Assembly (NCBI GenBank): GCA_902775555.1
Contig: CACYMQ010000016.1
Span: 1-57,576 of the forward strand
Direction: 5' to 3'
Origin: an uncultured Lachnospiraceae bacterium
Lineage (GTDB): Bacteria; Bacillota; Clostridia; Lachnospirales; Lachnospiraceae
Length of the DNA: 57,576 nt
This document shows positions 1 to 57,576 of this stretch, one piece after another (the stretch's first letter is position 1; each line of letters begins with the position of its first letter). The translations under genes were made by a program, and so were the position numbers. The notes beneath the pieces were generated by a model. The model saw only the letters and a list, made by a program, of their open reading frames with translations. It was not told where the DNA came from and did not search any database.

Positions 1-1368
1 AACCGGGTCCTGAACCGGATCAACGGGGAGACGGTTCCCCTGGCCAGGCTTCGGGAGACGGCGGAGATCCTGATCGATCTCCATGCACAGCATGAACAGA
101 CCACCCTTCTGAAACCGGCCAAGCATCTGGAGATCCTGGATGCAGGCAGTGAGAAGGTGCTTGCAAAGAAACAGGAGGTAAGAGATCTCCACAGAGAACT
201 GCAGGAGAAGAAACGACGTTTGGAGGAGCTGGATATCGATCCGGCGGAACGGGCAAAGAGAATGGATTTTCTCCGGTTTCAGCTGGGCGAGATCCGGGAA
301 GCGGCACTCCGCCCCGGAGAAGATGAGGAACTGGAACAGGAGTTCCGAAGAATGTCTCATGCGGAGGAGCTTCTGGGCATCTGTCAGGAGGTTCATCAGC
401 TGACGGGGGATGACAGGCCCGACGGCTGCGGAGGCCAGCTGTCCCGTGCCGCAAAACGTATGCAGGAAATGACCCGCTTTGAGGAGGATTCCCAGTTACC
501 GAACCAGTTGTCGGAGGTGGAAAGCCTGTTGGCGGATTTTAATCAGAGTCTCTCGGCCTATATGGAGGAGATCACCTTTGAACCGGAAGAACTCCGTCAG
601 ATCACGGCCCGTCTGGATCTTTTGAATGGGCTAAAGGCGAAGTACGGACGAACGCTGGAGGATGTACAGAAAACAGGGGATTCTCTGGAGGAGGAGATCC
701 ATGAACTGGAACAGGCCGAGGAGGAGATCGGTATTCTCCGGGGGGCTTTGGAGGAGACCGGGCAGAAGCTGGAGAAGGCTGCGTCAGAGTTGACGAAGCT
801 GAGAAAGGAAGCGGCCGGCCCATTGGTCGGGAAGGTGAAAGAAACCCTGAAGGGAATGAATTTCTCCCATGTGGAGTTTTATACGGAATTCAGTGAACGG
901 GATGAGATCCAGGCAGACGGAAGGGATGAAGCAGTATTCATGCTGTCCACGAATCTCGGGGAGGAAGCAAAGCCGCTGCATAAGGTTGCATCCGGCGGTG
1001 AGCTTTCCCGGGTGATGCTGGCGCTGAAGGCGACTCTTTCCGATGCGGCGGACACGCCTACGCTTGTTTTCGATGAGATCGATGTGGGGATCAGCGGGAT
1101 CACCGCCCAGAAGATCGGGGAGCTGCTGAAGAAGCTGGCAGAGACCAGACAGCTTCTGGTGATCACACATCTGCCCCAGATCGCGGCTGCGGGTCAGGCT
1201 GCTTATCGTATTGATAAGGAGGTCAGTCAGGAGAAAACCCATACCACCATCCGCGCATTGGATGAGGAAGGTCGGGTACAGGAGATCGCACGCCTTCTGG
1301 GCGGCGACCATATCACGGAAGCCATTCTGCAGAGCGCAAGGGAACTTCTGGGGAGTGAAGCAAAGTGA
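1..1368 (+). CDS. recN: DNA repair protein RecN, C-terminal part (5' end outside window)
   Basis: RecN is an SMC-like ATPase that acts at double-strand breaks during recombinational repair. The frame is open from base 1, so the gene enters from the left; 455 residues are visible and about 100 N-terminal residues, including the Walker A loop, are missing. A GTG at 157 could look like a start but lies inside the conserved frame. Early on there is the RecN-type stretch IDLHAQHEQTTLL, then a long Glu/Lys/Leu-rich coiled-coil region. Near the end are the ABC signature ASGGELSRVMLA and a Walker B segment TLVFDEIDVGISG, followed by VITHLPQIAA, typical of the family. The stop is followed directly by a cluster of hairpin repeats. 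Confidence is high. Confidence 0.96.
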   Translation, partial: NRVLNRINGETVPLARLRETAEILIDLHAQHEQTTLLKPAKHLEILDAGSEKVLAKKQEVRDLHRELQEKKRRLEELDIDPAERAKRMDFLRFQLGEIREAALRPGEDEELEQEFRRMSHAEELLGICQEVHQLTGDDRPDGCGGQLSRAAKRMQEMTRFEEDSQLPNQLSEVESLLADFNQSLSAYMEEITFEPEELRQITARLDLLNGLKAKYGRTLEDVQKTGDSLEEEIHELEQAEEEIGILRGALEETGQKLEKAASELTKLRKEAAGPLVGKVKETLKGMNFSHVEFYTEFSERDEIQADGRDEAVFMLSTNLGEEAKPLHKVASGGELSRVMLALKATLSDAADTPTLVFDEIDVGISGITAQKIGELLKKLAETRQLLVITHLPQIAAAGQAAYRIDKEVSQEKTHTTIRALDEEGRVQEIARLLGGDHITEAILQSARELLGSEAK

Positions 1369-1373
1369 CAGCG

Positions 1374-1499
1374 TGTCATCCTGAGCGAAGCGAAGGATCT
1401 TACGGACAAAAGATTCTTCGGGCTGTGCCCTCAGAATGACATCGTACAGAATGACATGACAGCGTGTCATCCTGAGGAGCGCAAGCGACGAAGGATCCT
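1374..1499. repeat. Cluster of three hairpin repeats (two direct, one inverted)
   Basis: Three copies of a short dispersed repeat sit between recN and the next gene: + strand at 1374-1402, inverted at 1411-1441, + strand at 1465-1499. Each has outer arms ATCCT/AGGAT or ATTCT/AGAAT, then GA opposite GA, then a small inner hairpin. In the inverted copy the inner stem is GGGC/GCCC around ACA. The inner part of the third copy is longer and does not fold as neatly. The first two copies face each other and could also pair with one another. Confidence 0.8.
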
Positions 1500-1542
1500 G
1501 GCTACACAACAAAAGACCTCTGTATAAAGGAGATCATATTAC

Positions 1543-2481
1543 ATGATAGAGACAGTAGCTGCCGTCAACCTGATGGTAGAAGAAGTGTTGAAGATAAAGA
1601 AGAACAGACTCACTCCGGATCTTCTGACCGGTAATGAGAAGAGGATCTGTATCGTATCGGGGATCTTCGGCGATGAGATACAGGGCCAGTATGTCTGCTA
1701 TGAACTGATCCGCAGGATCAAGGAGGATTACGGGAGCCTGAAGGGGATCGTGGATGTATACCCGGCACTGAACCCTCTTGGCATGGAGGCAAAGACCAGA
1801 GAGATCCCGGGCCCCGAGCTGGAAATGAACGGGCTTTTTCCGGGCAGTCCCAGCGGCGTAATGGGTGAGTATGCTGCATATTGTGTATTCGAAGATATGA
1901 GGGATGCGGATTTCTGTGTGGATGTACATGGGAGCAATATGTTCCTTCATGAGATCCTTCAGGTCCGTATGAATAATGATAATGTGGATGAACTGCTCCC
2001 CTATGCCCGGGCGCTCAATACGGATATGATCTGGATCCATCCTTCCAATCAGGTGAAGAGAGGGAGTCTGGTCTATGAGCTGAACCGGATCGGAGTGAAG
2101 AGCTTTGTAACGGAATCCAGTTATGCATACCGGATCGATCAAAATTACGGGAACCAGCTGGTGGACGGCATCTTTGCGCTTATGAAGGAGCTGGGGATCT
2201 GGGAAGGGGAGACCATCATTCCCAGGGAACCCCTGATCACAAATGATGAGGAGATGTCCTTCATCAACTCGGAGTCCAGCGGGATCTTCATTCCGGATGT
2301 GAGGGTCAGTTCCTTTGTAAGAAAGGGAGACCGGATCGGAACCGTCGTGGATGTGATCACGGGATCCGTGGAAGAGATCGTTACCGCACCAAAGACCGGG
2401 GTGATCTCGGCCATGCGTGAATACCCTGCCATAGAAGAGGGATCGCTGCTGGCCAGGATCGTGGCATCTCCGGGGAAGTAG
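1543..2481 (+). CDS. Aspartoacylase/AstE-like (M14-related) protein with a lost zinc ligand
   Basis: The 312-residue protein has the layout of the succinylglutamate desuccinylase/aspartoacylase family: an N-terminal carboxypeptidase-like fold and a C-terminal barrel-sandwich part (APKTGVISA near residue 285). The family's first zinc motif, normally H-G-x-E, reads GIFGDEIQG near residue 42, so the His is Phe while the Glu stays. The second ligand motif DVHGSN (near 126) keeps its His. AAAGGAG lies 10 bases before the ATG. A paralogue follows 7 bases after the stop, so the two are likely co-translated and may form a pair. With one ligand missing, normal zinc hydrolase activity is doubtful; the substrate is unknown. 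Family assignment is fairly sure, function is not. Confidence 0.8.
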   Translation: MIETVAAVNLMVEEVLKIKKNRLTPDLLTGNEKRICIVSGIFGDEIQGQYVCYELIRRIKEDYGSLKGIVDVYPALNPLGMEAKTREIPGPELEMNGLFPGSPSGVMGEYAAYCVFEDMRDADFCVDVHGSNMFLHEILQVRMNNDNVDELLPYARALNTDMIWIHPSNQVKRGSLVYELNRIGVKSFVTESSYAYRIDQNYGNQLVDGIFALMKELGIWEGETIIPREPLITNDEEMSFINSESSGIFIPDVRVSSFVRKGDRIGTVVDVITGSVEEIVTAPKTGVISAMREYPAIEEGSLLARIVASPGK

Positions 2482-2488
2482 GACAGCT

Positions 2489-3424
2489 ATGACGAAAGAA
2501 ACCTTATTTACAATGAATACCGCATTTCGCGGCACATATAACATTTACGGATATCATTACGGGATGGGGGAGCATGAGGCCTGCATCGTCGGAGCCATGC
2601 GGGGAAATGAGTATCAGCAGCTTTACATATGCTCGCTCCTCAGCAAGAAACTGGCAGGGCTGGAAGCCCAGGGACAGATCCTTCCGGGGAAGTCCATTAT
2701 GATCATTCCGTCACTGAATTACAGCGCCATGAATGCCAGTCATAAGTTCTGGCTTTCGGATGATACGGATATCAACAGGGAATTTCCCGGAAATCCCACG
2801 GGAACGGCCACCAGCCGGATCGCATATTCCATCCTGGAGATCGTGAAGGAATACCGCTATGGGATCCAGTTCCCGAGCTTCTATCTCCAGGGACGTTATA
2901 TCCCCCATGTCCGCATGATGCATACGGGACATGAAAGCACGAATCTGGCGAACCTCTTCGGTCTGCCCTATGTGATCACCAGTGATATCCGGTCCTTTGA
3001 TACCACAACCCTGAATTATAACTGGCAGATGGCGGGCACTGAGGCGTTCTCCATCTATTCCGGCGGTACGGAGCGGATCAACCAGTACGATGCGGAGATT
3101 GCGGTCTCCAGCGTGCTCCGGTTCCTGTCCCGGATGGGCATTATTCATTATAACTGCCAGGGCGGGTATATCTCCACTGTCATGCAGGAGGAGGAAATGC
3201 TCAGCATCAAGGCGGATGATGCAGGATTCTTCCATCAGATCGTCGGGACAAATGAAGAGGTGCACAGAGGACAGAAGCTGGCGGATATCATCGACCCCAT
3301 GGATGGTCGGGTGATATCTGAGGTGACTGCGCCTACGGACGGGATCATTTTCTTCGTTCAGGAGCAGCCCATGATCTACCAGAATGTCGTGATCTACAAG
3401 ATGATCAAGAAACTGCACTTATAG
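2489..3424 (+). CDS. Second aspartoacylase/AstE-like protein, zinc site degenerate
   Basis: This 311-residue paralogue follows the previous gene after 7 bases. It shares the family layout, including the C-terminal barrel-sandwich part (APTDGIIFF near 290). Its metal motifs are more eroded: GAMRGNEYQ (near 36) has Arg where the family has the ligand His, and the region that should hold the D-x-H motif reads GIQFPSF (near 130). DINREFPG near 93 resembles the substrate-loop motif NRxFPG of active members and is kept. It is therefore probably a binding or regulatory partner of the first protein rather than a hydrolase, which is an inference. The gap to purL is 77 bases without a clear terminator. 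Confidence 0.78.
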   Translation: MTKETLFTMNTAFRGTYNIYGYHYGMGEHEACIVGAMRGNEYQQLYICSLLSKKLAGLEAQGQILPGKSIMIIPSLNYSAMNASHKFWLSDDTDINREFPGNPTGTATSRIAYSILEIVKEYRYGIQFPSFYLQGRYIPHVRMMHTGHESTNLANLFGLPYVITSDIRSFDTTTLNYNWQMAGTEAFSIYSGGTERINQYDAEIAVSSVLRFLSRMGIIHYNCQGGYISTVMQEEEMLSIKADDAGFFHQIVGTNEEVHRGQKLADIIDPMDGRVISEVTAPTDGIIFFVQEQPMIYQNVVIYKMIKKLHL

Positions 3425-3501
3425 ACAGATCCGTACCCCGCGCGACGGAAATGGCTGACATATCAATAACAAATCAATTTATTCATAAAGGAGTACACAC
3501 C

Positions 3502-6500
3502 ATGAGCAAGGTAAGAAGAATCTACGTTGAGAAGCGACCGGACTACGCAGTCCGTGCCAATGAGCTGGAGAAGGAATTTAAGGACTATCTGGGCCTTTCC
3601 TCGATCCACGTAAGAGAGCTGGTACGTTATGATATCGAGAATATCAGTGATGAGGTCTATCGGGGCGCTCTGGTGACCGTATTCTCCGAACCCCCCGTAG
3701 ATATAGTCTATGAGGAAGAGTTTCCGAAGGAGGAGGGGGATTTCGTATTCTCCATGGAGTATCTTCCCGGACAGTTCGATCAGCGTGCGGATTCCGCCGA
3801 GCAGTGTGTGAAGCTGCTGTCCGAAGAGGCAGAGCCCATCATCCGCTCCGGTGTTACCTATGTGGTATCCGGCGAGCTTACGGAGGAAGCGAAGGCAGAG
3901 ATTGAGAAATACGTCGTGAACCCCGTGGATTCAAGAGTGACGGATGAGACCAAGCCGGATACGCTGGTTATGGAATTCCCGGAGCCGGCGGATGTAAAGA
4001 TCTTTGACGGTTTCACAAAACTGGATGAAGCCGCATTGAAGGAACTCTATGATTCCCTGGGCCTTGCCATGACCTTTAAGGATTTTCAGCATATCCAGAA
4101 TTATTTCGGAGGAGAAGAGCATAGAGATCCTACCATGACGGAGATCCGCGTGCTGGATACCTATTGGTCCGATCACTGCCGTCATACCACATTTGCCACA
4201 GAGCTGACAGAGGTGGCCTTTGATGAGGGTCCCTATACGGAGCCCATCCGTAAGACCTTTGAAATGTATCAGAACGATGCGGCGAAGATCAATGCCGGCC
4301 GCACCGATAAGTTCACCTGCCTCATGGATATCGCCCTTATGGGGATGAAGCGTCTTCGCGCGGAGGGGAAGCTTGCGGATCTGGATGTATCCGATGAGAT
4401 CAATGCCTGCACCATCGTCGTTCCGGTGGAGATCGACGGAAAGACGGAGGACTGGCTCATCAGCTTTAAAAATGAGACACATAACCATCCGACGGAGATC
4501 GAGCCCTTCGGTGGGGCTGCAACCTGCCTGGGCGGTGCCATCCGTGATCCGCTGTCCGGACGTACCTATGTCTATCAGGCCATGCGTGTCACCGGTGCGG
4601 CAGATCCTACCAAGTCCCTGAAAGAGACCATGGCAAATAAGCTTCCCCAGAGGAAGATCGTTACCACGGCTGCCGAGGGATATTCCTCATACGGAAATCA
4701 GATCGGTCTGGCTACGGGTCTTGTAAATGAGATCTATCATCCGGATTATGTGGCAAAGCGTATGGAGATCGGTGCCGTGATCGGCGCAGCTCCAAAGGAA
4801 AATGTCATGCGTCTTACCTCCGATCCCGGGGATGTGATCATCCTGATGGGCGGACGTACCGGCCGTGACGGCTGTGGCGGTGCAACCGGTTCCTCCAAGG
4901 CACACAACTCCGAAAGTCTGGAGAGCTGTGGTGCCGAGGTACAGAAGGGTAATCCGCCTACCGAGAGAAAACTGCAGCGTCTCTTCCGTCGTCCGGAGGT
5001 GGCAAAGCTTATCAAGAAATGTAACGACTTCGGCGCAGGCGGTGTATCCGTAGCCATCGGTGAACTGGCGGACGGTCTGGATATCAATCTGGATCTGGTA
5101 CCGAAGAAATATGCCGGTCTCGACGGAACGGAGCTTGCCATTTCCGAGTCCCAGGAGCGTATGGCGCTTGTTGTGGATAAGAAGGATGTGGATACCATGA
5201 TCGGCTACGCCCGGGAGGAGAATCTGGAGGCGGTTGCCGTAGCGGTTGTTACGGAAGAACCCCGTATGATCCTTCGCTGGAGAGGAAAAGAAGTGGTAAA
5301 TCTCTCCCGTGCATTTATCAATACCAACGGGGCACATCAGGAGACGAAAGCCCGGGTGACCCAGCCTGAAGCTAAGAGCTACTTCAGCACGGAAGCACCG
5401 AAGGACCTGAAGGAGACATGGCTAAGTACCCTGTCAGACCTGAATGTATGCTCGCAGCGCGGCCTTGTGGAAATGTTCGATTCCACCATCGGTGCAGGTA
5501 CGGTGACCATGCCTTATGGCGGAAAGTATCAGCTGACACCGATCCAGACCATGACAGCCAAGCTGCCGCTGGGTACACAGAAGTGTGATACCGTGACCAT
5601 GATGAGTTATGGATATGATCCGTACCTTTCCTCCTGGAGCCCGTATCATGGCGCAAGCTACGCAGTCCTGGATTCTGTGGCGAAGATCGCAGCGGCAGGC
5701 GGAGATGTTTCGAAGATCCGTCTGACCTTCCAGGAATATTTCGAAAGAATGTCCGAGGATCCCACACGCTGGGGCAAGCCGCTGGCTGCACTGCTGGGTT
5801 CCTATGCGGCACAGATCGGTCTGTCACTTCCGTCCATCGGCGGAAAGGACTCCATGTCCGGATCCTTTAATGAGATCGATGTACCGCCCACGCTGGTATC
5901 CTTTGCCGTGGATGTGGACAGTTATATGAATATCGTGACTCCCGAGCTTAAGAAACCGGGAAATGTACTGCTGTATATGAAGGTTGACAGGGATTCCTAT
6001 GATCTTCCCGTTTATGCGGATGCGCTGACCAAGTACGGCGCGCTGAAGAAGGCTGTGGATAAGGGACTGATCGTCAGTGCCTATGCAGTAGGCTTCGGCG
6101 GTGTGATCGAAGCAGTCAGCAAGATGGCCTTCGGAAATAAGCTGGGTGTGGCTTTGGATGAGAAGTGCATTTCCGGAAAGGACCTGACAGAGAAGGCATA
6201 TGGTGCGATCCTGATCGAAGCGGATCCCGGAAAACTGGCGGAGCTGGAGCTTCCGGCCACCGTGATCGGAACCGTAACGGAAGACCCGGTATTCGGATAC
6301 GGCAGCATGAAGCTGTCCGTGGATGAGGCGGTTGAAGCATGGACCAGACCGCTGAAGAAGGTATTCCCCACTGCTTCCGGTGTCCCGCAGAAGAAGATCG
6401 ATACCGGTCTCTATGAAGAGAAGAATATCTATGTATGCAAACACAAGGTAGCACGTCCCAGAGTCTTCATTCCCGCATTTCCGGGAACCAACTGTGAGGA

Positions 6501-7251
6501 CGATACGGCCCGTGCATTTGAACGTGCGGGAGCCGATGTGCATACCGTTGTCCTGAACAATATGGATGCGGAGGGTATCCGGGATTCCGTAAATGCCTTC
6601 GCAAAGGAGATCAGTGAGGCACAGATCGTCATGATCCCGGGAGGTTTCTCCGGAGGTGACGAGCCGGACGGTTCCGCCAAGTTTATCGCAACCACCTTCC
6701 GGAACGAGAAGATCAAAGAGGAACTGCAGAAGCTTCTGTATGAGAGAGACGGACTGGCACTGGGTATCTGCAACGGCTTCCAGGCTCTGATCAAACTGGG
6801 ACTCCTGCCTTATGGAGAGATCCGGCCGCAGAGTGAGAATTCTCCCACTCTGGCACGGAATTCCATCGGCCGTCATCAGTCCCGCATCGCATATACGAAA
6901 GTGGTGAGCAACAAATCCCCCTGGATGCAGAAGGCAGAACTGGGTGGCGTATATGCCATTCCCATGTCTCATGGAGAAGGCCGGTTCGTGGCAAATGATG
7001 AATGGCTGAAGAAACTTTTTGCAACAGGACAGGTGGCAACCCAGTATGTAGACCTTTCCGGTACACCGACCATGGATGAGGATTATAATGTGAACGGCTC
7101 CTATATGGCAATCGAAGGTATCACCAGTCCCGACGGACGTGTGCTCGGTAAGATGGGTCATTCGGAGAGACGCGCGGAAGGAGATTATATCAACATTTAC
7201 GGTGATAAGAATCAGCTCATCATGGAATCCGGAGTGGAATATTTTAAATAA
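3502..7251 (+). CDS. purL: Phosphoribosylformylglycinamidine synthase, single-chain type
   Basis: It converts FGAR to FGAM in purine synthesis using glutamine and ATP. At 1249 residues it is the large form in which the synthetase and glutaminase parts are fused. ATG 3502 is chosen over an upstream ATG at 3451 because AAAGGAG (3488-3494) precedes it closely and the family N-terminus begins here. Visible landmarks: the linker motif YWSDHCRHTTF (near 220), the glycine-rich loop KNETHNHPTEIEPFGGAAT (near 330), the glutaminase segment FPGTNCEDDTARAF (near 995), the nucleophile Cys1090 in GICNGFQALI, and the C-terminal HSERRAEGD. No purine riboswitch is visible in the 77 bases upstream. The neighbours on each side are unrelated. 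Confidence 0.97.
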   Translation: MSKVRRIYVEKRPDYAVRANELEKEFKDYLGLSSIHVRELVRYDIENISDEVYRGALVTVFSEPPVDIVYEEEFPKEEGDFVFSMEYLPGQFDQRADSAEQCVKLLSEEAEPIIRSGVTYVVSGELTEEAKAEIEKYVVNPVDSRVTDETKPDTLVMEFPEPADVKIFDGFTKLDEAALKELYDSLGLAMTFKDFQHIQNYFGGEEHRDPTMTEIRVLDTYWSDHCRHTTFATELTEVAFDEGPYTEPIRKTFEMYQNDAAKINAGRTDKFTCLMDIALMGMKRLRAEGKLADLDVSDEINACTIVVPVEIDGKTEDWLISFKNETHNHPTEIEPFGGAATCLGGAIRDPLSGRTYVYQAMRVTGAADPTKSLKETMANKLPQRKIVTTAAEGYSSYGNQIGLATGLVNEIYHPDYVAKRMEIGAVIGAAPKENVMRLTSDPGDVIILMGGRTGRDGCGGATGSSKAHNSESLESCGAEVQKGNPPTERKLQRLFRRPEVAKLIKKCNDFGAGGVSVAIGELADGLDINLDLVPKKYAGLDGTELAISESQERMALVVDKKDVDTMIGYAREENLEAVAVAVVTEEPRMILRWRGKEVVNLSRAFINTNGAHQETKARVTQPEAKSYFSTEAPKDLKETWLSTLSDLNVCSQRGLVEMFDSTIGAGTVTMPYGGKYQLTPIQTMTAKLPLGTQKCDTVTMMSYGYDPYLSSWSPYHGASYAVLDSVAKIAAAGGDVSKIRLTFQEYFERMSEDPTRWGKPLAALLGSYAAQIGLSLPSIGGKDSMSGSFNEIDVPPTLVSFAVDVDSYMNIVTPELKKPGNVLLYMKVDRDSYDLPVYADALTKYGALKKAVDKGLIVSAYAVGFGGVIEAVSKMAFGNKLGVALDEKCISGKDLTEKAYGAILIEADPGKLAELELPATVIGTVTEDPVFGYGSMKLSVDEAVEAWTRPLKKVFPTASGVPQKKIDTGLYEEKNIYVCKHKVARPRVFIPAFPGTNCEDDTARAFERAGADVHTVVLNNMDAEGIRDSVNAFAKEISEAQIVMIPGGFSGGDEPDGSAKFIATTFRNEKIKEELQKLLYERDGLALGICNGFQALIKLGLLPYGEIRPQSENSPTLARNSIGRHQSRIAYTKVVSNKSPWMQKAELGGVYAIPMSHGEGRFVANDEWLKKLFATGQVATQYVDLSGTPTMDEDYNVNGSYMAIEGITSPDGRVLGKMGHSERRAEGDYINIYGDKNQLIMESGVEYFK

Positions 7252-7295
7252 TCAGTGTCCGATATATCCGCAGTGATATGTCAAAGGAGAACAGC

Positions 7296-8540
7296 ATGCA
7301 GAACGGCGAATCCGTCGTGGCTGTCGGACTTCCGGGAAACACGATCCTTCAGGGAAGATACCGGATCGATACAGCTATCGGTATGGGTGGTTTCGGAATT
7401 ACATATAGAGCCTATGATATGTTGGAGCAGACGATCGTTGCCATCAAGGAATATTTCCCTTCCGGTATCGTTACAAGGGGGAAGGATCTGAATGTTTCCA
7501 TCGTGGTGAGAGAGTGCACTGCGGATTATCTGAAGGGGATCAAGCGGTTTCTTCAAGAAGCGAAGGATGTAGCGAAATTCAGGGATAATCCGAATATCGT
7601 AAAAGTAAAGAGTTTTTTCGAGGATAAGGGAACGGCCTACATGGTCATGGAATACCTGGATGGCGTGACGCTGGGAACCTATATCGAGAGAGCCGGCGGC
7701 CGGATCGATGATGCCATGGCGATCCAGGTGATCTTTACATTGATGGATACCCTGGGGCAGGTGCATCAGGCCGGCCTGATCCACAGGGACATCAGTCCGG
7801 ACAATGTATTTGTCTGCAGGGATTCCAGCATACGGCTGATCGACTTCGGCGCAGCCAAGGTCAGCAGTGAGATGGATAACCGTTCCGCTGCCGTGGTATT
7901 GAAACAGGGCTATGCGCCTGTGGAACAGTATTCAACCAAAGGAAATATCGGTCCGTGGACGGATGTTTATGCCTTTGGCGCAATGATGTACTTTATGCTT
8001 ACCGGTGTAAAACCGCCGGAATCCATCGAACGGATGATGGAGGATGATATCATTCCTCCCAGACAGCTGAATCCCAATATCCCGGAAAATGTGGAACGTG
8101 TGATCATGAGGGCGCTTCAGCTGAATACGGGGGACCGTTATCAGAATATGCCGGAAATGAGAGCGTCACTGTTGGGAAAGGATATCCCGATCTCCGAGGA
8201 CACCAGGGGACGAAGCGAGATCCTGAGGGGGACAGCGGCACCGGGCCAGAGTGAGATCCTGAAAGGACCTGCGGTACCGGGCCAGAGCGAGATCCTGAAA
8301 GGACCCGGGGTACCGGGCCAGAGCGAGATCCTAAAGGGGCCCGGGGTACCGGGCCAGAGTGAGATCCTGAGAGGCGCCCCCGTACCCGGTCAGAGCGAGA
8401 TCCTGAAGGGGACGGGAATGCCGGTATACGGAGGAAACTCCGGTGGGAATGAGAAAGGAAGGTCGAAGAAGATCATTATGGCGGGAGTGAGTGTGACGCT
8501 GGTCATAGCAGCGATAGTTTTTTACCTTTTGTTTATGTAA
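7296..8540 (+). CDS. Membrane-anchored Ser/Thr protein kinase with SEILKG repeats
   Basis: A 414-residue bacterial Hanks-type kinase. The glycine loop is GMGGFGITYRA, the ATP-binding lysine is Lys51 in VAIKEYFP, the catalytic loop is HRDISPDN (Asp165) and the metal loop is DFG (Asp183). The ATG at 7296 is preferred to the one at 7278 because AAAGGAG (7283-7289) lies 6 bases before it. After the kinase domain come six units of a 12-residue repeat SEIL(K/R)G-x5-Q (8214 to about 8429), then a basic stretch and one membrane segment at the very C-terminus (IIMAGVSVTLVIAAIVFYLL), so the kinase should face the cytoplasm. It starts a four-gene unit with a MoxR ATPase, a DUF58 protein and a multi-span membrane protein. 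Substrates are unknown. Confidence 0.92.
   Translation: MQNGESVVAVGLPGNTILQGRYRIDTAIGMGGFGITYRAYDMLEQTIVAIKEYFPSGIVTRGKDLNVSIVVRECTADYLKGIKRFLQEAKDVAKFRDNPNIVKVKSFFEDKGTAYMVMEYLDGVTLGTYIERAGGRIDDAMAIQVIFTLMDTLGQVHQAGLIHRDISPDNVFVCRDSSIRLIDFGAAKVSSEMDNRSAAVVLKQGYAPVEQYSTKGNIGPWTDVYAFGAMMYFMLTGVKPPESIERMMEDDIIPPRQLNPNIPENVERVIMRALQLNTGDRYQNMPEMRASLLGKDIPISEDTRGRSEILRGTAAPGQSEILKGPAVPGQSEILKGPGVPGQSEILKGPGVPGQSEILRGAPVPGQSEILKGTGMPVYGGNSGGNEKGRSKKIIMAGVSVTLVIAAIVFYLLFM
8214..8429 (+). repeat. Six 36-bp tandem repeats coding SEIL(K/R)G units
   Basis: Six in-frame units of 36 bases start at 8214, 8250, 8286, 8322, 8358 and 8394. Each encodes SEIL(K/R)G followed by a variable pair, Val/Ala/Met, Pro, Gly and Gln. 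The SEIL core is invariant, and the middle units are nearly identical in DNA, which points to recent copy-number change. The last unit loses the final Pro-Gly-Gln. The array links the kinase domain to its membrane anchor. Confidence 0.9.
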
Positions 8541-8546
8541 GGACGG

Positions 8547-9494
8547 ATGAAAATGGATCTGCGGAGTGTCAGAAAATTATATACGGATGTTCTTGAAAAT
8601 GTTCGTAAGGTGATCGTAGGTCAGGATGAGGTATTCACGCTGCTTTTCACTGCAGTGCTTTCCGGAGGGCATGTACTTCTTGAGGATACACCTGGTACGG
8701 GAAAGACTTCTCTGGCGAAGGCCTTTGCGAAGAGTGTGGACGGTACGTTTCACAGGGTGCAGTTCACGCCGGATCTGCTGCCCCAGGACATTACGGGGCT
8801 TTCGGTCTATGATCAGAAGCAGCAGGAATTCCGGTTGATGAAGGGACCGGTATTTACAAATCTTTTGCTTGCGGATGAGATCAACCGTGCAACTCCCAGA
8901 ACCCAGAGCGCATTGCTGGAGGCCATGGAGGAAAGACATGTGACCATCGATGGGGAGACACTGTCCCTGGAGCGTCCGTTTCTGGTCATCGCAACGGAGA
9001 ATCCCATCGAAACGACGGGAACCTATCCGCTTCCGGAAGCCCAGCTGGACCGCTTTTTGATGAAACTGGGCATGAACCCCCTTTCCAGGGAACAGGAGGG
9101 GGATATGCTGCAGCGCTTTATGAAGGACAGTCCCATGGAACAGCTTGCCCCGGTGGCTGCGGTTGCGCAGCTGGAGGAAGCTGCGTCCGCAGTGACGGCG
9201 GTCACAGTGAAGGATGAAGTACGGGATTATATCCTGTCTATCGCAGAAGCTACAAGGCATTCGGGAAAACTGCTTCTCGGGGTCAGCCCCAGAGCCAGTC
9301 TCGCGCTTCTTCGCGCGGCCATGAGCTTTGCTGCGGTTTCCGGGAGAGATTATGTCACGCCGGACGACGTCAGGTATCTGGCACCCTTTGTATTCGGACA
9401 TCGTGTGATGACAGCTGCGGGTGTACCGGATGTAATCCAGCTGATCCGGGATCTGATCCGGGGGATCGAAGTTCCGGTGGAGCAGTGGAATTAA
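8547..9494 (+). CDS. MoxR-family AAA+ ATPase
   Basis: A 315-residue AAA+ ATPase of the MoxR group, which act as chaperones or activators together with DUF58 and VWA-type partners. Walker A is DTPGTGKTS (residues 47-55), Walker B is LLADEINRA (near 110), followed by the sensor segment ATENPIETTGTYPLPEAQLDR and the lid motif GVSPRASLALL. The start is close to the kinase stop; AAGGA (8539-8543) would suit the in-frame ATG at 8553 better (9 bases) than 8547 (3 bases), so the protein may begin at MDLRSV. The 6-base gap to the kinase and 12-base gap to the DUF58 gene support one transcript and a joint function, possibly phosphorylation-controlled. Confidence 0.94.
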   Translation: MKMDLRSVRKLYTDVLENVRKVIVGQDEVFTLLFTAVLSGGHVLLEDTPGTGKTSLAKAFAKSVDGTFHRVQFTPDLLPQDITGLSVYDQKQQEFRLMKGPVFTNLLLADEINRATPRTQSALLEAMEERHVTIDGETLSLERPFLVIATENPIETTGTYPLPEAQLDRFLMKLGMNPLSREQEGDMLQRFMKDSPMEQLAPVAAVAQLEEAASAVTAVTVKDEVRDYILSIAEATRHSGKLLLGVSPRASLALLRAAMSFAAVSGRDYVTPDDVRYLAPFVFGHRVMTAAGVPDVIQLIRDLIRGIEVPVEQWN

Positions 9495-9506
9495 TCAGAG
9501 GGCAGC

Positions 9507-10628
9507 ATGCATCTTATACTGATCGTAACAATCATAGGACTTATCTATATCATACAGGAGCGCCTGTACCGGAAATACTGGAAACGGGGGCTTCATACTT
9601 CTCTTTGCTTTAATAAGGAATTTATGGAATGCGGGGAGGAGGCAGAGCTGATCGAAGAGATCGAGAATGACAAGACTCTGCCCCTGCCCGTATTTCATTT
9701 TAAGTTCTCCGTGGACCGGGCTCTTCGGTTCAGTGACATGGAGAACTCCGTTGTGACGGATTACTATCACAGAAATGAGGTTTTTTCCATTCCGGGACAT
9801 CAGAAGATCCGGCGGACACTGTCGTTCCGCGGATATGAAAGAGGGCATTTCCGGGTGGAAAATGTAACGGTTCTGGTAAGGGATTTCTTCATGTCGCGTC
9901 TCTTTGCCCAGTCCGGCAGGGAGGATGTGGGGATCTATGTCTTTCCGAAGAAACTGGATACGGAGAAGATCACTTCACTTATGAGAGGGCGGATCGGAGA
10001 GATCGCAGCCAGAAGAAGCATGGTGGAGGACCCTCTTTCCTTCCGGGGGCTTAGAGACTATCAGACCATGGATCCCTATCGTTCCATTAACTGGAAGCAG
10101 TCAGCCAGAACCGGGCAGTGGAAGGTGAATCTGTATGACGCCACACAGGATGCGGAGGTACGCATCCTGCTGAATTTGGACACGGATTCCATGATCCGCA
10201 CGGATCGCCTGCTGGAGGAGTCGATCTCCCTGGTGAGTACTCTGTCCCGCGTCTATCTGGAGAAGAAGGTACGTGTAATGGTATGGGCAAACGGCCTTAC
10301 GGAGGAAGGAAACCGGTTGCAGGAACCGGGCCTTGGCGCCGAGCGTTCCCATGGGATCACCATTGACAAGTATCTGACCGTGATCCGGAAATCTGAGGGG
10401 AAGGATGCTTTCCTGACCAGGATGGATGCCGAAGTGGCGTCTATGGAACGGAGTACGCTCTATCTGGTGGTCTCACCCTATTATAAGGAGGATCTGCTGG
10501 TCCGGCTGGACCGGCTTCAGGCAGAGGGGGCGTCCGTCCTTTGTGTCGTTCCCTACTATAATATGGTCGGCTTTGATCCGCGGCGTCCATATCTGACAGG
10601 ATGGGAGGTGAGCGAATATGAAGACTGA
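9507..10628 (+). CDS. DUF58 domain protein
   Basis: A 373-residue protein with one membrane segment at its N-terminus (residues 2-14, LILIVTIIGLIYI) and the DUF58 hallmark near residues 175-200: DPLSFRGLRDYQTMDPYRSI followed by NWKQSARTGQ. DUF58 proteins are the standard partners of MoxR ATPases and carry a VWA-like fold; their cellular role is poorly known. The ATG has a GAGGG-type site before it. The reading frame overlaps the next gene by 11 bases, so translation is likely coupled. It is the usual length for the family and shows no defects. Confidence 0.9.
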   Translation: MHLILIVTIIGLIYIIQERLYRKYWKRGLHTSLCFNKEFMECGEEAELIEEIENDKTLPLPVFHFKFSVDRALRFSDMENSVVTDYYHRNEVFSIPGHQKIRRTLSFRGYERGHFRVENVTVLVRDFFMSRLFAQSGREDVGIYVFPKKLDTEKITSLMRGRIGEIAARRSMVEDPLSFRGLRDYQTMDPYRSINWKQSARTGQWKVNLYDATQDAEVRILLNLDTDSMIRTDRLLEESISLVSTLSRVYLEKKVRVMVWANGLTEEGNRLQEPGLGAERSHGITIDKYLTVIRKSEGKDAFLTRMDAEVASMERSTLYLVVSPYYKEDLLVRLDRLQAEGASVLCVVPYYNMVGFDPRRPYLTGWEVSEYED

Positions 10629-11847
10629 CTTTGCAAGACAGTTTTTCCGCCTTTGTTACAGCTACACCTTCTATCTGCTGTTTATGGAGCTTTTTATCCG
10701 AAGTACCGGAGGACCCGGCGTGTCATGGGTCGTACTTGTCGTGATGGCAGGGATATTTGCGGGAAATTATCTGCTGAGAAATATGGTGCGGCGTATCTGG
10801 CCCATGATCCTCTATACAGCGGTGGTGGGAGCGGGTGTCTGGTTCCTTCCGGAGAGTGTGCTGCAAAGAGGCCTGCTGACGGGCCTGGCAGTGGGGATCA
10901 TGTTTACTTCCTTCCGGTATATCGGCAGCGGAGGACTCCTCCCAGCGCTGCCGGATATCCCGTTGTCGGTCCTGATCTTGGGTCTCCTGGCTACGATCTT
11001 CGGTCTGGGCTATAAGATCGAGGGGCTGGTTCCCATCGCTGCGCTTCTGACAGGTGTGGCTTTGCTTTTCTACCTGCTGATCCTCTACGTGGACAATACC
11101 AGAAAATATATGAATTCAACCAAAGATGTGAAGGGAGTTCCGCTCCGTCAGATCCTGAAAATGAATTCTCTGATCATAGCGGGGATCTTCCTGTGTATGC
11201 TGGTTGCGGTGCTTCTTGGGGAGGCCCTGCAGCTGCCGGATGCGCTTGTACGTATGGGAGATGCCATCGTCAGTGTACTGAGGATCGCATTTTTCGGGAC
11301 GGTTCTTGTCTTCCGCTGGCTGGGAAGGCTGTTCCGGTTCACCTCCTCCCATGAGATGCATGAGAGTGCGCAGAGGCTGAGGAAAGAGGTCGAAGAGAAT
11401 CATGCCTTTGCAAATATGATGGAAGTCTTCCTGAAGGTGCTTTTTGTTGCACTGGTGATCTTCATTATCGTCCGGATCTTCTACCGGATCATGAAGGTAC
11501 TTTCCAAAAAGTACCACAGGAGTACCGGCGAACGTGTGACGGAGACCGGGGGAAGGAAGGATGTCCGGATCCGGCTGGAGCATGAGAATCTCTATGAACG
11601 GATGAGGAATTATCTTTCCATGGAGGAAAGAGCAAGACGGATCTATAAAAAGAGGATCCTGGAGCTACGGAAGGATCAGCCGCCGGAAGCATATGAAACA
11701 ACGGCGGATATCCTGGAGGGGCTGCGGAGTGAAGACAGGAGCGGACTTCCGGAGCTGACGAAGCTGTATGAAGGGGTGAGGTATGGAAATGTTGTACCGG
11801 ATCGTGCATACCTCTCCAAAATGAAGAAAGCAGATCGAGGCGGTTGA
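10618..11847 (+). CDS. Multi-span membrane protein of the MoxR/DUF58 unit
   Basis: A 409-residue protein with about eight predicted membrane segments in residues 10-285 (for example VSWVVLVVMAGIFAGNYLL and VLFVALVIFIIVRIFY), then a charged C-terminal part. That tail (YLSMEERARRIYKK, then LTKLYEGVRYG) resembles the DUF4129-type tail of the transglutaminase-like membrane proteins that usually end MoxR/DUF58 operons. The transglutaminase catalytic domain itself is not present, so this is a shortened relative. The stop codon lies in the loop-proximal arm of an 11-bp hairpin that probably ends the operon. Function is unknown; it may be the membrane platform for the ATPase and DUF58 protein. Confidence 0.82.
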   Translation: MKTDFARQFFRLCYSYTFYLLFMELFIRSTGGPGVSWVVLVVMAGIFAGNYLLRNMVRRIWPMILYTAVVGAGVWFLPESVLQRGLLTGLAVGIMFTSFRYIGSGGLLPALPDIPLSVLILGLLATIFGLGYKIEGLVPIAALLTGVALLFYLLILYVDNTRKYMNSTKDVKGVPLRQILKMNSLIIAGIFLCMLVAVLLGEALQLPDALVRMGDAIVSVLRIAFFGTVLVFRWLGRLFRFTSSHEMHESAQRLRKEVEENHAFANMMEVFLKVLFVALVIFIIVRIFYRIMKVLSKKYHRSTGERVTETGGRKDVRIRLEHENLYERMRNYLSMEERARRIYKKRILELRKDQPPEAYETTADILEGLRSEDRSGLPELTKLYEGVRYGNVVPDRAYLSKMKKADRGG

Positions 11848-11953
11848 TCTGCTTTCAGAAAGGTATTTTTGTTTTGTGAGCCCGATTTTGTCAATCGTTT
11901 TATCATTTTCGTGTAAGGGAGTACCGGAAAATATAAGTTTGATCGGGCTCACG
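11825..11953 (-). ncRNA. Candidate small RNA with a 5'-end long-range stem
   Basis: On the - strand a promoter (TTGACA, 17 bases, TATACT) predicts a start near 11953. The RNA would begin with GTGAGCCCGAT (11952-11942), which is exactly complementary to ATCGGGCTCAC at 11886-11876, enclosing a loop of 55 bases. It would end at the bidirectional hairpin 11826-11856. This gives an RNA of about 125 bases. Short frames in it run antisense into the membrane-protein gene and look non-coding. I do not recognise it as 6S, SRP or tmRNA. It is a prediction from promoter, structure and terminator agreeing. Confidence 0.4.
11826..11856. terminator. Hairpin at the end of the kinase/MoxR unit, usable in both directions
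   Basis: GAAAGCAGATC (11826-11836) and GATCTGCTTTC (11846-11856) form a perfect 11-bp stem with a 9-base loop. On the + strand a T-rich stretch follows after a few bases (TATTTTTGTTTT). On the - strand the stem is followed by TTCATTTT, so it could also end the leftward RNA proposed at 11825-11953. It overlaps the stop codon of the + strand gene. Confidence 0.65.
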
Positions 11954-11954
11954 A

Positions 11955-11988
11955 TAGTTAGTATATACTAACTACTCTTGTATGTCAA
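11955..11988 (-). promoter_or_regulatory. Leftward sigma-70-type promoter overlapping a 20-bp palindrome
   Basis: Reading leftward there is TTGACA (11988-11983), exactly 17 bases, then TATACT (11965-11960). The -10 box lies inside the perfect palindrome TAGTTAGTATATACTAACTA (11955-11974), a strong operator candidate that could block this promoter. The -35 box overlaps the stop codon of the LysR gene, so the promoter is placed between two convergent genes, where no mRNA start would be expected. Confidence 0.6.
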
Positions 11989-13064
11989 GTGATTAATTCA
12001 GACTGCATTCGCAGATCCAAAAATTTCATAAGTGAGGGATTTCCCCGTCGCTGTGCGTTGTAGCAGAATCCTACGGTCCGCGGGGGCACGGGGACGGGAA
12101 GCGGCAGTTCGGTAAGGGATCCGTCCGAGAGTGCATCGGTGGCAAATTCCCTTACGACGGAGGATACGCCCATTCCGATCTTCGCAAAGTCGATCAGCAG
12201 ATCCATATTATTCACATCCAGCACCTGACCGGGCTGGATGTTTTGCTGGAAGAAGAAATGCTCCAGGTGGTTTCGGGTGACATTGCCCCGTTCCAGAAGC
12301 ATCAGGTTGCACCGTTCCAGGATCTCCGCTGCGGACATGTCCGGCGGGAGAGTGAGTCCGGCTCCGCCGGCCATGTGGGACCTCCTGTCTTTTCCGCTTA
12401 CGGCTTCGGTCTCTTCCGGTGGCTGGAAAGCGGGTCCGTCCGGTACCTGCCTTAGAAGACTTGTGACATTTCCGGCAAAGAGCCAGGGGTTCTCCACGGT
12501 ATGCTCCACGGCCTGCTCACGTACGTAGAAATGCTCCAGATAGGCAGGATTTACAACGAAGATATCATGAATCTGCTGCAATGGCTGGTAAGTGATCCTG
12601 TCGGGCAGCGTGGTCTCACAGATCAGCCCGAGATCGATCCGCCCCTCCTCCAGCAAACGTAAGGTGGTAAGGGTGGAGTGGCAGGTGATGGACACCTTGA
12701 TATGCGGATAGCGCGTAATGAAATCCGACAGATAGGAGAGCAGGATATTCCGGCAGAGGGATGTGGATGCTCCGATGTGCAGCTCGCCGATCCCGAGGTC
12801 ATTGGCCTGACGCAGTTCTTCCTCTGCGGTACGTATGCTCTGAAAGGCTTCCTGCAGATGTTCATACAGAAGCTTTCCCTGCTCGGTGAGCTTGATCCCC
12901 CTGGAGGAACGTTCGATCAGATGAACGGAGAGAGCGTCCTCCAGATTCTTTACGGATTTACTGACCGCAGGCTGTGAGATATAGAGACGTTCTGCAGCCC
13001 GGCTGACGCTGCCGGTCTCGGCCACTGCCAGAAAGATACGGTAATGGTTCAGATTATCGATCAT
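11985..13064 (-). CDS. LysR-family transcriptional regulator with an enlarged effector domain
   Basis: The only clear - strand gene. The start is set at 13064 because AAAGGAA precedes that ATG and the protein then begins MIDNLNHYRIFLAVAETGS, the normal LysR N-terminus; the frame stays open further upstream but that part is not LysR-like. The winged-helix segment VSRAAERLYISQPAVSKSVK is at about residues 17-36. At 359 residues it is longer than the usual 300: about 40 Gly/Pro/charged residues (near 195-240, including GKDRRSHMAGGAGL) are inserted in the effector-binding part. It is divergent from leuC with a palindromic LysR-type box between them, so control of the leu genes, or of itself, is likely but not shown. 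Confidence 0.9.
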   Translation of the reverse strand: MIDNLNHYRIFLAVAETGSVSRAAERLYISQPAVSKSVKNLEDALSVHLIERSSRGIKLTEQGKLLYEHLQEAFQSIRTAEEELRQANDLGIGELHIGASTSLCRNILLSYLSDFITRYPHIKVSITCHSTLTTLRLLEEGRIDLGLICETTLPDRITYQPLQQIHDIFVVNPAYLEHFYVREQAVEHTVENPWLFAGNVTSLLRQVPDGPAFQPPEETEAVSGKDRRSHMAGGAGLTLPPDMSAAEILERCNLMLLERGNVTRNHLEHFFFQQNIQPGQVLDVNNMDLLIDFAKIGMGVSSVVREFATDALSDGSLTELPLPVPVPPRTVGFCYNAQRRGNPSLMKFLDLRMQSELIT

Positions 13065-13078
13065 GGAAGTTCCTTTCG

Positions 13079-13099
13079 TATATAACCTGTAGTTATATA
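13079..13099. promoter_or_regulatory. Palindromic LysR-type box between lysR and leuC
   Basis: TATAAC (13081-13086), 5 bases, GTTATA (13092-13097), extended by a further matching TA on each side. It contains the T-N11-A form expected for LysR regulators and lies 15 bases before the LysR start codon, so it fits autoregulation and possible control of leuC. Confidence 0.6.
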
Positions 13100-13138
13100 A
13101 ACTATTCATATTATATATTTTTATTATACTCTGTTTTA

Positions 13139-13195
13139 TGCTAGAATCAAGCCTATACTCGGAGAAGTCTATATATCCGAAGGACGGATCTCCGA
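13139..13195 (+). promoter_or_regulatory. Possible extended -10 promoter and leader hairpin of leuC
   Basis: TGCTAGAAT at 13139-13147 is an extended -10 box; no good -35 box is seen. Downstream, TCGGAGA (13159-13165) pairs with TCTCCGA (13189-13195), a 7-bp stem ending about 9 bases before the ribosome binding site of leuC. No T-box or leucine-rich leader peptide could be made out. Confidence 0.4.
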
Positions 13196-13219
13196 AATGA
13201 ACATAAGGAGGACAATCGT

Positions 13220-14491
13220 ATGGGTATGACGATGACACAGAAGATCCTTGCGGCTCATGCAGGTCTTTCGTCCGTGAAGGCCGGAGATCTCATCGAAGCA
13301 GATCTGGATCTGGTGCTTGGAAATGATGTTACTACACCGGTGGCCATCAATGAACTGTCAAAGTTCAAGAAGAAAACGGTCTTTGACAACACGAAGATCG
13401 CACTGGTCATGGATCATTTTACACCGAACAAGGATATCAAGAGTGCGGAGCACGTAAAGCAGGTGCGGGACTTCTCAAAGGCCAATAACATCGTGAATTA
13501 TTTTGATGTGGGACACATGGGGATCGAGCATGCGCTGCTCCCGGAGAAAGGGCTCATCGTTGCAGGAAATACCTGTATCGGTGCGGATTCTCATACCTGT
13601 ACTTACGGAGCACTGGGCGCATTCTCCACGGGCGTCGGATCTACGGACATGGCAGCGGGTATGGTGACGGGTAAGGCCTGGTTCAAGGTACCGTCAGCCA
13701 TCAAATTCGTCCTCAGGGGAAAGAAGGCACCATGGACAGGCGGTAAGGACCTGATCCTTCATATCATCGGAAAGATCGGTGTGGACGGTGCGCGTTACAA
13801 GTCCATGGAATTTGTGGGTGAGGGTGTTGCCGAGTTATCCATGGATGACCGTTTTACCGTGGCGAATATGGCCATTGAAGCAGGTGCAAAGAACGGCATC
13901 TTCCCGGTGGATGAGAAGACCGTCGAATATATGAAGGAGCACGCTCCGGGAAAGGAATATTCGGTTTATGAGGCGGATGAGGACGCGGAATATGACGAGG
14001 TGATCGAGATCGATCTTGCCGAGCTTCGTCCCACAGTTGCATTTCCGCACCTTCCGGAGAATACAAAGACCATTGACGAGATCCATGCAGAGGGAGATAT
14101 CATGATCGATCAGGTGGTGATCGGCTCCTGTACCAACGGACGGATCGAGGATATGCGGATCGCTGCCGGTATCATGAAGGGCCGAAAGATCGCGGACTGG
14201 CTCCGGGTGATCATCATCCCCGGAACCCAGCAGGTATATCTGCAGATGATCAGGGAAGGACTTGCGGAGATCTTCGTGGAGGCCGGAGCCATCGTATCCA
14301 CACCGACCTGTGGGCCCTGCCTTGGCGGACATATGGGGATCCTGGCTCATGGCGAGAAGGCCGTGTCCACCACAAACCGCAATTTCGTCGGTCGTATGGG
14401 CGCCATCGATTCCGAGATCTACCTTGCCAGCCCGGCGGTGGCTGCGGCATCGGCGATCCTTGGAAAGATCGCATCCCCGGAGGATCTGTAA
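13220..14491 (+). CDS. leuC: 3-isopropylmalate dehydratase, large subunit
   Basis: Together with LeuD it isomerises 2- to 3-isopropylmalate in leucine synthesis. The 423-residue length and sequence match the archaeal/clostridial LeuC type rather than the longer enterobacterial one. The [4Fe-4S] cysteines are visible: Cys304 in GSCTNGR, Cys364 and Cys367 in [11 protein letters not shown]. The substrate loop [13 protein letters not shown] is near residue 120. AAGGAGG (13205-13211) gives the ATG at 13220. leuD is not adjacent but lies about 520 bases on, after a small membrane-protein gene; leuA is absent from the window. Confidence 0.96.
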
Positions 14492-14572
14492 GAAATCGGA
14501 GAAGAGAAGCCGCGGGAACCTGATCCCGGGTGGATCACGGGGATTTGAACCCGGATGGATAGGGGAGGATAT

Positions 14573-14899
14573 ATGGTCGTTACGGGAATCATTTTATTTA
14601 CGGTGGCGGCAGGTTGTCTTCTGCTGGGGATCCTGCAGATCCTGCAGAGGGGTCCGCTCATCAATAATGCATGGCTCTATGCGGATGAAGAGCAGCGCCG
14701 CACCATGAATAAGACACCCTATTATCATCAGTCCGGGATCGTGTTCTCCATGATCGGACTCCAGTTTCTCATGCTGGGATTCTTCTGCATCACAGAGCTG
14801 CACTTCTTTCTATATGCGGAGTTTACCATGATCGGAGCGGTTTTGATCTATGCAGTGGTTTCATCCGTCAGGATCGACAGGAAGAACAGAAGGAAGTAA
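14573..14899 (+). CDS. Small membrane protein between leuC and leuD
   Basis: A 108-residue protein with three likely membrane segments (TGIILFTVAAGCLLLGIL, SGIVFSMIGLQFLMLGFF and AEFTMIGAVLIYAVVSS) and a basic C-terminus. The ATG at 14573 follows GGGGAGG (14562-14568) by 4 bases; an in-frame ATG at 14555 is an alternative. The pattern of a short first helix, a polar loop with YADEEQRRTMNK and two further helices recalls the DUF3784 small membrane proteins, but I cannot confirm it. It has no obvious role in leucine synthesis and may simply be co-transcribed. Confidence 0.7.
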   Translation: MVVTGIILFTVAAGCLLLGILQILQRGPLINNAWLYADEEQRRTMNKTPYYHQSGIVFSMIGLQFLMLGFFCITELHFFLYAEFTMIGAVLIYAVVSSVRIDRKNRRK

Positions 14900-15013
14900 A
14901 ACCGCAGGCAGAGCGGAAGACTTTGGATCCGGCAGAGTTATATCTCATTTTCAGGAACATAGAAATATGCGTACCTGCTAACGTATGGTATGGATTGAAA
15001 TAAGGAGGTGCAT

Positions 15014-15505
15014 ATGAAAGCACACGGAACAGTACATAAATATGGTGACAACGTGGATACGGATGTCATCATTCCCGCACGGTATCTGAACACTGCAGAT
15101 CCTGCGGAACTGGCAAAGAACTGTATGGAGGATATCGATAAGGATTTCGTAAAGCGGGTGAAAGCAGGAGACATCATGGTGGCCGGCAAGAACTTCGGTT
15201 GCGGCTCTTCCAGAGAGCATGCACCCATCGCCATCAAGGCTTCAGGTATCGCGTGCGTCATCGCGGATACCTTCGCCCGGATCTTTTACCGGAATTCCAT
15301 CAATATCGGACTTCCTATCATAGAGTGTCCGGCAGCGGCTGCAGAGATCAAGGCTGAGGACGAAGTTGAGATCGATTTCGACAGCGGTGTGATCACGGAT
15401 GTGACCACAGGCAGGACATATCAGGGACAGGCCTTCCCGCCGTTTATGCAGAATATCATAACCTGCGGGGGTCTGATCAATTCCATTAACGCGAAAGAAG
15501 AGTAA
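15014..15505 (+). CDS. leuD: 3-isopropylmalate dehydratase, small subunit
   Basis: The 163-residue swivel subunit that pairs with LeuC. Typical features are [15 protein letters not shown] near the N-terminus and [18 protein letters not shown] near residue 65, which forms part of the substrate site. AAGGAGG (15002-15008) lies 5 bases before the ATG at 15014; the GTG at 15008 is inside the ribosome binding site and is not the start. The length agrees with the archaeal/clostridial LeuD type and with the partner LeuC upstream. A zinc-ribbon membrane protein gene follows after 13 bases. Confidence 0.96.
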
Positions 15506-15518
15506 AAGGGGGAAATGT

Positions 15519-16394
15519 ATGAATTGTCCGAATTGTAAGTCGCCCATGACACCGGGGATCGGTGTATGTCCTGTGTGTGGATGGTATGACAAGGGTGGGA
15601 AAAATCCCACAAACGGTAACCCGAAAGGGTACAGTCAACCGGTTCAGCAGCCCTATGGCCAGCAGCCTTACGGTCAGCAGCCGTATGGACAGCAATCCTA
15701 TGGCCAGCAGGCACAGCAGCCTTACGGTCAGCAGCCGTATGGTCAGCAGCCCTATGGCCAGCAGGCACAGCAACCTTACGGTCAGCAGGTACAGCAGCCG
15801 TTTGGTCAGCCGCAACAGCAGCCCTACGGCCAGCCTGCGCAGCAGCCTTACGGCCAGCAGATGCAGCCCGGGCCTTACTATCCTCCGGCAGGAGGAAAGT
15901 ATCCGGATTCCGTTGTGACCCCTACGGGACGTGTAGTGGGGATGGGCTGGTTCAAGTTTATCATTTATGTACAGCTGTTTCTTGGAGCCGGGATCACCGC
16001 CATTTCAGGCATCATGCTGTTGACGGGTGCGCATTATCAGGGATTGGCTTCGTCGGTATACAGATTTTTCGGGGGACTCAATGTATCGGATAAAATATTC
16101 GGGATCCTGATGTTAGCGTGGGCGGGATTTGCGATCTATACCAGATTCCAGCTCTCCGGCCTGAAGAGAAAAGGCCCGACGATGTATATTCTCCTGTATG
16201 CTTCAAATATTTTACTCACCATTGTATATCTGATCGTGTCCTTCAGTATCATCAGTGCAAAAGCCGGAGCAGTCGGATCATACATTTCCGGTGCAACATC
16301 CGCAGGTCAGGTCGTGAATCTTGTGGTGGCCATCGCAATGATGATCGTAAATATCATCTACCTGAATAACAGAAAAGCCCTCTTCGTAAACTGA
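15519..16394 (+). CDS. Zinc-ribbon membrane protein with a Gln/Tyr/Gly/Pro repeat region
   Basis: A 291-residue protein in three parts. Residues 1-25 form a zinc ribbon with two CxxC pairs (MNCPNC and VCPVCGW). Residues about 40-118 are a low-complexity tract of PYGQQ units (for example [12 protein letters not shown]), with few charges. Residues about 140-290 contain four predicted membrane segments. Such zinc-ribbon/low-complexity/membrane proteins are common in Clostridia and mostly unnamed. The tract composition resembles prion-like, condensate-forming regions, but that is only a comparison. It sits 13 bases after leuD and 111 bases before leuB, so it is probably carried on the leu transcript. 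No function can be assigned. Confidence 0.85.
15645..15870 (+). repeat. Imperfect tandem repeats coding PYGQQ units
   Basis: The DNA alternates CAGCCNTAYGGNCAGCAG units, often in blocks of three with a GCACAGCAG insert between them. Third codon positions vary among units, so the array is kept at the protein level and not only by recent slippage. The opposite strand is open as a Leu-rich frame, which is a by-product. Confidence 0.85.
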
Positions 16395-16505
16395 CATGAC
16401 CACTGACAGCAGGAATTGAAGGATGGGATGCGTCTGCAGACCCGATACCATCAAAAGGAAGGGTATGCGGAAATGATCAATAAATAATAACTGTAGGAGG
16501 ACAAA

Positions 16506-17588
16506 ATGGTTTTTGAGATCGGTGTGATCAAGGGCGACGGCATCGGCCCGGAGATCGTAACAGAGGCCCAGAAGGTGCTTGACGCCGTGGGCAAAAAGTA
16601 TGGACATACATTTAACTATGAGGACATTCTGATGGGAGGCTGCTCCATCGATGCAACAGGGGAGCCCCTGACGGATGAGGCTGTGGCTGTGGCGAAAACC
16701 AAGGATGCGATCCTGCAGGGGTCCATCGGCGGGAATACACAGACATCTCCCTGGTACAAGCTGCCGCCGAACAAGCGGCCGGAAGCGGGACTCCTGAAGA
16801 TCCGTAAGGAACTGGGACTCTTCGCAAATCTTCGTCCCGCATACCTCTATCCTGAACTGAAGGAAGCATGCCCATTAAAGGAGAGCGTTGCCGATAAGGG
16901 ATTCGATATGATGATCATGCGGGAACTGACAGGGGGACTCTACTTCGGGGAGAGATATACGAAGGAGATCGACGGGAAAATGACGGCCGTGGATACACTT
17001 CTCTATACGGAGGATGAGATCCGTCGTATCGCCATAAAGGGTTTTGATATCGCCATGAAGCGCCGGAAGAAGGTGACCCTTGTGGATAAGGCAAATGTGC
17101 TGGATTCCTCCCGGCTCTGGAGAAAGATCACGGAGGAGGTGGCAAAGGACTATCCGGAGGTTACCTTCGAGACCATGCTGGTGGATAATGCAGCCATGCA
17201 GCTGGTAAAGGATCCCGCACAGTTTGATGTCATGCTGACGGAGAATATGTTCGGTGATATCCTTTCCGATGAAGCTTCCATGATCACAGGCTCCATCGGC
17301 ATGCTTTCCTCGGCATCCCTGAATGAGACAAAGTTCGGTCTGTATGAGCCTTCGGGCGGATCTGCTCCGGATATCGCCGGTCAGAATATCGCAAATCCGA
17401 TCGCTACGATCCTGTCGGCTGCCATGATGCTTCGTTACAGCTTCGATCTGGACAAGGAAGCGGATGCCATTGAGAATGCGGTTAAGCAGGTCCTGAAGGA
17501 AGGTTACCGCACTATCGACATCGCGAAACCGGGAGAACCCCAGGTGAAGACCGATGAGATGGGAACGCTGATAGCAGAGAGGATCTAA
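16506..17588 (+). CDS. leuB: 3-isopropylmalate dehydrogenase
   Basis: It oxidises and decarboxylates 3-isopropylmalate with NAD in leucine synthesis. The 360-residue protein begins VFEIGVIKGDGIGPEIV, contains the NAD/isopropylmalate motifs LLKIRKELGLFANLRP (near 98) and the catalytic YTEDEIRRIA and KANVLDSSRLWR segments, and the metal-binding DAASM-like motif as LSDEASMITGSIG (near 258). The C-terminal part has YEPSGGSAPDIAGQ in place of the usual EPxHGSAPD, with Gly-Gly instead of the His. GTAGGAGG precedes the ATG. Downstream lies a hairpin repeat and then ilvD. Confidence 0.94.
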   Translation: MVFEIGVIKGDGIGPEIVTEAQKVLDAVGKKYGHTFNYEDILMGGCSIDATGEPLTDEAVAVAKTKDAILQGSIGGNTQTSPWYKLPPNKRPEAGLLKIRKELGLFANLRPAYLYPELKEACPLKESVADKGFDMMIMRELTGGLYFGERYTKEIDGKMTAVDTLLYTEDEIRRIAIKGFDIAMKRRKKVTLVDKANVLDSSRLWRKITEEVAKDYPEVTFETMLVDNAAMQLVKDPAQFDVMLTENMFGDILSDEASMITGSIGMLSSASLNETKFGLYEPSGGSAPDIAGQNIANPIATILSAAMMLRYSFDLDKEADAIENAVKQVLKEGYRTIDIAKPGEPQVKTDEMGTLIAERI

Positions 17589-17600
17589 GAGAATACTATG

Positions 17601-17648
17601 TGTCATCCTGAGCAAAGCGAAGGATCTTATGACGATACACCGTCATAA
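17601..17648 (+). repeat. Hairpin repeat copy plus an adjoining 8-bp stem
   Basis: A repeat copy at 17601-17629 has outer arms ATCCT/AGGAT, GA opposite GA and an inner GC/GC stem around AAA. It runs into a second perfect stem, TTATGACG (17627-17634) with CGTCATAA (17641-17648). It lies between leuB and ilvD. No T-tract follows, so termination is not obvious. Confidence 0.75.
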
Positions 17649-17677
17649 CATGCAAATGGATAGAAAGGGAGTACACT

Positions 17678-19348
17678 ATGAAGAGTGACAACATGAAATG
17701 CGGCCTTCAGCAGGCCCCGGCACGTTCACTTCTGAACGCGCTTGGATATACCCACGAAGAGATCAGAAAACCGATGGTCGGTATCGTATGTTCCTATAAT
17801 GAGATCGTTCCCGGCCACATGAACCTGGACAAGATCGCAGAAGCTGTCAAGCTCGGCGTTGCAGAGGCGGGCGGAACACCGGTGATGTTCCCTGCCATCG
17901 CAGTTTGCGATGGGATCGCCATGGGACATATCGGAATGAAATACAGTCTGGTAACCCGTGACCTCATTGCGGATTCCACCGAGGCTATGGCCATCGCCCA
18001 TCAGTTTGACGCGCTTGTCATGATCCCCAACTGTGACAAGAACGTACCCGGTCTCCTTATGGCTGCGGCACGTGTGAATGTTCCTACCGTATTCGTGTCC
18101 GGCGGCCCCATGCTGGCCGGCCATGTAAAGGGACGGAAGAGAAGCCTGTCCTCCATGTTCGAGGCGGTCGGCGAGTATACTGCCGGCAAGATCACCGAAG
18201 AGGATGTGACCGCATTTGAAGAAAATGTATGTCCCACCTGCGGTTCCTGCTCCGGAATGTATACAGCTAACTCCATGAACTGCCTGACGGAGGTCCTGGG
18301 TATGGGGCTTCCCGGCAACGGAACCATCCCGGCGGTTTATTCCGAACGTCTCCGTCTGGCAAAGAAAGCCGGATACGCCGTTATGGATATGCTGGAGAAG
18401 AATATCCGTCCGAGAGACATCATCACAAAGGATGCGATCCTCAATGCACTGACCGTGGATATGGCACTGGGATGCTCTACCAACTCCATGCTGCATCTTC
18501 CGGCCATCGCCCATGAGATCGGATTTGATTTCGACATTTCCTTCGCAAACCCCATCAGTGAGAAGACACCGAACCTCTGCCATCTGGCACCGGCAGGTCC
18601 CACCTACATGGAAGACCTGAATGAAGCCGGCGGAGTATATGCAGTAGTGAAGGAGCTGTGTGATCTCGGACTCATCCATGAGGACTGTATGACAGTTACG
18701 GGCAAGACCATCGGAGAAGCGGTGAAGAATGCGGTAAACCGTGATCCGGAGGTGATCCGTCCGACGGACAATCCGTATTCAAAGACCGGCGGTCTGGCAG
18801 TACTGAAGGGCAATCTTGCACCGGACGGCTCCGTTGTGAAGCGTTCGGCGGTGGTACCGGAAATGCTGAAGCATGAAGGACCGGCGAGAGTATTTGATTC
18901 CGAAGAGGATGCCATTGCAGCGATCCTCGGCGGCAAGATCGTGGAAGGAGATGTAGTGGTGATCCGTTATGAAGGACCGAAGGGCGGACCGGGCATGCGT
19001 GAGATGCTGAACCCGACATCGGCCATCGCGGGTATGGGACTCGGCTCCACCGTGGCACTGATCACCGACGGACGTTTCTCCGGCGCAAGCCGCGGCGCTT
19101 CCATCGGCCATGTATCTCCCGAGGCGGCTGTGGGCGGCCCCATTGCTCTTGTGGAAGAGGGAGACATGATCGAGATCGATATCAATAACTACAGTATCAC
19201 CCTGAAGGTCAGCGATGAGGAACTTGCAAAGCGTAAGGCGGCCTGGACACCGCGTGAGCCCAAGGTGAATACGGGATATCTTGCAAGGTATGCATCCATG
19301 GTGACCAGCGGTAACCGCGGTGCGATCCTTGAGATACCAAAGGCATAG
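17678..19348 (+). CDS. ilvD: Dihydroxy-acid dehydratase
   Basis: It makes 2-ketoisovalerate and 2-keto-3-methylvalerate, the last shared step before the transaminases in valine and isoleucine synthesis. The 556-residue length is standard. Iron-sulfur cysteines are visible: Cys119 in NCDKNVPG, and CPTCGSC at 185-191. The signature [12 protein letters not shown] is near 433 and the C-terminal [11 protein letters not shown] near 465. The start ATG follows AAAGGGAG. Its substrate pathway links to ilvB just downstream, but ilvC is not in the window. Confidence 0.97.
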
Positions 19349-19366
19349 GAATGAGGAAATCTCTTC

Positions 19367-19395
19367 TTGCCACAGATAATGATTAGTGCTATATT
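19367..19395 (+). promoter_or_regulatory. Promoter in front of ilvB
   Basis: TTGCCA (19367-19372), 17 bases, TATATT (19390-19395). It lies in the gap after ilvD, so ilvB probably has its own transcription start near 19402, leaving a leader of about 45 bases. No attenuator is visible. Confidence 0.6.
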
Positions 19396-19445
19396 ATAAA
19401 CATTTCTTACAGAATAGCCAGAATAAGCTTCATGGAGGAATCTAT

Positions 19446-21128
19446 ATGAAACAGTTAACAGGTTCAGAAATCGTGATCGAATGCCTGAAGGAACAGGGTG
19501 TAGATACCGTGTTCGGATATCCGGGAGGAACGATCCTGAATGTATATGACGAACTCTACAAGCATTCCGATGAGATCCATCACATCCTGACCAGCCACGA
19601 GCAGGGCGCTGCTCATGCGGCGGACGGATATGCAAGAGCCACCGGTAAGGTCGGTGTGTGCTTTGCTACCAGCGGTCCGGGTGCCACCAACCTGGTCACC
19701 GGTATCGCAACGGCGTACATGGATTCGGTTCCGCTTGTAGCCATTACCGCAAATGTCGGTGTTGCCATGCTGGGTAAGGACAGCTTCCAGGAGATCGATA
19801 TCGCAGGCGTGGTTATGCCCATTACAAAGCACAGTTTTATCGTAAAGGATGTACATCAGCTTGCCGACACCATCCGCCGTGCATTTTCCATAGCAAAGAG
19901 TGGCCGGCCGGGGCCGGTACTCGTGGATATCACAAAGGATGTAACCGCGGCCAAGGCGGATTACGCACCGAAGAAACCGGCAGCGATAAAGAGAGTTACC
20001 AATACCATCAAGGATGAAGATATTGCAAAAGCAGTTTCCATGATCAAGGCCTCCAAACGTCCCTTTGTACTGGTGGGCGGCGGTGCAACCATATCAGGTG
20101 CTTCGGCTGAGATCAAGACACTGGTCGATCTGATCGATGCACCGGTATGTGATACGCTGATGGGTAAGGGCGCATTTGACGGAACAAGTAACCGGTATAC
20201 CGGCATGATCGGTATGCATGGTACCAAGGCATCCAACTTCGGAGTAAATAAAGCAGATCTTCTGATCGTGATCGGAGCGAGATTCTCAGACCGTGTGATC
20301 GGAAATGCCGCGAAGTTCGCAAATGCGGCAAATATCCTGCACATCGATATCGATGCGGCGGAGATCAATAAAAACATCGTCGTAGATGCTTCCGTGATCG
20401 GAGATGCAAAGGAGATCCTGAAGAGGATCAATGCGGAACTGACGCCTTCCAAAAAGGCTTCCTGGATGAAGGAGATCCGCACACTGATAAAGGATTATCC
20501 GCTTGAGTATGATATGAAGCATCTGACCGGTCCGGCCATCATCAGCAAGATCTATGATGCCACCAAGGGCAAGGCGATCATCACCACCGATGTAGGACAG
20601 CACCAGATGTGGGCTGCGCAGTATTACAAGTATGCGAAGCCGCGTCAGTTCCTTTCCTCCGGAGGACTCGGAACCATGGGCTACGGCCTGGGAGCTGCCA
20701 TCGGAGCAAAGACCGGACAGCCTTCAAAGACAGTCATCAATATCGCAGGTGACGGATGCTTCCGTATGAATCTGCAGGAGCTGGCTACCGCTTCCCGTGA
20801 AGGGACTCATGTGATCGAGATCGTCATCAACAATCATGTTCTGGGTATGGTTCGTCAGTGGCAGACACTGTTCTACGGAAAGCGTTATTCCAACACCATG
20901 CTGAACGATAAGGTTGATTTCCAAAAGGTATCCGAAGGCCTCGGAGCTACGGCATATACCGTAACGACGGTTGCAGAGTTTGAAAAGGCTCTGGCTGCAG
21001 CACTGAAGGGCAAGGGACCGCAGGTCATTGACTGCCAGATCGGTATGGATGATAAGGTATGGCCGATGGTAGCTCCCGGAGCTGCGATCGAGACATGCTT
21101 CGATACAGAAAAGGATGTTCCCAGATAA
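19446..21128 (+). CDS. ilvB: Acetolactate synthase, large (catalytic) subunit
   Basis: A ThDP enzyme joining two pyruvates, or pyruvate and 2-ketobutyrate, in branched-chain amino-acid synthesis. It has 560 residues from the ATG at 19446, which follows a GGAGG site. The ThDP-activating Glu is in [15 protein letters not shown], and the ThDP/metal motif starts at [15 protein letters not shown] (near 437) with the family's MVRQWQ following. No small regulatory subunit (ilvN) is next to it; the following gene is serC. It could pair with a subunit encoded elsewhere or work alone. Confidence 0.94.
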
Positions 21129-21132
21129 AACC

Positions 21133-21162
21133 TGTCATTCTGAGGCAAAGCCGAAGAATCCT
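21133..21162 (+). repeat. Hairpin repeat copy before serC
   Basis: Outer arms ATTCT/AGAAT, GA opposite GA, inner GGC/GCC stem around AAA. Compared with the copy near recN, both the outer C-G pair and the inner stem have changed in a paired way. It occupies most of the ilvB-serC gap. Confidence 0.8.
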
Positions 21163-21207
21163 GACACGTATACACGAATGAATTTATTAATGGAGGAAAT
21201 ATAAAAA

Positions 21208-22290
21208 ATGGCAAGAGTATTTAACTTTTCCGCAGGACCGTCCGTTCTTCCGGAGGTTGTCCTGAAGCAGGCAGCAGAAGAGATGATGGACTATAAGGGA
21301 AGCGGCATGAGCGTCATGGAAATGAGCCACCGTTCCAAGGTCTATGACAACATCATCAAGGAAGCAGAGAAGGATCTTCGGGATCTCATGAACATCCCGG
21401 ATAATTACAAGGTTCTTTTCCTGCAGGGCGGTGCATCCCAGCAGTTTGCAGCCGTTCCCATGAACCTGATGAAGAACGGTGTGGCTGATTATATCATCAC
21501 AGGCCAGTGGGCAAAGAAGGCATATCAGGAAGCAAAGAAGTACGGTAAGGCCGTAGCGGTAGCTTCTTCCGAGGATAAGACCTTCTCCTATATCCCGGAT
21601 TGCTCGGATCTTCCGATCGATGACGATGCGGACTATGTATATATCTGTCACAACAATACGATCTACGGAACCGCTTACCATGATCTTCCGAATACCAAGG
21701 GTAAGATCCTGGTTGCCGATATGTCCTCCGATATTCTGTCACAGCCGGTCAATGTATCCGATTACGGTCTCATTTACTTCGGTGTTCAGAAGAACGTAGG
21801 TCCTGCCGGTGTTGTAGTTGTGATCATCCGCGAGGATCTGATCCGCGATGACCTTCCGGAATTTGTTCCAACCATGCTGAAGTATAAGACTCAGGCAGAT
21901 GCCGAGTCCCTGTACAACACACCTCCGTGCTACGGCATCTATATCTGCGGCCTGGTATTTAAGTGGGTTAAGGATATGGGCGGTCTGAAGGCCATGAAGC
22001 AGCACAATGAGAAGAAGGCCAAGATCCTCTATGATTTCCTGGACCAGAGCAAGATGTTCAAGGGTACGGTAGAGAAGAAGGATCGTTCTCTGATGAATGT
22101 TCCCTTCGTAACCGGAAATGATGAGCTGGATGCGAAGTTCGTTAAGGAAGCAACGGAAGCAGGCTTTGTAAACCTGAAGGGCCACAGATCCGTAGGCGGT
22201 ATGCGCGCATCCATCTACAACGCTATGCCCATCGAAGGAGTAGAGAAGCTGGTTGAGTTCATGAAGGCTTTTGAAGAAGCAAATTCGTAA
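21208..22290 (+). CDS. serC: Phosphoserine aminotransferase
   Basis: A PLP enzyme converting 3-phosphohydroxypyruvate to phosphoserine with glutamate as amino donor. The 360-residue protein begins VFNFSAGPSVLPEVVL, the family N-terminus, and has the PLP-lysine region YFGVQKNVGPAG near residue 195. The C-terminal segment GHRSVGGMRASIYNAMP is typical. ATGGAGGAAAT precedes the start. serA follows after one hairpin repeat, giving the first two serine-specific steps; a phosphoserine phosphatase is not recognisable in the window. Confidence 0.97.
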   Translation: MARVFNFSAGPSVLPEVVLKQAAEEMMDYKGSGMSVMEMSHRSKVYDNIIKEAEKDLRDLMNIPDNYKVLFLQGGASQQFAAVPMNLMKNGVADYIITGQWAKKAYQEAKKYGKAVAVASSEDKTFSYIPDCSDLPIDDDADYVYICHNNTIYGTAYHDLPNTKGKILVADMSSDILSQPVNVSDYGLIYFGVQKNVGPAGVVVVIIREDLIRDDLPEFVPTMLKYKTQADAESLYNTPPCYGIYICGLVFKWVKDMGGLKAMKQHNEKKAKILYDFLDQSKMFKGTVEKKDRSLMNVPFVTGNDELDAKFVKEATEAGFVNLKGHRSVGGMRASIYNAMPIEGVEKLVEFMKAFEEANS

Positions 22291-22308
22291 CTTCCCTTCA
22301 GGATACTC

Positions 22309-22337
22309 TGTCATCCTGAGCGAAGTAAAGGATCTTA
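22309..22337 (+). repeat. Hairpin repeat copy between serC and serA (eroded)
   Basis: Outer arms ATCCT/AGGAT are kept, but the inner part reads GAGCGAAGTAAAGG, so the inner stem and one GA pair are damaged. This is the least regular of the simple copies and shows the element decays in place. Confidence 0.7.
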
Positions 22338-22368
22338 AATCATAAATAGAATAAATAGGAGAACGATC

Positions 22369-23529
22369 ATGACAAAGGTAAAATGCCTGAATCCCATCGC
22401 AGCCTGTGGACTGGATCTGCTGGGAGAGAACTATACTGTAACTGATGACGCAGATGCAGAGGCCATTCTGGTCCGCAGCGCATCCATGCATGAGATGGAA
22501 CTGTCCGATAAATTGCTGGCAGTAGCACGTGCAGGCGCCGGAGTGAACAACATTCCGCTGGATAAGTGTGCTGAGCAGGGCATCGTAGTGTTCAATACAC
22601 CCGGTGCCAATGCAAACGGCGTAAAGGAGCTTGTGGTAGCCGGTATGCTCCTTGCCTCCCGTGACATCATCGGCGGAGCAAACTGGGTAACGGCAAATGC
22701 TTCCGACGAGAATATCGGTAAGACCGCTGAGAAGGAGAAGAAGAACTTCGCAGGAAAAGAGATCGCCGGAAAGAAGCTGGGTGTCATCGGTCTGGGTGCC
22801 ATCGGTGCCAAGGTAGCAAACATCGGTGTTCGTCTCGGTATGGAGGTATATGGTTATGACCCGTTTGTATCTGTAGATGCAGCGTGGGGCCTGTCCCGTT
22901 CCGTAAAGCATATCACAAATGTAAATGACATTTACAGCAGCTGCGATTTTATCACGATCCACGTTCCGCTTCTGGATTCCACCAAGGGCATGATCAATGC
23001 AGATGCCATCAGCCAGATGAAGGATGGCGTTGTAGTGCTGAACTTCGCAAGAGATATCCTGGTTGATGAGCCTGCACTTCTTGCAGCCATCGAATCGGGA
23101 AAGGTTGCGAAGTATGTGACCGACTTTGCAAATCCGACAGTTGCGGGTAAGAAAAATGTGATCGTTACTCCTCACCTCGGAGCATCCACAGAGGAGTCCG
23201 AGGATAACTGTGCTGTTATGGCAGTTAAGGAGATCAAGGACTTCATCGAGAACGGAAATATCAAAAATTCCGTAAATTATCCGGCCTGTGATGCAGGTAT
23301 CTGCCAGGATGCAGGACGCCTTACGGTATGTCATAAGAATATCCCGAACATGCTGACACAGTTCACGGGTCTTTTCGCATCCAAGGGTGTAAATGTATCC
23401 GAGATGGTTTCCAAGTCCCGCGGAGACTATGCTTATACCATCCTGGATATCGGTGCAGCTGCCGATCAGGAGGTTGCAGATGCGATCGCTGCCATTGAGG
23501 GCGTTGTACGTGTACGTGTGATCAAATAG
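22369..23529 (+). CDS. serA: D-3-phosphoglycerate dehydrogenase with ACT domain
   Basis: The first committed step of serine synthesis, using NAD. Of 386 residues, about 1-310 form the dehydrogenase: dinucleotide loop GVIGLGAIGAKVANIG near 140, catalytic Arg in NFARDILVDE near 225, and the His269 of TPHLGASTEES. The last 75 residues are an ACT-type domain (MLTQFTGLFASKGVNVSEM), consistent with feedback by serine. The N-terminal substrate domain is shortened, as in the clostridial type. A strong hairpin terminator follows at 23544-23572. Confidence 0.95.
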   Translation: MTKVKCLNPIAACGLDLLGENYTVTDDADAEAILVRSASMHEMELSDKLLAVARAGAGVNNIPLDKCAEQGIVVFNTPGANANGVKELVVAGMLLASRDIIGGANWVTANASDENIGKTAEKEKKNFAGKEIAGKKLGVIGLGAIGAKVANIGVRLGMEVYGYDPFVSVDAAWGLSRSVKHITNVNDIYSSCDFITIHVPLLDSTKGMINADAISQMKDGVVVLNFARDILVDEPALLAAIESGKVAKYVTDFANPTVAGKKNVIVTPHLGASTEESEDNCAVMAVKEIKDFIENGNIKNSVNYPACDAGICQDAGRLTVCHKNIPNMLTQFTGLFASKGVNVSEMVSKSRGDYAYTILDIGAAADQEVADAIAAIEGVVRVRVIK

Positions 23530-23543
23530 TGATCACCCTGACG

Positions 23544-23578
23544 GACGCTCCGGCCGTTCCGGCCGGAGCGTCTCTTAT
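23544..23578 (+). terminator. Terminator after serA
   Basis: GACGCTCCGGCC (23544-23555) and GGCCGGAGCGTC (23561-23572) form a perfect 12-bp GC-rich stem with a 5-base loop. The following TCTTATG is only a weak T-tract, but the stem is by far the strongest in the region. Confidence 0.75.
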
Positions 23579-23690
23579 GTACACGATACGGCCTGCAGAT
23601 GATCTCATCTCGTACCTGTAGGAGCATGAAATCATTTGATGGTCGATGTAACGATCGAAATAATTGAATGTATTCTTTATTTAATTCAAT

Positions 23691-23719
23691 TTGTATAATG
23701 ACCAAAATCAGATTATAAT
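23691..23719 (+). promoter_or_regulatory. Promoter of asd with an inverted repeat next to it
   Basis: TTGTAT (23691-23696), 17 bases, TATAAT (23714-23719). An inverted repeat AATTGAAT (23662-23669) and ATTCAATT (23684-23691) ends at the -35 box and may be an operator. A second TATAAT at 23694-23699 lacks a convincing -35 box. No lysine riboswitch is visible. Confidence 0.65.
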
Positions 23720-23752
23720 ACACACAAATCAGACAGAAGGAGAGTGAGTGTT

Positions 23753-24844
23753 ATGGATAAGAAGTTGAAAGTCGGAATCTTAGGTGCAACCGGTATGGTC
23801 GGTCAGAGGTTTATCTCCCTGCTTGAGAACCATCCCTGGTATGAGGTGGTAACTGTAGCAGCATCGCCTCGAAGCGCAGGAAAGACCTATGCAGAGGCGG
23901 TTGAGGGAAGATGGAAGATGGATACTCCGATCCCGGAAGCTGTAAAGGATCTGGTTCTTTATAATGTCAATGAGGTAGAGAAGGTTGCTTCCACCGTTGA
24001 TTTCGCCTTCAGTGCAGTAGACATGACCAAGGATGAGATCAAGGCCATCGAGGAAGCGTATGCAAAGACAGAGACTCCCGTAGTCTCCAACAACAGTGCA
24101 CACCGCTGGACGCCGGATGTACCGATGGTGGTTCCGGAACTGAATCCGGAGCATTATGAAGTGATCAAATACCAGAGGGAACGCCTCGGAACGAAGCGTG
24201 GATTCATAGCTGTTAAGCCGAACTGCTCCATCCAGAGCTATGCACCGGCTCTCTTTGCACTGAAGGAATTTGAGCCGCAGGAGGTTGTGGTATCCACCTA
24301 TCAGGCAATCTCCGGTGCCGGAAAGACCTTTAAGGACTGGCCGGAGATGGAAGGAAATATCATTCCCTATATCGGCGGCGAGGAAGAGAAGAGCGAGCAG
24401 GAGCCGCTTCGGATCTGGGGTAAGGTGGAAGACGGTGTCATCAAGAAATGTGAAGACGGTCCGAAGATCACCAGCCAGTGTATCCGTGTGCCGGTTCTGA
24501 ACGGACATACCGCTACGGTTTTCGTAAATTTCAGGAAGAAACCGACGAAGGAACAGATCATCGATGCCTGGAGAAACTTCAAGGGCGAGCCGCAGGAGCT
24601 GAACCTTCCTTCTGCTCCGAAGCAGTTCATCCAGTACCTTGAAGAGGATAACCGCCCCCAGGTACAGCTGGATGTAAACTTCGAAAACGGTATGGGCGTA
24701 TCCATGGGACGCCTCCGTGAAGACAGCCTTTTTGATTACAAGTTCGTGGGTCTTTCCCATAACACCCTGCGTGGTGCAGCGGGAGGAGCGGTGCTTTCCG
24801 CAGAACTCCTTACCGCTAAGGGATACATTTCTGCGAAAGAATGA
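23753..24844 (+). CDS. asd: Aspartate-semialdehyde dehydrogenase, archaeal/fungal type
   Basis: It reduces aspartyl phosphate to the semialdehyde for lysine, threonine and methionine. The sequence follows the archaeal/eukaryotic subgroup: GILGATGMVGQRFISLL at the start, then ASPRSAGKTYAEAV, and the active-site Cys158 in KPNCSIQSYAPAL. It has 363 residues from the ATG at 23753, which is 10 bases after AGAAGGAG; the in-frame GTG at 23744 is too close to that site. It has its own promoter and stands apart from the serine genes. Confidence 0.95.
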   Translation: MDKKLKVGILGATGMVGQRFISLLENHPWYEVVTVAASPRSAGKTYAEAVEGRWKMDTPIPEAVKDLVLYNVNEVEKVASTVDFAFSAVDMTKDEIKAIEEAYAKTETPVVSNNSAHRWTPDVPMVVPELNPEHYEVIKYQRERLGTKRGFIAVKPNCSIQSYAPALFALKEFEPQEVVVSTYQAISGAGKTFKDWPEMEGNIIPYIGGEEEKSEQEPLRIWGKVEDGVIKKCEDGPKITSQCIRVPVLNGHTATVFVNFRKKPTKEQIIDAWRNFKGEPQELNLPSAPKQFIQYLEEDNRPQVQLDVNFENGMGVSMGRLREDSLFDYKFVGLSHNTLRGAAGGAVLSAELLTAKGYISAKE

Positions 24845-24951
24845 CGATTTTTTATGATAAAATACAAAATTTCAGTACCATTTTTCTGTGAAATGGGTTA
24901 TAATAGTCCCTAAGTTTGTGAAAATTCACGAGAAAGGTATTTTGATCGGCA

Positions 24952-25527
24952 ATGAAGAAGAAAAAACTCATTCTTGTAACGTCACCTCCGGCATGCGGTA
25001 AGACATTTATTTCAAAGAAACTCGCAAAGGCACTCACCAACTGTGTTTATCTGGATAAGGATACACTGATCGTGCTTTCCAAGCAGATCTTTAAGGTCGC
25101 AAACCAGGAATACAATCGTTCTTCCGATTTCTTCCAGAAAGAGATCCGTGATTACGAGTATTATGCGGTATTGGATCTGGCTTTTGATGCTTTGGAGTAT
25201 AATGATACGGTGCTTATAAATGCACCCTTTACCGATGAGATCCGGGATGATGATTATCTGGATCGCCTTCGTCATAAACTGGCGGAGAAAAATGCAGAGC
25301 TCTGTGTGATCTGGGTACATACGGATGTTGAGGTTGCACATCAGAGGATGATCAGCCGGAATTCCGACCGGGATGTGTGGAAGCTGGAGCACTGGGATGA
25401 ATATGTCGCAACCCAGAACTTCACGAAACCCGGGAATATCCCCGAATTATTTGTGTTCAATAATTCATCGGAAGAGGACTTCAAGAAGTCATTGGACGAC
25501 GCAGTGAAGTATATTCGCGGAGAGTAA
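24952..25527 (+). CDS. Small P-loop ATP-binding protein of unknown function
   Basis: A 191-residue protein whose only firm motif is a Walker A loop near the N-terminus, LVTSPPACGKTFISKKLAKA, similar to small-molecule or zeta-toxin-like kinases. DKDTLIVLSKQI follows, and later WVHTDVEVAHQRMISRNSDR resembles the mobile Arg-rich lid of nucleotide and shikimate-type kinases. The substrate cannot be told from the sequence. A TATAAT box at 24899-24904 suggests separate transcription; the ribosome binding site (AAAGG) is weak and 13 or more bases from the ATG. A hairpin terminator follows. A partner antitoxin was not found. Confidence 0.75.
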   Translation: MKKKKLILVTSPPACGKTFISKKLAKALTNCVYLDKDTLIVLSKQIFKVANQEYNRSSDFFQKEIRDYEYYAVLDLAFDALEYNDTVLINAPFTDEIRDDDYLDRLRHKLAEKNAELCVIWVHTDVEVAHQRMISRNSDRDVWKLEHWDEYVATQNFTKPGNIPELFVFNNSSEEDFKKSLDDAVKYIRGE

Positions 25528-25535
25528 CGACGAGG

Positions 25536-25560
25536 AGGCCGGGTATTTGCCCGGCCTTTA
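25536..25560 (+). terminator. Terminator after the small P-loop gene
   Basis: AGGCCGGG (25536-25543) pairs with CCCGGCCT (25550-25557) around TATTTG, followed by TTTA. It lies 9 bases after the stop codon and separates this gene from the DUF1015 gene. Confidence 0.8.
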
Positions 25561-25585
25561 TGCGTTTCTCTGAAGGAAAACAACC

Positions 25586-25658
25586 TGTCATCCTAAGCGC
25601 AGCGAAGGATCCGTGCCGCAAAAGGCCGGAAAGATTCTTCGCGTTGCTCAGAATGACA
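25586..25658. repeat. Pair of hairpin repeats in opposite orientation
   Basis: A + strand copy (25586-25612, arms ATCCT/AGGAT, inner GC/GC around GCA) and a - strand copy (25632-25658, arms ATTCT/AGAAT, inner GC/GC around AAC) lie head to head with 19 bases between. The same two-copy inverted arrangement occurs after recN. The second copy ends 44 bases before the DUF1015 start. Confidence 0.8.
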
Positions 25659-25702
25659 TATAGTACGATTATTACGAACGGAAAGACAGAGAGGTATAGA
25701 AC

Positions 25703-26941
25703 ATGGCAGTGATCCGCCCTTTTGCGGCGCGTCGACCGGACCCTGAACTGGTAGCTCAGGTGGCAGCGCTCCCCTATGATGTATATAACCGGAAAGAGGC
25801 AAAAAAGGAAGTGGAGAGATCTCCGAGATCGTTCCTTCGTATCGACCGTCCGGAGACGGTACATCCGGATGATTTTGATATGTACAGTGATGAAGCCTAT
25901 GCTACGGCAAGGCGTATGCTGGACGAGGCATTTACGGATGGAACGTATGTGACGGAGGATGCACCGGCATATTATATCTACGAACTTGTGATGGATGGCA
26001 GGAGCCAGACCGGTCTTGTAGCATGCGCCTCCATCGATGACTATGTAAACGGTGTGATCAAGAAGCATGAGAATACCAGAGAAGAGAAGGAGCAGGACAG
26101 GATCCGTCATATCGACACCTGTGATGCCCAGACGGGCCCGATCTTTCTGGCTTACCGCGAGCAGGAGGAAATCTCGGTGATCATCCGCTGCATCCAGAAG
26201 GAAGAAGAGCCGCTGTATGATTTCACTGCTGAGGATGGTGTGACCCACAGAGTCTGGATCGTTGATGATGCTGCAGACATAGAGGCATTACAGAAGGAAT
26301 TTGCGGCCATGGACCGGATCTATATCGCTGACGGTCATCACAGAGCTGCATCGGCCGTAAAGGTGGGACTTAAGAGAAGAGCGGAGCATCCTGACTATAA
26401 CGGGACCGAGGAATTCAATTTCTTTATGTCCGTGCTTTTCCCGGACAGTGAGCTGGCAATACTTCCCTATAACCGTGTGGTGAAGGATCTGAACGGTCTT
26501 TCCGAGGAAGGCTTTCTGGATGCGGTATCCAAAGTGTTTGAGATTGAAAAGAAGGATGCTGCATATCAGCCGGAGGAAAAGGGAAGTGTCGGTATGTATA
26601 TCGGGGGAACCTGGTATAAACTGAAGATCCATGATGAACTGAAAACGGATGATCCGGTAAAGGGCCTGGATGTGTCCCTTCTTCAGGATCATGTGCTGGG
26701 ACCGATCCTTGGGATTGATGATCCGAGGACCAGTGACCGAATAGATTTCGTAGGCGGGATTCGTGGACTTGCAGAGTTGGAAAGAAGGGTATCCGAGGAT
26801 GCCGTTGCTGCATTTTCCATGTATCCGACATCAATCGGGGAGCTTTTTTCCGTAGCGGACGAGGGGCTGCTGATGCCGCCGAAGTCCACCTGGTTTGAAC
26901 CGAAGCTTCGAAGCGGTATTTTTATACATTTGTTATCTTAG
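25703..26941 (+). CDS. DUF1015 family protein
   Basis: A 412-residue soluble protein with the DUF1015 (COG4198) hallmarks: start VIRPFAARRPDPELVAQVAA, then PYDVYNRKEA, SFLRIDRPE, and the central YIADGHHRAASA (near 215). It is full length. The biochemical role of this family is not established to my knowledge. In Clostridia its genes often lie near serA and serC, and here it is about 2.2 kb downstream of serA, separated by asd and a P-loop gene. A link to serine metabolism is therefore a guess from context. GAGAGG precedes the ATG; glgB follows. Confidence 0.9.
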   Translation: MAVIRPFAARRPDPELVAQVAALPYDVYNRKEAKKEVERSPRSFLRIDRPETVHPDDFDMYSDEAYATARRMLDEAFTDGTYVTEDAPAYYIYELVMDGRSQTGLVACASIDDYVNGVIKKHENTREEKEQDRIRHIDTCDAQTGPIFLAYREQEEISVIIRCIQKEEEPLYDFTAEDGVTHRVWIVDDAADIEALQKEFAAMDRIYIADGHHRAASAVKVGLKRRAEHPDYNGTEEFNFFMSVLFPDSELAILPYNRVVKDLNGLSEEGFLDAVSKVFEIEKKDAAYQPEEKGSVGMYIGGTWYKLKIHDELKTDDPVKGLDVSLLQDHVLGPILGIDDPRTSDRIDFVGGIRGLAELERRVSEDAVAAFSMYPTSIGELFSVADEGLLMPPKSTWFEPKLRSGIFIHLLS

Positions 26942-26986
26942 GAACAAACGGGATATACTTGTCTTAGGGAAGGATTGGTAAAGAAG

Positions 26987-29314
26987 ATGGCAGGAAGAAA
27001 GGCAGTATTTGCGATCAACTGGATGGAGGTGGATGCACTGGTACATGCGCGTCATGAGAATCCCCATCATATACTGGGAATGCACGAATGTATCGATGAT
27101 GTATATATCAATGTGTATCTTCCGGACGCGAAGATCGTAAAGATCAAAAACCTGAATACAAAGAAGAATTATACTCTTGTATCCGAGCGGGTGAAGGGCT
27201 TCTTCTCCGTGATGCTGAAGGATACAAAGAACTTTCCCTATGAGGTAAAAGCAAAATTCGAAGACGGACATGAAGAAACATATATCGATCCCTATATCTT
27301 TGAGCCGGTGATCGATCCCATCGACATCAGCCGGTTCAATGAGGGTCAGCATTACCGGATCTACGAGAAGCTGGGTGCACATCCCATGACAGTGGATGGC
27401 GTGGAGGGAACGCTTTTTGCCGTATGGGCGCCCAATGCGGAAAGAGTTTCGGTTGTCGGAAATTTCAATAACTGGGACGGACGTCGTTATCCCATGAGAA
27501 AGCTTGATTATTCCGGCATCTTTGAACTCTTTATCCCCGGAGATTTTCTGGGGGAGATCTATAAATACGAGATCCGTTCCAAGACCGGTCAGGTCTTTAT
27601 GAAGAGCGATCCGTATGCATTTACTTCGGAAATACGGCCGGCCAATGCATCCCGCGTAACGGAGCTGCATTATACATGGCAGGATAAAAACTGGATGGCT
27701 GCAAGAAACAAGCAGGCAGCAGACAAAAAGCCCATGAACATCTATGAGGTTCATATGGGCTCCTGGAAGCGGCCGAAGGATGGAAGAGAGTTTTTCAATT
27801 ACAAGGAGATCGCCCTTGCCATGGCCGAATATATGAAGGGCATGGGATATAACTACGTGGAACTGATGCCCGTTATGGAGCATCCGTATGACCCCTCCTG
27901 GGGATATCAGGTGACCGGCTACTATGCACCTACCTCCCGCTATGGAAATCCCGAGGACTTCATGGGATTTGTGGATTACATGCATGCACAGGGGATCGGA
28001 GTCATCATTGACTGGGTACCGGCACATTTCCCCAAGGATGATCACGGACTGGGAAGATTTGACGGCACTCCGCTGTATGAAAATGCGGATCCCCAGAGGG
28101 GAGAGCATCCGCATTGGGGAACCTATATTTTCGATTATGGCAGAAATGAGGTCCGTAACTTCCTTATCTCCAATGCGCTTTACTGGGCGGATAAATATCA
28201 TGTGGACGGGATCCGGATGGATGCGGTAGCTTCCATGCTTTATCTGGATTACGGCCGCGGCCCCGGAGAGTGGAAGGCAAATAAGTTCGGCGGAAATGAG
28301 AATCTGGAAGCCATCGCCTTCATCAAGGAACTGAATGAGAAGATGGCGGAATACTATCCGGATGTAATGATGATCGCGGAGGAATCCACGGCATGGCCGA
28401 TGATGACGCATCCCGTAAAGGAAGGCGGCATGGGCTTTGATTACAAGTGGAACATGGGCTGGATGAATGATTTCCTCCGGTACATGAAGCTGGATCCTTT
28501 ATACCGCAAGTATCATCACAATGACCTGACCTTCAGCATGGTGTATGCATACAGCGAGAAATTCGTTCTGGTATTGTCTCATGATGAGGTGGTTCATGAA
28601 AAAGGGTCTCTGATCGAGAAGATGCCCGGAGGATATGAGGATAAATTCTCGAATCTCCGGACTGCCTACGGATTCATGATGACACATCCGGGGAAGAAGC
28701 TTCTGTTTATGGGACAGGAATTTGCACAGTTCAAGGAATTCAATGAATCCGATGAACTGGACTGGTCCCTGTTTGAATTTGACGCGCATACCTATGTGCA
28801 GGCATACATGAAGGCTCTGAACAAACTGTATCAGACGGAGCCGGCTCTGTATCAGAAGGACAGTGATCCCGAAGGCTTTGCCTGGATCCAGGAAGCGGAT
28901 GCAAATCATTCCCTGCTTTCCTTTGAACGACGCGGAGAGTCGGAGAAGGATACGCTCCTTGTGATCTGCAATTTCACTCCCATCGCATATAAGAACTACA
29001 AGCTTGCGGTACCGTCCGAAGGACGCTGGAAGGAGATCTTCTCCAGCGATGCGGCAAAGTTCGGCGGAGAGGGAATGAACAATAAGACGGCCAAGGATTC
29101 CAAGGCAGGAAAGGTGGATGGCAGAAAGGACTATATCTCCATCACGGTGCCGGGTCTTTCCATTTCCGTATTTAAAAAGACGGCTGCAAGGAAGGCTGTA
29201 GGGAAGGACGGATCCGCAAAGAAAACCGAGACAGCGAAAAAGGCTGAGACGGCGAAAAAGGCTGATGCGGTGAAGAAAACCGAGACAGTGAAAAAGGCTG
29301 AGACGGCGAATTAA
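26987..29314 (+). CDS. glgB: 1,4-alpha-glucan branching enzyme with a Lys/Thr/Glu/Ala tail
   Basis: It transfers glucan segments to make alpha-1,6 branches in glycogen. From ATG 26987 it has 775 residues. A CBM48 domain (GTLFAVWAPNAERVSVVGNF, near 145) precedes the GH13 barrel. Catalytic residues: nucleophile Asp412 in GIRMDAVAS, acid/base Glu465 in IAEESTAWP, and the LSHDEVVHEKGSL motif. After the C-terminal beta domain there is an unusual tail of about 45 residues made of KK-TET-AKKAET type units, which the enzyme does not need. A TTG at 26975 is in frame but lies inside the ribosome binding site. No other glycogen gene is nearby. Confidence 0.95.
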   Translation: MAGRKAVFAINWMEVDALVHARHENPHHILGMHECIDDVYINVYLPDAKIVKIKNLNTKKNYTLVSERVKGFFSVMLKDTKNFPYEVKAKFEDGHEETYIDPYIFEPVIDPIDISRFNEGQHYRIYEKLGAHPMTVDGVEGTLFAVWAPNAERVSVVGNFNNWDGRRYPMRKLDYSGIFELFIPGDFLGEIYKYEIRSKTGQVFMKSDPYAFTSEIRPANASRVTELHYTWQDKNWMAARNKQAADKKPMNIYEVHMGSWKRPKDGREFFNYKEIALAMAEYMKGMGYNYVELMPVMEHPYDPSWGYQVTGYYAPTSRYGNPEDFMGFVDYMHAQGIGVIIDWVPAHFPKDDHGLGRFDGTPLYENADPQRGEHPHWGTYIFDYGRNEVRNFLISNALYWADKYHVDGIRMDAVASMLYLDYGRGPGEWKANKFGGNENLEAIAFIKELNEKMAEYYPDVMMIAEESTAWPMMTHPVKEGGMGFDYKWNMGWMNDFLRYMKLDPLYRKYHHNDLTFSMVYAYSEKFVLVLSHDEVVHEKGSLIEKMPGGYEDKFSNLRTAYGFMMTHPGKKLLFMGQEFAQFKEFNESDELDWSLFEFDAHTYVQAYMKALNKLYQTEPALYQKDSDPEGFAWIQEADANHSLLSFERRGESEKDTLLVICNFTPIAYKNYKLAVPSEGRWKEIFSSDAAKFGGEGMNNKTAKDSKAGKVDGRKDYISITVPGLSISVFKKTAARKAVGKDGSAKKTETAKKAETAKKADAVKKTETVKKAETAN
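29218..29314 (+). repeat. Lys/Ala/Thr/Glu-rich repeats at the 3' end of glgB
   Basis: Units coding KKTETAKKAET and close variants are repeated about three times up to the stop codon. The DNA units are nearly identical, which suggests recent expansion. Confidence 0.8.
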
Positions 29315-29317
29315 CGA

Positions 29318-29350
29318 TGTCATTCTGAGTGCGAAGCACGAAGAATCTTA
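29318..29350 (+). repeat. Hairpin repeat copy between glgB and the CobW-type gene
   Basis: Outer arms ATTCT/AGAAT, GA opposite GA, inner GTGC/GCAC stem around GAA. It begins 3 bases after the glgB stop codon. The inner stem has four base pairs and differs from other copies at both sides, so pairing is kept. Confidence 0.8.
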
Positions 29351-29388
29351 TCAAATATAAAACATGTATTATAAACGGAGGCGTTAAC

Positions 29389-30540
29389 GTGGCTAAGGTA
29401 GACATCATTTCCGGATTCCTGGGAGCCGGAAAAACAACACTTATCAAAAAACTGATCAAGGAAGCATTTGCCGGAGAGCAGCTGGTCCTGATCGAGAATG
29501 AATTCGGTGAGATCGGTGTGGACGGTGCTTTCATGAAGGAAGCAGGCATCCAGGTAAATGAACTGAATTCCGGCTGCATCTGCTGCTCGCTGGTGGGAGA
29601 TTTCGGTGAGGCTTTGAAGCAGGTCGTAGATCAGTATCACCCGGACCGGATCATCATCGAACCCTCGGGAGTCGGAAAGCTTTCCGATGTGGTAAAGGCG
29701 ATCCAGAAGGCCGCAGAACATGTGGATCTTCAGCTGAATACGGCAACTACCGTTGTCGATGTGACCAAGGCTAAGGTCTATATGAAGAACTTCGGAGAGT
29801 TCTTCCTGAATCAGATCGAAGCTGCAGGAACCGTAGTACTCAGCCGTACCCAGAATGTACCGGAAGAGAAGCTGATGGATGCTGCAGGCCGTATCAGGGA
29901 GCATAATCCGGAAGCAAGAGTGATCACCACCGCATGGGATGATATCTCCGGGGTACAGATCCTGGAGGCGATGGAGCACTCCACAAATGTAGAAGATATC
30001 ATGAAGAATTTCAAATATGATCCGGCGGTGGATGACGAGGAGCATCACCATCACCACCATCACCATGACCACGACGACCATGACGAGGACGAGCATGAGC
30101 ACCATCACCACCATGACCATGACGATCATGACGAGGATGAGCATCATCACCATCATGACGAGGATGAAGGTGAGGGACATCATCACCATCATCATTATGA
30201 CGAAAATGGTGTCTGTAGCTGCGGACATCACCATCATCACCATCACGGACATGATGCGGATGAGATCTTTACCAGCTGGGGAAGAGAGACCGCACGCCGT
30301 TACAGCAGGGAAGAGCTTACAGCGATCCTGGAACAGCTTGCGGTGGAGGATGAGAATCCATTCGGGATCATCCTGCGTGCCAAGGGTATCGTGCCGGATA
30401 AAGACCAGAAATGGATGGAATTTGATCTGGTACCGGGAGAATATGAGATCCGTGAAAGCTCAGCCGAATACACAGGCAAGCTGTGCGTGATCGGAAGTGA
30501 ACTGAAGGAAGACAAGGTAGCCGAACTCTTCGGCATCTGA
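29389..30540 (+). CDS. COG0523/CobW-type GTPase with a large His-rich metal-binding segment
   Basis: A 383-residue G3E GTPase, the family of metal chaperones that includes the zinc-handling ZNG1/YciC/YeiR group. Start: GTG 29389, 7 bases after GGAGG; the open frame begins earlier but lacks a site. Walker A is GFLGAGKTT (9-17), and the metal-binding CxCC motif is Cys63-Ile-Cys65-Cys66. Residues about 216-289 are a His/Asp/Glu tract with runs of up to eight His and the element CSCGHHHH, followed by the CobW C-terminal domain. This points to zinc, nickel or cobalt handling. A second, smaller family member follows, so the two may work as a pair. No Zur box was recognised upstream. Confidence 0.92.
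   Translation: MAKVDIISGFLGAGKTTLIKKLIKEAFAGEQLVLIENEFGEIGVDGAFMKEAGIQVNELNSGCICCSLVGDFGEALKQVVDQYHPDRIIIEPSGVGKLSDVVKAIQKAAEHVDLQLNTATTVVDVTKAKVYMKNFGEFFLNQIEAAGTVVLSRTQNVPEEKLMDAAGRIREHNPEARVITTAWDDISGVQILEAMEHSTNVEDIMKNFKYDPAVDDEEHHHHHHHHDHDDHDEDEHEHHHHHDHDDHDEDEHHHHHDEDEGEGHHHHHHYDENGVCSCGHHHHHHHGHDADEIFTSWGRETARRYSREELTAILEQLAVEDENPFGIILRAKGIVPDKDQKWMEFDLVPGEYEIRESSAEYTGKLCVIGSELKEDKVAELFGI
30036..30255 (+). repeat. CAY-rich repeats coding the His/Asp/Glu tract
   Basis: Runs of CAT/CAC mixed with GAC/GAT/GAG triplets encode the metal-binding tract. Blocks of the type HHDHDDHDEDEH occur twice. The opposite strand is open as a Met/Val-rich frame because of this composition. Confidence 0.85.
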
Positions 30541-30617
30541 CCGGTCCGGTTATATAGGAAAGTAAGCCGGGTCCCTGAGAAGGATCCGTAATCGATGGAG
30601 TATAGAGGCATAGGAAC

Positions 30618-31583
30618 ATGAGAAAACAGGAAGAAAAGGAGATCCCTGTATACCTCTTTATGGGATTTCTTGGAAGCGGGAAGACCACATTTGCAAAGGA
30701 TACACTCCTAAAGCAGGATTTCACGGAGGGACAGAAGACACTGTTTCTGATCTGCGAGGACGGAGAAGAAGAGTATGATTTCGAGGCGCTTCGGAAGAAG
30801 AATATCTATCCGGAGATGATCACGGAGGAGACTCTTACGACGGATCACCTGATCGAGCTCTCAAAGAAATATGAGCCCGAAAATGTGATGATCGAGTATA
30901 ATGGGATGTGGGAACTGGATAAGATCTTCCAGATCCGTGTCCCGAAGGGATGGACCGTGGTTCAGGTCATTTCCTTTGTGGATGCAACGACCTTTGACAT
31001 GTATGTCAATAATATGAAGAAGGTGATGATGGATCAGCTGAGGAATGCGGACATGATCATCTTCAACCGTTGTAACGAAACAACCAAGAAGGCGGAGTAT
31101 CGCCGGAGCATCCGTGCCGTAAACCGGCGTGCACAGATCATCTTCGAGGGTCTGGACGGACAGGTGGATAACGGAATGGATGGAGAGGTGGAGCTTCCCT
31201 TTGACACCTCCGGACCCCGCGTAGAACTTGGTGAAGAAGACTTCGGTCTTTTTTATGCGGATGCAGCGGATAATCCGGATAAGTATGTGGGAAAGACGAT
31301 CCATTTCAAAGCACAGGTGCATCGCCCCTCCAACTATGGAAACGAAGAGTTTGTTCCCGGACGGTTTGCCATGACCTGCTGTGCTGCGGATATTGCATTT
31401 GTAGGATTTAAGACCTACTATAACGGTGCAAAGAGTCTGAAGGACCGGGAATGGGTCATGGTCGAGGGTGAGATAAAGAAGGAATTCTATCCCGAGTTTC
31501 AGGGTGAGGGTCCCGTGATCTATGCAACGAGCGTTGCGAAGACCAGCCCTGCGGCCGATGAACTTGTATATTTCACATATTAG
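30618..31583 (+). CDS. CobW-type GTPase fused to a DUF1980-like C-terminal domain
   Basis: A 321-residue protein with a G3E-type P-loop GFLGSGKTTFAKD (near 16-28) and FNRCNET (near 150) where the family has its NKxD-like base-recognition motif. The CxCC metal motif seen in the upstream paralogue is absent. The last 120 residues contain YVGKTIHFKAQVHRPSN and VPGRFAMTCCAADIAFVG, which resemble the DUF1980/TIGR03943 proteins often encoded beside CobW-type GTPases. Here the two are one chain. The paired cysteines of MTCCAAD may bind metal. It is 77 bases after the His-rich GTPase and likely forms a metal-delivery unit with it; the metal is unknown. Confidence 0.82.
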   Translation: MRKQEEKEIPVYLFMGFLGSGKTTFAKDTLLKQDFTEGQKTLFLICEDGEEEYDFEALRKKNIYPEMITEETLTTDHLIELSKKYEPENVMIEYNGMWELDKIFQIRVPKGWTVVQVISFVDATTFDMYVNNMKKVMMDQLRNADMIIFNRCNETTKKAEYRRSIRAVNRRAQIIFEGLDGQVDNGMDGEVELPFDTSGPRVELGEEDFGLFYADAADNPDKYVGKTIHFKAQVHRPSNYGNEEFVPGRFAMTCCAADIAFVGFKTYYNGAKSLKDREWVMVEGEIKKEFYPEFQGEGPVIYATSVAKTSPAADELVYFTY

Positions 31584-31588
31584 CACGG

Positions 31589-31645
31589 TGTCATTCTGAG
31601 GGCGCAGCCCGGTGTCATTCTGAGGGCGCAGCCCGAAGAATCTTG
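31589..31645 (+). repeat. Hairpin repeat, partly duplicated in tandem
   Basis: A truncated copy (31589-31610) ends after the inner stem, and a complete copy (31613-31645) with arms ATTCT/AGAAT and inner GGGC/GCCC around GCA follows. The shared first part is identical, so this is a recent partial duplication or slippage event inside the element. Confidence 0.8.
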
Positions 31646-31670
31646 TCATTCAAGCATTAAGGAGAAGAGT

Positions 31671-32264
31671 ATGTCCCGTCAGACCTGGAAACCGGGAAAT
31701 ATGCTTTATCCCGTGCCGGCGGTAATGGTCAGTTGTCAGCGGCCGGGAGAAAAACCGAATATCCTGACGGTAGCCTGGGCAGGCACGGTCTGTTCCGATC
31801 CGGCAATGGTCTCCGTTTCTATCCGGCCGGAACGATACTCCTATGACATCATTAAGGAGACGGGGGTTTTTGCCATCAATCTGGTCACTGCGGATCTGAC
31901 ACGGGCTGCGGATTATTGCGGGGTAAAGTCAGGGAGAGACGTAGATAAGTTTCGGGAAATGAAGCTGACACCGGTGGAACTCTCCGGGATCGATGCGCCC
32001 GGTATCAACGAGAGTCCGTTGATCCTGGCCTGCAGGGTGAAGGAGATCAAGAAGCTCGGAACCCATGATATGTTTCTTGCAGAGGTGGTCTCCGTTTCCG
32101 CAAATGAAGACTACATGGATGAGACAGGGAAGTTCCATTTGAATGATACGGATCTGATGGCTTATTCACACGGAGAGTATTTCACCCTTGGGAAGAGACT
32201 CGGAAAGTTCGGATACTCTGTGAGAAAAACAGATAAAAGAAACAAGTACAGAAACAGAAAGTAG
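31671..32264 (+). CDS. Flavin reductase-like (FMN-binding) protein
   Basis: A 197-residue split-barrel protein of the flavin reductase/FMN-binding family. Matches include the start WKPGNMLYPVPAVMVSC, TVAWAGTVCSDPAMVSVSIR (near 34-53), and FAINLVTADLTRAADYCG (near 65). Such proteins bind FMN and act as NAD(P)H-flavin reductases or flavoredoxin-like electron carriers in anaerobes. The C-terminus ends in a basic tail (KTDKRNKYRNRK). AAGGAG precedes the ATG. A PAP2 phosphatase gene follows after 14 bases. Partner oxidoreductases are not evident. Confidence 0.88.
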   Translation: MSRQTWKPGNMLYPVPAVMVSCQRPGEKPNILTVAWAGTVCSDPAMVSVSIRPERYSYDIIKETGVFAINLVTADLTRAADYCGVKSGRDVDKFREMKLTPVELSGIDAPGINESPLILACRVKEIKKLGTHDMFLAEVVSVSANEDYMDETGKFHLNDTDLMAYSHGEYFTLGKRLGKFGYSVRKTDKRNKYRNRK

Positions 32265-32278
32265 GTTAAAAAAGGTAC

Positions 32279-32866
32279 ATGATTGATGCGATAATATCCT
32301 GGGACGCGAGTGTCCTTCTTTATTTTCAGGATCATATCCGTACGGATTGGCTGGATCCCATCATGAAGGGGATCAGTCTGATCGGTTACAAGGGTCTTTT
32401 CTGGATCGCGCTTTGTTGGGTTCTGATGCTGATCAAGAAGACCAGATGGGTGGGATTCTATGTATCTGCCTCCCTGCTGCTCAGCTTCATAGTCAATAAT
32501 CTGATCATCAAAAATCTCGTGGGACGTATCCGGCCATATGAGATCGTGGATGGTCTGACCCGTATCGTGGATGCAGAGAAGGATGCATCCTTCCCTTCGG
32601 GACATGTGGCATGTGTATTCGCGGTGGGAATGGGACTTTTGCTTGCTTCGAAGAAGAAGATTTACGGGATCCTGGTGCTTTGTTTCGGTGTTCTTATGGC
32701 CATTTCCAGAATGTACGTAGGTGTTCACTATCCGACAGACGTGATCGCAGGTATGATCTTTGCAAGCCTTGCAGCCGTTGCGGCATATTTTATCGTCCGG
32801 GCCATCGAACGGAAGGTTCAGAAACGACGGGAAGAAAAAAGCGATGCAGGCTCAATGATGGTATAA
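32279..32866 (+). CDS. PAP2-family membrane phosphatase
   Basis: A 195-residue integral membrane protein with the three PAP2 signature motifs: KNLVGRIRP (near 82), PSGH in SFPSGHVACVF (near 105) and SRMYVGVHYPTDVIAG (near 143). About five to six membrane segments are predicted. Family members hydrolyse lipid phosphates such as undecaprenyl pyrophosphate or phosphatidic acid on the outer face of the membrane; which one cannot be told here. The C-terminus is basic and cytoplasmic. It follows the flavin reductase by 14 bases and precedes comM. Confidence 0.9.
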   Translation: MIDAIISWDASVLLYFQDHIRTDWLDPIMKGISLIGYKGLFWIALCWVLMLIKKTRWVGFYVSASLLLSFIVNNLIIKNLVGRIRPYEIVDGLTRIVDAEKDASFPSGHVACVFAVGMGLLLASKKKIYGILVLCFGVLMAISRMYVGVHYPTDVIAGMIFASLAAVAAYFIVRAIERKVQKRREEKSDAGSMMV

Positions 32867-32918
32867 ATTCTTTTGATGAAAACTGTATGAGACTCCCGAA
32901 GAGGCGAAAGGAGAGTCT

Positions 32919-34457
32919 ATGTACAGTAGGATCAACAGTGGAAGCCCCCTTGGGATTGACGGTATGGTGGTAACGGTGGAAGCCGATATCAGCCAGGGAT
33001 TACCGTCACTTTCCATGGTGGGGTATCTGTCCTCCTCCGTTCGTGAGGCGGGCGACCGGGTGCGTACGGCACTCAAAAATTCGGGTTACGGCCTTCCGCC
33101 CAGGCGGATCACCGTAAGTCTTTCTCCGGCAGATGTCAGAAAGGACGGCGCAGGTTATGACCTGGCGATCGCCGTGGCTTTGCTGTGCTGCATGGAGGTA
33201 CTTCCCCGTGAAGGATTAGAAGAGTATATGTTTTTGGGAGAGCTGGGACTGGACGGAAGCGTCCGGGAGATACCCGGCGTTCTTGCTGTGGCGCATTTTG
33301 CTGAAAAGCAGGGATACCGGAAGATCGTTGTGCCCAAAGGAAATGCGGCTGAAGCAGCCTGTATCGACGGGATCCGGGTATATGGGGTGGAAAGTCTTTT
33401 GGAGGTGATATCCTTCCTGGAAGGAGAACTGATCCTGGATCCGACGCCCAGAGATGTGACACGCACGGTACTGCAGGAACCGGGCCATGACATCTCGGAG
33501 ATCCATGGTCAGAAGGCCATGAAACGGGGAGTGGAGATCGCCGTGGCAGGCTTCCATAATATCCTGATGACCGGAGCAGCCGGCGCTGGAAAGTCCCTGA
33601 TGGCAAAGTGTCTTCCGGGACTTATGCCGGAAATGACCTATGAGGAGCAGCTGGAGCTGACGAAGATCTACAGTGTGGCAGGTCTTCTTCGGGGACAGGG
33701 CGGTCTGATGCATCTTCGCCCCTTCCGGAGCCCTCATGCAAATGTGTCGGCGTCCGCGCTTCTCGGCGGTGGCGCCATTCCAAGGCCGGGAGAAGTTTCC
33801 CTGGCGGACTGCGGTGTTCTCTTCCTGGATGAATTTCCGGAGTTCGGACGGGGAGTGATCGAGGGACTTCGTGCACCCATGGAGGATCAGGAGGTGACCG
33901 TATCGCGTGTTCGGGCGTCTTACCGTTTTCCTGCCCGATTCATGCTGGTGGCAGCCCGGAATAACTGTCCCTGTGGTTTCTATCCGGACCGGATGCGGTG
34001 TCATTGTACAGAGAGACAGATACTCGATTATCGGAACCGGATCAGCCATCCCATTATGGACCGGATCGACATCCGGATCGAAGTGCGCCCGGTGGATATG
34101 GAGGATCTTCTCGGTCAGAAGGAAGAGGAGGACAGCAGCGTAGTACGTGCAAGGATTGAGGAAGCCAGGGCAAGGCAGCTTTCCAGGTATGAAGGAGAAG
34201 CGTTTCGGTTCAACTCGTCGGTTCCCCAGTCCAGGCTGCTGGATTATATAAGACTCGGCAGGGAAGAGTCCCTGCTCCTGCAGCAGGAGTACCGGAAGGG
34301 CACACTGTCTGCAAGAGGATATTTCAAGGTGCTCCGGCTGGCCCGGACCGTTGCGGATCTTGAAGGAAGAGAAGAAATCTCCTGCAAGGATCTTACGGAG
34401 GCCCTGTTCTTCAGAAATGGCGGCCTTTCCGGAGAGGAAGGCGGTGAGGGCATATGA
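32919..34457 (+). CDS. comM: YifB/ComM-family Mg-chelatase-like AAA+ ATPase
   Basis: A 512-residue hexameric helicase-like ATPase; in transformable bacteria ComM helps branch migration during DNA uptake. The N-terminal Lon-like fold begins with INSGSPLGIDGMVVTVEADI, Walker A is TGAAGAGKSLMAKCLPG (near 218), the sensor region includes FRSPHANVSASALLGGG and LFLDEFPEF, and a zinc-type NNCPCGFYPD motif follows. AGACTC (32890-32895) can pair with GAGTCT (32913-32918) around the ribosome binding site, so translation may be damped. Its last 4 bases overlap dprA. Confidence 0.94.
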   Translation: MYSRINSGSPLGIDGMVVTVEADISQGLPSLSMVGYLSSSVREAGDRVRTALKNSGYGLPPRRITVSLSPADVRKDGAGYDLAIAVALLCCMEVLPREGLEEYMFLGELGLDGSVREIPGVLAVAHFAEKQGYRKIVVPKGNAAEAACIDGIRVYGVESLLEVISFLEGELILDPTPRDVTRTVLQEPGHDISEIHGQKAMKRGVEIAVAGFHNILMTGAAGAGKSLMAKCLPGLMPEMTYEEQLELTKIYSVAGLLRGQGGLMHLRPFRSPHANVSASALLGGGAIPRPGEVSLADCGVLFLDEFPEFGRGVIEGLRAPMEDQEVTVSRVRASYRFPARFMLVAARNNCPCGFYPDRMRCHCTERQILDYRNRISHPIMDRIDIRIEVRPVDMEDLLGQKEEEDSSVVRARIEEARARQLSRYEGEAFRFNSSVPQSRLLDYIRLGREESLLLQQEYRKGTLSARGYFKVLRLARTVADLEGREEISCKDLTEALFFRNGGLSGEEGGEGI

Positions 34458-35575
34458 TCGAAGAAAGAGATGCGTTTCTCTGGCTTGGAGGTCTTCGGAC
34501 CATTGCTCCCGTGATGCGGCAAAAACTGCTGGAGTTGTTCGGTTCGGCAAATCAGTTCCTTCAGGCGCCCGAATCGGAACTGATGGCTCTGGTGGCAGAC
34601 GGGCAGCTGAAGCAGGAGTCTATGGAGGAGATCATCACCACGAGAAGGGAAGAGGCGGTGCAAAGACTTGCGGAGGATTATCTGAAACGCGGCTTTTCCT
34701 TCCTGACGCCTGCGGATCCGGAATATCCGGAGCTGCTGCGAAATATCCCGGATCCACCGGTCACTCTTTTTTACCGCGGAAGGACAGAGCTGCTTTCGGG
34801 TACCCTCTGTATCGGTGTGGTGGGCACACGGACTCCCAGCCTGTATGGAAAGGAGGTCGCCGGAAGATTTGTGTCCGGTCTGGCATCCGCGGGAATCGTT
34901 ATAGTCAGTGGCCTTGCAGCGGGGATCGATGCGGAAGCACATATGAGTGCCATTCGGTCCGGCGGTGCCACGATAGGTGTTCTGGGAGGAGGGATCGACA
35001 TTTGCTATCCCCAGAGAAACTATGGAATATATTATGAAATGTGTGAATCACAGCTGGTACTGTCGGAATACGCTCCGGGAGTGGCTCCGCTGGCAATTCA
35101 GTTTCCGCTTCGAAACCGGATCATCAGCGGGCTTTCGGAGGGACTCCTTGTTGTGGAAGCCCGGAAGAGATCCGGGACACTCATCACTGCAGATGCGGCC
35201 TTGGAACAGGGGCGCAGTGTCTATGCAGTTCCGGGGCGTCTGGGAGATCCTCTTTGTGAAGGGACCAATAACCTGATCCGCCAGGGAGCCATGTGCGTGA
35301 TGGAAGTATCGGATATCCTGGAGGATCTTGGAGTGGACCTGAAGCAAAGAAAGAGAAGCAGATCGGCCGGTCAAAAGGGAACAGGGCAGGACAACGGGAA
35401 GCTGACGAAGGAGGAACAGCAGATCTTGTCCAAGCTGTCTCTGGTTCCCGTGCATGTGGATGAGCTGTTAAAGGATGGTGACGGAAACCTTCAGGATACG
35501 TTGTCCCTGCTTCTGTCCATGGAGCGAAGGGCACTGATCCACCAGCCTGTGAGGGGGTATTATACGCTGGCATAA
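34454..35575 (+). CDS. dprA: DNA-processing protein DprA
   Basis: DprA loads RecA on incoming single-stranded DNA in transformation. In 373 residues there is an N-terminal helical part, the Rossmann fold starting at IGVVGTRTPSLYGKEVA (near 119), GLAAGIDAEAHMSAI (near 154), GGGIDICYPQRN, the strongly conserved FPLRNRIISGLS (near 215), and a small C-terminal winged-helix-like part. The 4-base overlap with comM means coupled translation. Together they suggest at least a relic of natural competence, although dprA is also kept in bacteria not known to be transformable. Confidence 0.95.
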   Translation: MIEERDAFLWLGGLRTIAPVMRQKLLELFGSANQFLQAPESELMALVADGQLKQESMEEIITTRREEAVQRLAEDYLKRGFSFLTPADPEYPELLRNIPDPPVTLFYRGRTELLSGTLCIGVVGTRTPSLYGKEVAGRFVSGLASAGIVIVSGLAAGIDAEAHMSAIRSGGATIGVLGGGIDICYPQRNYGIYYEMCESQLVLSEYAPGVAPLAIQFPLRNRIISGLSEGLLVVEARKRSGTLITADAALEQGRSVYAVPGRLGDPLCEGTNNLIRQGAMCVMEVSDILEDLGVDLKQRKRSRSAGQKGTGQDNGKLTKEEQQILSKLSLVPVHVDELLKDGDGNLQDTLSLLLSMERRALIHQPVRGYYTLA

Positions 35576-35628
35576 TGGTAAATTCCTTTTTGGGGATGAT
35601 TATTTCTGTTTCGTATGGGATACGGGGA

Positions 35629-35667
35629 TGGTATAATGAACGATAAAGAGCATCGAATGGTTCGATG
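35629..35667 (+). promoter_or_regulatory. Promoter and leader hairpin before the P-loop/SAP pair
   Basis: TGGTATAAT (35629-35637) is an extended -10 box; TTTCGT 17 bases before it is a weak -35 box. In the leader, CATCGAA (35651-35657) pairs with TTCGATG (35661-35667) around TGG. Confidence 0.5.
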
Positions 35668-35747
35668 GATGTATGTTGCTTATTTCCGGGCTGAATAATG
35701 GAACACTTTGATCGAAGAAAAGACATATGGAACAGGGAAGGACAGGC

Positions 35748-36524
35748 ATGAATTATTTTGTAGAAGGTATTCAGGGAAGCGGGAAAAGTACTTTGGTCCG
35801 GCAGCTGGCTGAAAAATACAAGGATTATACAGTATTCCACGAAGGGGCTTATTCTCCGGTAGAACTGGCGTGGTGTACCTGGATGGATGACGAGGCATAT
35901 GAAAAAACACTGGAAAAATACCCGGCCCTGCGTGATGAGATCATGGAAAAGACCGTAACAGAGGGTACGCATAAGGTAATGCGATATACGCAGATCATTA
36001 CGGATATCACGGGATTTCATAAGGACATGGAACAATATGAAATCTATAACGGCAGATTGGACTGGAAGCGGTTCAGGGAAATTGTGCTGACCCGCTATAA
36101 GGTATGGAATGGATCCGATCAGATCTTTGAATGCTCCATCTTCCAAAATTTGGTAGAGGATATGATCCTGTTTCGGCTTATGTCGGACGATGAGATATTA
36201 AGCTTCTACCGGGAGGTTCGGGTCGCCTTGGAAGGGAAACCATACCGCATCTTATATCTTGCCTCGGACAGGATCCGTCAGAATATCGAGATCATCCGGA
36301 AGGAGCGTTCGGATGAGCAGGGAAATGAACTTTGGTTTCCGCTTATGATGGAATTCTTTGATCGCTGCCCTTATGCAAAGGAGAAGAAGAAAGCGGGCGT
36401 TGATGACCTGATCGAGCATTTATTGCACCGTCAGGAGCTGGAAATCAGGCTTTGCAAAGAAGTCTTTGGGGACAGAGCAGTCATTCTTAGATCCAAGGCT
36501 GTGGATGTTGAATATGGTATGTGA
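35748..36524 (+). CDS. P-loop kinase-like protein of unknown substrate
   Basis: A 258-residue protein with a clear Walker A loop EGIQGSGKSTLVRQLAEKY at residues 5-23, followed by FHEGAYSPVELAW. YRILYLASDRIRQNIEIIRK (near 170) looks like the Arg-rich lid of nucleotide kinases. ATG 35748 is preferred over the one at 35727 because GGAAGGA lies just before it. Overall it resembles thymidylate-kinase-like P-loop proteins, but no substrate residues are recognisable. The SAP/DUF6434 gene starts 3 bases after the stop and shares its promoter. No operon link to the cobalamin genes downstream. Confidence 0.75.
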   Translation: MNYFVEGIQGSGKSTLVRQLAEKYKDYTVFHEGAYSPVELAWCTWMDDEAYEKTLEKYPALRDEIMEKTVTEGTHKVMRYTQIITDITGFHKDMEQYEIYNGRLDWKRFREIVLTRYKVWNGSDQIFECSIFQNLVEDMILFRLMSDDEILSFYREVRVALEGKPYRILYLASDRIRQNIEIIRKERSDEQGNELWFPLMMEFFDRCPYAKEKKKAGVDDLIEHLLHRQELEIRLCKEVFGDRAVILRSKAVDVEYGM

Positions 36525-36527
36525 TCT

Positions 36528-37151
36528 ATGAAGAATAATAACAGACCGGAATTTGATGATATCCGGGATTATGAAGAGTTCAGTAAGTACTATTGGTATC
36601 GCGATGAGCTGATCAAAATATGCAGGGACCGGGGCCTGAAAGCCCCAAGCGGAAAGATTGAGCTGAATAAGGTGATCGAAGCTTATTTCGCAGGGGATAG
36701 AATCCTGCCGGAAACAAAGATAACGAAGAAGACAAAGAATAAGAAGCCTGTCATCACGGAGCTTACACCTGAAACCGGACTTATCGAGTGCGGTTTTACC
36801 TTCGGGAATAAGTTCAAGGAGTTCTTTTCGAAGCAAACGGGAGAAGAACACTTTAAATTCAATGTAGATATGGTTGCAACAGTCAAGGCGGTGAAGGAAA
36901 GCGGGGATGAAGCTTTTACCCTCGGTGACTTACTGGACGTATATCATGGAAAGATGACCTATGCGGTATATGACAGATCGGCGCTTCAGTGGAATCGATT
37001 CGTGAAAGATTTCTGTGCAGACGAAGCCACAAAAGTGTTCGGAGAGCGCCTGAAGGCTGCCGCAGCACTATGGAGTATCGTCCGGGATTCGGATATGGAA
37101 AAGGTCTACTCAAGAGAATTGCTTGAGAAATACCGGGACAGGATAGGCTAA
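36528..37151 (+). CDS. SAP-domain protein with a DUF6434-like domain
   Basis: A 207-residue protein. Residues 20-55 (YYWYRDELIKICRDRGLKA then GKIELNKVIEAYFAG) fit a SAP helix-extended-loop-helix, a possible nucleic-acid-binding element. A Lys-rich linker (KKTKNKKP) leads to a second domain with FTFGNKFKEFFSKQTGEEHF and LQWNRFVKDFCAD, as in proteins annotated SAP plus DUF6434 in Firmicutes. Nothing more precise is known to me. It is translated together with the upstream P-loop protein (3-base gap). Confidence 0.75.
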   Translation: MKNNNRPEFDDIRDYEEFSKYYWYRDELIKICRDRGLKAPSGKIELNKVIEAYFAGDRILPETKITKKTKNKKPVITELTPETGLIECGFTFGNKFKEFFSKQTGEEHFKFNVDMVATVKAVKESGDEAFTLGDLLDVYHGKMTYAVYDRSALQWNRFVKDFCADEATKVFGERLKAAAALWSIVRDSDMEKVYSRELLEKYRDRIG

Positions 37152-37190
37152 ATGGATCGATTCAGGAGTAGCAGCAGGTGCTCCGGTTCA

Positions 37191-37219
37191 TTGACATGCG
37201 GGATGTAGTGTGTTAGAAT
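37191..37219 (+). promoter_or_regulatory. Promoter of the cobalamin region
   Basis: TTGACA (37191-37196), exactly 17 bases, TAGAAT (37214-37219). The predicted start near 37226 lies just before the cobalamin riboswitch, so transcripts begin with the full aptamer. It is one of the best promoters in the window. Confidence 0.75.
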
Positions 37220-37235
37220 TGCCACGTCAAATGAA

Positions 37236-37435
37236 TCATGCGGATCAGGGTGCCTCCGACTGCCTCATATGGCAGGGCCGGAGGGTAAAAGGGAAACAGG
37301 TGCGAAGCCTGTGCGATCTCGTCACTGTGACAGAGGAGTCTGACGGCAGGGCCGGAAGCAGTCACTGGGGAAACCCGGGAAGACAGCCGTCGGATGATGA
37401 TCCTCAAGCCAGGAAACCTGCCTTGTATCCGGGTA
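37236..37435 (+). promoter_or_regulatory. Cobalamin riboswitch (aptamer)
   Basis: The conserved core is visible in order: GGGAAACAGGTGCGAAGCCT (37291-37310), the GTCACTGTGAC region (from 37321), a second CACTGGGGAAACCCGGGAAG-like arm (from 37373), and the B12 box AGCCAGGAAACCTGCC (37407-37422). CGGAT (37241-37245) and ATCCG (37427-37431) close the P1 stem. It binds adenosylcobalamin or a related corrinoid and should turn down the genes that follow when the cofactor is abundant. The window between 37152 and 37569 holds only this element, its promoter and terminator. Confidence 0.95.
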
Positions 37436-37466
37436 CATGAGATCACGAGGAATTGGTCGTACCGGT

Positions 37467-37486
37467 AAGGCGATTTCGCCTTTTTT
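37467..37486 (+). terminator. Riboswitch expression-platform terminator
   Basis: AAGGCG (37467-37472) pairs with CGCCTT (37477-37482) around ATTT, with a run of T to 37486; outer bases ACCGG and CTGGT extend the stem. Its position about 35 bases after the B12 box suggests a transcription-terminating riboswitch. Confidence 0.8.
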
Positions 37487-37569
37487 CTGGTGCCCATTAC
37501 CGTGTATGCGGTGATGGGTTTCGCTTTTCGTACGTCATTTCCCGAATACTTACAGAAGGAGAACAGAAA

Positions 37570-38838
37570 ATGAGAAAGAAACTGGCAGCAGTAGCGGTAC
37601 TTTCCGCAATGTGTGTAGCTTCCCTGAGCGGATGCGGATCGGATGACAAGGCAACTACGGGGAGTGCGGCGACAACCGCAGCGGCAACCGAAGCAAAGAC
37701 GGCGGAGACTCCGGCAACCACGGCAGCTTCAGAGGCTGCGACCGAAGCGGATACATCCGCGGGAAAGGATGACAAGGCTAAGGCAGATGAAGTGGCTGCC
37801 CTGATCGATAAGATCTACGTTCAGGAACGGACAGATACTACCGACGCTGATTGCAAGGCTGCAAAGGAAGCGTGGGATGCTCTGACGGATGCGCAGAAGG
37901 AACTGGTAGAGGGAGAAAATGCAGACCCGGATTATTTCGGAAGAGATACCGGCGATGCATCCAAGGATGACCCGCTGAATGCTGACAATATCGGTGAAAA
38001 TGAGATCCTGGTGGTCAGCTTCGGTACCTCCTTCAACGATAGCCGCGCTGAGGATATCGGCGGTATCGAGAAGGCCATCCAGAAGGCATATCCGGACTGG
38101 TCCGTAAGACGTGCATTTACTGCTCAGATCATCATCAACCACGTTCAGGCAAGAGACGGTGAAGTGATCGACAACATGGAGCAGGCCATGGATCGTGCCG
38201 TTGCAAACGGCGTAAAGAATCTGGTGATCCAGCCCACCCATCTCATGCATGGTGCGGAGTACGATGAGATGAAGGCAGTTGCTGATAAGTATGCAGACAA
38301 GATCGAATCCATCAAGATCTCCGAACCCCTTCTGGGTGAAGTAGGTGCGGATGCATCGGTTGTAAATGAAGACAAGAAGGCTGTTGCAGGCTATGTGGTA
38401 AATGCGGCGGTTGCCGATTCCGCCTATGACACACTGGATGCCGCAAAGGCAGACGGAACGGCCATCGTTCTTATGGGACACGGAACCTCCCATGCTGCAA
38501 AGGTATCCTATTCCCAGATGCAGACGCAGATGAAGGAGCTGGGCTTCGATAATGTATGGGTCGGCACTGTGGAAGGAGAACCGGAGGATACCTCCTGTGA
38601 GGCAGTGATCAAGGCAGTTCATGACGCAGGCTATAAGAAGGTGATCCTTCGTCCGCTCATGGTTGTTGCAGGAGATCATGCAAACAATGATATGGCCGGA
38701 GATGACGATGATTCCTGGAAGTCACAGTTTACTGCATCCGGATTCTTTGATAAAGTAGATACAGAGATCGCAGGTCTGGGACGAATCGAGGATGTTGAAC
38801 AGCTCTATGTGAAGCATCTGAAGGATGTGATCAAGTAA
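37570..38838 (+). CDS. cbiK: Sirohydrochlorin cobaltochelatase (CbiK type) with a lipoprotein signal
   Basis: CbiK inserts cobalt into sirohydrochlorin in the anaerobic B12 pathway. The 422-residue protein has an N-terminal lipoprotein signal (MRKKLAAVAVLSAMCVASLS then GC, lipid Cys22), a Thr/Ala/Glu-rich spacer to about residue 75, a short helical segment (EAWDALTDAQKELV), then the chelatase from about residue 140: VVSFGTSFNDSR, QPTHLMHGAEYD, and the catalytic histidines in GHGTSH (His304) and GDHANND (His370). The signal predicts it is anchored outside the cytoplasm, unlike the classic cytosolic enzyme. AAGGAG precedes ATG 37570, directly after the riboswitch. It may load cobalt into external tetrapyrroles or serve in uptake. 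Confidence 0.93.
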   Translation: MRKKLAAVAVLSAMCVASLSGCGSDDKATTGSAATTAAATEAKTAETPATTAASEAATEADTSAGKDDKAKADEVAALIDKIYVQERTDTTDADCKAAKEAWDALTDAQKELVEGENADPDYFGRDTGDASKDDPLNADNIGENEILVVSFGTSFNDSRAEDIGGIEKAIQKAYPDWSVRRAFTAQIIINHVQARDGEVIDNMEQAMDRAVANGVKNLVIQPTHLMHGAEYDEMKAVADKYADKIESIKISEPLLGEVGADASVVNEDKKAVAGYVVNAAVADSAYDTLDAAKADGTAIVLMGHGTSHAAKVSYSQMQTQMKELGFDNVWVGTVEGEPEDTSCEAVIKAVHDAGYKKVILRPLMVVAGDHANNDMAGDDDDSWKSQFTASGFFDKVDTEIAGLGRIEDVEQLYVKHLKDVIK

Positions 38839-38860
38839 AACGTCCCATGGTTTTATAAGC

Positions 38861-38888
38861 TGTCCTGAGGGCGAGTGCCCGAAGGATC
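38861..38888 (+). repeat. Diverged hairpin repeat copy after cbiK
   Basis: Outer arms GTCCT/AGGAT (one G-T pair), GA opposite GA, inner GGGC/GCCC around GAGT. The usual TGTCAT lead has lost three bases. It is the only copy inside the cobalamin region and the last one in the window. Confidence 0.7.
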
Positions 38889-38912
38889 AGCAGTATCAGA
38901 GGTAACAATCAT

Positions 38913-39839
38913 ATGAAGAAGAGAAATTACGCCGTCATTGCGGCCATGGCGCTTGCACTGCTGTGCGGCTGCGGGAACAGGGAACAGGCATCTACGGACG
39001 GAACGGCAGCCGGAACAACGGCGGCGGATTCAGCAGTAGGTACAGAGGAGGCGGGCACGCCTGCGAAGGATACGGAACAGGTGACCGAGGAGACTTCCGC
39101 ATCCGCATCAACGGAGGGAGCTCCGGCTGCAGTTCTTTCGGACGGAACCTATATGGCAAAGTTTGAAACGGACAGCAACATGTTCCATGTAAATGAGACA
39201 ATGAACGGAAGAGGCATACTTACTGTTTCAGGCGGTAAGATGACGATACACATTGTCCTGCCGTCAAAAAATACGGTGAACCTTTTTGTCGGTCTGGCGG
39301 AAGATGCCAAAAAGGACGGGGCTGAACTCCTTCAGCCGACAGTAGAAACGGTTACCTACAGTGACGGAATGACCGAAGAGGTAAATGCCTTTGATCTTCC
39401 TGTTCCCGTGCTGGAGCAGGAGTATGATGTGGCATTGATCGGTACAAAAGGGAAGTGGTATGATCATAAGGTGAAGGTTACGGATCCGGAGCCATATGAG
39501 GGAAGCAGGGAAGACGCCGGTGAGATCCGGGACGGTGAGTATACGATCGAAGCGTCCGTGGAGGGCGGAACCGGAAAAGCAGCCATTTCCTCCCCGGCCA
39601 AGCTTTCCATTGCCGGCGGCAGGATGACACTGCAAGTTGAATGGAGCAGCCCGCATTATGATTATATGATCGTGGACGGAGAGAAATACCTTCCCGTAAA
39701 CAAAGAGGGTAACTCGGTATTTCTGATCCCTGTTAAGGATGTGGAAAAGGATATGACCGTGATCGCAGATACGACGGCCATGAGCAAGCCTCATGAGATC
39801 GAGTATGTATTGCATCTGAAACCCGGAACATTAAAGTAA
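38913..39839 (+). CDS. Lipoprotein with two NEAT-like repeats
   Basis: A 308-residue lipoprotein: signal ending LALLCGC (lipid Cys20), an Ala/Thr/Glu/Ser-rich spacer to about residue 70, then two related beta-rich domains. Each starts with a DGxY motif (LSDGTYMAKFETDS and IRDGEYTIEASVEG), continues with a GGKM or GGRM strand (VSGGKMTIHIVLPS and IAGGRMTLQVEWSS), and ends in an Ig-like edge. The plan resembles NEAT domains that bind haem in Gram-positive bacteria; WSSPHYDYMIVDGEKYLP is well preserved and may be the ligand face. Between cbiK and an importer, under the B12 riboswitch, it could hold a corrinoid or other tetrapyrrole. The family call is tentative. Confidence 0.7.
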   Translation: MKKRNYAVIAAMALALLCGCGNREQASTDGTAAGTTAADSAVGTEEAGTPAKDTEQVTEETSASASTEGAPAAVLSDGTYMAKFETDSNMFHVNETMNGRGILTVSGGKMTIHIVLPSKNTVNLFVGLAEDAKKDGAELLQPTVETVTYSDGMTEEVNAFDLPVPVLEQEYDVALIGTKGKWYDHKVKVTDPEPYEGSREDAGEIRDGEYTIEASVEGGTGKAAISSPAKLSIAGGRMTLQVEWSSPHYDYMIVDGEKYLPVNKEGNSVFLIPVKDVEKDMTVIADTTAMSKPHEIEYVLHLKPGTLK

Positions 39840-39845
39840 AGGATA

Positions 39846-39880
39846 AGCCCGCAGTCAGGAAAAACCGGCTGTGGGCTGTT
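39846..39880 (+). terminator. Hairpin between the NEAT-like gene and the importer genes
   Basis: AGCCCGCAGTC (39846-39856) pairs with GGCTGTGGGCT (39867-39877) over 11 positions, two of them G-T, with a 10-base loop and only GTTT after it. It ends 10 bases before the next ATG. A partial terminator or an RNA-stability element are both possible. Confidence 0.5.
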
Positions 39881-39887
39881 TGAAATT

Positions 39888-41060
39888 ATGATGAAGTATC
39901 GGGAGAGGTCCTTTTTCCTGCTTTCACTGCTGCTGATAATGTGTATGGCAGCACTGACGGGATGCGGAAAGGGATCTGAAGAGAAGAAAACTTCATACGG
40001 GATCACGGGGAGGCTTGAACTGGATCATGCGGATCAGTTCTCCGTGGAGTATTACGAGGGGGGTTATAAGCATGTGCACATTGCAGACGGCACAGACTAT
40101 GTTCTGATCCCCGAGGGGGCAGCGAGGACGGATCTGGGAATCAGCGGTGCGGTGATCCTTCAACAGCCCTTCGGTAATATTTATCTTGCGGCATCCTCGG
40201 CCATGGATCTCTTCGTGCGCCTGGACAGTCTGGACCGCATCAGTACGGTATCTACCCGTGCAGAGGATTATTCCGTCGAAGAGGCAAGGACCGCCATGGA
40301 GGCGGGAAGTATCCGGTATGTGGGAAAATACAGCGCTCCGGATTATGAGACCATTCTGAACTCCGGCTGCAACCTTGCGATCGAATCCACCATGATCACC
40401 CACAGTCCCCAGATCAGGGAGGAGTTGGAACGACTGGGGATCCCCGTGCTGGTGGAACGCTCCAGCTATGAGAGCAGTCCCCTTGGGAGACTGGAGTGGA
40501 TCAAGCTGTACGGAGTGCTCCTGGACCGGCAGGAGGAAGCTGAGAGGTTTTATGAAGCCCAGAAGCAGAAGCTGGAGAAGGTGACGGAAGGTCTTTCCTC
40601 CATGTCGGGAAGGGAAAGGCCAAAGGTGGCATTCTTCTACATTTCATCAAATGGATATGTAAATGTCAGAAAACCGGGAGATTATATCAGTACCATGATC
40701 GAGATGGCGGGCGGTAAATACTGTCTCGGGGAATTAAAGGATGAGAGTCAGAATGCCCTTTCCACCATGAATATCAACTGGGAGAAATTTTATCAGTATG
40801 CGGTGGACGCGGATATCCTGATCTATAATTCCACCATCGAGGGAGAACTGGCTTCCGTGGAGGATCTGACGGAGAAGAACGGTCTTTTCCGGGATTTTAA
40901 GGCAGTGAAGGAAGGCAGGGTTTACTGTACACACGCAAATATGTTCCAGGAGAGCAGTGCCGTGTGTGATGTGGTTGTGGATCTTTATAAGATCATGTAT
41001 GAAACGGACGGAAGTGATCTGACCTATCTGTTTTTACTTCCGGATACGGAGAGCAAATGA
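39888..41060 (+). CDS. ABC importer substrate-binding lipoprotein (BtuF/FepB type)
   Basis: A 390-residue lipoprotein with signal LLSLLLIMCMAALTGC (lipid Cys26). The rest follows the class III binding-protein fold of iron-siderophore and cobalamin importers: DLGISGAVILQQP, a central NLAIESTMITHSPQIREEL, and VAFFYISSNGYVNVR, with no disulfide. Located in a B12-riboswitch operon, corrinoid is the likely ligand, though haem or a siderophore cannot be excluded. The frame overlaps the permease gene by 4 bases. Confidence 0.88.
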   Translation: MMKYRERSFFLLSLLLIMCMAALTGCGKGSEEKKTSYGITGRLELDHADQFSVEYYEGGYKHVHIADGTDYVLIPEGAARTDLGISGAVILQQPFGNIYLAASSAMDLFVRLDSLDRISTVSTRAEDYSVEEARTAMEAGSIRYVGKYSAPDYETILNSGCNLAIESTMITHSPQIREELERLGIPVLVERSSYESSPLGRLEWIKLYGVLLDRQEEAERFYEAQKQKLEKVTEGLSSMSGRERPKVAFFYISSNGYVNVRKPGDYISTMIEMAGGKYCLGELKDESQNALSTMNINWEKFYQYAVDADILIYNSTIEGELASVEDLTEKNGLFRDFKAVKEGRVYCTHANMFQESSAVCDVVVDLYKIMYETDGSDLTYLFLLPDTESK

Positions 41061-42058
41061 AACGAAGAACGATCTGCTTTGTCATATTGAGTCTGGCTAT
41101 ATTGGTGCTGATCCTCGTTAATATCTGTGTCGGCAGCGTATCCATCGGACCGGGGGATATATGGAGCATCATAACAAACGGAGATCATGAGAGCGTGGCC
41201 GGCAGGATCCTGCTGGATATCCGGCTTCCGAGAGTGGTGGAGACCATGTTTCTGGGTGGCGGACTTGCGCTGTCCGGATACCTTCTCCAGTCCTTCTTTT
41301 CGAATCCCATCGCAGGACCTTACATCCTGGGTATTTCTTCAGGCGCAAAGCTTGTGGTGGCGCTCCTGATGGTCGCTTCCCTGAATGCAGGGTTCGTGAT
41401 GTCCTCCTGGATGATGGTGATCGCCGCATTTGCAGGCTCACTGATCGCCACGGGACTTGTGATCGGCGTGTCCGCAAGGGTACGCTCCATGTCCATCCTG
41501 ATCGTCTGCGGTGTAATGATCGGCTATATCTGCTCTGCTGTGACGGAGCTGGTTGTGGCCTTTGCGGATGATTCAAATATCGTGAACCTCCACAACTGGT
41601 CTCAGGGAACCTTTTCTGCTGCGGCCTGGGAGGATGCATATTATTATATTCCCATCGTGATGGTCTGCCTTGTGGTGTCCCTGATACTGGGGAAAGCGAT
41701 CGAAGCATACAGCTTTGGGGAGAATTATGCGGTCACCGTGGGAATCCGTGTGAAGCGGTTCCGTATCCTGCTGATCCTGGTTTCAAGCATTCTTTCGGCC
41801 ACCGTGACCGCATTTGCCGGACCGGTGTCCTTCGTAGGGATCGCCATGCCGCATGTGGCGAGAAGTCTGTTTCGTTCCACGAAGCCGGGGGTGGTGATCC
41901 CGGCGTCCTTCCTTCTGGGGAGCGGTTTCTGCCTTCTGTCCGATCTTTTGGCAAGAAGCCTCTTCGCGCCTACGGAGCTTTCCATCAGCACCGTGACGGC
42001 TGTATTCGGAGCACCCATAGTGATATCCATGTTGTTAAGGAGGCGGAGAAATGGCTGA
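41057..42058 (+). CDS. ABC importer permease, FecCD/BtuC family
   Basis: A 333-residue integral membrane protein of about nine to ten segments. Family landmarks: [16 protein letters not shown] near the N-terminus, [21 protein letters not shown] (near 54), [17 protein letters not shown] (near 85), and [17 protein letters not shown] near residue 260, which includes the coupling region to the ATPase. It overlaps the binding-protein gene by 4 bases and the ATPase gene by 8 bases. It would transport the same ligand, presumably a corrinoid. Confidence 0.92.
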
Positions 42059-42814
42059 ATTATCATTTGAACATGTATCCGTGGGATATGGCGGGACAGT
42101 CCTGATCGAGGATGTAAACCTGCGTGTGGAGAAGGGGGAGATCGTTGCCCTGGTGGGTCCGAATGGTGCGGGCAAGTCCACGATACTGAAAACGGCGCTG
42201 CGGGACTGCTCCGTCAGGTGAAGGGAAGCGTTTTGCTCGGGGACCGGAAGCTGGAGGAATGGACTCTTTCGGAAAAGGCAAAGAGGATGTCCGTGATGAT
42301 GACGGAACGGGCAGGAACAGAGTATATGACTTGCTTTGATGTGGTGCGTGTGGGACGGTATCAGTATACAAATCTCATGGGAAGGCTTTCGGAGCATGAC
42401 AGACAGGTGATCCTGGAATGTATGCAGATGATCGGCGTGGACGGCATAGCAGATACAGATTATTCCAGGCTGAGTGACGGACAGAAGCAGCGGGTGCTTC
42501 TTGCGCGGGCCATTGTTTCGGAGCCTGACATTCTGATCCTGGACGAACCCACCAGCTTTCTGGATATGGGCTATAAGACCGAGTTCTTTGATGTGTTAAA
42601 GAAGCTTGTGACGGAACGGGGGATCGCCGTGCTCATTTCCATGCATGAGCTGGAGCTGGTGAAAAGAGTTGCAGACCGGGTGGTCTGTATCTCAAAGGAG
42701 AACCGGGTGGAGAAGACCGGAAGACCGGAAGAAATCCTGACGGCGGAATACATGGAGAAGCTGTTCTCCATGAAACCGGGGAAGTATATGGAGTATTACA
42801 GAACCGGGGAGTAG
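42051..42814 (+). pseudogene. ABC importer ATPase (BtuD/FepC type), frameshifted
   Basis: ATG 42051 starts a normal importer ATPase: [19 protein letters not shown] and a Walker A loop [12 protein letters not shown]. That frame then ends at TGA 42219-42221. The rest of the domain continues in another frame from about 42194, reading [18 protein letters not shown], with the signature LSDGQKQRVLLARA, Walker B ILILDEPTSFLD and H-loop SMHELELV up to 42814. A one-base loss or two-base gain between about 42190 and 42203 would explain it; removing CT after GCG restores the usual spacing. No slippery heptamer is present. It is either a real inactivation or a sequence error; all motifs are otherwise intact. 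Confidence 0.85.
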
Positions 42815-42870
42815 GAGAAGCCGGCAGTGCGACGGGATCAGGGAGAGAAACGGACCGGGATATCCCGGGA

Positions 42871-42910
42871 AAGCCGGGCAGGATATGAAGAAGCCGGACA
42901 GGATATGGAG
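42871..42910 (+). repeat. Tandem 20-bp repeat before cbiP
   Basis: AAGCCGGGCAGGATATGAAG (42871-42890) is followed at once by a second unit differing at two positions (42891-42910). It lies in the 131-base gap between the ATPase and cbiP, a Gly/Lys/Arg-coding-like purine-rich stretch with no gene that I accept. Confidence 0.6.
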
Positions 42911-42945
42911 AAACAGAGAACGGGGAGAAGGAGCCGGAGCCTGGT

Positions 42946-44532
42946 ATGGGACAGAAGGAGAAGAAGACGAAGTTTATCATGGTGCAGGGAACCATGTCAA
43001 ATGCCGGAAAGAGCCTTGTGGCAGCGGGACTCTGCCGCCTGCTGCACCAGGAGGGGTTCCGGGTCGCGCCCTTTAAGTCGCAGAATATGGCTTTGAATTC
43101 CTTCATAACCCGTGAGGGACTGGAAATGGGACGCGCACAGGTGATGCAGGCCGAGGCGGCAGGGACAGAGCCCTCCGTCTATATGAATCCGATCCTGCTG
43201 AAGCCCACCAGCGATGTGGGCAGCCAGGTGATCGTGAACGGGCGCGTGCGGGGGAACATGAAGGCCAGGGAGTATTTCGAATACAAGAAGGAGCTGATCC
43301 CCGATATTCTGGCTGCGGTGGAGCATCTGTCAGAGGATTACGATATCATCGTGATCGAGGGGGCCGGTTCTCCGGCTGAGATCAATCTGAAGGACCATGA
43401 TATCGTGAATATGGGGATGGCAGAGCTGGTGGACGCACCGGTGCTTCTGGTGGGAGATATAGACCGGGGAGGCGTCTTTGCCCAGCTGCTCGGAACCCTG
43501 GAGCTTCTGGAGCCGGAGGAACGAAGCAGGGTGAAGGGTCTGATCATCAATAAATTCCGGGGAGATAAAACCATCCTGGATCCCGGGATCAGGATGCTGG
43601 AAGAAAGAAGCGGGATACCGGTGGTTGGGGTTCTCCCGTATATGGATATCAGCCTGGAGGACGAGGACTCTCTGTCCGAACGGTTGGAGAACCGGAGAGA
43701 AGGACGGATAGACATTGCCGTGATCCGGCTGCCGTATATTTCCAATTTTACGGATTTCAATGTATTCGATGCCTTTCCGGAGACCAACGTCAGATATGTG
43801 ACCCGGTTACAGGAGCTGGGGAGTCCGGATCTTCTGGTCCTTCCCGGCAGCAAGAGTACGGTGAACGATATGAGGTGGCTGAAGGAAAGCGGACTGGATG
43901 CGGCGGTCATCGGCTATGCAAGGGCAGGAGGTATCGTATTCGGGATCTGCGGAGGCTATCAGATGCTTGGTGAAAGGATCGGTGATCCGGAATGCACGGA
44001 AACCGGCGGAGAGATCGGGGGACTGGGGCTGCTTCCTTTGGAGACGGAGCTGGCTTCGGAGAAGGTGATGGGGCAGACGGAGGGATCCTTCCGTGAGGTG
44101 ACGGGTGCGCTGAAGGGACTCTCAGGCAGGACCTATCGCGGGTATGAGATCCATATGGGCAGAACCCGTGTCACAGGGGAGACTCCCCGGGAGCAGGTCA
44201 TCGGGGAGAACCGGAAAAAGGAAAGCGCAGAGGACAAAACAAAAGGCAGTACAGAACTTTGGACCGGTCAGGCTGAGGTTTTTACAGAGAACGGGACCGG
44301 ATATTCCTCCGGAAATGTCTACGGCACTTATATCCATGGTATCTTTGATGCGGAAGAAGTGGTGCCGGAGCTGCTCCGGGTTCTTGCAGAGAGAAAGGGA
44401 TTGTCCCGGGACGGAGTGGAGGAAATAAGCTATGCTGACTTTAAGGACCTGCAATATGACCGGCTGGCGGATATGCTGCGTCAGTATATGGATTTGGACC
44501 GGATCCGGGAAATGCTTGGATCGGACAGGTAG
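42946..44532 (+). CDS. cbiP: Cobyric acid synthase
   Basis: It adds four amide groups to adenosylcobyrinate a,c-diamide using glutamine and ATP. In 528 residues the N-terminal part holds [19 protein letters not shown] (P-loop, near 12-30), [11 protein letters not shown] and [14 protein letters not shown]. The C-terminal glutaminase has Cys335 in [12 protein letters not shown] and the final His in [10 protein letters not shown]. Between them, a Lys/Glu-rich piece ([15 protein letters not shown]) is inserted in the glutaminase domain. It starts the closely packed biosynthetic run; cobT follows after 5 bases. Confidence 0.97.
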
Positions 44533-44537
44533 AAGAA

Positions 44538-45623
44538 ATGCTTGAGAAGGAAAAACTGTTTCATATGGCAGATGAAGTTTCCGCTCCGGATCAGGAGGTG
44601 TATGACCGTGTCAGGAAGCGCTGGGACGGACTGATGAAACCCATCGACGGGCTCGGCGGCTTTGAGGAAACAATCTGCAGGATCGGTGCGATCCGCGGGA
44701 CGGAGCATCCGGCATTGAAGCAAAGAAGGGTGCTGATCTTCTGTGCGGACAACGGGATCGTCCGGGAGGGGGTGACCCAGTCGGATCCGGAGGTGACGCT
44801 GCTGGTGGCACGTCGTCTCGGAGAGGGAATGAGTACCGCAAATATCATGGCCCGCAGGGCAGGCTGCCGCTGTGTTCCCGTGGATATAGGGATAGACTGT
44901 GATGAGGTGCCGAAGGGAGTCCTGGATCGTAAGGTGCGACGCGGAACGAGGGATTTTCTTGAAGAACCTGCCCTGACGGAGAAGGAAGTATTGCTTGCCA
45001 TAGAGAGAGGAATGGATCTGGCAGGTCAGCTTGCAAAGGAGGGCGTGGATCTGATCGCCACCGGAGAGATGGGGATCGGAAATACAACGACCAGCACTGC
45101 ACTCCTGTGCCTTCTTCTCGGAGAACCGGCAGAAGGGTATGTTGGAAGAGGAGCGGGGCTGGATGATGCCCGGCTTGCCAGGAAGAAGGATGTGGTAAGG
45201 AAGGCGGTGGAGCTCTATGGAGCGGAGCAGTATGAAGATGGGAAGACCGCCGCATTTGCAAGACTCTGTCAGGTCGGAGGGCTGGATATAGCGGCACTTA
45301 CGGGCGCGTATCTGGGCGGTGCGCTGTACCGGATCCCCATGGTGATCGACGGGGTGATCTCAGGGATCGCCGCGTACCTTGCTGCCACATTTTGGCCGGT
45401 CAGCAGGGAGTATATGATCCCGTCCCATTCCGGGAGGGAGCCGGGACAGAGAAGGCTTCTGGAACTGTTGGGACTCCGCCCGCTGATCAACGGAGACATG
45501 GCATTGGGAGAAGGGACCGGTGCCATCATGCTGTTACCGCTGCTGGATGTGGCCATGGAGCTTTACGAATCCGGCGGGACCTTTGAACAGGGCGGATTAA
45601 AGGAGTATGAAAGATATACATGA
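44538..45623 (+). CDS. cobT: Nicotinate-nucleotide--dimethylbenzimidazole phosphoribosyltransferase
   Basis: It makes alpha-ribazole phosphate, activating the lower base of cobalamin. The 361-residue length is typical. Visible motifs are PIDGLGGFEETICRIGAI near residue 35, ADNGIVREGVTQSD near 75, GEMGIGNTTTSTAL near 180, and the catalytic Glu region in GEGTGAIMLLPLLD near the C-terminus. The bases used in this organism (benzimidazole or others) cannot be read off. It overlaps cobU by 4 bases. Confidence 0.97.
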   Translation: MLEKEKLFHMADEVSAPDQEVYDRVRKRWDGLMKPIDGLGGFEETICRIGAIRGTEHPALKQRRVLIFCADNGIVREGVTQSDPEVTLLVARRLGEGMSTANIMARRAGCRCVPVDIGIDCDEVPKGVLDRKVRRGTRDFLEEPALTEKEVLLAIERGMDLAGQLAKEGVDLIATGEMGIGNTTTSTALLCLLLGEPAEGYVGRGAGLDDARLARKKDVVRKAVELYGAEQYEDGKTAAFARLCQVGGLDIAALTGAYLGGALYRIPMVIDGVISGIAAYLAATFWPVSREYMIPSHSGREPGQRRLLELLGLRPLINGDMALGEGTGAIMLLPLLDVAMELYESGGTFEQGGLKEYERYT

Positions 45624-46168
45624 TGATTCTGGTGAAGGGAAAGCCCGGCAGCGGCAAGTCAGAGCTTGCGGAGAGCCTGACGATAAAGCTTGCGGATGAG
45701 GAAAATGCAGGACGTGCAGCCGCATTTTCAGGAAGTCCTCTGTATCTTGCTACCATGATCCCCTTCGGGGAGGAGGGTGCTGCCAGGGTGAAGAAGCATC
45801 GTGCCATGCGCGAGGGGAAAGGCTTTGAAACCCTGGAGATCCCGGCGGAATTTCGCAGGGAGGAAAGAAGAATCGCACCCCATTTCGGCGGAGTCTGTCT
45901 GCTGGAATGTGTGGCGAATCTGGCCGGAAATGAAATGCATGCCGCGGAGCATGCAGGCCGGAGACTGGAGGAGATCAGGGAGATCGTGCTGGAGGAGATC
46001 CTCTGGCTGGGAAGGCATATGAAGCATCTGGTGGTGGTGACGGATATTTTCGAGGATATTCCGGATGCGGATGAGGATACAAGGCAGTATATCCGTCTGG
46101 TAAATGAGATCAACCGGTTTTTAGAGGAAAAGGCGGACAGAGTTGAAGGGACCTATGAAACTGTTTAA
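45620..46168 (+). CDS. cobU: Cobinamide kinase/cobinamide phosphate guanylyltransferase
   Basis: It phosphorylates adenosylcobinamide and then transfers GMP to it. The 182-residue protein has the P-loop GKPGSGKS at 7-14, LYLATMIPFGEEGAARVKKH (near 35-54) with the His region that takes the guanylyl group, and FETLEIP, all as in CobU. VVTDIFEDIPDADEDTRQYI is the C-terminal family segment, replacing the usual EVG-type loop. It overlaps cobT by 4 bases and cobS by 14. Confidence 0.9.
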   Translation: MMILVKGKPGSGKSELAESLTIKLADEENAGRAAAFSGSPLYLATMIPFGEEGAARVKKHRAMREGKGFETLEIPAEFRREERRIAPHFGGVCLLECVANLAGNEMHAAEHAGRRLEEIREIVLEEILWLGRHMKHLVVVTDIFEDIPDADEDTRQYIRLVNEINRFLEEKADRVEGTYETV

Positions 46169-46928
46169 GAGCTTTGCAATTGCATTTTCGATCTACTCAA
46201 AGATCCCCATGCCCCGGTTTGACTGGGAAGAAGAGGATATGCGGTTTCATCTGATCTTCTTTCCCTGTGTGGGAATGGTGATCGGAGGCCTGGAGTACCT
46301 TCTCCTGAAGGGCCTCATCAGTCAGGAACTGCCGCTGTTGTTCCTTGTGGCTCTTGCTGGAGTGATCCCTCTTCTGGTGACCGGGGGATTTCACCTGGAT
46401 GGGTTGATGGATGTGCAGGATGCGCTCTGTTCCTATAAGCCGAAGGAGGAGAAACTTGCAATCCTGAAGGATCCGCATGTGGGAGCTTTTGCCGTGATCT
46501 CGCTCCTGGTGTATGTACTGCTGTACGGGGGAGCGCTTTCGCTGGTCCTCACCCATGGAGGTGTGGCAGGGATCGCTCTGTTTGCCTTCAGCTTTCCGGC
46601 GTGCCGTGCGCTCGGTGCACTTGTTATGCTGAAACTGAAAAAGGCGAAGACGGATGGGATGCTGCGAAGAGAGACACGGGACGCGGGGACGGCCGTTATG
46701 GTGGTGCTCGCGGCGGAGCTTCTCTGCTTCCTGGGTGTGATGCTCTGGATCGATCCTTGGGGAACCCTGATCCTTCTTGGAGTGTTGCTGATATTTACGA
46801 TTTATTACAGATGGAAAATGTACAGAGAGTTCGGCGGGGTAACGGGAGATACTACGGGCTACTATATCACCTGTTCGGAGCTTGTGGTACTGATGGCCCT
46901 GGCGGCATGGAGTATGATATGCAGATAG
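46155..46928 (+). CDS. cobS: Adenosylcobinamide-GDP ribazoletransferase (cobalamin synthase)
   Basis: A membrane enzyme joining adenosylcobinamide-GDP and alpha-ribazole (phosphate), the last step of loop assembly. It begins MKLFKSFAIAFSIYSKIPMP, the standard CobS start, and has the metal-binding GGFHLDGLMDVQDAL near residue 80. About six membrane segments are predicted in 258 residues. The ATG at 46155 follows AAGGG; the TTG at 46143 is an unlikely alternative. It overlaps cobU and the next gene. Confidence 0.95.
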   Translation: MKLFKSFAIAFSIYSKIPMPRFDWEEEDMRFHLIFFPCVGMVIGGLEYLLLKGLISQELPLLFLVALAGVIPLLVTGGFHLDGLMDVQDALCSYKPKEEKLAILKDPHVGAFAVISLLVYVLLYGGALSLVLTHGGVAGIALFAFSFPACRALGALVMLKLKKAKTDGMLRRETRDAGTAVMVVLAAELLCFLGVMLWIDPWGTLILLGVLLIFTIYYRWKMYREFGGVTGDTTGYYITCSELVVLMALAAWSMICR

Positions 46929-47539
46929 AACGAAAGGTACGGCTTCTGCTGATCCGACATGGACAGACAGCGGGGAATCTGGAAGGAAGATTTAACGGAT
47001 GCAGGACGGATGAACCCCTTTGCCCGGAAGGAAGAGAGGCTTTGGAAGAAAGGCGGATGGAGGACGGATCGGAGTACATTTTCACGAGTCCCATGAAACG
47101 CTGCATGGAGACGGCGGAGCTTCTGTATCCGGGGATGCCGAAGAGAATCCTTCCCACGATGCGGGAAATGGACTTCGGACGGTTTGAAGGAAGGAACCAT
47201 GCGGAGCTGGACGGGGATCCGGAGTATCAGGCATGGATCGACAGCGGCGGAAAGAACGGGTTCCCCGGGGGAGAGGACCGGAAGAGTTTTTCACTTCGTA
47301 CCATGGCTGCCTTCCGGGTAATGCTGAACCTCCTTCCCGAAGAGGCAGAGGGACAGCTTCGGGTCGCGCTGGTCTGCCATGGCGGAAATATCATGGCGAT
47401 CATGAGTGAACTGACGGGAAACGGGTTTTACGATTATCTGGTGAAAAACGGGGAAGGCTATGAACTGACTTTTTCGATGACGGGAGATACTATCCATGAT
47501 CTATCATATCACAGCCTTTATACTGGGGGGTCTGCTTGA
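46919..47539 (+). CDS. Histidine phosphatase family protein, CobC-like
   Basis: A 206-residue histidine phosphatase; the usual member in B12 operons is CobC, alpha-ribazole phosphatase. The phospho-acceptor is His14 in LLLIRHGQT, EMDFGRFEGR (near 80) holds the catalytic Glu and FTSPMKRC the second Arg, and LVCHGGNI (near 153) the second His. ATG 46919 follows GGAG by 6 bases and overlaps the end of cobS by 10 bases. The 3' end overlaps cbiB by 44 bases, the longest overlap in the cluster. Sequence alone does not separate CobC from related phosphatases, but the place argues for it. Confidence 0.85.
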   Translation: MQIERKVRLLLIRHGQTAGNLEGRFNGCRTDEPLCPEGREALEERRMEDGSEYIFTSPMKRCMETAELLYPGMPKRILPTMREMDFGRFEGRNHAELDGDPEYQAWIDSGGKNGFPGGEDRKSFSLRTMAAFRVMLNLLPEEAEGQLRVALVCHGGNIMAIMSELTGNGFYDYLVKNGEGYELTFSMTGDTIHDLSYHSLYTGGSA

Positions 47540-48467
47540 CCTGATCATCGGGGATCCGCATTGGATGCCGCATCCCGTGCGCCTGATAGGGAGGCTGATC
47601 GGATGGCTGGACCGGAAACTGTTCCTTCCGGAGAAGGATGTAAAGGTTCAGAAAAGGACAGGAGGGCTTGTATGCTTTCTGGTTCTTTGTCCGGTATTTC
47701 TTATAACAGCACTGCTCCTTGTTCTATGTTATATGATTCATCCCATATGCGGGGTAGTGACGGAAATCGTTCTCACCTGCTACTGCCTGGCGGCGAAGAG
47801 CCTTCGTGTGGAGAGCATGCGGGTGTACCGGGCGCTTCGGCAGGGAGATATCATGGCGGCACGGAAAGCAGTCTCCATGATCGTGGGAAGGGATACGGAG
47901 TCCCTGGATGAGGCCGGAGTGACGCGGGCGGCAGTGGAAACCGTGGCGGAGAATACCTCCGACGGCGTTATCGCACCGCTGCTGTATACCTGCCTTGGGG
48001 GACCTGCCCTGGGGATGCTGTACAAGGCGGTGAACACCATGGATTCCATGGTGGGATATCATAATGAACGATATGAGAATTACGGGCGCTGTGCCGCAAA
48101 ACTGGATGACATCTTCAACTGGCTTCCGGCAAGGATCAGCGCAGGACTTATGATCCTGGCAGCGGCCCTTCTGGGGAAGGAGTATGACGCCGGCCGTGCA
48201 AGGAGGGTATTTCTCCGGGACCGGTATCAGCATAAGAGCCCGAATTCCGCTCAGACGGAAAGCGTATGTGCAGGGGCGTTGGGGATCCGGCTTGCAGGAG
48301 ATGCATCCTACTTCGGAAAGATCGTGAAAAAGCCATATATTGGAGATGATACAAGACCTGTGGAACCGGAGGACATCCCGAGGGCGAACCGGCTGATGTA
48401 TGTGACGGCGGGGCTGATGTTCCTGCTCTCATCCGTCTGCTGGCTGGTGCCGGTGATCCTTTGCTGA
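47496..48467 (+). CDS. cbiB: Adenosylcobinamide-phosphate synthase
   Basis: An integral membrane protein that attaches the aminopropanol (phosphate) arm to adenosylcobyric acid. The 323-residue sequence starts with a hydrophobic segment and DLIIGDPHWMPHPVRLIGRL, and has SLDEAGVTRAAVETVAENTSDG (near 133) and YKAVNTMDSMVGYHNERYENYG (near 175), both family signatures. The start overlaps the phosphatase gene by 44 bases. It works on the product of CobD, encoded next. Confidence 0.97.
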   Translation: MIYHITAFILGGLLDLIIGDPHWMPHPVRLIGRLIGWLDRKLFLPEKDVKVQKRTGGLVCFLVLCPVFLITALLLVLCYMIHPICGVVTEIVLTCYCLAAKSLRVESMRVYRALRQGDIMAARKAVSMIVGRDTESLDEAGVTRAAVETVAENTSDGVIAPLLYTCLGGPALGMLYKAVNTMDSMVGYHNERYENYGRCAAKLDDIFNWLPARISAGLMILAAALLGKEYDAGRARRVFLRDRYQHKSPNSAQTESVCAGALGIRLAGDASYFGKIVKKPYIGDDTRPVEPEDIPRANRLMYVTAGLMFLLSSVCWLVPVILC

Positions 48468-48566
48468 GACGGATCCCGGTGGGCCGGTAGCTAAGAAGGG
48501 ATATGCCGGAAAGAAGGATCGTTCCGGAAGATGGAACCGGAAAAAGATGAAGGGAAGGAGTGCGAT

Positions 48567-49607
48567 ATGGAGATCATTCACGGCGGTGATATATACAGAA
48601 ATCGGATATGGCTGGACTTCTCCGTGAATACGAATCCTCTGGGCTGTCCGGATTCCCTTCGCCGGGCTGTACGGAATGCTGCTGACCGGGTGGAGGTTTA
48701 TCCGGATCCTGCCGGGATGAGGGTCCGTGCAAGGCTCGCAAAGCTATACGGAGTCAAGGCGGAAAATGTTCTTGCCGGAAATGGTGCGTCGGAACTGATC
48801 ACGGCGGTAGCCCATTCCGTCCGCCCCGGAAGAGTTCTTCTTACGGCACCATCCTTCTATGGGTATGAAAGGGCTGTACGTGGTGTGTCCGGTTGTGAGA
48901 TCCGGTGGCATCAGCTAAGACCGGAGGAAGGCTTTGCGGTGACGGAGCGATTCCTTGATGAGCTGACTGTGGAAACAGATCTGTGTTATCTATGCAATCC
49001 GAATAATCCCACCGGTGTCGGTCTGGAACATAAGCTTCTCCGGCGGATCATGGAACGCTGTGAGGAGCAGGAGATTGACCTTATTGTAGATGAATGCTTT
49101 ACAGAACTTTCGGAAGAACTGACCACTGTCATTCCGATGATCCGTGACTACCGAAGACTCCATATTCTGAAGGCGTACACCAAGGTGCTTGCAATTCCCG
49201 GAGTAAGGTTCGGTTTTCTCATTTCCGGGGAAGAAAATATAGAAAGGCTTGAGAAGGCTCTTCCGGAATGGAACCTGTCGGTATTTGCGGAGGCCGCGGC
49301 CATAGAGGGAAGTAAGGTTCTTGAGAAGGGGGAATATATCACGAATTCCCTTTCTCTGATCGAAGAAGAACGAAGGTATCTCTCCGCTGAACTGGAGAAG
49401 CTGTCCGTTCATGTGATCCCGGGAGTGGCTGATTTTCTCTTCCTGCATTCTGACCGGGATCTGTACCGTCCGCTATTGGAGCGAGGGATCCTGATCCGGG
49501 ACTGTTCAAACTATCATGGCCTGGAACGGGGATATTACAGAGTGGCGGTCAGGGACCATGCCGCAAATGAGACACTGATCCGGACATTAAGAGAGGTATT
49601 ACATTGA
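48567..49607 (+). CDS. cobD: Threonine-phosphate decarboxylase-like aminotransferase fold enzyme
   Basis: A PLP enzyme making (R)-1-amino-2-propanol phosphate from L-threonine phosphate, used by CbiB. The 346-residue sequence starts HGGDIYRNRIWLDFSVNTNP, close to HisC/CobD, and has CNPNNPTGVG (near 155) and the PLP Lys206 in AYTKVLAIPGVRFG. The start is ATG 48567, 6 bases after AAGGAG; an earlier ATG at 48531 lacks a site. It could be mistaken for histidinol-phosphate aminotransferase, but its place after cbiB favours CobD. It overlaps cbiC by 4 bases. Confidence 0.9.
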   Translation: MEIIHGGDIYRNRIWLDFSVNTNPLGCPDSLRRAVRNAADRVEVYPDPAGMRVRARLAKLYGVKAENVLAGNGASELITAVAHSVRPGRVLLTAPSFYGYERAVRGVSGCEIRWHQLRPEEGFAVTERFLDELTVETDLCYLCNPNNPTGVGLEHKLLRRIMERCEEQEIDLIVDECFTELSEELTTVIPMIRDYRRLHILKAYTKVLAIPGVRFGFLISGEENIERLEKALPEWNLSVFAEAAAIEGSKVLEKGEYITNSLSLIEEERRYLSAELEKLSVHVIPGVADFLFLHSDRDLYRPLLERGILIRDCSNYHGLERGYYRVAVRDHAANETLIRTLREVLH

Positions 49608-50251
49608 AAACGGAATATATCCTTCCAAAAGATATAGAGAAGAGAAGCTTTGAGATCATAGAGTCAGAGCTTTCGGAACGTGGGATCACGCTTCCGGAGG
49701 AACAGAGCTTTATTATAATGCGTGCCATTCATACAACAGCGGATTTTGAATATGCCCAAACCCTGACCTTCTCCCGTGGTGCGGTGGAACGCGCATTTGA
49801 ACTTCTCCGGAACGGAGCGGATATCGTAACGGATACAAATATGGCTCTGGCCGGTGTGAATAAGGCGGTACTGGAAAAACTGGGGGGAGAGGCAGTCTGC
49901 TATATGGCGGATCCTGAAGTGGCAAGGGAGGCCCGGGAGCGGGGACTTACCCGTGCCGCGGTCAGTATGGAAAGGGCATCAAAGCGGGAAAAGCCGGTGA
50001 TCTTTGCGGTGGGAAATGCACCCACTGCGCTGATCACACTCAGGGAAATGTATGACAGAGGAGAGTACCGGCCGGCCTTCGTGATCGGTGTTCCGGTAGG
50101 CTTCGTCAATGTGGAAGCAGCAAAGGAGCTGATCCTCGAGACGAACATTCCCTGTATCGTGAACCGTGGAAGGAAGGGCGGAAGCAATGTGGCTGCGGCC
50201 ATCTGCAATGCACTGCTGTATCATTTGACTCCGGTGGCTGAAAGGCATTAA
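49604..50251 (+). CDS. cbiC: Cobalt-precorrin-8 methylmutase
   Basis: It moves the C-11 methyl to C-12, giving cobyrinic acid. The 215-residue protein has the catalytic His43 in RAIHTTADFEYA and the family's VGNAPTALITL (near 140) and GVPVGFVNVEAAKE. It starts with TTG at 49604, preceded by GAGAGG and overlapping cobD by 4 bases. cbiD follows after 12 bases. Confidence 0.97.
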   Translation: MKTEYILPKDIEKRSFEIIESELSERGITLPEEQSFIIMRAIHTTADFEYAQTLTFSRGAVERAFELLRNGADIVTDTNMALAGVNKAVLEKLGGEAVCYMADPEVAREARERGLTRAAVSMERASKREKPVIFAVGNAPTALITLREMYDRGEYRPAFVIGVPVGFVNVEAAKELILETNIPCIVNRGRKGGSNVAAAICNALLYHLTPVAERH

Positions 50252-50263
50252 TAGGGAGAGGCT

Positions 50264-51382
50264 ATGAACTACGGATTTACCACGGGAAGCTGCAGTGCGG
50301 CAGCGGCCAAGGCGGCGGCCTGCATGCTTCTTTCGGGGACGGAAAAGGAAGATATTGTGATCAGGACACCGAAGGGAATAGATTATCATGCCCGGATCCT
50401 GGATGTGACCAGGGCGGAGGACTGCGTGTCCTGCTGCGTGGTGAAGGACGGCGGCGACGATCCGGATATCACTACGGGTGTCCGGGTCTATGCAGCGGTG
50501 CGGCTGTTGTATGACCATCCGGGAGAAGTCCTTGTGGACGGAGGAGAAGGAGTCGGCCGGGTTACCGAGCCGGGGCTGGACCAGCCGGTGGGGGCAGCAG
50601 CCATTAACTCCGTTCCCAGAAATATGATCCGGGATGGGGTCCGGGAGGTAATGGAGTTCTATGACTGGCAGGGCGGACTGTCCGTGGTCATTTCCGTACC
50701 CGGGGGAGAGGAGCTGGCGAAGAAGACCTTCAATCCGAAGCTCGGTATCACAGGAGGCATTTCCATTCTGGGAACCAGCGGGATCGTGGAACCCATGAGT
50801 ACACAGGCGATCAAGGACACCATACGGGTGGAGCTTCGGCAGCGGGTAGCCCAGGGACATACGAGGGTGGTGATCGCTCCCGGCAACTACGGCGTGGACT
50901 TCATGCGGGAACACTATGGTTATGACCTGGACAATGCAGTCAAATGTGCCAACTACATCGGAGAGACGATCGACATGGCAGCGGAACTCGGGATAAAGCA
51001 GCTTCTTCTTGTGGGACATCTGGGAAAACTGATCAAGGTATCGGGAGGCATCATGGATACGCATTCCGCCGTGGCGGACTGTCGGATGGAGCTGATGGCT
51101 GCAGCGGTGATCCTGGTATCCGGGGATGCGGAACTGGCTGGAAGGATCCTGGGCTGCAGCAATACAACCCAGGCTTACGGGCTTGTGGCGGAGGCAGGGC
51201 TTTCGGAAGCATTTATGAAATGTGTCATGGAACGGATCGGAGAACATCTCAACCGGCGTGCGAAGGGAAGGCTTCAGGTGGAATGCATCGTCTTTCTGAA
51301 TGAGGAGGGTCTGCTCGGAGCTACCGAAGGTGCCGGGGAACTGCTTGCTACAGTACAGCGTGAACAGAGAGAGCGGAGATAA
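50264..51382 (+). CDS. cbiD: Cobalt-precorrin-5B C1-methyltransferase
   Basis: It methylates C-1 of the ring in the anaerobic route. The 372-residue length is standard. It begins MNYGFTTGSCSAAAAKAA, with DGGDDPDITTG (near 65) and GEGVGRVTEPGL (near 100) following, and GNYGVDF plus GHLGKLIKVSGG later. It is typical of CbiD and has no resemblance to SAM methyltransferases of the CbiF type. It is 2 bases before cbiF. Confidence 0.97.
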   Translation: MNYGFTTGSCSAAAAKAAACMLLSGTEKEDIVIRTPKGIDYHARILDVTRAEDCVSCCVVKDGGDDPDITTGVRVYAAVRLLYDHPGEVLVDGGEGVGRVTEPGLDQPVGAAAINSVPRNMIRDGVREVMEFYDWQGGLSVVISVPGGEELAKKTFNPKLGITGGISILGTSGIVEPMSTQAIKDTIRVELRQRVAQGHTRVVIAPGNYGVDFMREHYGYDLDNAVKCANYIGETIDMAAELGIKQLLLVGHLGKLIKVSGGIMDTHSAVADCRMELMAAAVILVSGDAELAGRILGCSNTTQAYGLVAEAGLSEAFMKCVMERIGEHLNRRAKGRLQVECIVFLNEEGLLGATEGAGELLATVQREQRERR

Positions 51383-51384
51383 CG

Positions 51385-52158
51385 ATGGAAGATAAGATAA
51401 AAGTACATTTCATAGGAGCAGGGCCCGGAGCGGAGGATCTGATCACAGTGCGTGGCATGCGGCTTCTGTCGGAGGCGGACGTGGTGATCTATGCGGGATC
51501 GCTGGTGAATCCGAAGCTGCTGGAGTATGCGCCCGGGGCAGAGCATTATAACAGTGCATCCATGACACTGGAGGAAGTGATCGGAAGGATCCGGGAGGCT
51601 GTGGAACAGGGTCGGACCGTGGCCCGTCTTCATACGGGAGACCAGAGTCTCTACGGTGCAGTGAAGGAACAGATGCGGGAGCTGGACCGTCTGGGCATCG
51701 CATATGATTCCTGCCCCGGTGTCAGCGCCTGCTTCGGAGCTGCGGCAGCCATGAATCTGGAATATACTCTGCCGGGTATATCCCAGTCCCTTATCATTAC
51801 AAGGATGCAGGGAAGAACCGCCGTTCCGGAGCGGGAAAGTATCCGGAGCTTTGCCTCCCACGGGGCAAGCATGGCGATCTACCTCAGTACAGCCCTGCTT
51901 ACGGAGCTCAGCAGTGAGCTTCAGGCGGGAGGATATGAGGAGACCACGCCGGCGGCCATTGTATATAAGGCAACCTGGCCGGAGGAAAGGATCCTTCGCT
52001 GTACGGTAGGAACCCTGGCGGAAACGGCAGAGCAAAACGGTATCCGGAAGACGGCGGTCATTCTGGTGGGAGAAGCCATCGGCGCAGTGAACTTTGAGGA
52101 TTCCAGACTGTATGCACCGGACTTTTCAACAGAATTTAGAAAGGCGAAGAAGGTATGA
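51385..52158 (+). CDS. cbiF: Cobalt-precorrin-4 C11-methyltransferase
   Basis: A SAM-dependent tetrapyrrole methylase of 257 residues. Motifs: VHFIGAGPGAEDLITVRG at the N-terminus, VIYAGSLVN (near 34), LHTGDQSLYGAV (near 80), YDSCPGVSACFGAAAAM, and the C-terminal AIVYKATWPEE. All match CbiF/CobM. It overlaps cbiG by 4 bases. Confidence 0.96.
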   Translation: MEDKIKVHFIGAGPGAEDLITVRGMRLLSEADVVIYAGSLVNPKLLEYAPGAEHYNSASMTLEEVIGRIREAVEQGRTVARLHTGDQSLYGAVKEQMRELDRLGIAYDSCPGVSACFGAAAAMNLEYTLPGISQSLIITRMQGRTAVPERESIRSFASHGASMAIYLSTALLTELSSELQAGGYEETTPAAIVYKATWPEERILRCTVGTLAETAEQNGIRKTAVILVGEAIGAVNFEDSRLYAPDFSTEFRKAKKV

Positions 52159-53126
52159 AAATAGCTGCCATCTGCTTTTCGGAGGATGGAGCCGGGAGAG
52201 TGCTGCAGCTTACGAAAAGCCTGAAGGAGCCGGAGGTGACCGGCTACTATAAAACGGAACAGATCATGGAAGGACTCTGCAGGATCGAGGGAAGAACGGA
52301 GGAACTGGTGGCGGAATGCTTCGCCCTGCATACTCCCATCCTATTTGTCGGAGCCTGTGGGATCGCCGTGCGTATGATCGCTCCCTTCCTGAAGGATAAG
52401 CTGTCGGATATCCCGGTGCTTGTGATGGATGAAGCGGGTCAGTATGTGATCCCCATTCTGTCCGGGCATGCAGGCGGTGCCAACCGGCTGGCAGCGTTTC
52501 TGGCGGAGGCGGTGGGAGCCGTTCCGGTGATCACTACGGCCACGGATGTACATGGGACCTTTTCGGTAGACAGCTTTGCCGTGGATCACCGTCTTACAAT
52601 CGAGAACAGGGAAGGGATCCGCCGGGTGTCGGCAAAGGCACTCCGGGGAGAGCCCATCCGTATTCATATTGCGGATGACGCCGAGGGGGCGGATGTGCTG
52701 ATCGCGGAGCATAAGACCGTGGACGCCCCGCTTTGGCTGTCTCCGAAGCATTATGTGCTGGGAATCGGATGCAGGAAGGGAAAGACCCTGGAAGAAATCG
52801 AAGCTGTGGTGGCACCGGTGATGAAGAGGCTGGGGATCGGATACAGGGATATCTACGCATTTGCATCGATCGATCTGAAGGAGCATGAACAGGGGCTGCT
52901 GGATCTCTCTGCAAAATATCGACTGCCGTTTGTCACATTTTCGGCGGAACGACTGAAGCGCGTGGAGGGGGATTTCAACGGATCCTCCTTTGTGCAAAGC
53001 GTGGTCGGAGTCGACAATGTGTGCGAAAGGGCTGCGATACTGCTTGCAGGGGGAGGAAGACCCGTGGCGGAAAAATATGCGACGGAGGGAGTGACGGTTG
53101 CAGTCGCAAAACGGAGAGGGCTTTAG
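52155..53126 (+). CDS. cbiG: Cobalt-precorrin-5A hydrolase
   Basis: It opens the delta-lactone and releases acetaldehyde, the ring-contraction step. Of 323 residues, the N-terminal part has CFALHTPILFVGACGIAVRM and VPVLVMDEAGQYVIPILSGH-like sequence (here starting DIPVLVMDEAG), then GGANRLAAFLAEAVGAVPVIT. The C-terminal CbiG domain starts YVLGIGCRKGKTLEEIEAVV (near 198). Family length and order are normal. Its end touches the ribosome binding site of cbiH, whose ATG lies just after the stop. Confidence 0.95.
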   Translation: MKIAAICFSEDGAGRVLQLTKSLKEPEVTGYYKTEQIMEGLCRIEGRTEELVAECFALHTPILFVGACGIAVRMIAPFLKDKLSDIPVLVMDEAGQYVIPILSGHAGGANRLAAFLAEAVGAVPVITTATDVHGTFSVDSFAVDHRLTIENREGIRRVSAKALRGEPIRIHIADDAEGADVLIAEHKTVDAPLWLSPKHYVLGIGCRKGKTLEEIEAVVAPVMKRLGIGYRDIYAFASIDLKEHEQGLLDLSAKYRLPFVTFSAERLKRVEGDFNGSSFVQSVVGVDNVCERAAILLAGGGRPVAEKYATEGVTVAVAKRRGL

Positions 53127-53127
53127 T

Positions 53128-53859
53128 ATGGGGAAGATCTATGTGGTAGGAATGGGACCCGGACGGGAAGAGGGCATGACACTGGAAGCCATGCAGGCAA
53201 TTTCCGGGTCGGATGTCCTGATCGGCTATACGGTATATATCGATCTGCTGAAGGAAAGATATCCTGAGAAGGAAATGATCACCACGGGCATGAAGCAGGA
53301 GACGGAACGCTGCCGGATGTGTCTTTTACAGGCAAGGTCCGGAAAGACCGTGAGCCTTGTGTGCAGCGGGGACGCCGGAGTATATGGGATGGCGTCGCTG
53401 ATGCTTGAGGTTGCGGAGAAGGAAGAGGACCGGGAAACCGAGATCGAGATCGTGGCAGGGGTGACTGCGGCTCTGAGCGGAGGTGCGCTTCTGGGTGCTC
53501 CTCTGGGACATGATTTCTGTGTGGTCAGTCTCAGTGATCTTCTGACTCCGTGGGAGCTGATCGTTCGGAGACTCCGTGCTGCGGCGGATGGTGACTATGT
53601 GATCGTGATCTACAATCCCTGCAGCCGTTCCCGCGCAGACTATCTGAAGAAGGCCTGTGATATCCTGTTGGAGAAGCTGCCCTCCGGGAGACCCTGCGGA
53701 CTTGCGAAAAGGATCGGAAGGGAAGGCGAGGAATCCGGGGTATGCACCCTTGCGGAGCTCCCGGAGAAGGATGCGGACATGTTTACCACGGTATTCATAG
53801 GTAACTCCGGGAGCCGCATCATAAACGGAAGGCTGGTAACTCCGAGAGGATACAGATGA
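53128..53859 (+). CDS. cbiH: Cobalt-factor III / precorrin-3B C17-methyltransferase
   Basis: A SAM-dependent methylase that also contracts the ring. From ATG 53128, which follows GGAGAGG, it has 243 residues: IYVVGMGPGREEGMTLEAM at the start, IGYTVYIDLL (near 32), LVCSGDAGVYGMASL (near 75), and VVSLSDLLTPWELIVRRL (near 130). An earlier in-frame ATG at 53098 lies inside cbiG and lacks a site. It overlaps the next gene by 4 bases. Confidence 0.96.
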   Translation: MGKIYVVGMGPGREEGMTLEAMQAISGSDVLIGYTVYIDLLKERYPEKEMITTGMKQETERCRMCLLQARSGKTVSLVCSGDAGVYGMASLMLEVAEKEEDRETEIEIVAGVTAALSGGALLGAPLGHDFCVVSLSDLLTPWELIVRRLRAAADGDYVIVIYNPCSRSRADYLKKACDILLEKLPSGRPCGLAKRIGREGEESGVCTLAELPEKDADMFTTVFIGNSGSRIINGRLVTPRGYR

Positions 53860-55940
53860 TGGAGAAGAAAGAAGAACAAATGGATAATGCCATGAGAAGG
53901 ATCATACTTTTTTCCGGCACCACGGAGGGAAGGCTGCTGTCGGAAAGCCTGATGTCAGCCGGGATCCCCCACACGGTCTGCGTGGCAACGGAATACGGAG
54001 AGGTGCTGCAGAAAAAAAGTGATATGGTCCGGGTCGAAGAGGGACGAAAGACAGTAGAAGATATGGAGGAAATGTTTGCTTCCGGAGTGGAGTGTGTGGT
54101 GGATGCGACCCATCCCTTTGCCACGGAGGTGACGGCAAATATCAAGGCTGCCCTGGAAGGGAAGGATATCCGTTATCTTCGTGTTCTTCGTGAGCCGCAG
54201 GATACAGATCCGGAGGGCGTGACCCTCTTTGCATCTCCGGAGGAATGCGCAGCAGCCTGTGAATCCACGGAGGGAAATGTACTCTTTACGACCGGGAGCA
54301 GGGATCTGGCAGCTATGTGTGAGAGGATCACGGACCGGAGCCGCATTTACGTGAGGGTGCTGCCCTCCGTAAGCAGCATAGAACAGTGCATGGCTGCGGG
54401 GATCAGGCAGGAGCATATCCTTGCCCTTCAGGGCCCCTTCTCGGAGGAAATGAATCTGGCCATGATCCGTCAATATGATATCCATCTGCTGGTGACCAAG
54501 GAGAGCGGGAAAACCGGTGGAGTAGATGAGAAAAAGGCGGCCTGCAGAAGGGCAGGGATCCCATGCTTCTGTATCCGGCGGCCGGTAACGGAGGAAGGGC
54601 TTTCCGTGGAGGAGGCTGCAGAGGAGATACGGCGCCTCGTGGGTAGCGGAAGAAGCAACGCTCCGGTTCCGATAATGTTCCGTCTGATCGGAATGGGAAT
54701 GGGAGATCTGGTGGGGATCACCCTGGAGGCGGACCATTGGATCCGTAGGGCGGATGTCTGTTTCGGTGCGGGACGGCTCCTTGACACCATAACCTGCAGG
54801 GAGAAATATCCTTACTTCCGGGCAGGCGAGATCCTGGAAAAAACAGCAGAGCTCCTGGATGCGGGCAGACAGATCCGCGAGGTGGCAGTGCTCTTCTCCG
54901 GAGATACGGGATTTTACAGCGGTTCGGAGAGCTTTGAGAAGGGACTGAAGGAGAAAGCGGATATTTTTGCAGGACGCTTTACACCCGGGCTGCAAAGGTA
55001 TCCGGGAATCTCATGTATATCAGCTCTTTCTGCGAGGATCGGAGAGTCTTATTCCGATGCGGAGATCCTGAGTCTCCATGGGCGTTGCAGTACACGGTCT
55101 GTAAATGAGGCAGTGCGGCGGATCAGCCGGGCAGGAAAAAGCTTCGTCCTTTTCTCCTCCGGGGATGAGGTGGCTTTGCTGGCAGGCGCCCTTCGCAGGG
55201 CAGGATGTCATGCCGTTTTCACTGTGGGACAGAATCTTTCCTACCCGGATGAGAAGATCATCACCTGCAGCCCGGAGGAGGCGGAGCGCATTTCCGGACA
55301 GGGACTATATACGGCAATGATCCGGAATCCGGAACCGAAGGGGGAAAGACTCCTTCCGTATCTGGAGGACGAGGCCTTCTTGAGAGACCGGGTTCCCATG
55401 ACCAAGGCGCTGATCCGTCATGAATGCATCCGCATGCTGGAGCTTCGTGAGGGAGCGGTGATGTATGACGTGGGGGGAGGGACCGGATCCGTGTCCATAG
55501 AGGCGGCCTGTCTTTCGGATACCCTGTCGGTTTACGCCTTTGAAAGGAAGAGTGAGGCGGTGAGCCTGTTCCGGAAAAATGTGGAACACTTCGGGGTGGA
55601 GAATATCACCCTTATAGAGGGGGAGGCACCGGAGGCTTTCGCGGGACTTCCTGCACCGGATGCGGTATTCATCGGCGGAAGTGCCGGCAGGCTGCAGGAT
55701 ATACTTTCGGAATTACTCCGGTTCGGTAGAAGCATGCGGGTGGTGATCACGGCCATCACACTGGAAACCCTGGAGGAGCTTCTGCGGCTGGAGGGAATGC
55801 CGGAGGTGACCGGGTTTCGCATGCGCCAGATCAGCTTCGGTGAGGCAGAGCCCCTGGGAGCCTATCATGTAATGAAGACAGAGAATACCATAACAGTGAC
55901 AAGCTTTGTTCTGGGAGAAGGAAATGGGGAAAGAGAGTAG
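53856..55940 (+). CDS. cbiJ/cbiE/cbiT: Fusion of CbiJ, CbiE and CbiT
   Basis: One 694-residue chain carries three enzymes. Residues about 12-265 are CbiJ, cobalt-precorrin-6A reductase (IILFSGTTEGRLLSES, DATHPFATEVTANI, and the C-terminal LLVTKESGKTGGVDEKKAA). About 274-480 are CbiE, the C5-methylase (LIGMGMGDLVGITLEA, VLFSGDTGFYSG). About 515-690 are CbiT, the C15-methylase/decarboxylase (TKALIRHECIRML, YDVGGGTGSVSIEAA). CbiE-CbiT fusion is well known (CobL); adding CbiJ in front is less usual. The fusion would pass precorrin-6 intermediates along. It overlaps cbiH by 4 bases and cbiA by 17 bases. Confidence 0.94.
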   Translation: MMEKKEEQMDNAMRRIILFSGTTEGRLLSESLMSAGIPHTVCVATEYGEVLQKKSDMVRVEEGRKTVEDMEEMFASGVECVVDATHPFATEVTANIKAALEGKDIRYLRVLREPQDTDPEGVTLFASPEECAAACESTEGNVLFTTGSRDLAAMCERITDRSRIYVRVLPSVSSIEQCMAAGIRQEHILALQGPFSEEMNLAMIRQYDIHLLVTKESGKTGGVDEKKAACRRAGIPCFCIRRPVTEEGLSVEEAAEEIRRLVGSGRSNAPVPIMFRLIGMGMGDLVGITLEADHWIRRADVCFGAGRLLDTITCREKYPYFRAGEILEKTAELLDAGRQIREVAVLFSGDTGFYSGSESFEKGLKEKADIFAGRFTPGLQRYPGISCISALSARIGESYSDAEILSLHGRCSTRSVNEAVRRISRAGKSFVLFSSGDEVALLAGALRRAGCHAVFTVGQNLSYPDEKIITCSPEEAERISGQGLYTAMIRNPEPKGERLLPYLEDEAFLRDRVPMTKALIRHECIRMLELREGAVMYDVGGGTGSVSIEAACLSDTLSVYAFERKSEAVSLFRKNVEHFGVENITLIEGEAPEAFAGLPAPDAVFIGGSAGRLQDILSELLRFGRSMRVVITAITLETLEELLRLEGMPEVTGFRMRQISFGEAEPLGAYHVMKTENTITVTSFVLGEGNGERE

Positions 55941-57423
55941 GATCAACCGGATAATGATCGCAGCGCCTGCAAGCGGAAGCGGAAAAACTCTGGTTACCTG
56001 CGGGCTTCTTCAGCTGCTCAGGCAGAGGGGAGCAGATGTTACGGCCTTCAAATGCGGTCCGGATTATATCGATCCCATGTTCCATGACAGGGTCCTGGGA
56101 GTCGGGGGAGGTAATCTGGATACCTTTTTCTGCAGTGAGGAACGGACTGCAGAGATCCTTGCATGCTGCGGACACAGTCATGCGGTACTGGAGGGAGTCA
56201 TGGGAGTTTATGATGGGCTGGGAGGATTGGAGCTGCAGGCGTCCAGCTATGATGTGGCCCTGGCTACCCGGACCCCCATCCTGCTGGTTGTAAATGCGAA
56301 GGGAATCGGACGTACCCTGATCCCCCAGCTCTGTGGGATCCTGAAGGCAGATCCGGAGCATCTCATCAAAGGAATCCTTCTGAACCGGGTCAGTGAAGGC
56401 TTCTACCGGCGTCTGGCTGCGGCAGTGAACGAATCCTTATCTGAAGAGGGCTATGCTGCAAGGGTGTTGGGATATCTCCCGGATCTGAAGAAGGCGGAGC
56501 TGGACAGCCGCCATCTGGGTCTGCTCCGCCCGGAGGAAATCCCGGAGCTTGCAGAGAAGGTCAGGACCGTGGCTGCGACGCTGGAGCAGAGCCTGGATCT
56601 TCAGGCGGTCCTCCGGATCATGGAGGCAGCGGAACCGCTGAAGTGTGGGGAGCAGGGTGAGTCCGGGGGCAGTGGAATGGAGTCGACAGACAGCGGAGAA
56701 GCGCAGGGCGAGTCCGGGTGCAGCGGGACGGAGTCGGCGGACATCGTTGAAGGACAGAGTGCGAAGAAGGCTGCAGGGAAGCGGGTGGTCCGGCTTGCAG
56801 TAGCAAGGGACGAAGCCTTCTGTTTTTACTACAGAGAGAATCTTCGCCTTCTGAAACGGTTGGGAACGGTGATCGTCCCATTTTCCCCGATCCATGACCA
56901 GCAACTTCCGGAGAATATTGACGGTCTTTATATCGGGGGAGGTTATCCGGAACTGTATCTTCCGGAGCTTGCGGCGAATACCTCCATGCGGGAGGAGATT
57001 CGTCAGGCGATCGCAGCAGGTATTCCTTCCATTGCGGAGTGTGGCGGCTTCATGTATCTTCATGATACCATTGAGGACGCAGATGGAAATGTGTATCCCA
57101 TGGTGGGAGTCCTGCAGGGGAGCTGCAGGAGGACGGGCGGACTGCGCCGGTTCGGTTACATAGAGCTGCAGTCTTCAGGTTCAGGAGGACTTAGGGAAGC
57201 ACTGAACGGGCTCCGGGGACATGAGTTCCATTATTATGACAGTACGGACTGCGGCGAAGACATGAAAGCCGTGAAAGCGGGAGATGACAGGGAATGGAAG
57301 ACCATGCATGTGGGAGAAGAGCATGTATGGGGGTTCCCGCATCTCTTTATGGAATCCCACCCGGAGTTTGCGGAGCATTTTACTGAGGTGATGCGACATG
57401 GAAGAAAAAAATATGCAGGATGA
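55924..57423 (+). CDS. cbiA: Cobyrinate a,c-diamide synthase
   Basis: It amidates the a and c side chains with glutamine and ATP. The 499-residue protein has the P-loop IAAPASGSGKTLVTCGLL (near 10-27), FKCGPDYIDPMFH, and EGVMGVYDGLGG in the synthetase part. The glutaminase part has YIGGGYPELYLPELAAN, nucleophile Cys373 in IAECGGFMYL and the final GFPHLFMESHPEF. Between the two, residues about 243-290 form a Gly/Ser/Glu-rich linker built from a 17-residue direct duplication, which ordinary CbiA proteins lack. The start overlaps the CbiJ-E-T fusion, and the end overlaps the next gene by 26 bases. Confidence 0.95.
   Translation: MGKESRINRIMIAAPASGSGKTLVTCGLLQLLRQRGADVTAFKCGPDYIDPMFHDRVLGVGGGNLDTFFCSEERTAEILACCGHSHAVLEGVMGVYDGLGGLELQASSYDVALATRTPILLVVNAKGIGRTLIPQLCGILKADPEHLIKGILLNRVSEGFYRRLAAAVNESLSEEGYAARVLGYLPDLKKAELDSRHLGLLRPEEIPELAEKVRTVAATLEQSLDLQAVLRIMEAAEPLKCGEQGESGGSGMESTDSGEAQGESGCSGTESADIVEGQSAKKAAGKRVVRLAVARDEAFCFYYRENLRLLKRLGTVIVPFSPIHDQQLPENIDGLYIGGGYPELYLPELAANTSMREEIRQAIAAGIPSIAECGGFMYLHDTIEDADGNVYPMVGVLQGSCRRTGGLRRFGYIELQSSGSGGLREALNGLRGHEFHYYDSTDCGEDMKAVKAGDDREWKTMHVGEEHVWGFPHLFMESHPEFAEHFTEVMRHGRKKYAG
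56653..56754 (+). repeat. Tandem 51-bp duplication in the cbiA linker
   Basis: Units 56653-56703 and 56704-56754 both encode QGESG-x-SG-x-ES-type sequence, 17 residues each. The units differ at several positions, so the duplication is not brand new. It stays in frame and lies between domains. Confidence 0.75.
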
Positions 57424-57576
57424 AAAAAAAGAGATTGATGAGGAATACGGGGAACGCGGGAAATACGGGAACAGCAGCCGTTATTTCGAGAATCATGCAT
57501 GTAAGTACTATCCCTGTCACCAGGGGACAGAGCATATCAACTGTCTTTTCTGTTACTGCCCCCTCTATACATTGGA
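57398..57576 (+). CDS. Cysteine-rich small-domain protein, 5' part (runs off the window)
   Basis: ATG 57398 follows GAGGTG by 7 bases and overlaps the end of cbiA. The first 59 residues are visible: a charged N-terminal stretch, then FENHACKYYPCHQGTEHINC and LFCYCPLY. That spacing of cysteines fits the Cys-rich small domain (PF04071), which occurs alone or fused in B12 gene clusters of anaerobes and probably binds metal. No biochemical role is established to my knowledge. Any further domains lie outside the window. Confidence 0.8.
   Translation, partial: MEEKNMQDEKKEIDEEYGERGKYGNSSRYFENHACKYYPCHQGTEHINCLFCYCPLYTL

Follow-up and report, generated by a model that had tools for sequence, protein, structure and literature searches.

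Short hairpin repeats dispersed between the genes of an uncultured Lachnospiraceae bacterium are associated, here and in many other bacteria, with the gene of one small GIY-YIG nuclease. This association is well supported, and the repeats are probably both the ends of a minimal mobile element of the form REP-(GIY-YIG)-REP and derivatives of it that lack the gene. From the sequences we infer that the nuclease mobilises the repeats. The sequence-only reading of this DNA had described similar sequences as widespread in unrelated bacteria, many of which were indeed found to carry them, and had given the repeats no defined role; the gene-neighbour screen and the adjacency tests described below replace that statement with a specific partner, the GIY-YIG nuclease.

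We scanned the window, the whole stretch of 57,576 nucleotides, and found the motif at all eight places where it had been seen (Table 1). The window contains 10 full and 3 partial or degenerate copies, the full copies being non-overlapping at a 3-mismatch cut-off. Eight window copies matched the strict pattern, and the reversed-sequence control gave no match, either in the window or in a further 1.10 Mb of sampled sequence. Two of the copies, 1411-1441 and 25632-25658, are on the minus strand; thus, 1374-1441 and 25586-25658 are inverted pairs, which corrects the sequence-only reading. The window clusters begin 3-58 bp downstream of a stop codon. An Rfam search of the window returned no repeat family, and a literature search with the motif string returned nothing relevant.

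Table 1. Hairpin repeats in the window, with positions counted from its first nucleotide.
Feature	Position	Strand	Remarks
REP copy, C-G type, 27 nt	1374..1400	+	left half of inverted (HH) pair
REP copy, T-A type, 31 nt	1411..1441	-	right half of HH heterodimer 1374-1441
Partial copy, one arm, TGTCATTCTGTA	1445..1456	-	
REP copy, C-G type, 34 nt	1465..1498	+	second GA/GA nested inside
REP copy, C-G type	17601..17627	+	12 bp past stop of PF00180 (isocitrate/isopropylmalate dehydrogenase) gene
REP copy, T-A type	21133..21161	+	stop codon 4 bp before
REP copy, C-G type	22309..22335	+	degenerate 3' arm, GA opposite AA
REP copy, C-G type, CTAAG variant	25586..25612	+	left half of HH heterodimer
REP copy, T-A type	25632..25658	-	right half of HH heterodimer 25586-25658
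REP copy, T-A type	29318..29348	+	GTGC/GCAC inner stem, GAA loop; stop codon 3 bp before
Tandem copy, truncated to 5' arm and inner stem	31589..31612	+	
REP copy, T-A type	31613..31643	+	GGGC/GCCC inner stem, GCA loop
Degenerate copy without TGTCAT tag	38861..38889	+	

The repeat opens with a 5'-TGTC tag. In the hairpin that follows, AT-Y-CT and a closing AG-R-AT lie outermost, GA/GA comes next, and the inner stem is rich in G-C and 2-4 bp or longer; the loop is often a GNA triloop, and CT or CC ends the repeat. Compensatory changes in the stems, noted earlier in the window, were confirmed for 40 distinct 31-mers, in which the inner stem covaried strongly compared with shuffles: 99.4% of cells paired (85.2% in shuffles), 53 cells were changed on both sides (19.7 shuffled; 0/500 shuffles as high), and the covariation score was 0.379 (0.113 shuffled; 0/500 as high), with slid structures reaching at most 0.159. 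In the same 31-mers there was no excess of pairs with a double change (3 vs 2.9 shuffled) or of further pair types (8 vs 9.0). Columns 5-29 and 6-28 were A-T and T-A in 40/40, the arms being part of the search pattern. GA stood opposite GA in most copies: 8/10 in the window, with exceptions at 22309 and 25586, and 47/49, 44/49 and 71/73 distinct copies in three genomes. GNA accounted for 5/9 triloops in the window and 22/29, 19/28 and 22/26 in three genomes, and PMC4686876 describes this loop type as extraordinarily stable in DNA. Covariation and GNA triloops fit the earlier suggestion that the repeat is under selection, or is copied, in the form of a folded single strand, either of DNA or of RNA. 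DNA folding energies showed little gain over shuffles, and a 33-nt form folded otherwise than expected; to our knowledge, the energy model does not reward GNA loops or sheared GA.

Strict matches in the 3.0-Mb genome (G000) numbered 292, split evenly between the strands (146 and 146), compared with 0 in the reversed control. This was the largest number among 25 genomes of the same genus that were counted, and the copy number within the genus was very patchy (0 to 292). The location between genes, first noted in the window, extended to a sample of the whole genome, in which the centre of a copy fell within an ORF called by a crude ORF caller in 17/100 cases vs 88.9 expected. Inverted neighbours had opposite outer pairs (C-G vs T-A) in 84/87 cases. 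Neighbours were HH in 31/32 cases in genome G112, while G000 had 21 HH, 16 TT and 13 HT and the same-genus genome G002 had 10 HH, 11 TT and 19 HT; repeat clusters were frequent in G000 and G002. At k = 1 to 5, there was no excess of target-site duplication in 31 isolated G112 pairs. Single copies in gaps between same-direction genes had the tag toward the upstream gene in 18/23 cases in G000 and G002 together and in 8/17 cases in G112. The former bias, the position of the window clusters just past stop codons and the covariation, which is compatible with any folded strand, would also fit hairpins that are maintained chiefly for a function in RNA (as 3'-end stabilisers, attenuators or ribosome-stalling sites), with mobility secondary. 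Such a role is nevertheless improbable given the equal strand counts, the G112 orientations and the patchiness within one genus.

The sequence-only reading had pointed to a REP-associated Y1 transposase (RAYT). Inverted pairs, alternating arrays and intergenic sites do recall GTAG REPs and BIMEs, and the own genome has one intact RAYT-like gene, but that gene is sited among a different repeat, which occupies its flanks, and the tag of our repeats is TGTC rather than GTAG. Y1 matches were sought in this genome, in 61 genomes of the genus and in 49 further carrier genomes. Of 37 Y1 loci whose flanks were tested, none had a repeat within 230 bp and one had a repeat within 500 bp. No Y1 match was detected in 16 of the 49 further carrier genomes or in the carriers G016 and G018. 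Because of these flanks without the repeat and carriers without a Y1 match, a RAYT or Y1 transposase was rejected as the driver, and it is very improbable that these are RAYT-mobilised REPs or REPINs.

A first screen of the neighbouring genes at 80 loci yielded three common families, none near repeats; the screen succeeded once whole stretches were included. Of 1,593 sampled ORFs, 30 were flanked on both sides by repeats no more than 400 bp away; these were mostly ordinary genes. One ORF cluster, picked out without an enrichment statistic, crossed phyla and was flanked on both sides in Lachnospiraceae, Magasanikbacteria and Pedobacter. It encodes a GIY-YIG nuclease of ~95 aa, and three discovery proteins matched PF01541 (GIY-YIG domain) above the cut-off (E 4e-15 to 1e-16). 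Y18, G20 and E65 are conserved in 71/71 proteins, R28 in 99% and Y7 in 97%; we take the Y, Y-x-G, R and E positions to be the putative catalytic residues. The best solved relatives are the UPF0213 proteins BH0048 (1zg2) and EF2693 (1ywl). The own genome has one intact enzyme gene, on another contig (G000:C10:4010-4288), and is the only one of 61 genus genomes with a strong full-length match. An ORF that clustered with the candidate (L261:6190-6474) was set aside, as it seems to belong to another GIY-YIG subfamily and has a repeat on just one side.

Across many phyla, a tagged hairpin lay within 230 bp of 55/71 nuclease loci vs 228/1,842 random placements within these loci, and inward-facing (HH) hairpins lay on both sides of 27/71 vs 17/1,842; at 16/71 loci, no tagged hairpin was detected within 230 bp. 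The hairpin rule came after two earlier detectors and was thus tuned on these 71 loci, which include the discovery cases L272, L273 and L302; beforehand, L301, L303, L304 and L311 had been left out as broken or weak, and L305-L310 as weak. An exact 5-bp-stem detector had found hairpins on both sides at 14/30 and 8/29 loci vs 0/525 placements. A scoring detector, discarded because it was blind to GA-type hairpins, had found them on both sides at 10/71 vs 9/1,249, and any hairpin at 25 vs 57. With the final rule unchanged, we tested 20 + 20 later loci. Any hairpin was present at 17/20 and HH hairpins on both sides at 8/20 further nuclease copies (20 of 22 strong matches, E <= 1e-25, without a prior locus; two contain a stop codon). 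The values were 3/20 and 0/20 for other GIY-YIG genes of carrier genomes, which were selected weaker matches (E 2e-15 to 3e-6) assigned to other subfamilies by score alone.

The flank alignments of 42/59 nuclease loci exceeded all 141 control alignments. In sets not picked for repeats, a hairpin adjoined 20/29 Alphaproteobacteria loci, drawn under a locus cap from 66 genomes with a match, and 11/12 plasmid loci, drawn from 35 records; the Planktothrix locus L354 was left out of the analysis. The tags at nuclease loci were CGTC, TGTC and CCTC, with CCA tails at alphaproteobacterial loci, and the nuclease subfamily adjoins classical CGTC-type REPs in Alphaproteobacteria and Neisseria. If repeats simply filled many gaps, a small gap gene would gain two flanks by hitch-hiking, as the ordinary genes among the 30 flanked ORFs illustrate. 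However, the frequencies for random placements, other GIY-YIG genes and Y1 genes were far lower, and the adjacency persisted in the sets not picked for repeats, so that we give hitch-hiking almost no chance of explaining it.

Enzyme and repeat sequences were correlated (Mantel r 0.386), with 0/5,000 permutations as high, and likewise 0/5,000 when permutation was confined within Alphaproteobacteria and the rest. The YCTGA repeat type clustered on the enzyme tree (10 changes vs 15.2 shuffled, 1/500 as low) under rough repeat labels, with 22 rows 'other' and 22 without a hairpin. Two rarer repeat types did not cluster on this poorly resolved tree, and the 13 changes for repeat type vs 18 for host are not evidence because the numbers of label states differ. 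In Bacteroidota, the enzyme was present in 51/74 repeat-bearing genomes vs 34/124 genomes without the repeat; those 34 lack this repeat type and may have other types. Its frequency in Bacteroidota with at least 10 copies (16/25) was no higher than in all repeat-bearing genomes, and the Bacteroidota G268 (126 copies) and G387 (80 copies) had no enzyme match. A strong match (E <= 1e-24) was absent from 20/49 carrier genomes, including G122 (238 copies), G096 (196), G093 (151) and G124 (144), and the genus genomes G002, G016, G018 and G019 (32-58 copies) had no enzyme match.

The inner ends of the G112 pairs matched 102/124 vs 51 shuffled. The inner ends CTGTC, CTGGC and AGTTC were common to gene-less pairs and to 3/6 GIY units examined in G112; two of these three units have CCCGA-type hairpins, and the gene-less pairs there are of the YCTGA type. 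Matched inner ends were looked for in G000 and G002 and not found. In A. lipoferum, the nuclease gene lies between sufB and sufC and is absent in three aligned relatives, and two Sphingobium sites without the gene retain a single palindrome. S. meliloti and Sinorhizobium sp. M103 both have the gene and therefore provide no empty site, and exact insertion boundaries were unreadable in these comparisons of relatives.

The retained palindrome could be the target of a homing-type parasite, a GIY-YIG gene that inserts between the halves of REP pairs while the REPs spread otherwise; PMC1564403 names homing endonucleases as the first known source of the GIY-YIG domain, and the 20 carriers without a strong match agree with this possibility. 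We consider it unlikely, since the sequences of enzyme and repeat co-vary, enzyme presence tracks repeat presence, the inner ends of gene-less pairs are those of some gene-bearing units, and the neighbour screen yielded no other candidate enzyme.

The proposed REP-(GIY-YIG)-REP element would consist of two inward-facing REP hairpins enclosing one gene for the ~95-aa nuclease. The nuclease would recognise the extruded hairpin, probably in single-stranded DNA at a fork or as a cruciform, and cut close to the tag. The unit would then be copied to another site by replication or repair in the host. We know of no GIY-YIG protein that joins DNA strands, and host repair would therefore be required. 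The gene-less inverted pairs would be internal deletions mobilised in trans in the manner of MITEs, and copies would accumulate just past stop codons since an insertion at that position is of little cost.

The CGTC-tagged REP superfamily (Di Nocera, De Gregorio and Rocco, 2013) was surveyed in five phyla with no transposase association reported and the spreading agent left open (PMC3733652). Its CGTC tag is unpaired, stands at one end and has also been reported as TGTC and CCTC. Our repeats share with it a tag of the CGTC/TGTC kind (TGTC being part of our search pattern), an AT pair opening the stem, inverted dimers that are often heterodimers, and patchy occurrence. HH dimers predominate among CGTC REPs, with TT and HT rare; here, HH is dominant in G112, and orientations are mixed in G000 and G002. 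CGTC REPs have an 8-9 bp stem and a 4-5 nt loop, in contrast to 5 bp, GA/GA, 2-4 bp or longer and mostly triloops here; accordingly, we did not place the repeats in CGTC-1 to -4. The tail of CGTC REPs is 3 nt, mostly CCA, and that of the window repeats CT or CC. Unlike the CGTC REPs of 2013, the repeats occur in Clostridia and many further phyla.

Like GTAG REPs and REPINs with their RAYT (TnpA-REP), the repeats form tagged hairpins, inverted pairs, arrays and gene-less derivatives, and one dedicated small enzyme lies between its repeats; however, the tag is not GTAG, and in place of an HUH/Y1 enzyme the partner is a GIY-YIG nuclease, which is unrelated to it. The nuclease has the catalytic domain (PF01541) of GIY-YIG homing endonucleases and of Slx1/UPF0213-like standalone proteins, but differs from these in that hairpin repeats flank its gene and co-vary with the protein. 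As with MITEs, short non-coding inverted-repeat units resemble internal deletions of a gene-bearing element, and ends common to gene-less and gene-bearing units were found in G112, but not in G000 or G002. Unlike MITEs, the units end in hairpins that fold on themselves, showed no target duplication in the G112 pairs, and have a partner that is no known transposase.

It is somewhat more probable than otherwise, in our judgement, that these units form a class of prokaryotic mobile elements across many phyla, with the standalone ~95-aa GIY-YIG nuclease as sole protein and a self-folding DNA hairpin at each end, the left one differing from the right (the C-G/T-A heterodimer rule), and that they supply the engine so far lacking for the CGTC REP superfamily, including Neisseria dRS3 and its relatives. 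The results suggest that a minimal form of mobile DNA has gone unnoticed, and that the nuclease is a candidate for the enzyme not yet identified for a large family of bacterial repeats. With a defined gene and its cognate repeats, the spread of CGTC-type REPs becomes directly testable. If the proposal is true, GIY-YIG would join the enzyme classes that spread DNA repeats in prokaryotes, which would help to explain how near-identical 27-bp sequences occur across many phyla, including candidate phyla.

The hairpin repeat had been placed at eight sites in the window, and all eight were occupied, by ten full and three partial copies. Its consensus runs in the order TGTC, AT-Y-CT, GA, inner stem, loop, inner stem, GA, AG-R-AT and CT, and longer forms contained a second GA/GA. 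In the bacterium's own genome (G000; 3.0 Mb in 96 contigs), a strict pattern had 292 matches, divided evenly between the strands (146 each), against 0 in the control, the same genome read backwards. After overlaps were removed, 100 non-overlapping copies were collected from 394,523 bases of this genome outside the window. Of the triloops among distinct copies, 22 of 29 were GNA in G000, 19/28 in a same-genus genome (G002) and 22/26 in a Magasanikbacteria genome (G112); in the window, 5/9 were. Portions of PMC4686876 report extraordinary stability for DNA mini-hairpins with GNA loops, including d(GCGAAGC) with a Tm of 78 °C, and one common copy form has GCGAAGC as its core. One array in G002 held 13 copies in a single orientation at 46-bp steps (coordinates in the table).

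The sequence-only reading had claimed compensatory changes between copies. Among 40 distinct 31-mers, chosen from several outputs as a subset of all those existing, the nine stem pairs were paired in 99.4% of cells. Double-sided changes were seen in 16 sequences at the inner pair of column 13, in 20 at that of column 14 and in 17 at the outer Y-R pair. Because the outer arms had served to find the copies, the informative positions were limited to the Y-R pair and the inner stem. The covariation score of this set was reached by 0 of 500 shuffles, and slid structures scored at most 0.159; the number of double-changed pairs and the number of pair types were not above the shuffles.

The copies lay mainly between genes, as had been proposed: with a crude ORF caller, copy centres fell within called ORFs for 17/100 copies in G000 (expected 88.9), 15/79 in G002 (71.0) and 35/100 in G112 (86.1). 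In the window, repeat clusters started 3-58 bp after a stop codon. At three junctions per genome in the G000 and G002 samples, the upstream ORF ended 11 bases inside the repeat, at a position where the TGA of TGTCATYCTGAG would be the putative stop codon of these ORFs. Further, inverted neighbours carried opposite outer pairs (one C-G, one T-A) in 37/37 cases in G000, 3/3 in the window, 16/17 in G002 and 28/30 in G112, and direct neighbours agreed in type in 30 of 31 cases; neighbours were at most 60 bp apart, non-standard outer pairs were left uncounted and tandem copies do not count as independent cases. For the heterodimers reported in other REP families, portions of PMC3733652 see "no obvious explanation" except that they may be protected from clearance.

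Similar sequences had been said to occur in unrelated bacteria, and a scan of the genome collection bore this out. TGTCATYCTGAGCGNAGCGAAGRATCT was present in at least 117 stretches, and the matches listed included Bacteroidota, Acidobacteria, Chloroflexi, Nitrospirota, Nitrospinota, Planctomycetes, Clostridia, Fibrobacter, Ignavibacteria, Deltaproteobacteria, Gemmatimonadales, Magasanikbacteria, Poribacteria and Alphaproteobacteria. In 49 repeat-bearing genomes (carriers), chosen among the first 80 scanned loci, there were 3 to 238 repeats each. Within the genus, counts were patchy: 292 in G000, 58 in G002, 53 in G019, 44 in G016, 32 in G018, 10 in G011 and 0 to 2 in each of the rest of the 25 genomes counted. 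One of 16 genomes of other genera counted alongside had 4.

A REP-associated Y1 transposase (RAYT; PF01797) had been suggested as the partner. PF01797 was present in 36/61 genomes of the genus and 33/49 carriers, and absent from the carriers G016 and G018 and from 16/49 further carriers. Around 37 Y1 loci (30 of carriers and 7 of the genus), a tagged hairpin lay within 230 bp in none and within 500 bp in one. The intact RAYT-like gene of the bacterium's own genome was surrounded by other repeats, of a type inferred from recurring peptides in neighbouring ORF translations. We therefore rejected the repeat as a RAYT family; since the RAYT flanks carry a different repeat, two REP systems without relation to each other seem to coexist in this genome.

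Coordinates of features in the window and at other loci
Feature	Location	Strand	Remarks
Cobalamin riboswitch RF00174	window 37231-37439	+	98.1 bits; precedes CbiK-like gene at 37453
RAYT-like Y1 transposase gene, 249 aa	L002:1120-1869, own genome contig C11	-	GGGACGGTT-type repeat in flanks
Single-orientation repeat array	G002:C1:1962248-1962826		
Repeat units beside GIY-YIG gene, Pedobacter sp. AK013	L273, 1838-2285		
GIY-YIG gene with REP pairs, Azospirillum lipoferum plasmid	L343:1989-2282		
Repeat mosaic, Sinorhizobium meliloti pSymB	L341, ~2340-3420		

We screened the stretches around the listed repeats of G000, G002 and G112 and the first 80 scanned loci for families adjoining repeats in several genomes (1,593 ORFs called). 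The small cluster that stood out was a protein of 94-100 aa, a GIY-YIG nuclease (PF01541) that in NCBIfam had no match above cut-off; in G000, G112 and Pedobacter sp. AK013 its gene had repeats to the left and to the right. With a profile (A1) built from these proteins, 29 of the 49 carriers gave strong matches (E <= 1e-24). Within the genus, only G000 had a strong full-length copy; G053 had fragments.

Adjacency was scored by a tag, [CT]GTC or CCTC, followed by A-Y... and paired with ...R-T-C, at most 230 bp from the gene. Inward-facing (HH) hairpins flanked the gene on both sides at 27/71 loci, and any hairpin, on any side and in any orientation, was found at 55/71, compared with 17/1,842 and 228/1,842 random placements at the same loci. 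By set, any hairpin (inward-facing hairpins on both sides) was found at 24/30 (14) loci of carriers, 20/29 (8) of Alphaproteobacteria and 11/12 (5) of plasmids, the latter two sets having been selected independently of repeats. Because the rule had been refined on these 71 loci, we applied it unchanged to 20 further copies from carriers: 17 had any hairpin, 15 an inward-facing hairpin on any side and 8 such hairpins on both sides. The corresponding numbers for 20 weaker-scoring GIY-YIG genes of carrier genomes were 3, 0 and 0. By a separate measure, in which the left flank was locally aligned to the right flank in reverse, 42/59 loci scored above all 141 controls. At the Pedobacter locus, one side of the gene had repeat units recurring about every 140 bp, and the other side had further copies.

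The hairpins varied among loci (TGTCATYCTGAG.., TGTCATTGCGAG..GCAATC, TGTCATCCCGAG..GGGATC), and alphaproteobacterial loci had classical forms such as CGTCATCCCCGCGAAGGCGGGGATCCAG. Protein distance correlated with repeat-arm distance over 49 loci (r 0.386, 0/5,000 permutations), both in Alphaproteobacteria (r 0.468, 0/5,000) and in the others (r 0.302, 44/5,000). A tree of 70 proteins was poorly resolved; on it, clustering was seen for the YCTGA repeat type (10 changes, shuffled mean 15.2; 1/500 as low) and for all labels together (29, 37.5 shuffled; 0/200 as low), and the two rare types did not cluster. Host relatedness contributes to this clustering, because the rows labelled "other" are mostly Alphaproteobacteria. 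Four Alphaproteobacteria were placed among enzymes of other phyla on this tree; L312 and L313 had GA-type hairpins, L284 a similar one and L326 none by the adjacency rule. Enzymes of different phyla were in places almost alike: those of a Chloroflexi (L280) and Planktothrix (L342) were 81% identical.

In the plasmid collection, the gene lay beside repeats in records of Azospirillum lipoferum, Rhizobium sp. CIAT894, Shinella, Novosphingobium, Sphingobium, Sinorhizobium, Spirosoma, Planktothrix and Neisseria gonorrhoeae; in Rhizobium tumorigenes and Photobacterium, copies were one-sided only, some 180 bp from the gene. On Sinorhizobium meliloti pSymB, the gene lay within a mosaic of longer CCTCATCCCTGTGCTCGTCACAGGGAT-type repeats, which had many match sites in rhizobial replicons (135 records). 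We take this mosaic to resemble RIME-type elements. The N. gonorrhoeae gene was near CGTCATTCCCGCGCAGGCGGGAATC, which is of the dRS3 type by the equation of dRS3 with CGTC-1 in PMC3733652. Portions of that survey of CGTC REPs name several of the GIY-YIG-bearing species or genera as CGTC-positive and describe these repeats as unassociated with transposase genes; the term GIY occurs 0 times in its text.

Several sites pointed to mobility. In the A. lipoferum plasmid, the gene was bordered by two REP pairs, one to either side, and was located within the suf operon, with sufB and sufC as its neighbours; at this site, the gene was absent from A. oryzae, A. ramasamyi and Azospirillum sp. B510. In Sphingobium, one site held REP-gene-REP in TomMM15 and TomTYG46, a single palindrome in TomTYG64 and TomTYG74, and neither in TomTYG72. 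In gene-less pairs of G112, the 4 nt inside the hairpins agreed between ends at 102/124 positions (shuffled 51; 0/2,000), and the same inner ends (CTGTCC, CTGGCTCA, AGTTC) were found on 3/6 GIY units of this genome, two of them with CCCGA-type hairpins. No matched inner ends were seen in G000 or G002, and a search for target duplication found none. Isolated G112 pairs had symmetric outer flanks without duplication (~CAAY before TGTC, RTTG after GACA), either further element sequence or a palindromic target.

Among 198 Bacteroidota, the enzyme (E <= 1e-20) was present in 51/74 repeat-bearing genomes versus 34/124 without the repeat (p 1e-8, relatedness ignored), and in 16/25 with at least 10 copies. 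The main rival to mobilisation by the nuclease reverses the causal order: a homing nuclease would target pre-existing REP pairs. Many-copy genomes without the enzyme fit relics or movement in trans, but they are compatible with homing as well.

A link between GIY-YIG and REP-type repeats appeared in no title or abstract start among the hits listed, in a literature search covering no preprints and few subscription journals, and prior publication is possible. Portions of a 2025 REP survey (PMC12306157), a HuH nuclease survey (PMC6006769) and a 2006 GIY-YIG survey (PMC1564403; 0 occurrences of palindrom-) contain no such link, and the gene table in portions of a Moraxella paper (PMC9465073) names both without linking them.

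We infer that the repeats are the ends and gene-less derivatives of REP-(GIY-YIG)-REP elements. Our best guess is that the nuclease would act on the extruded hairpin and that host repair would complete the remaining steps.
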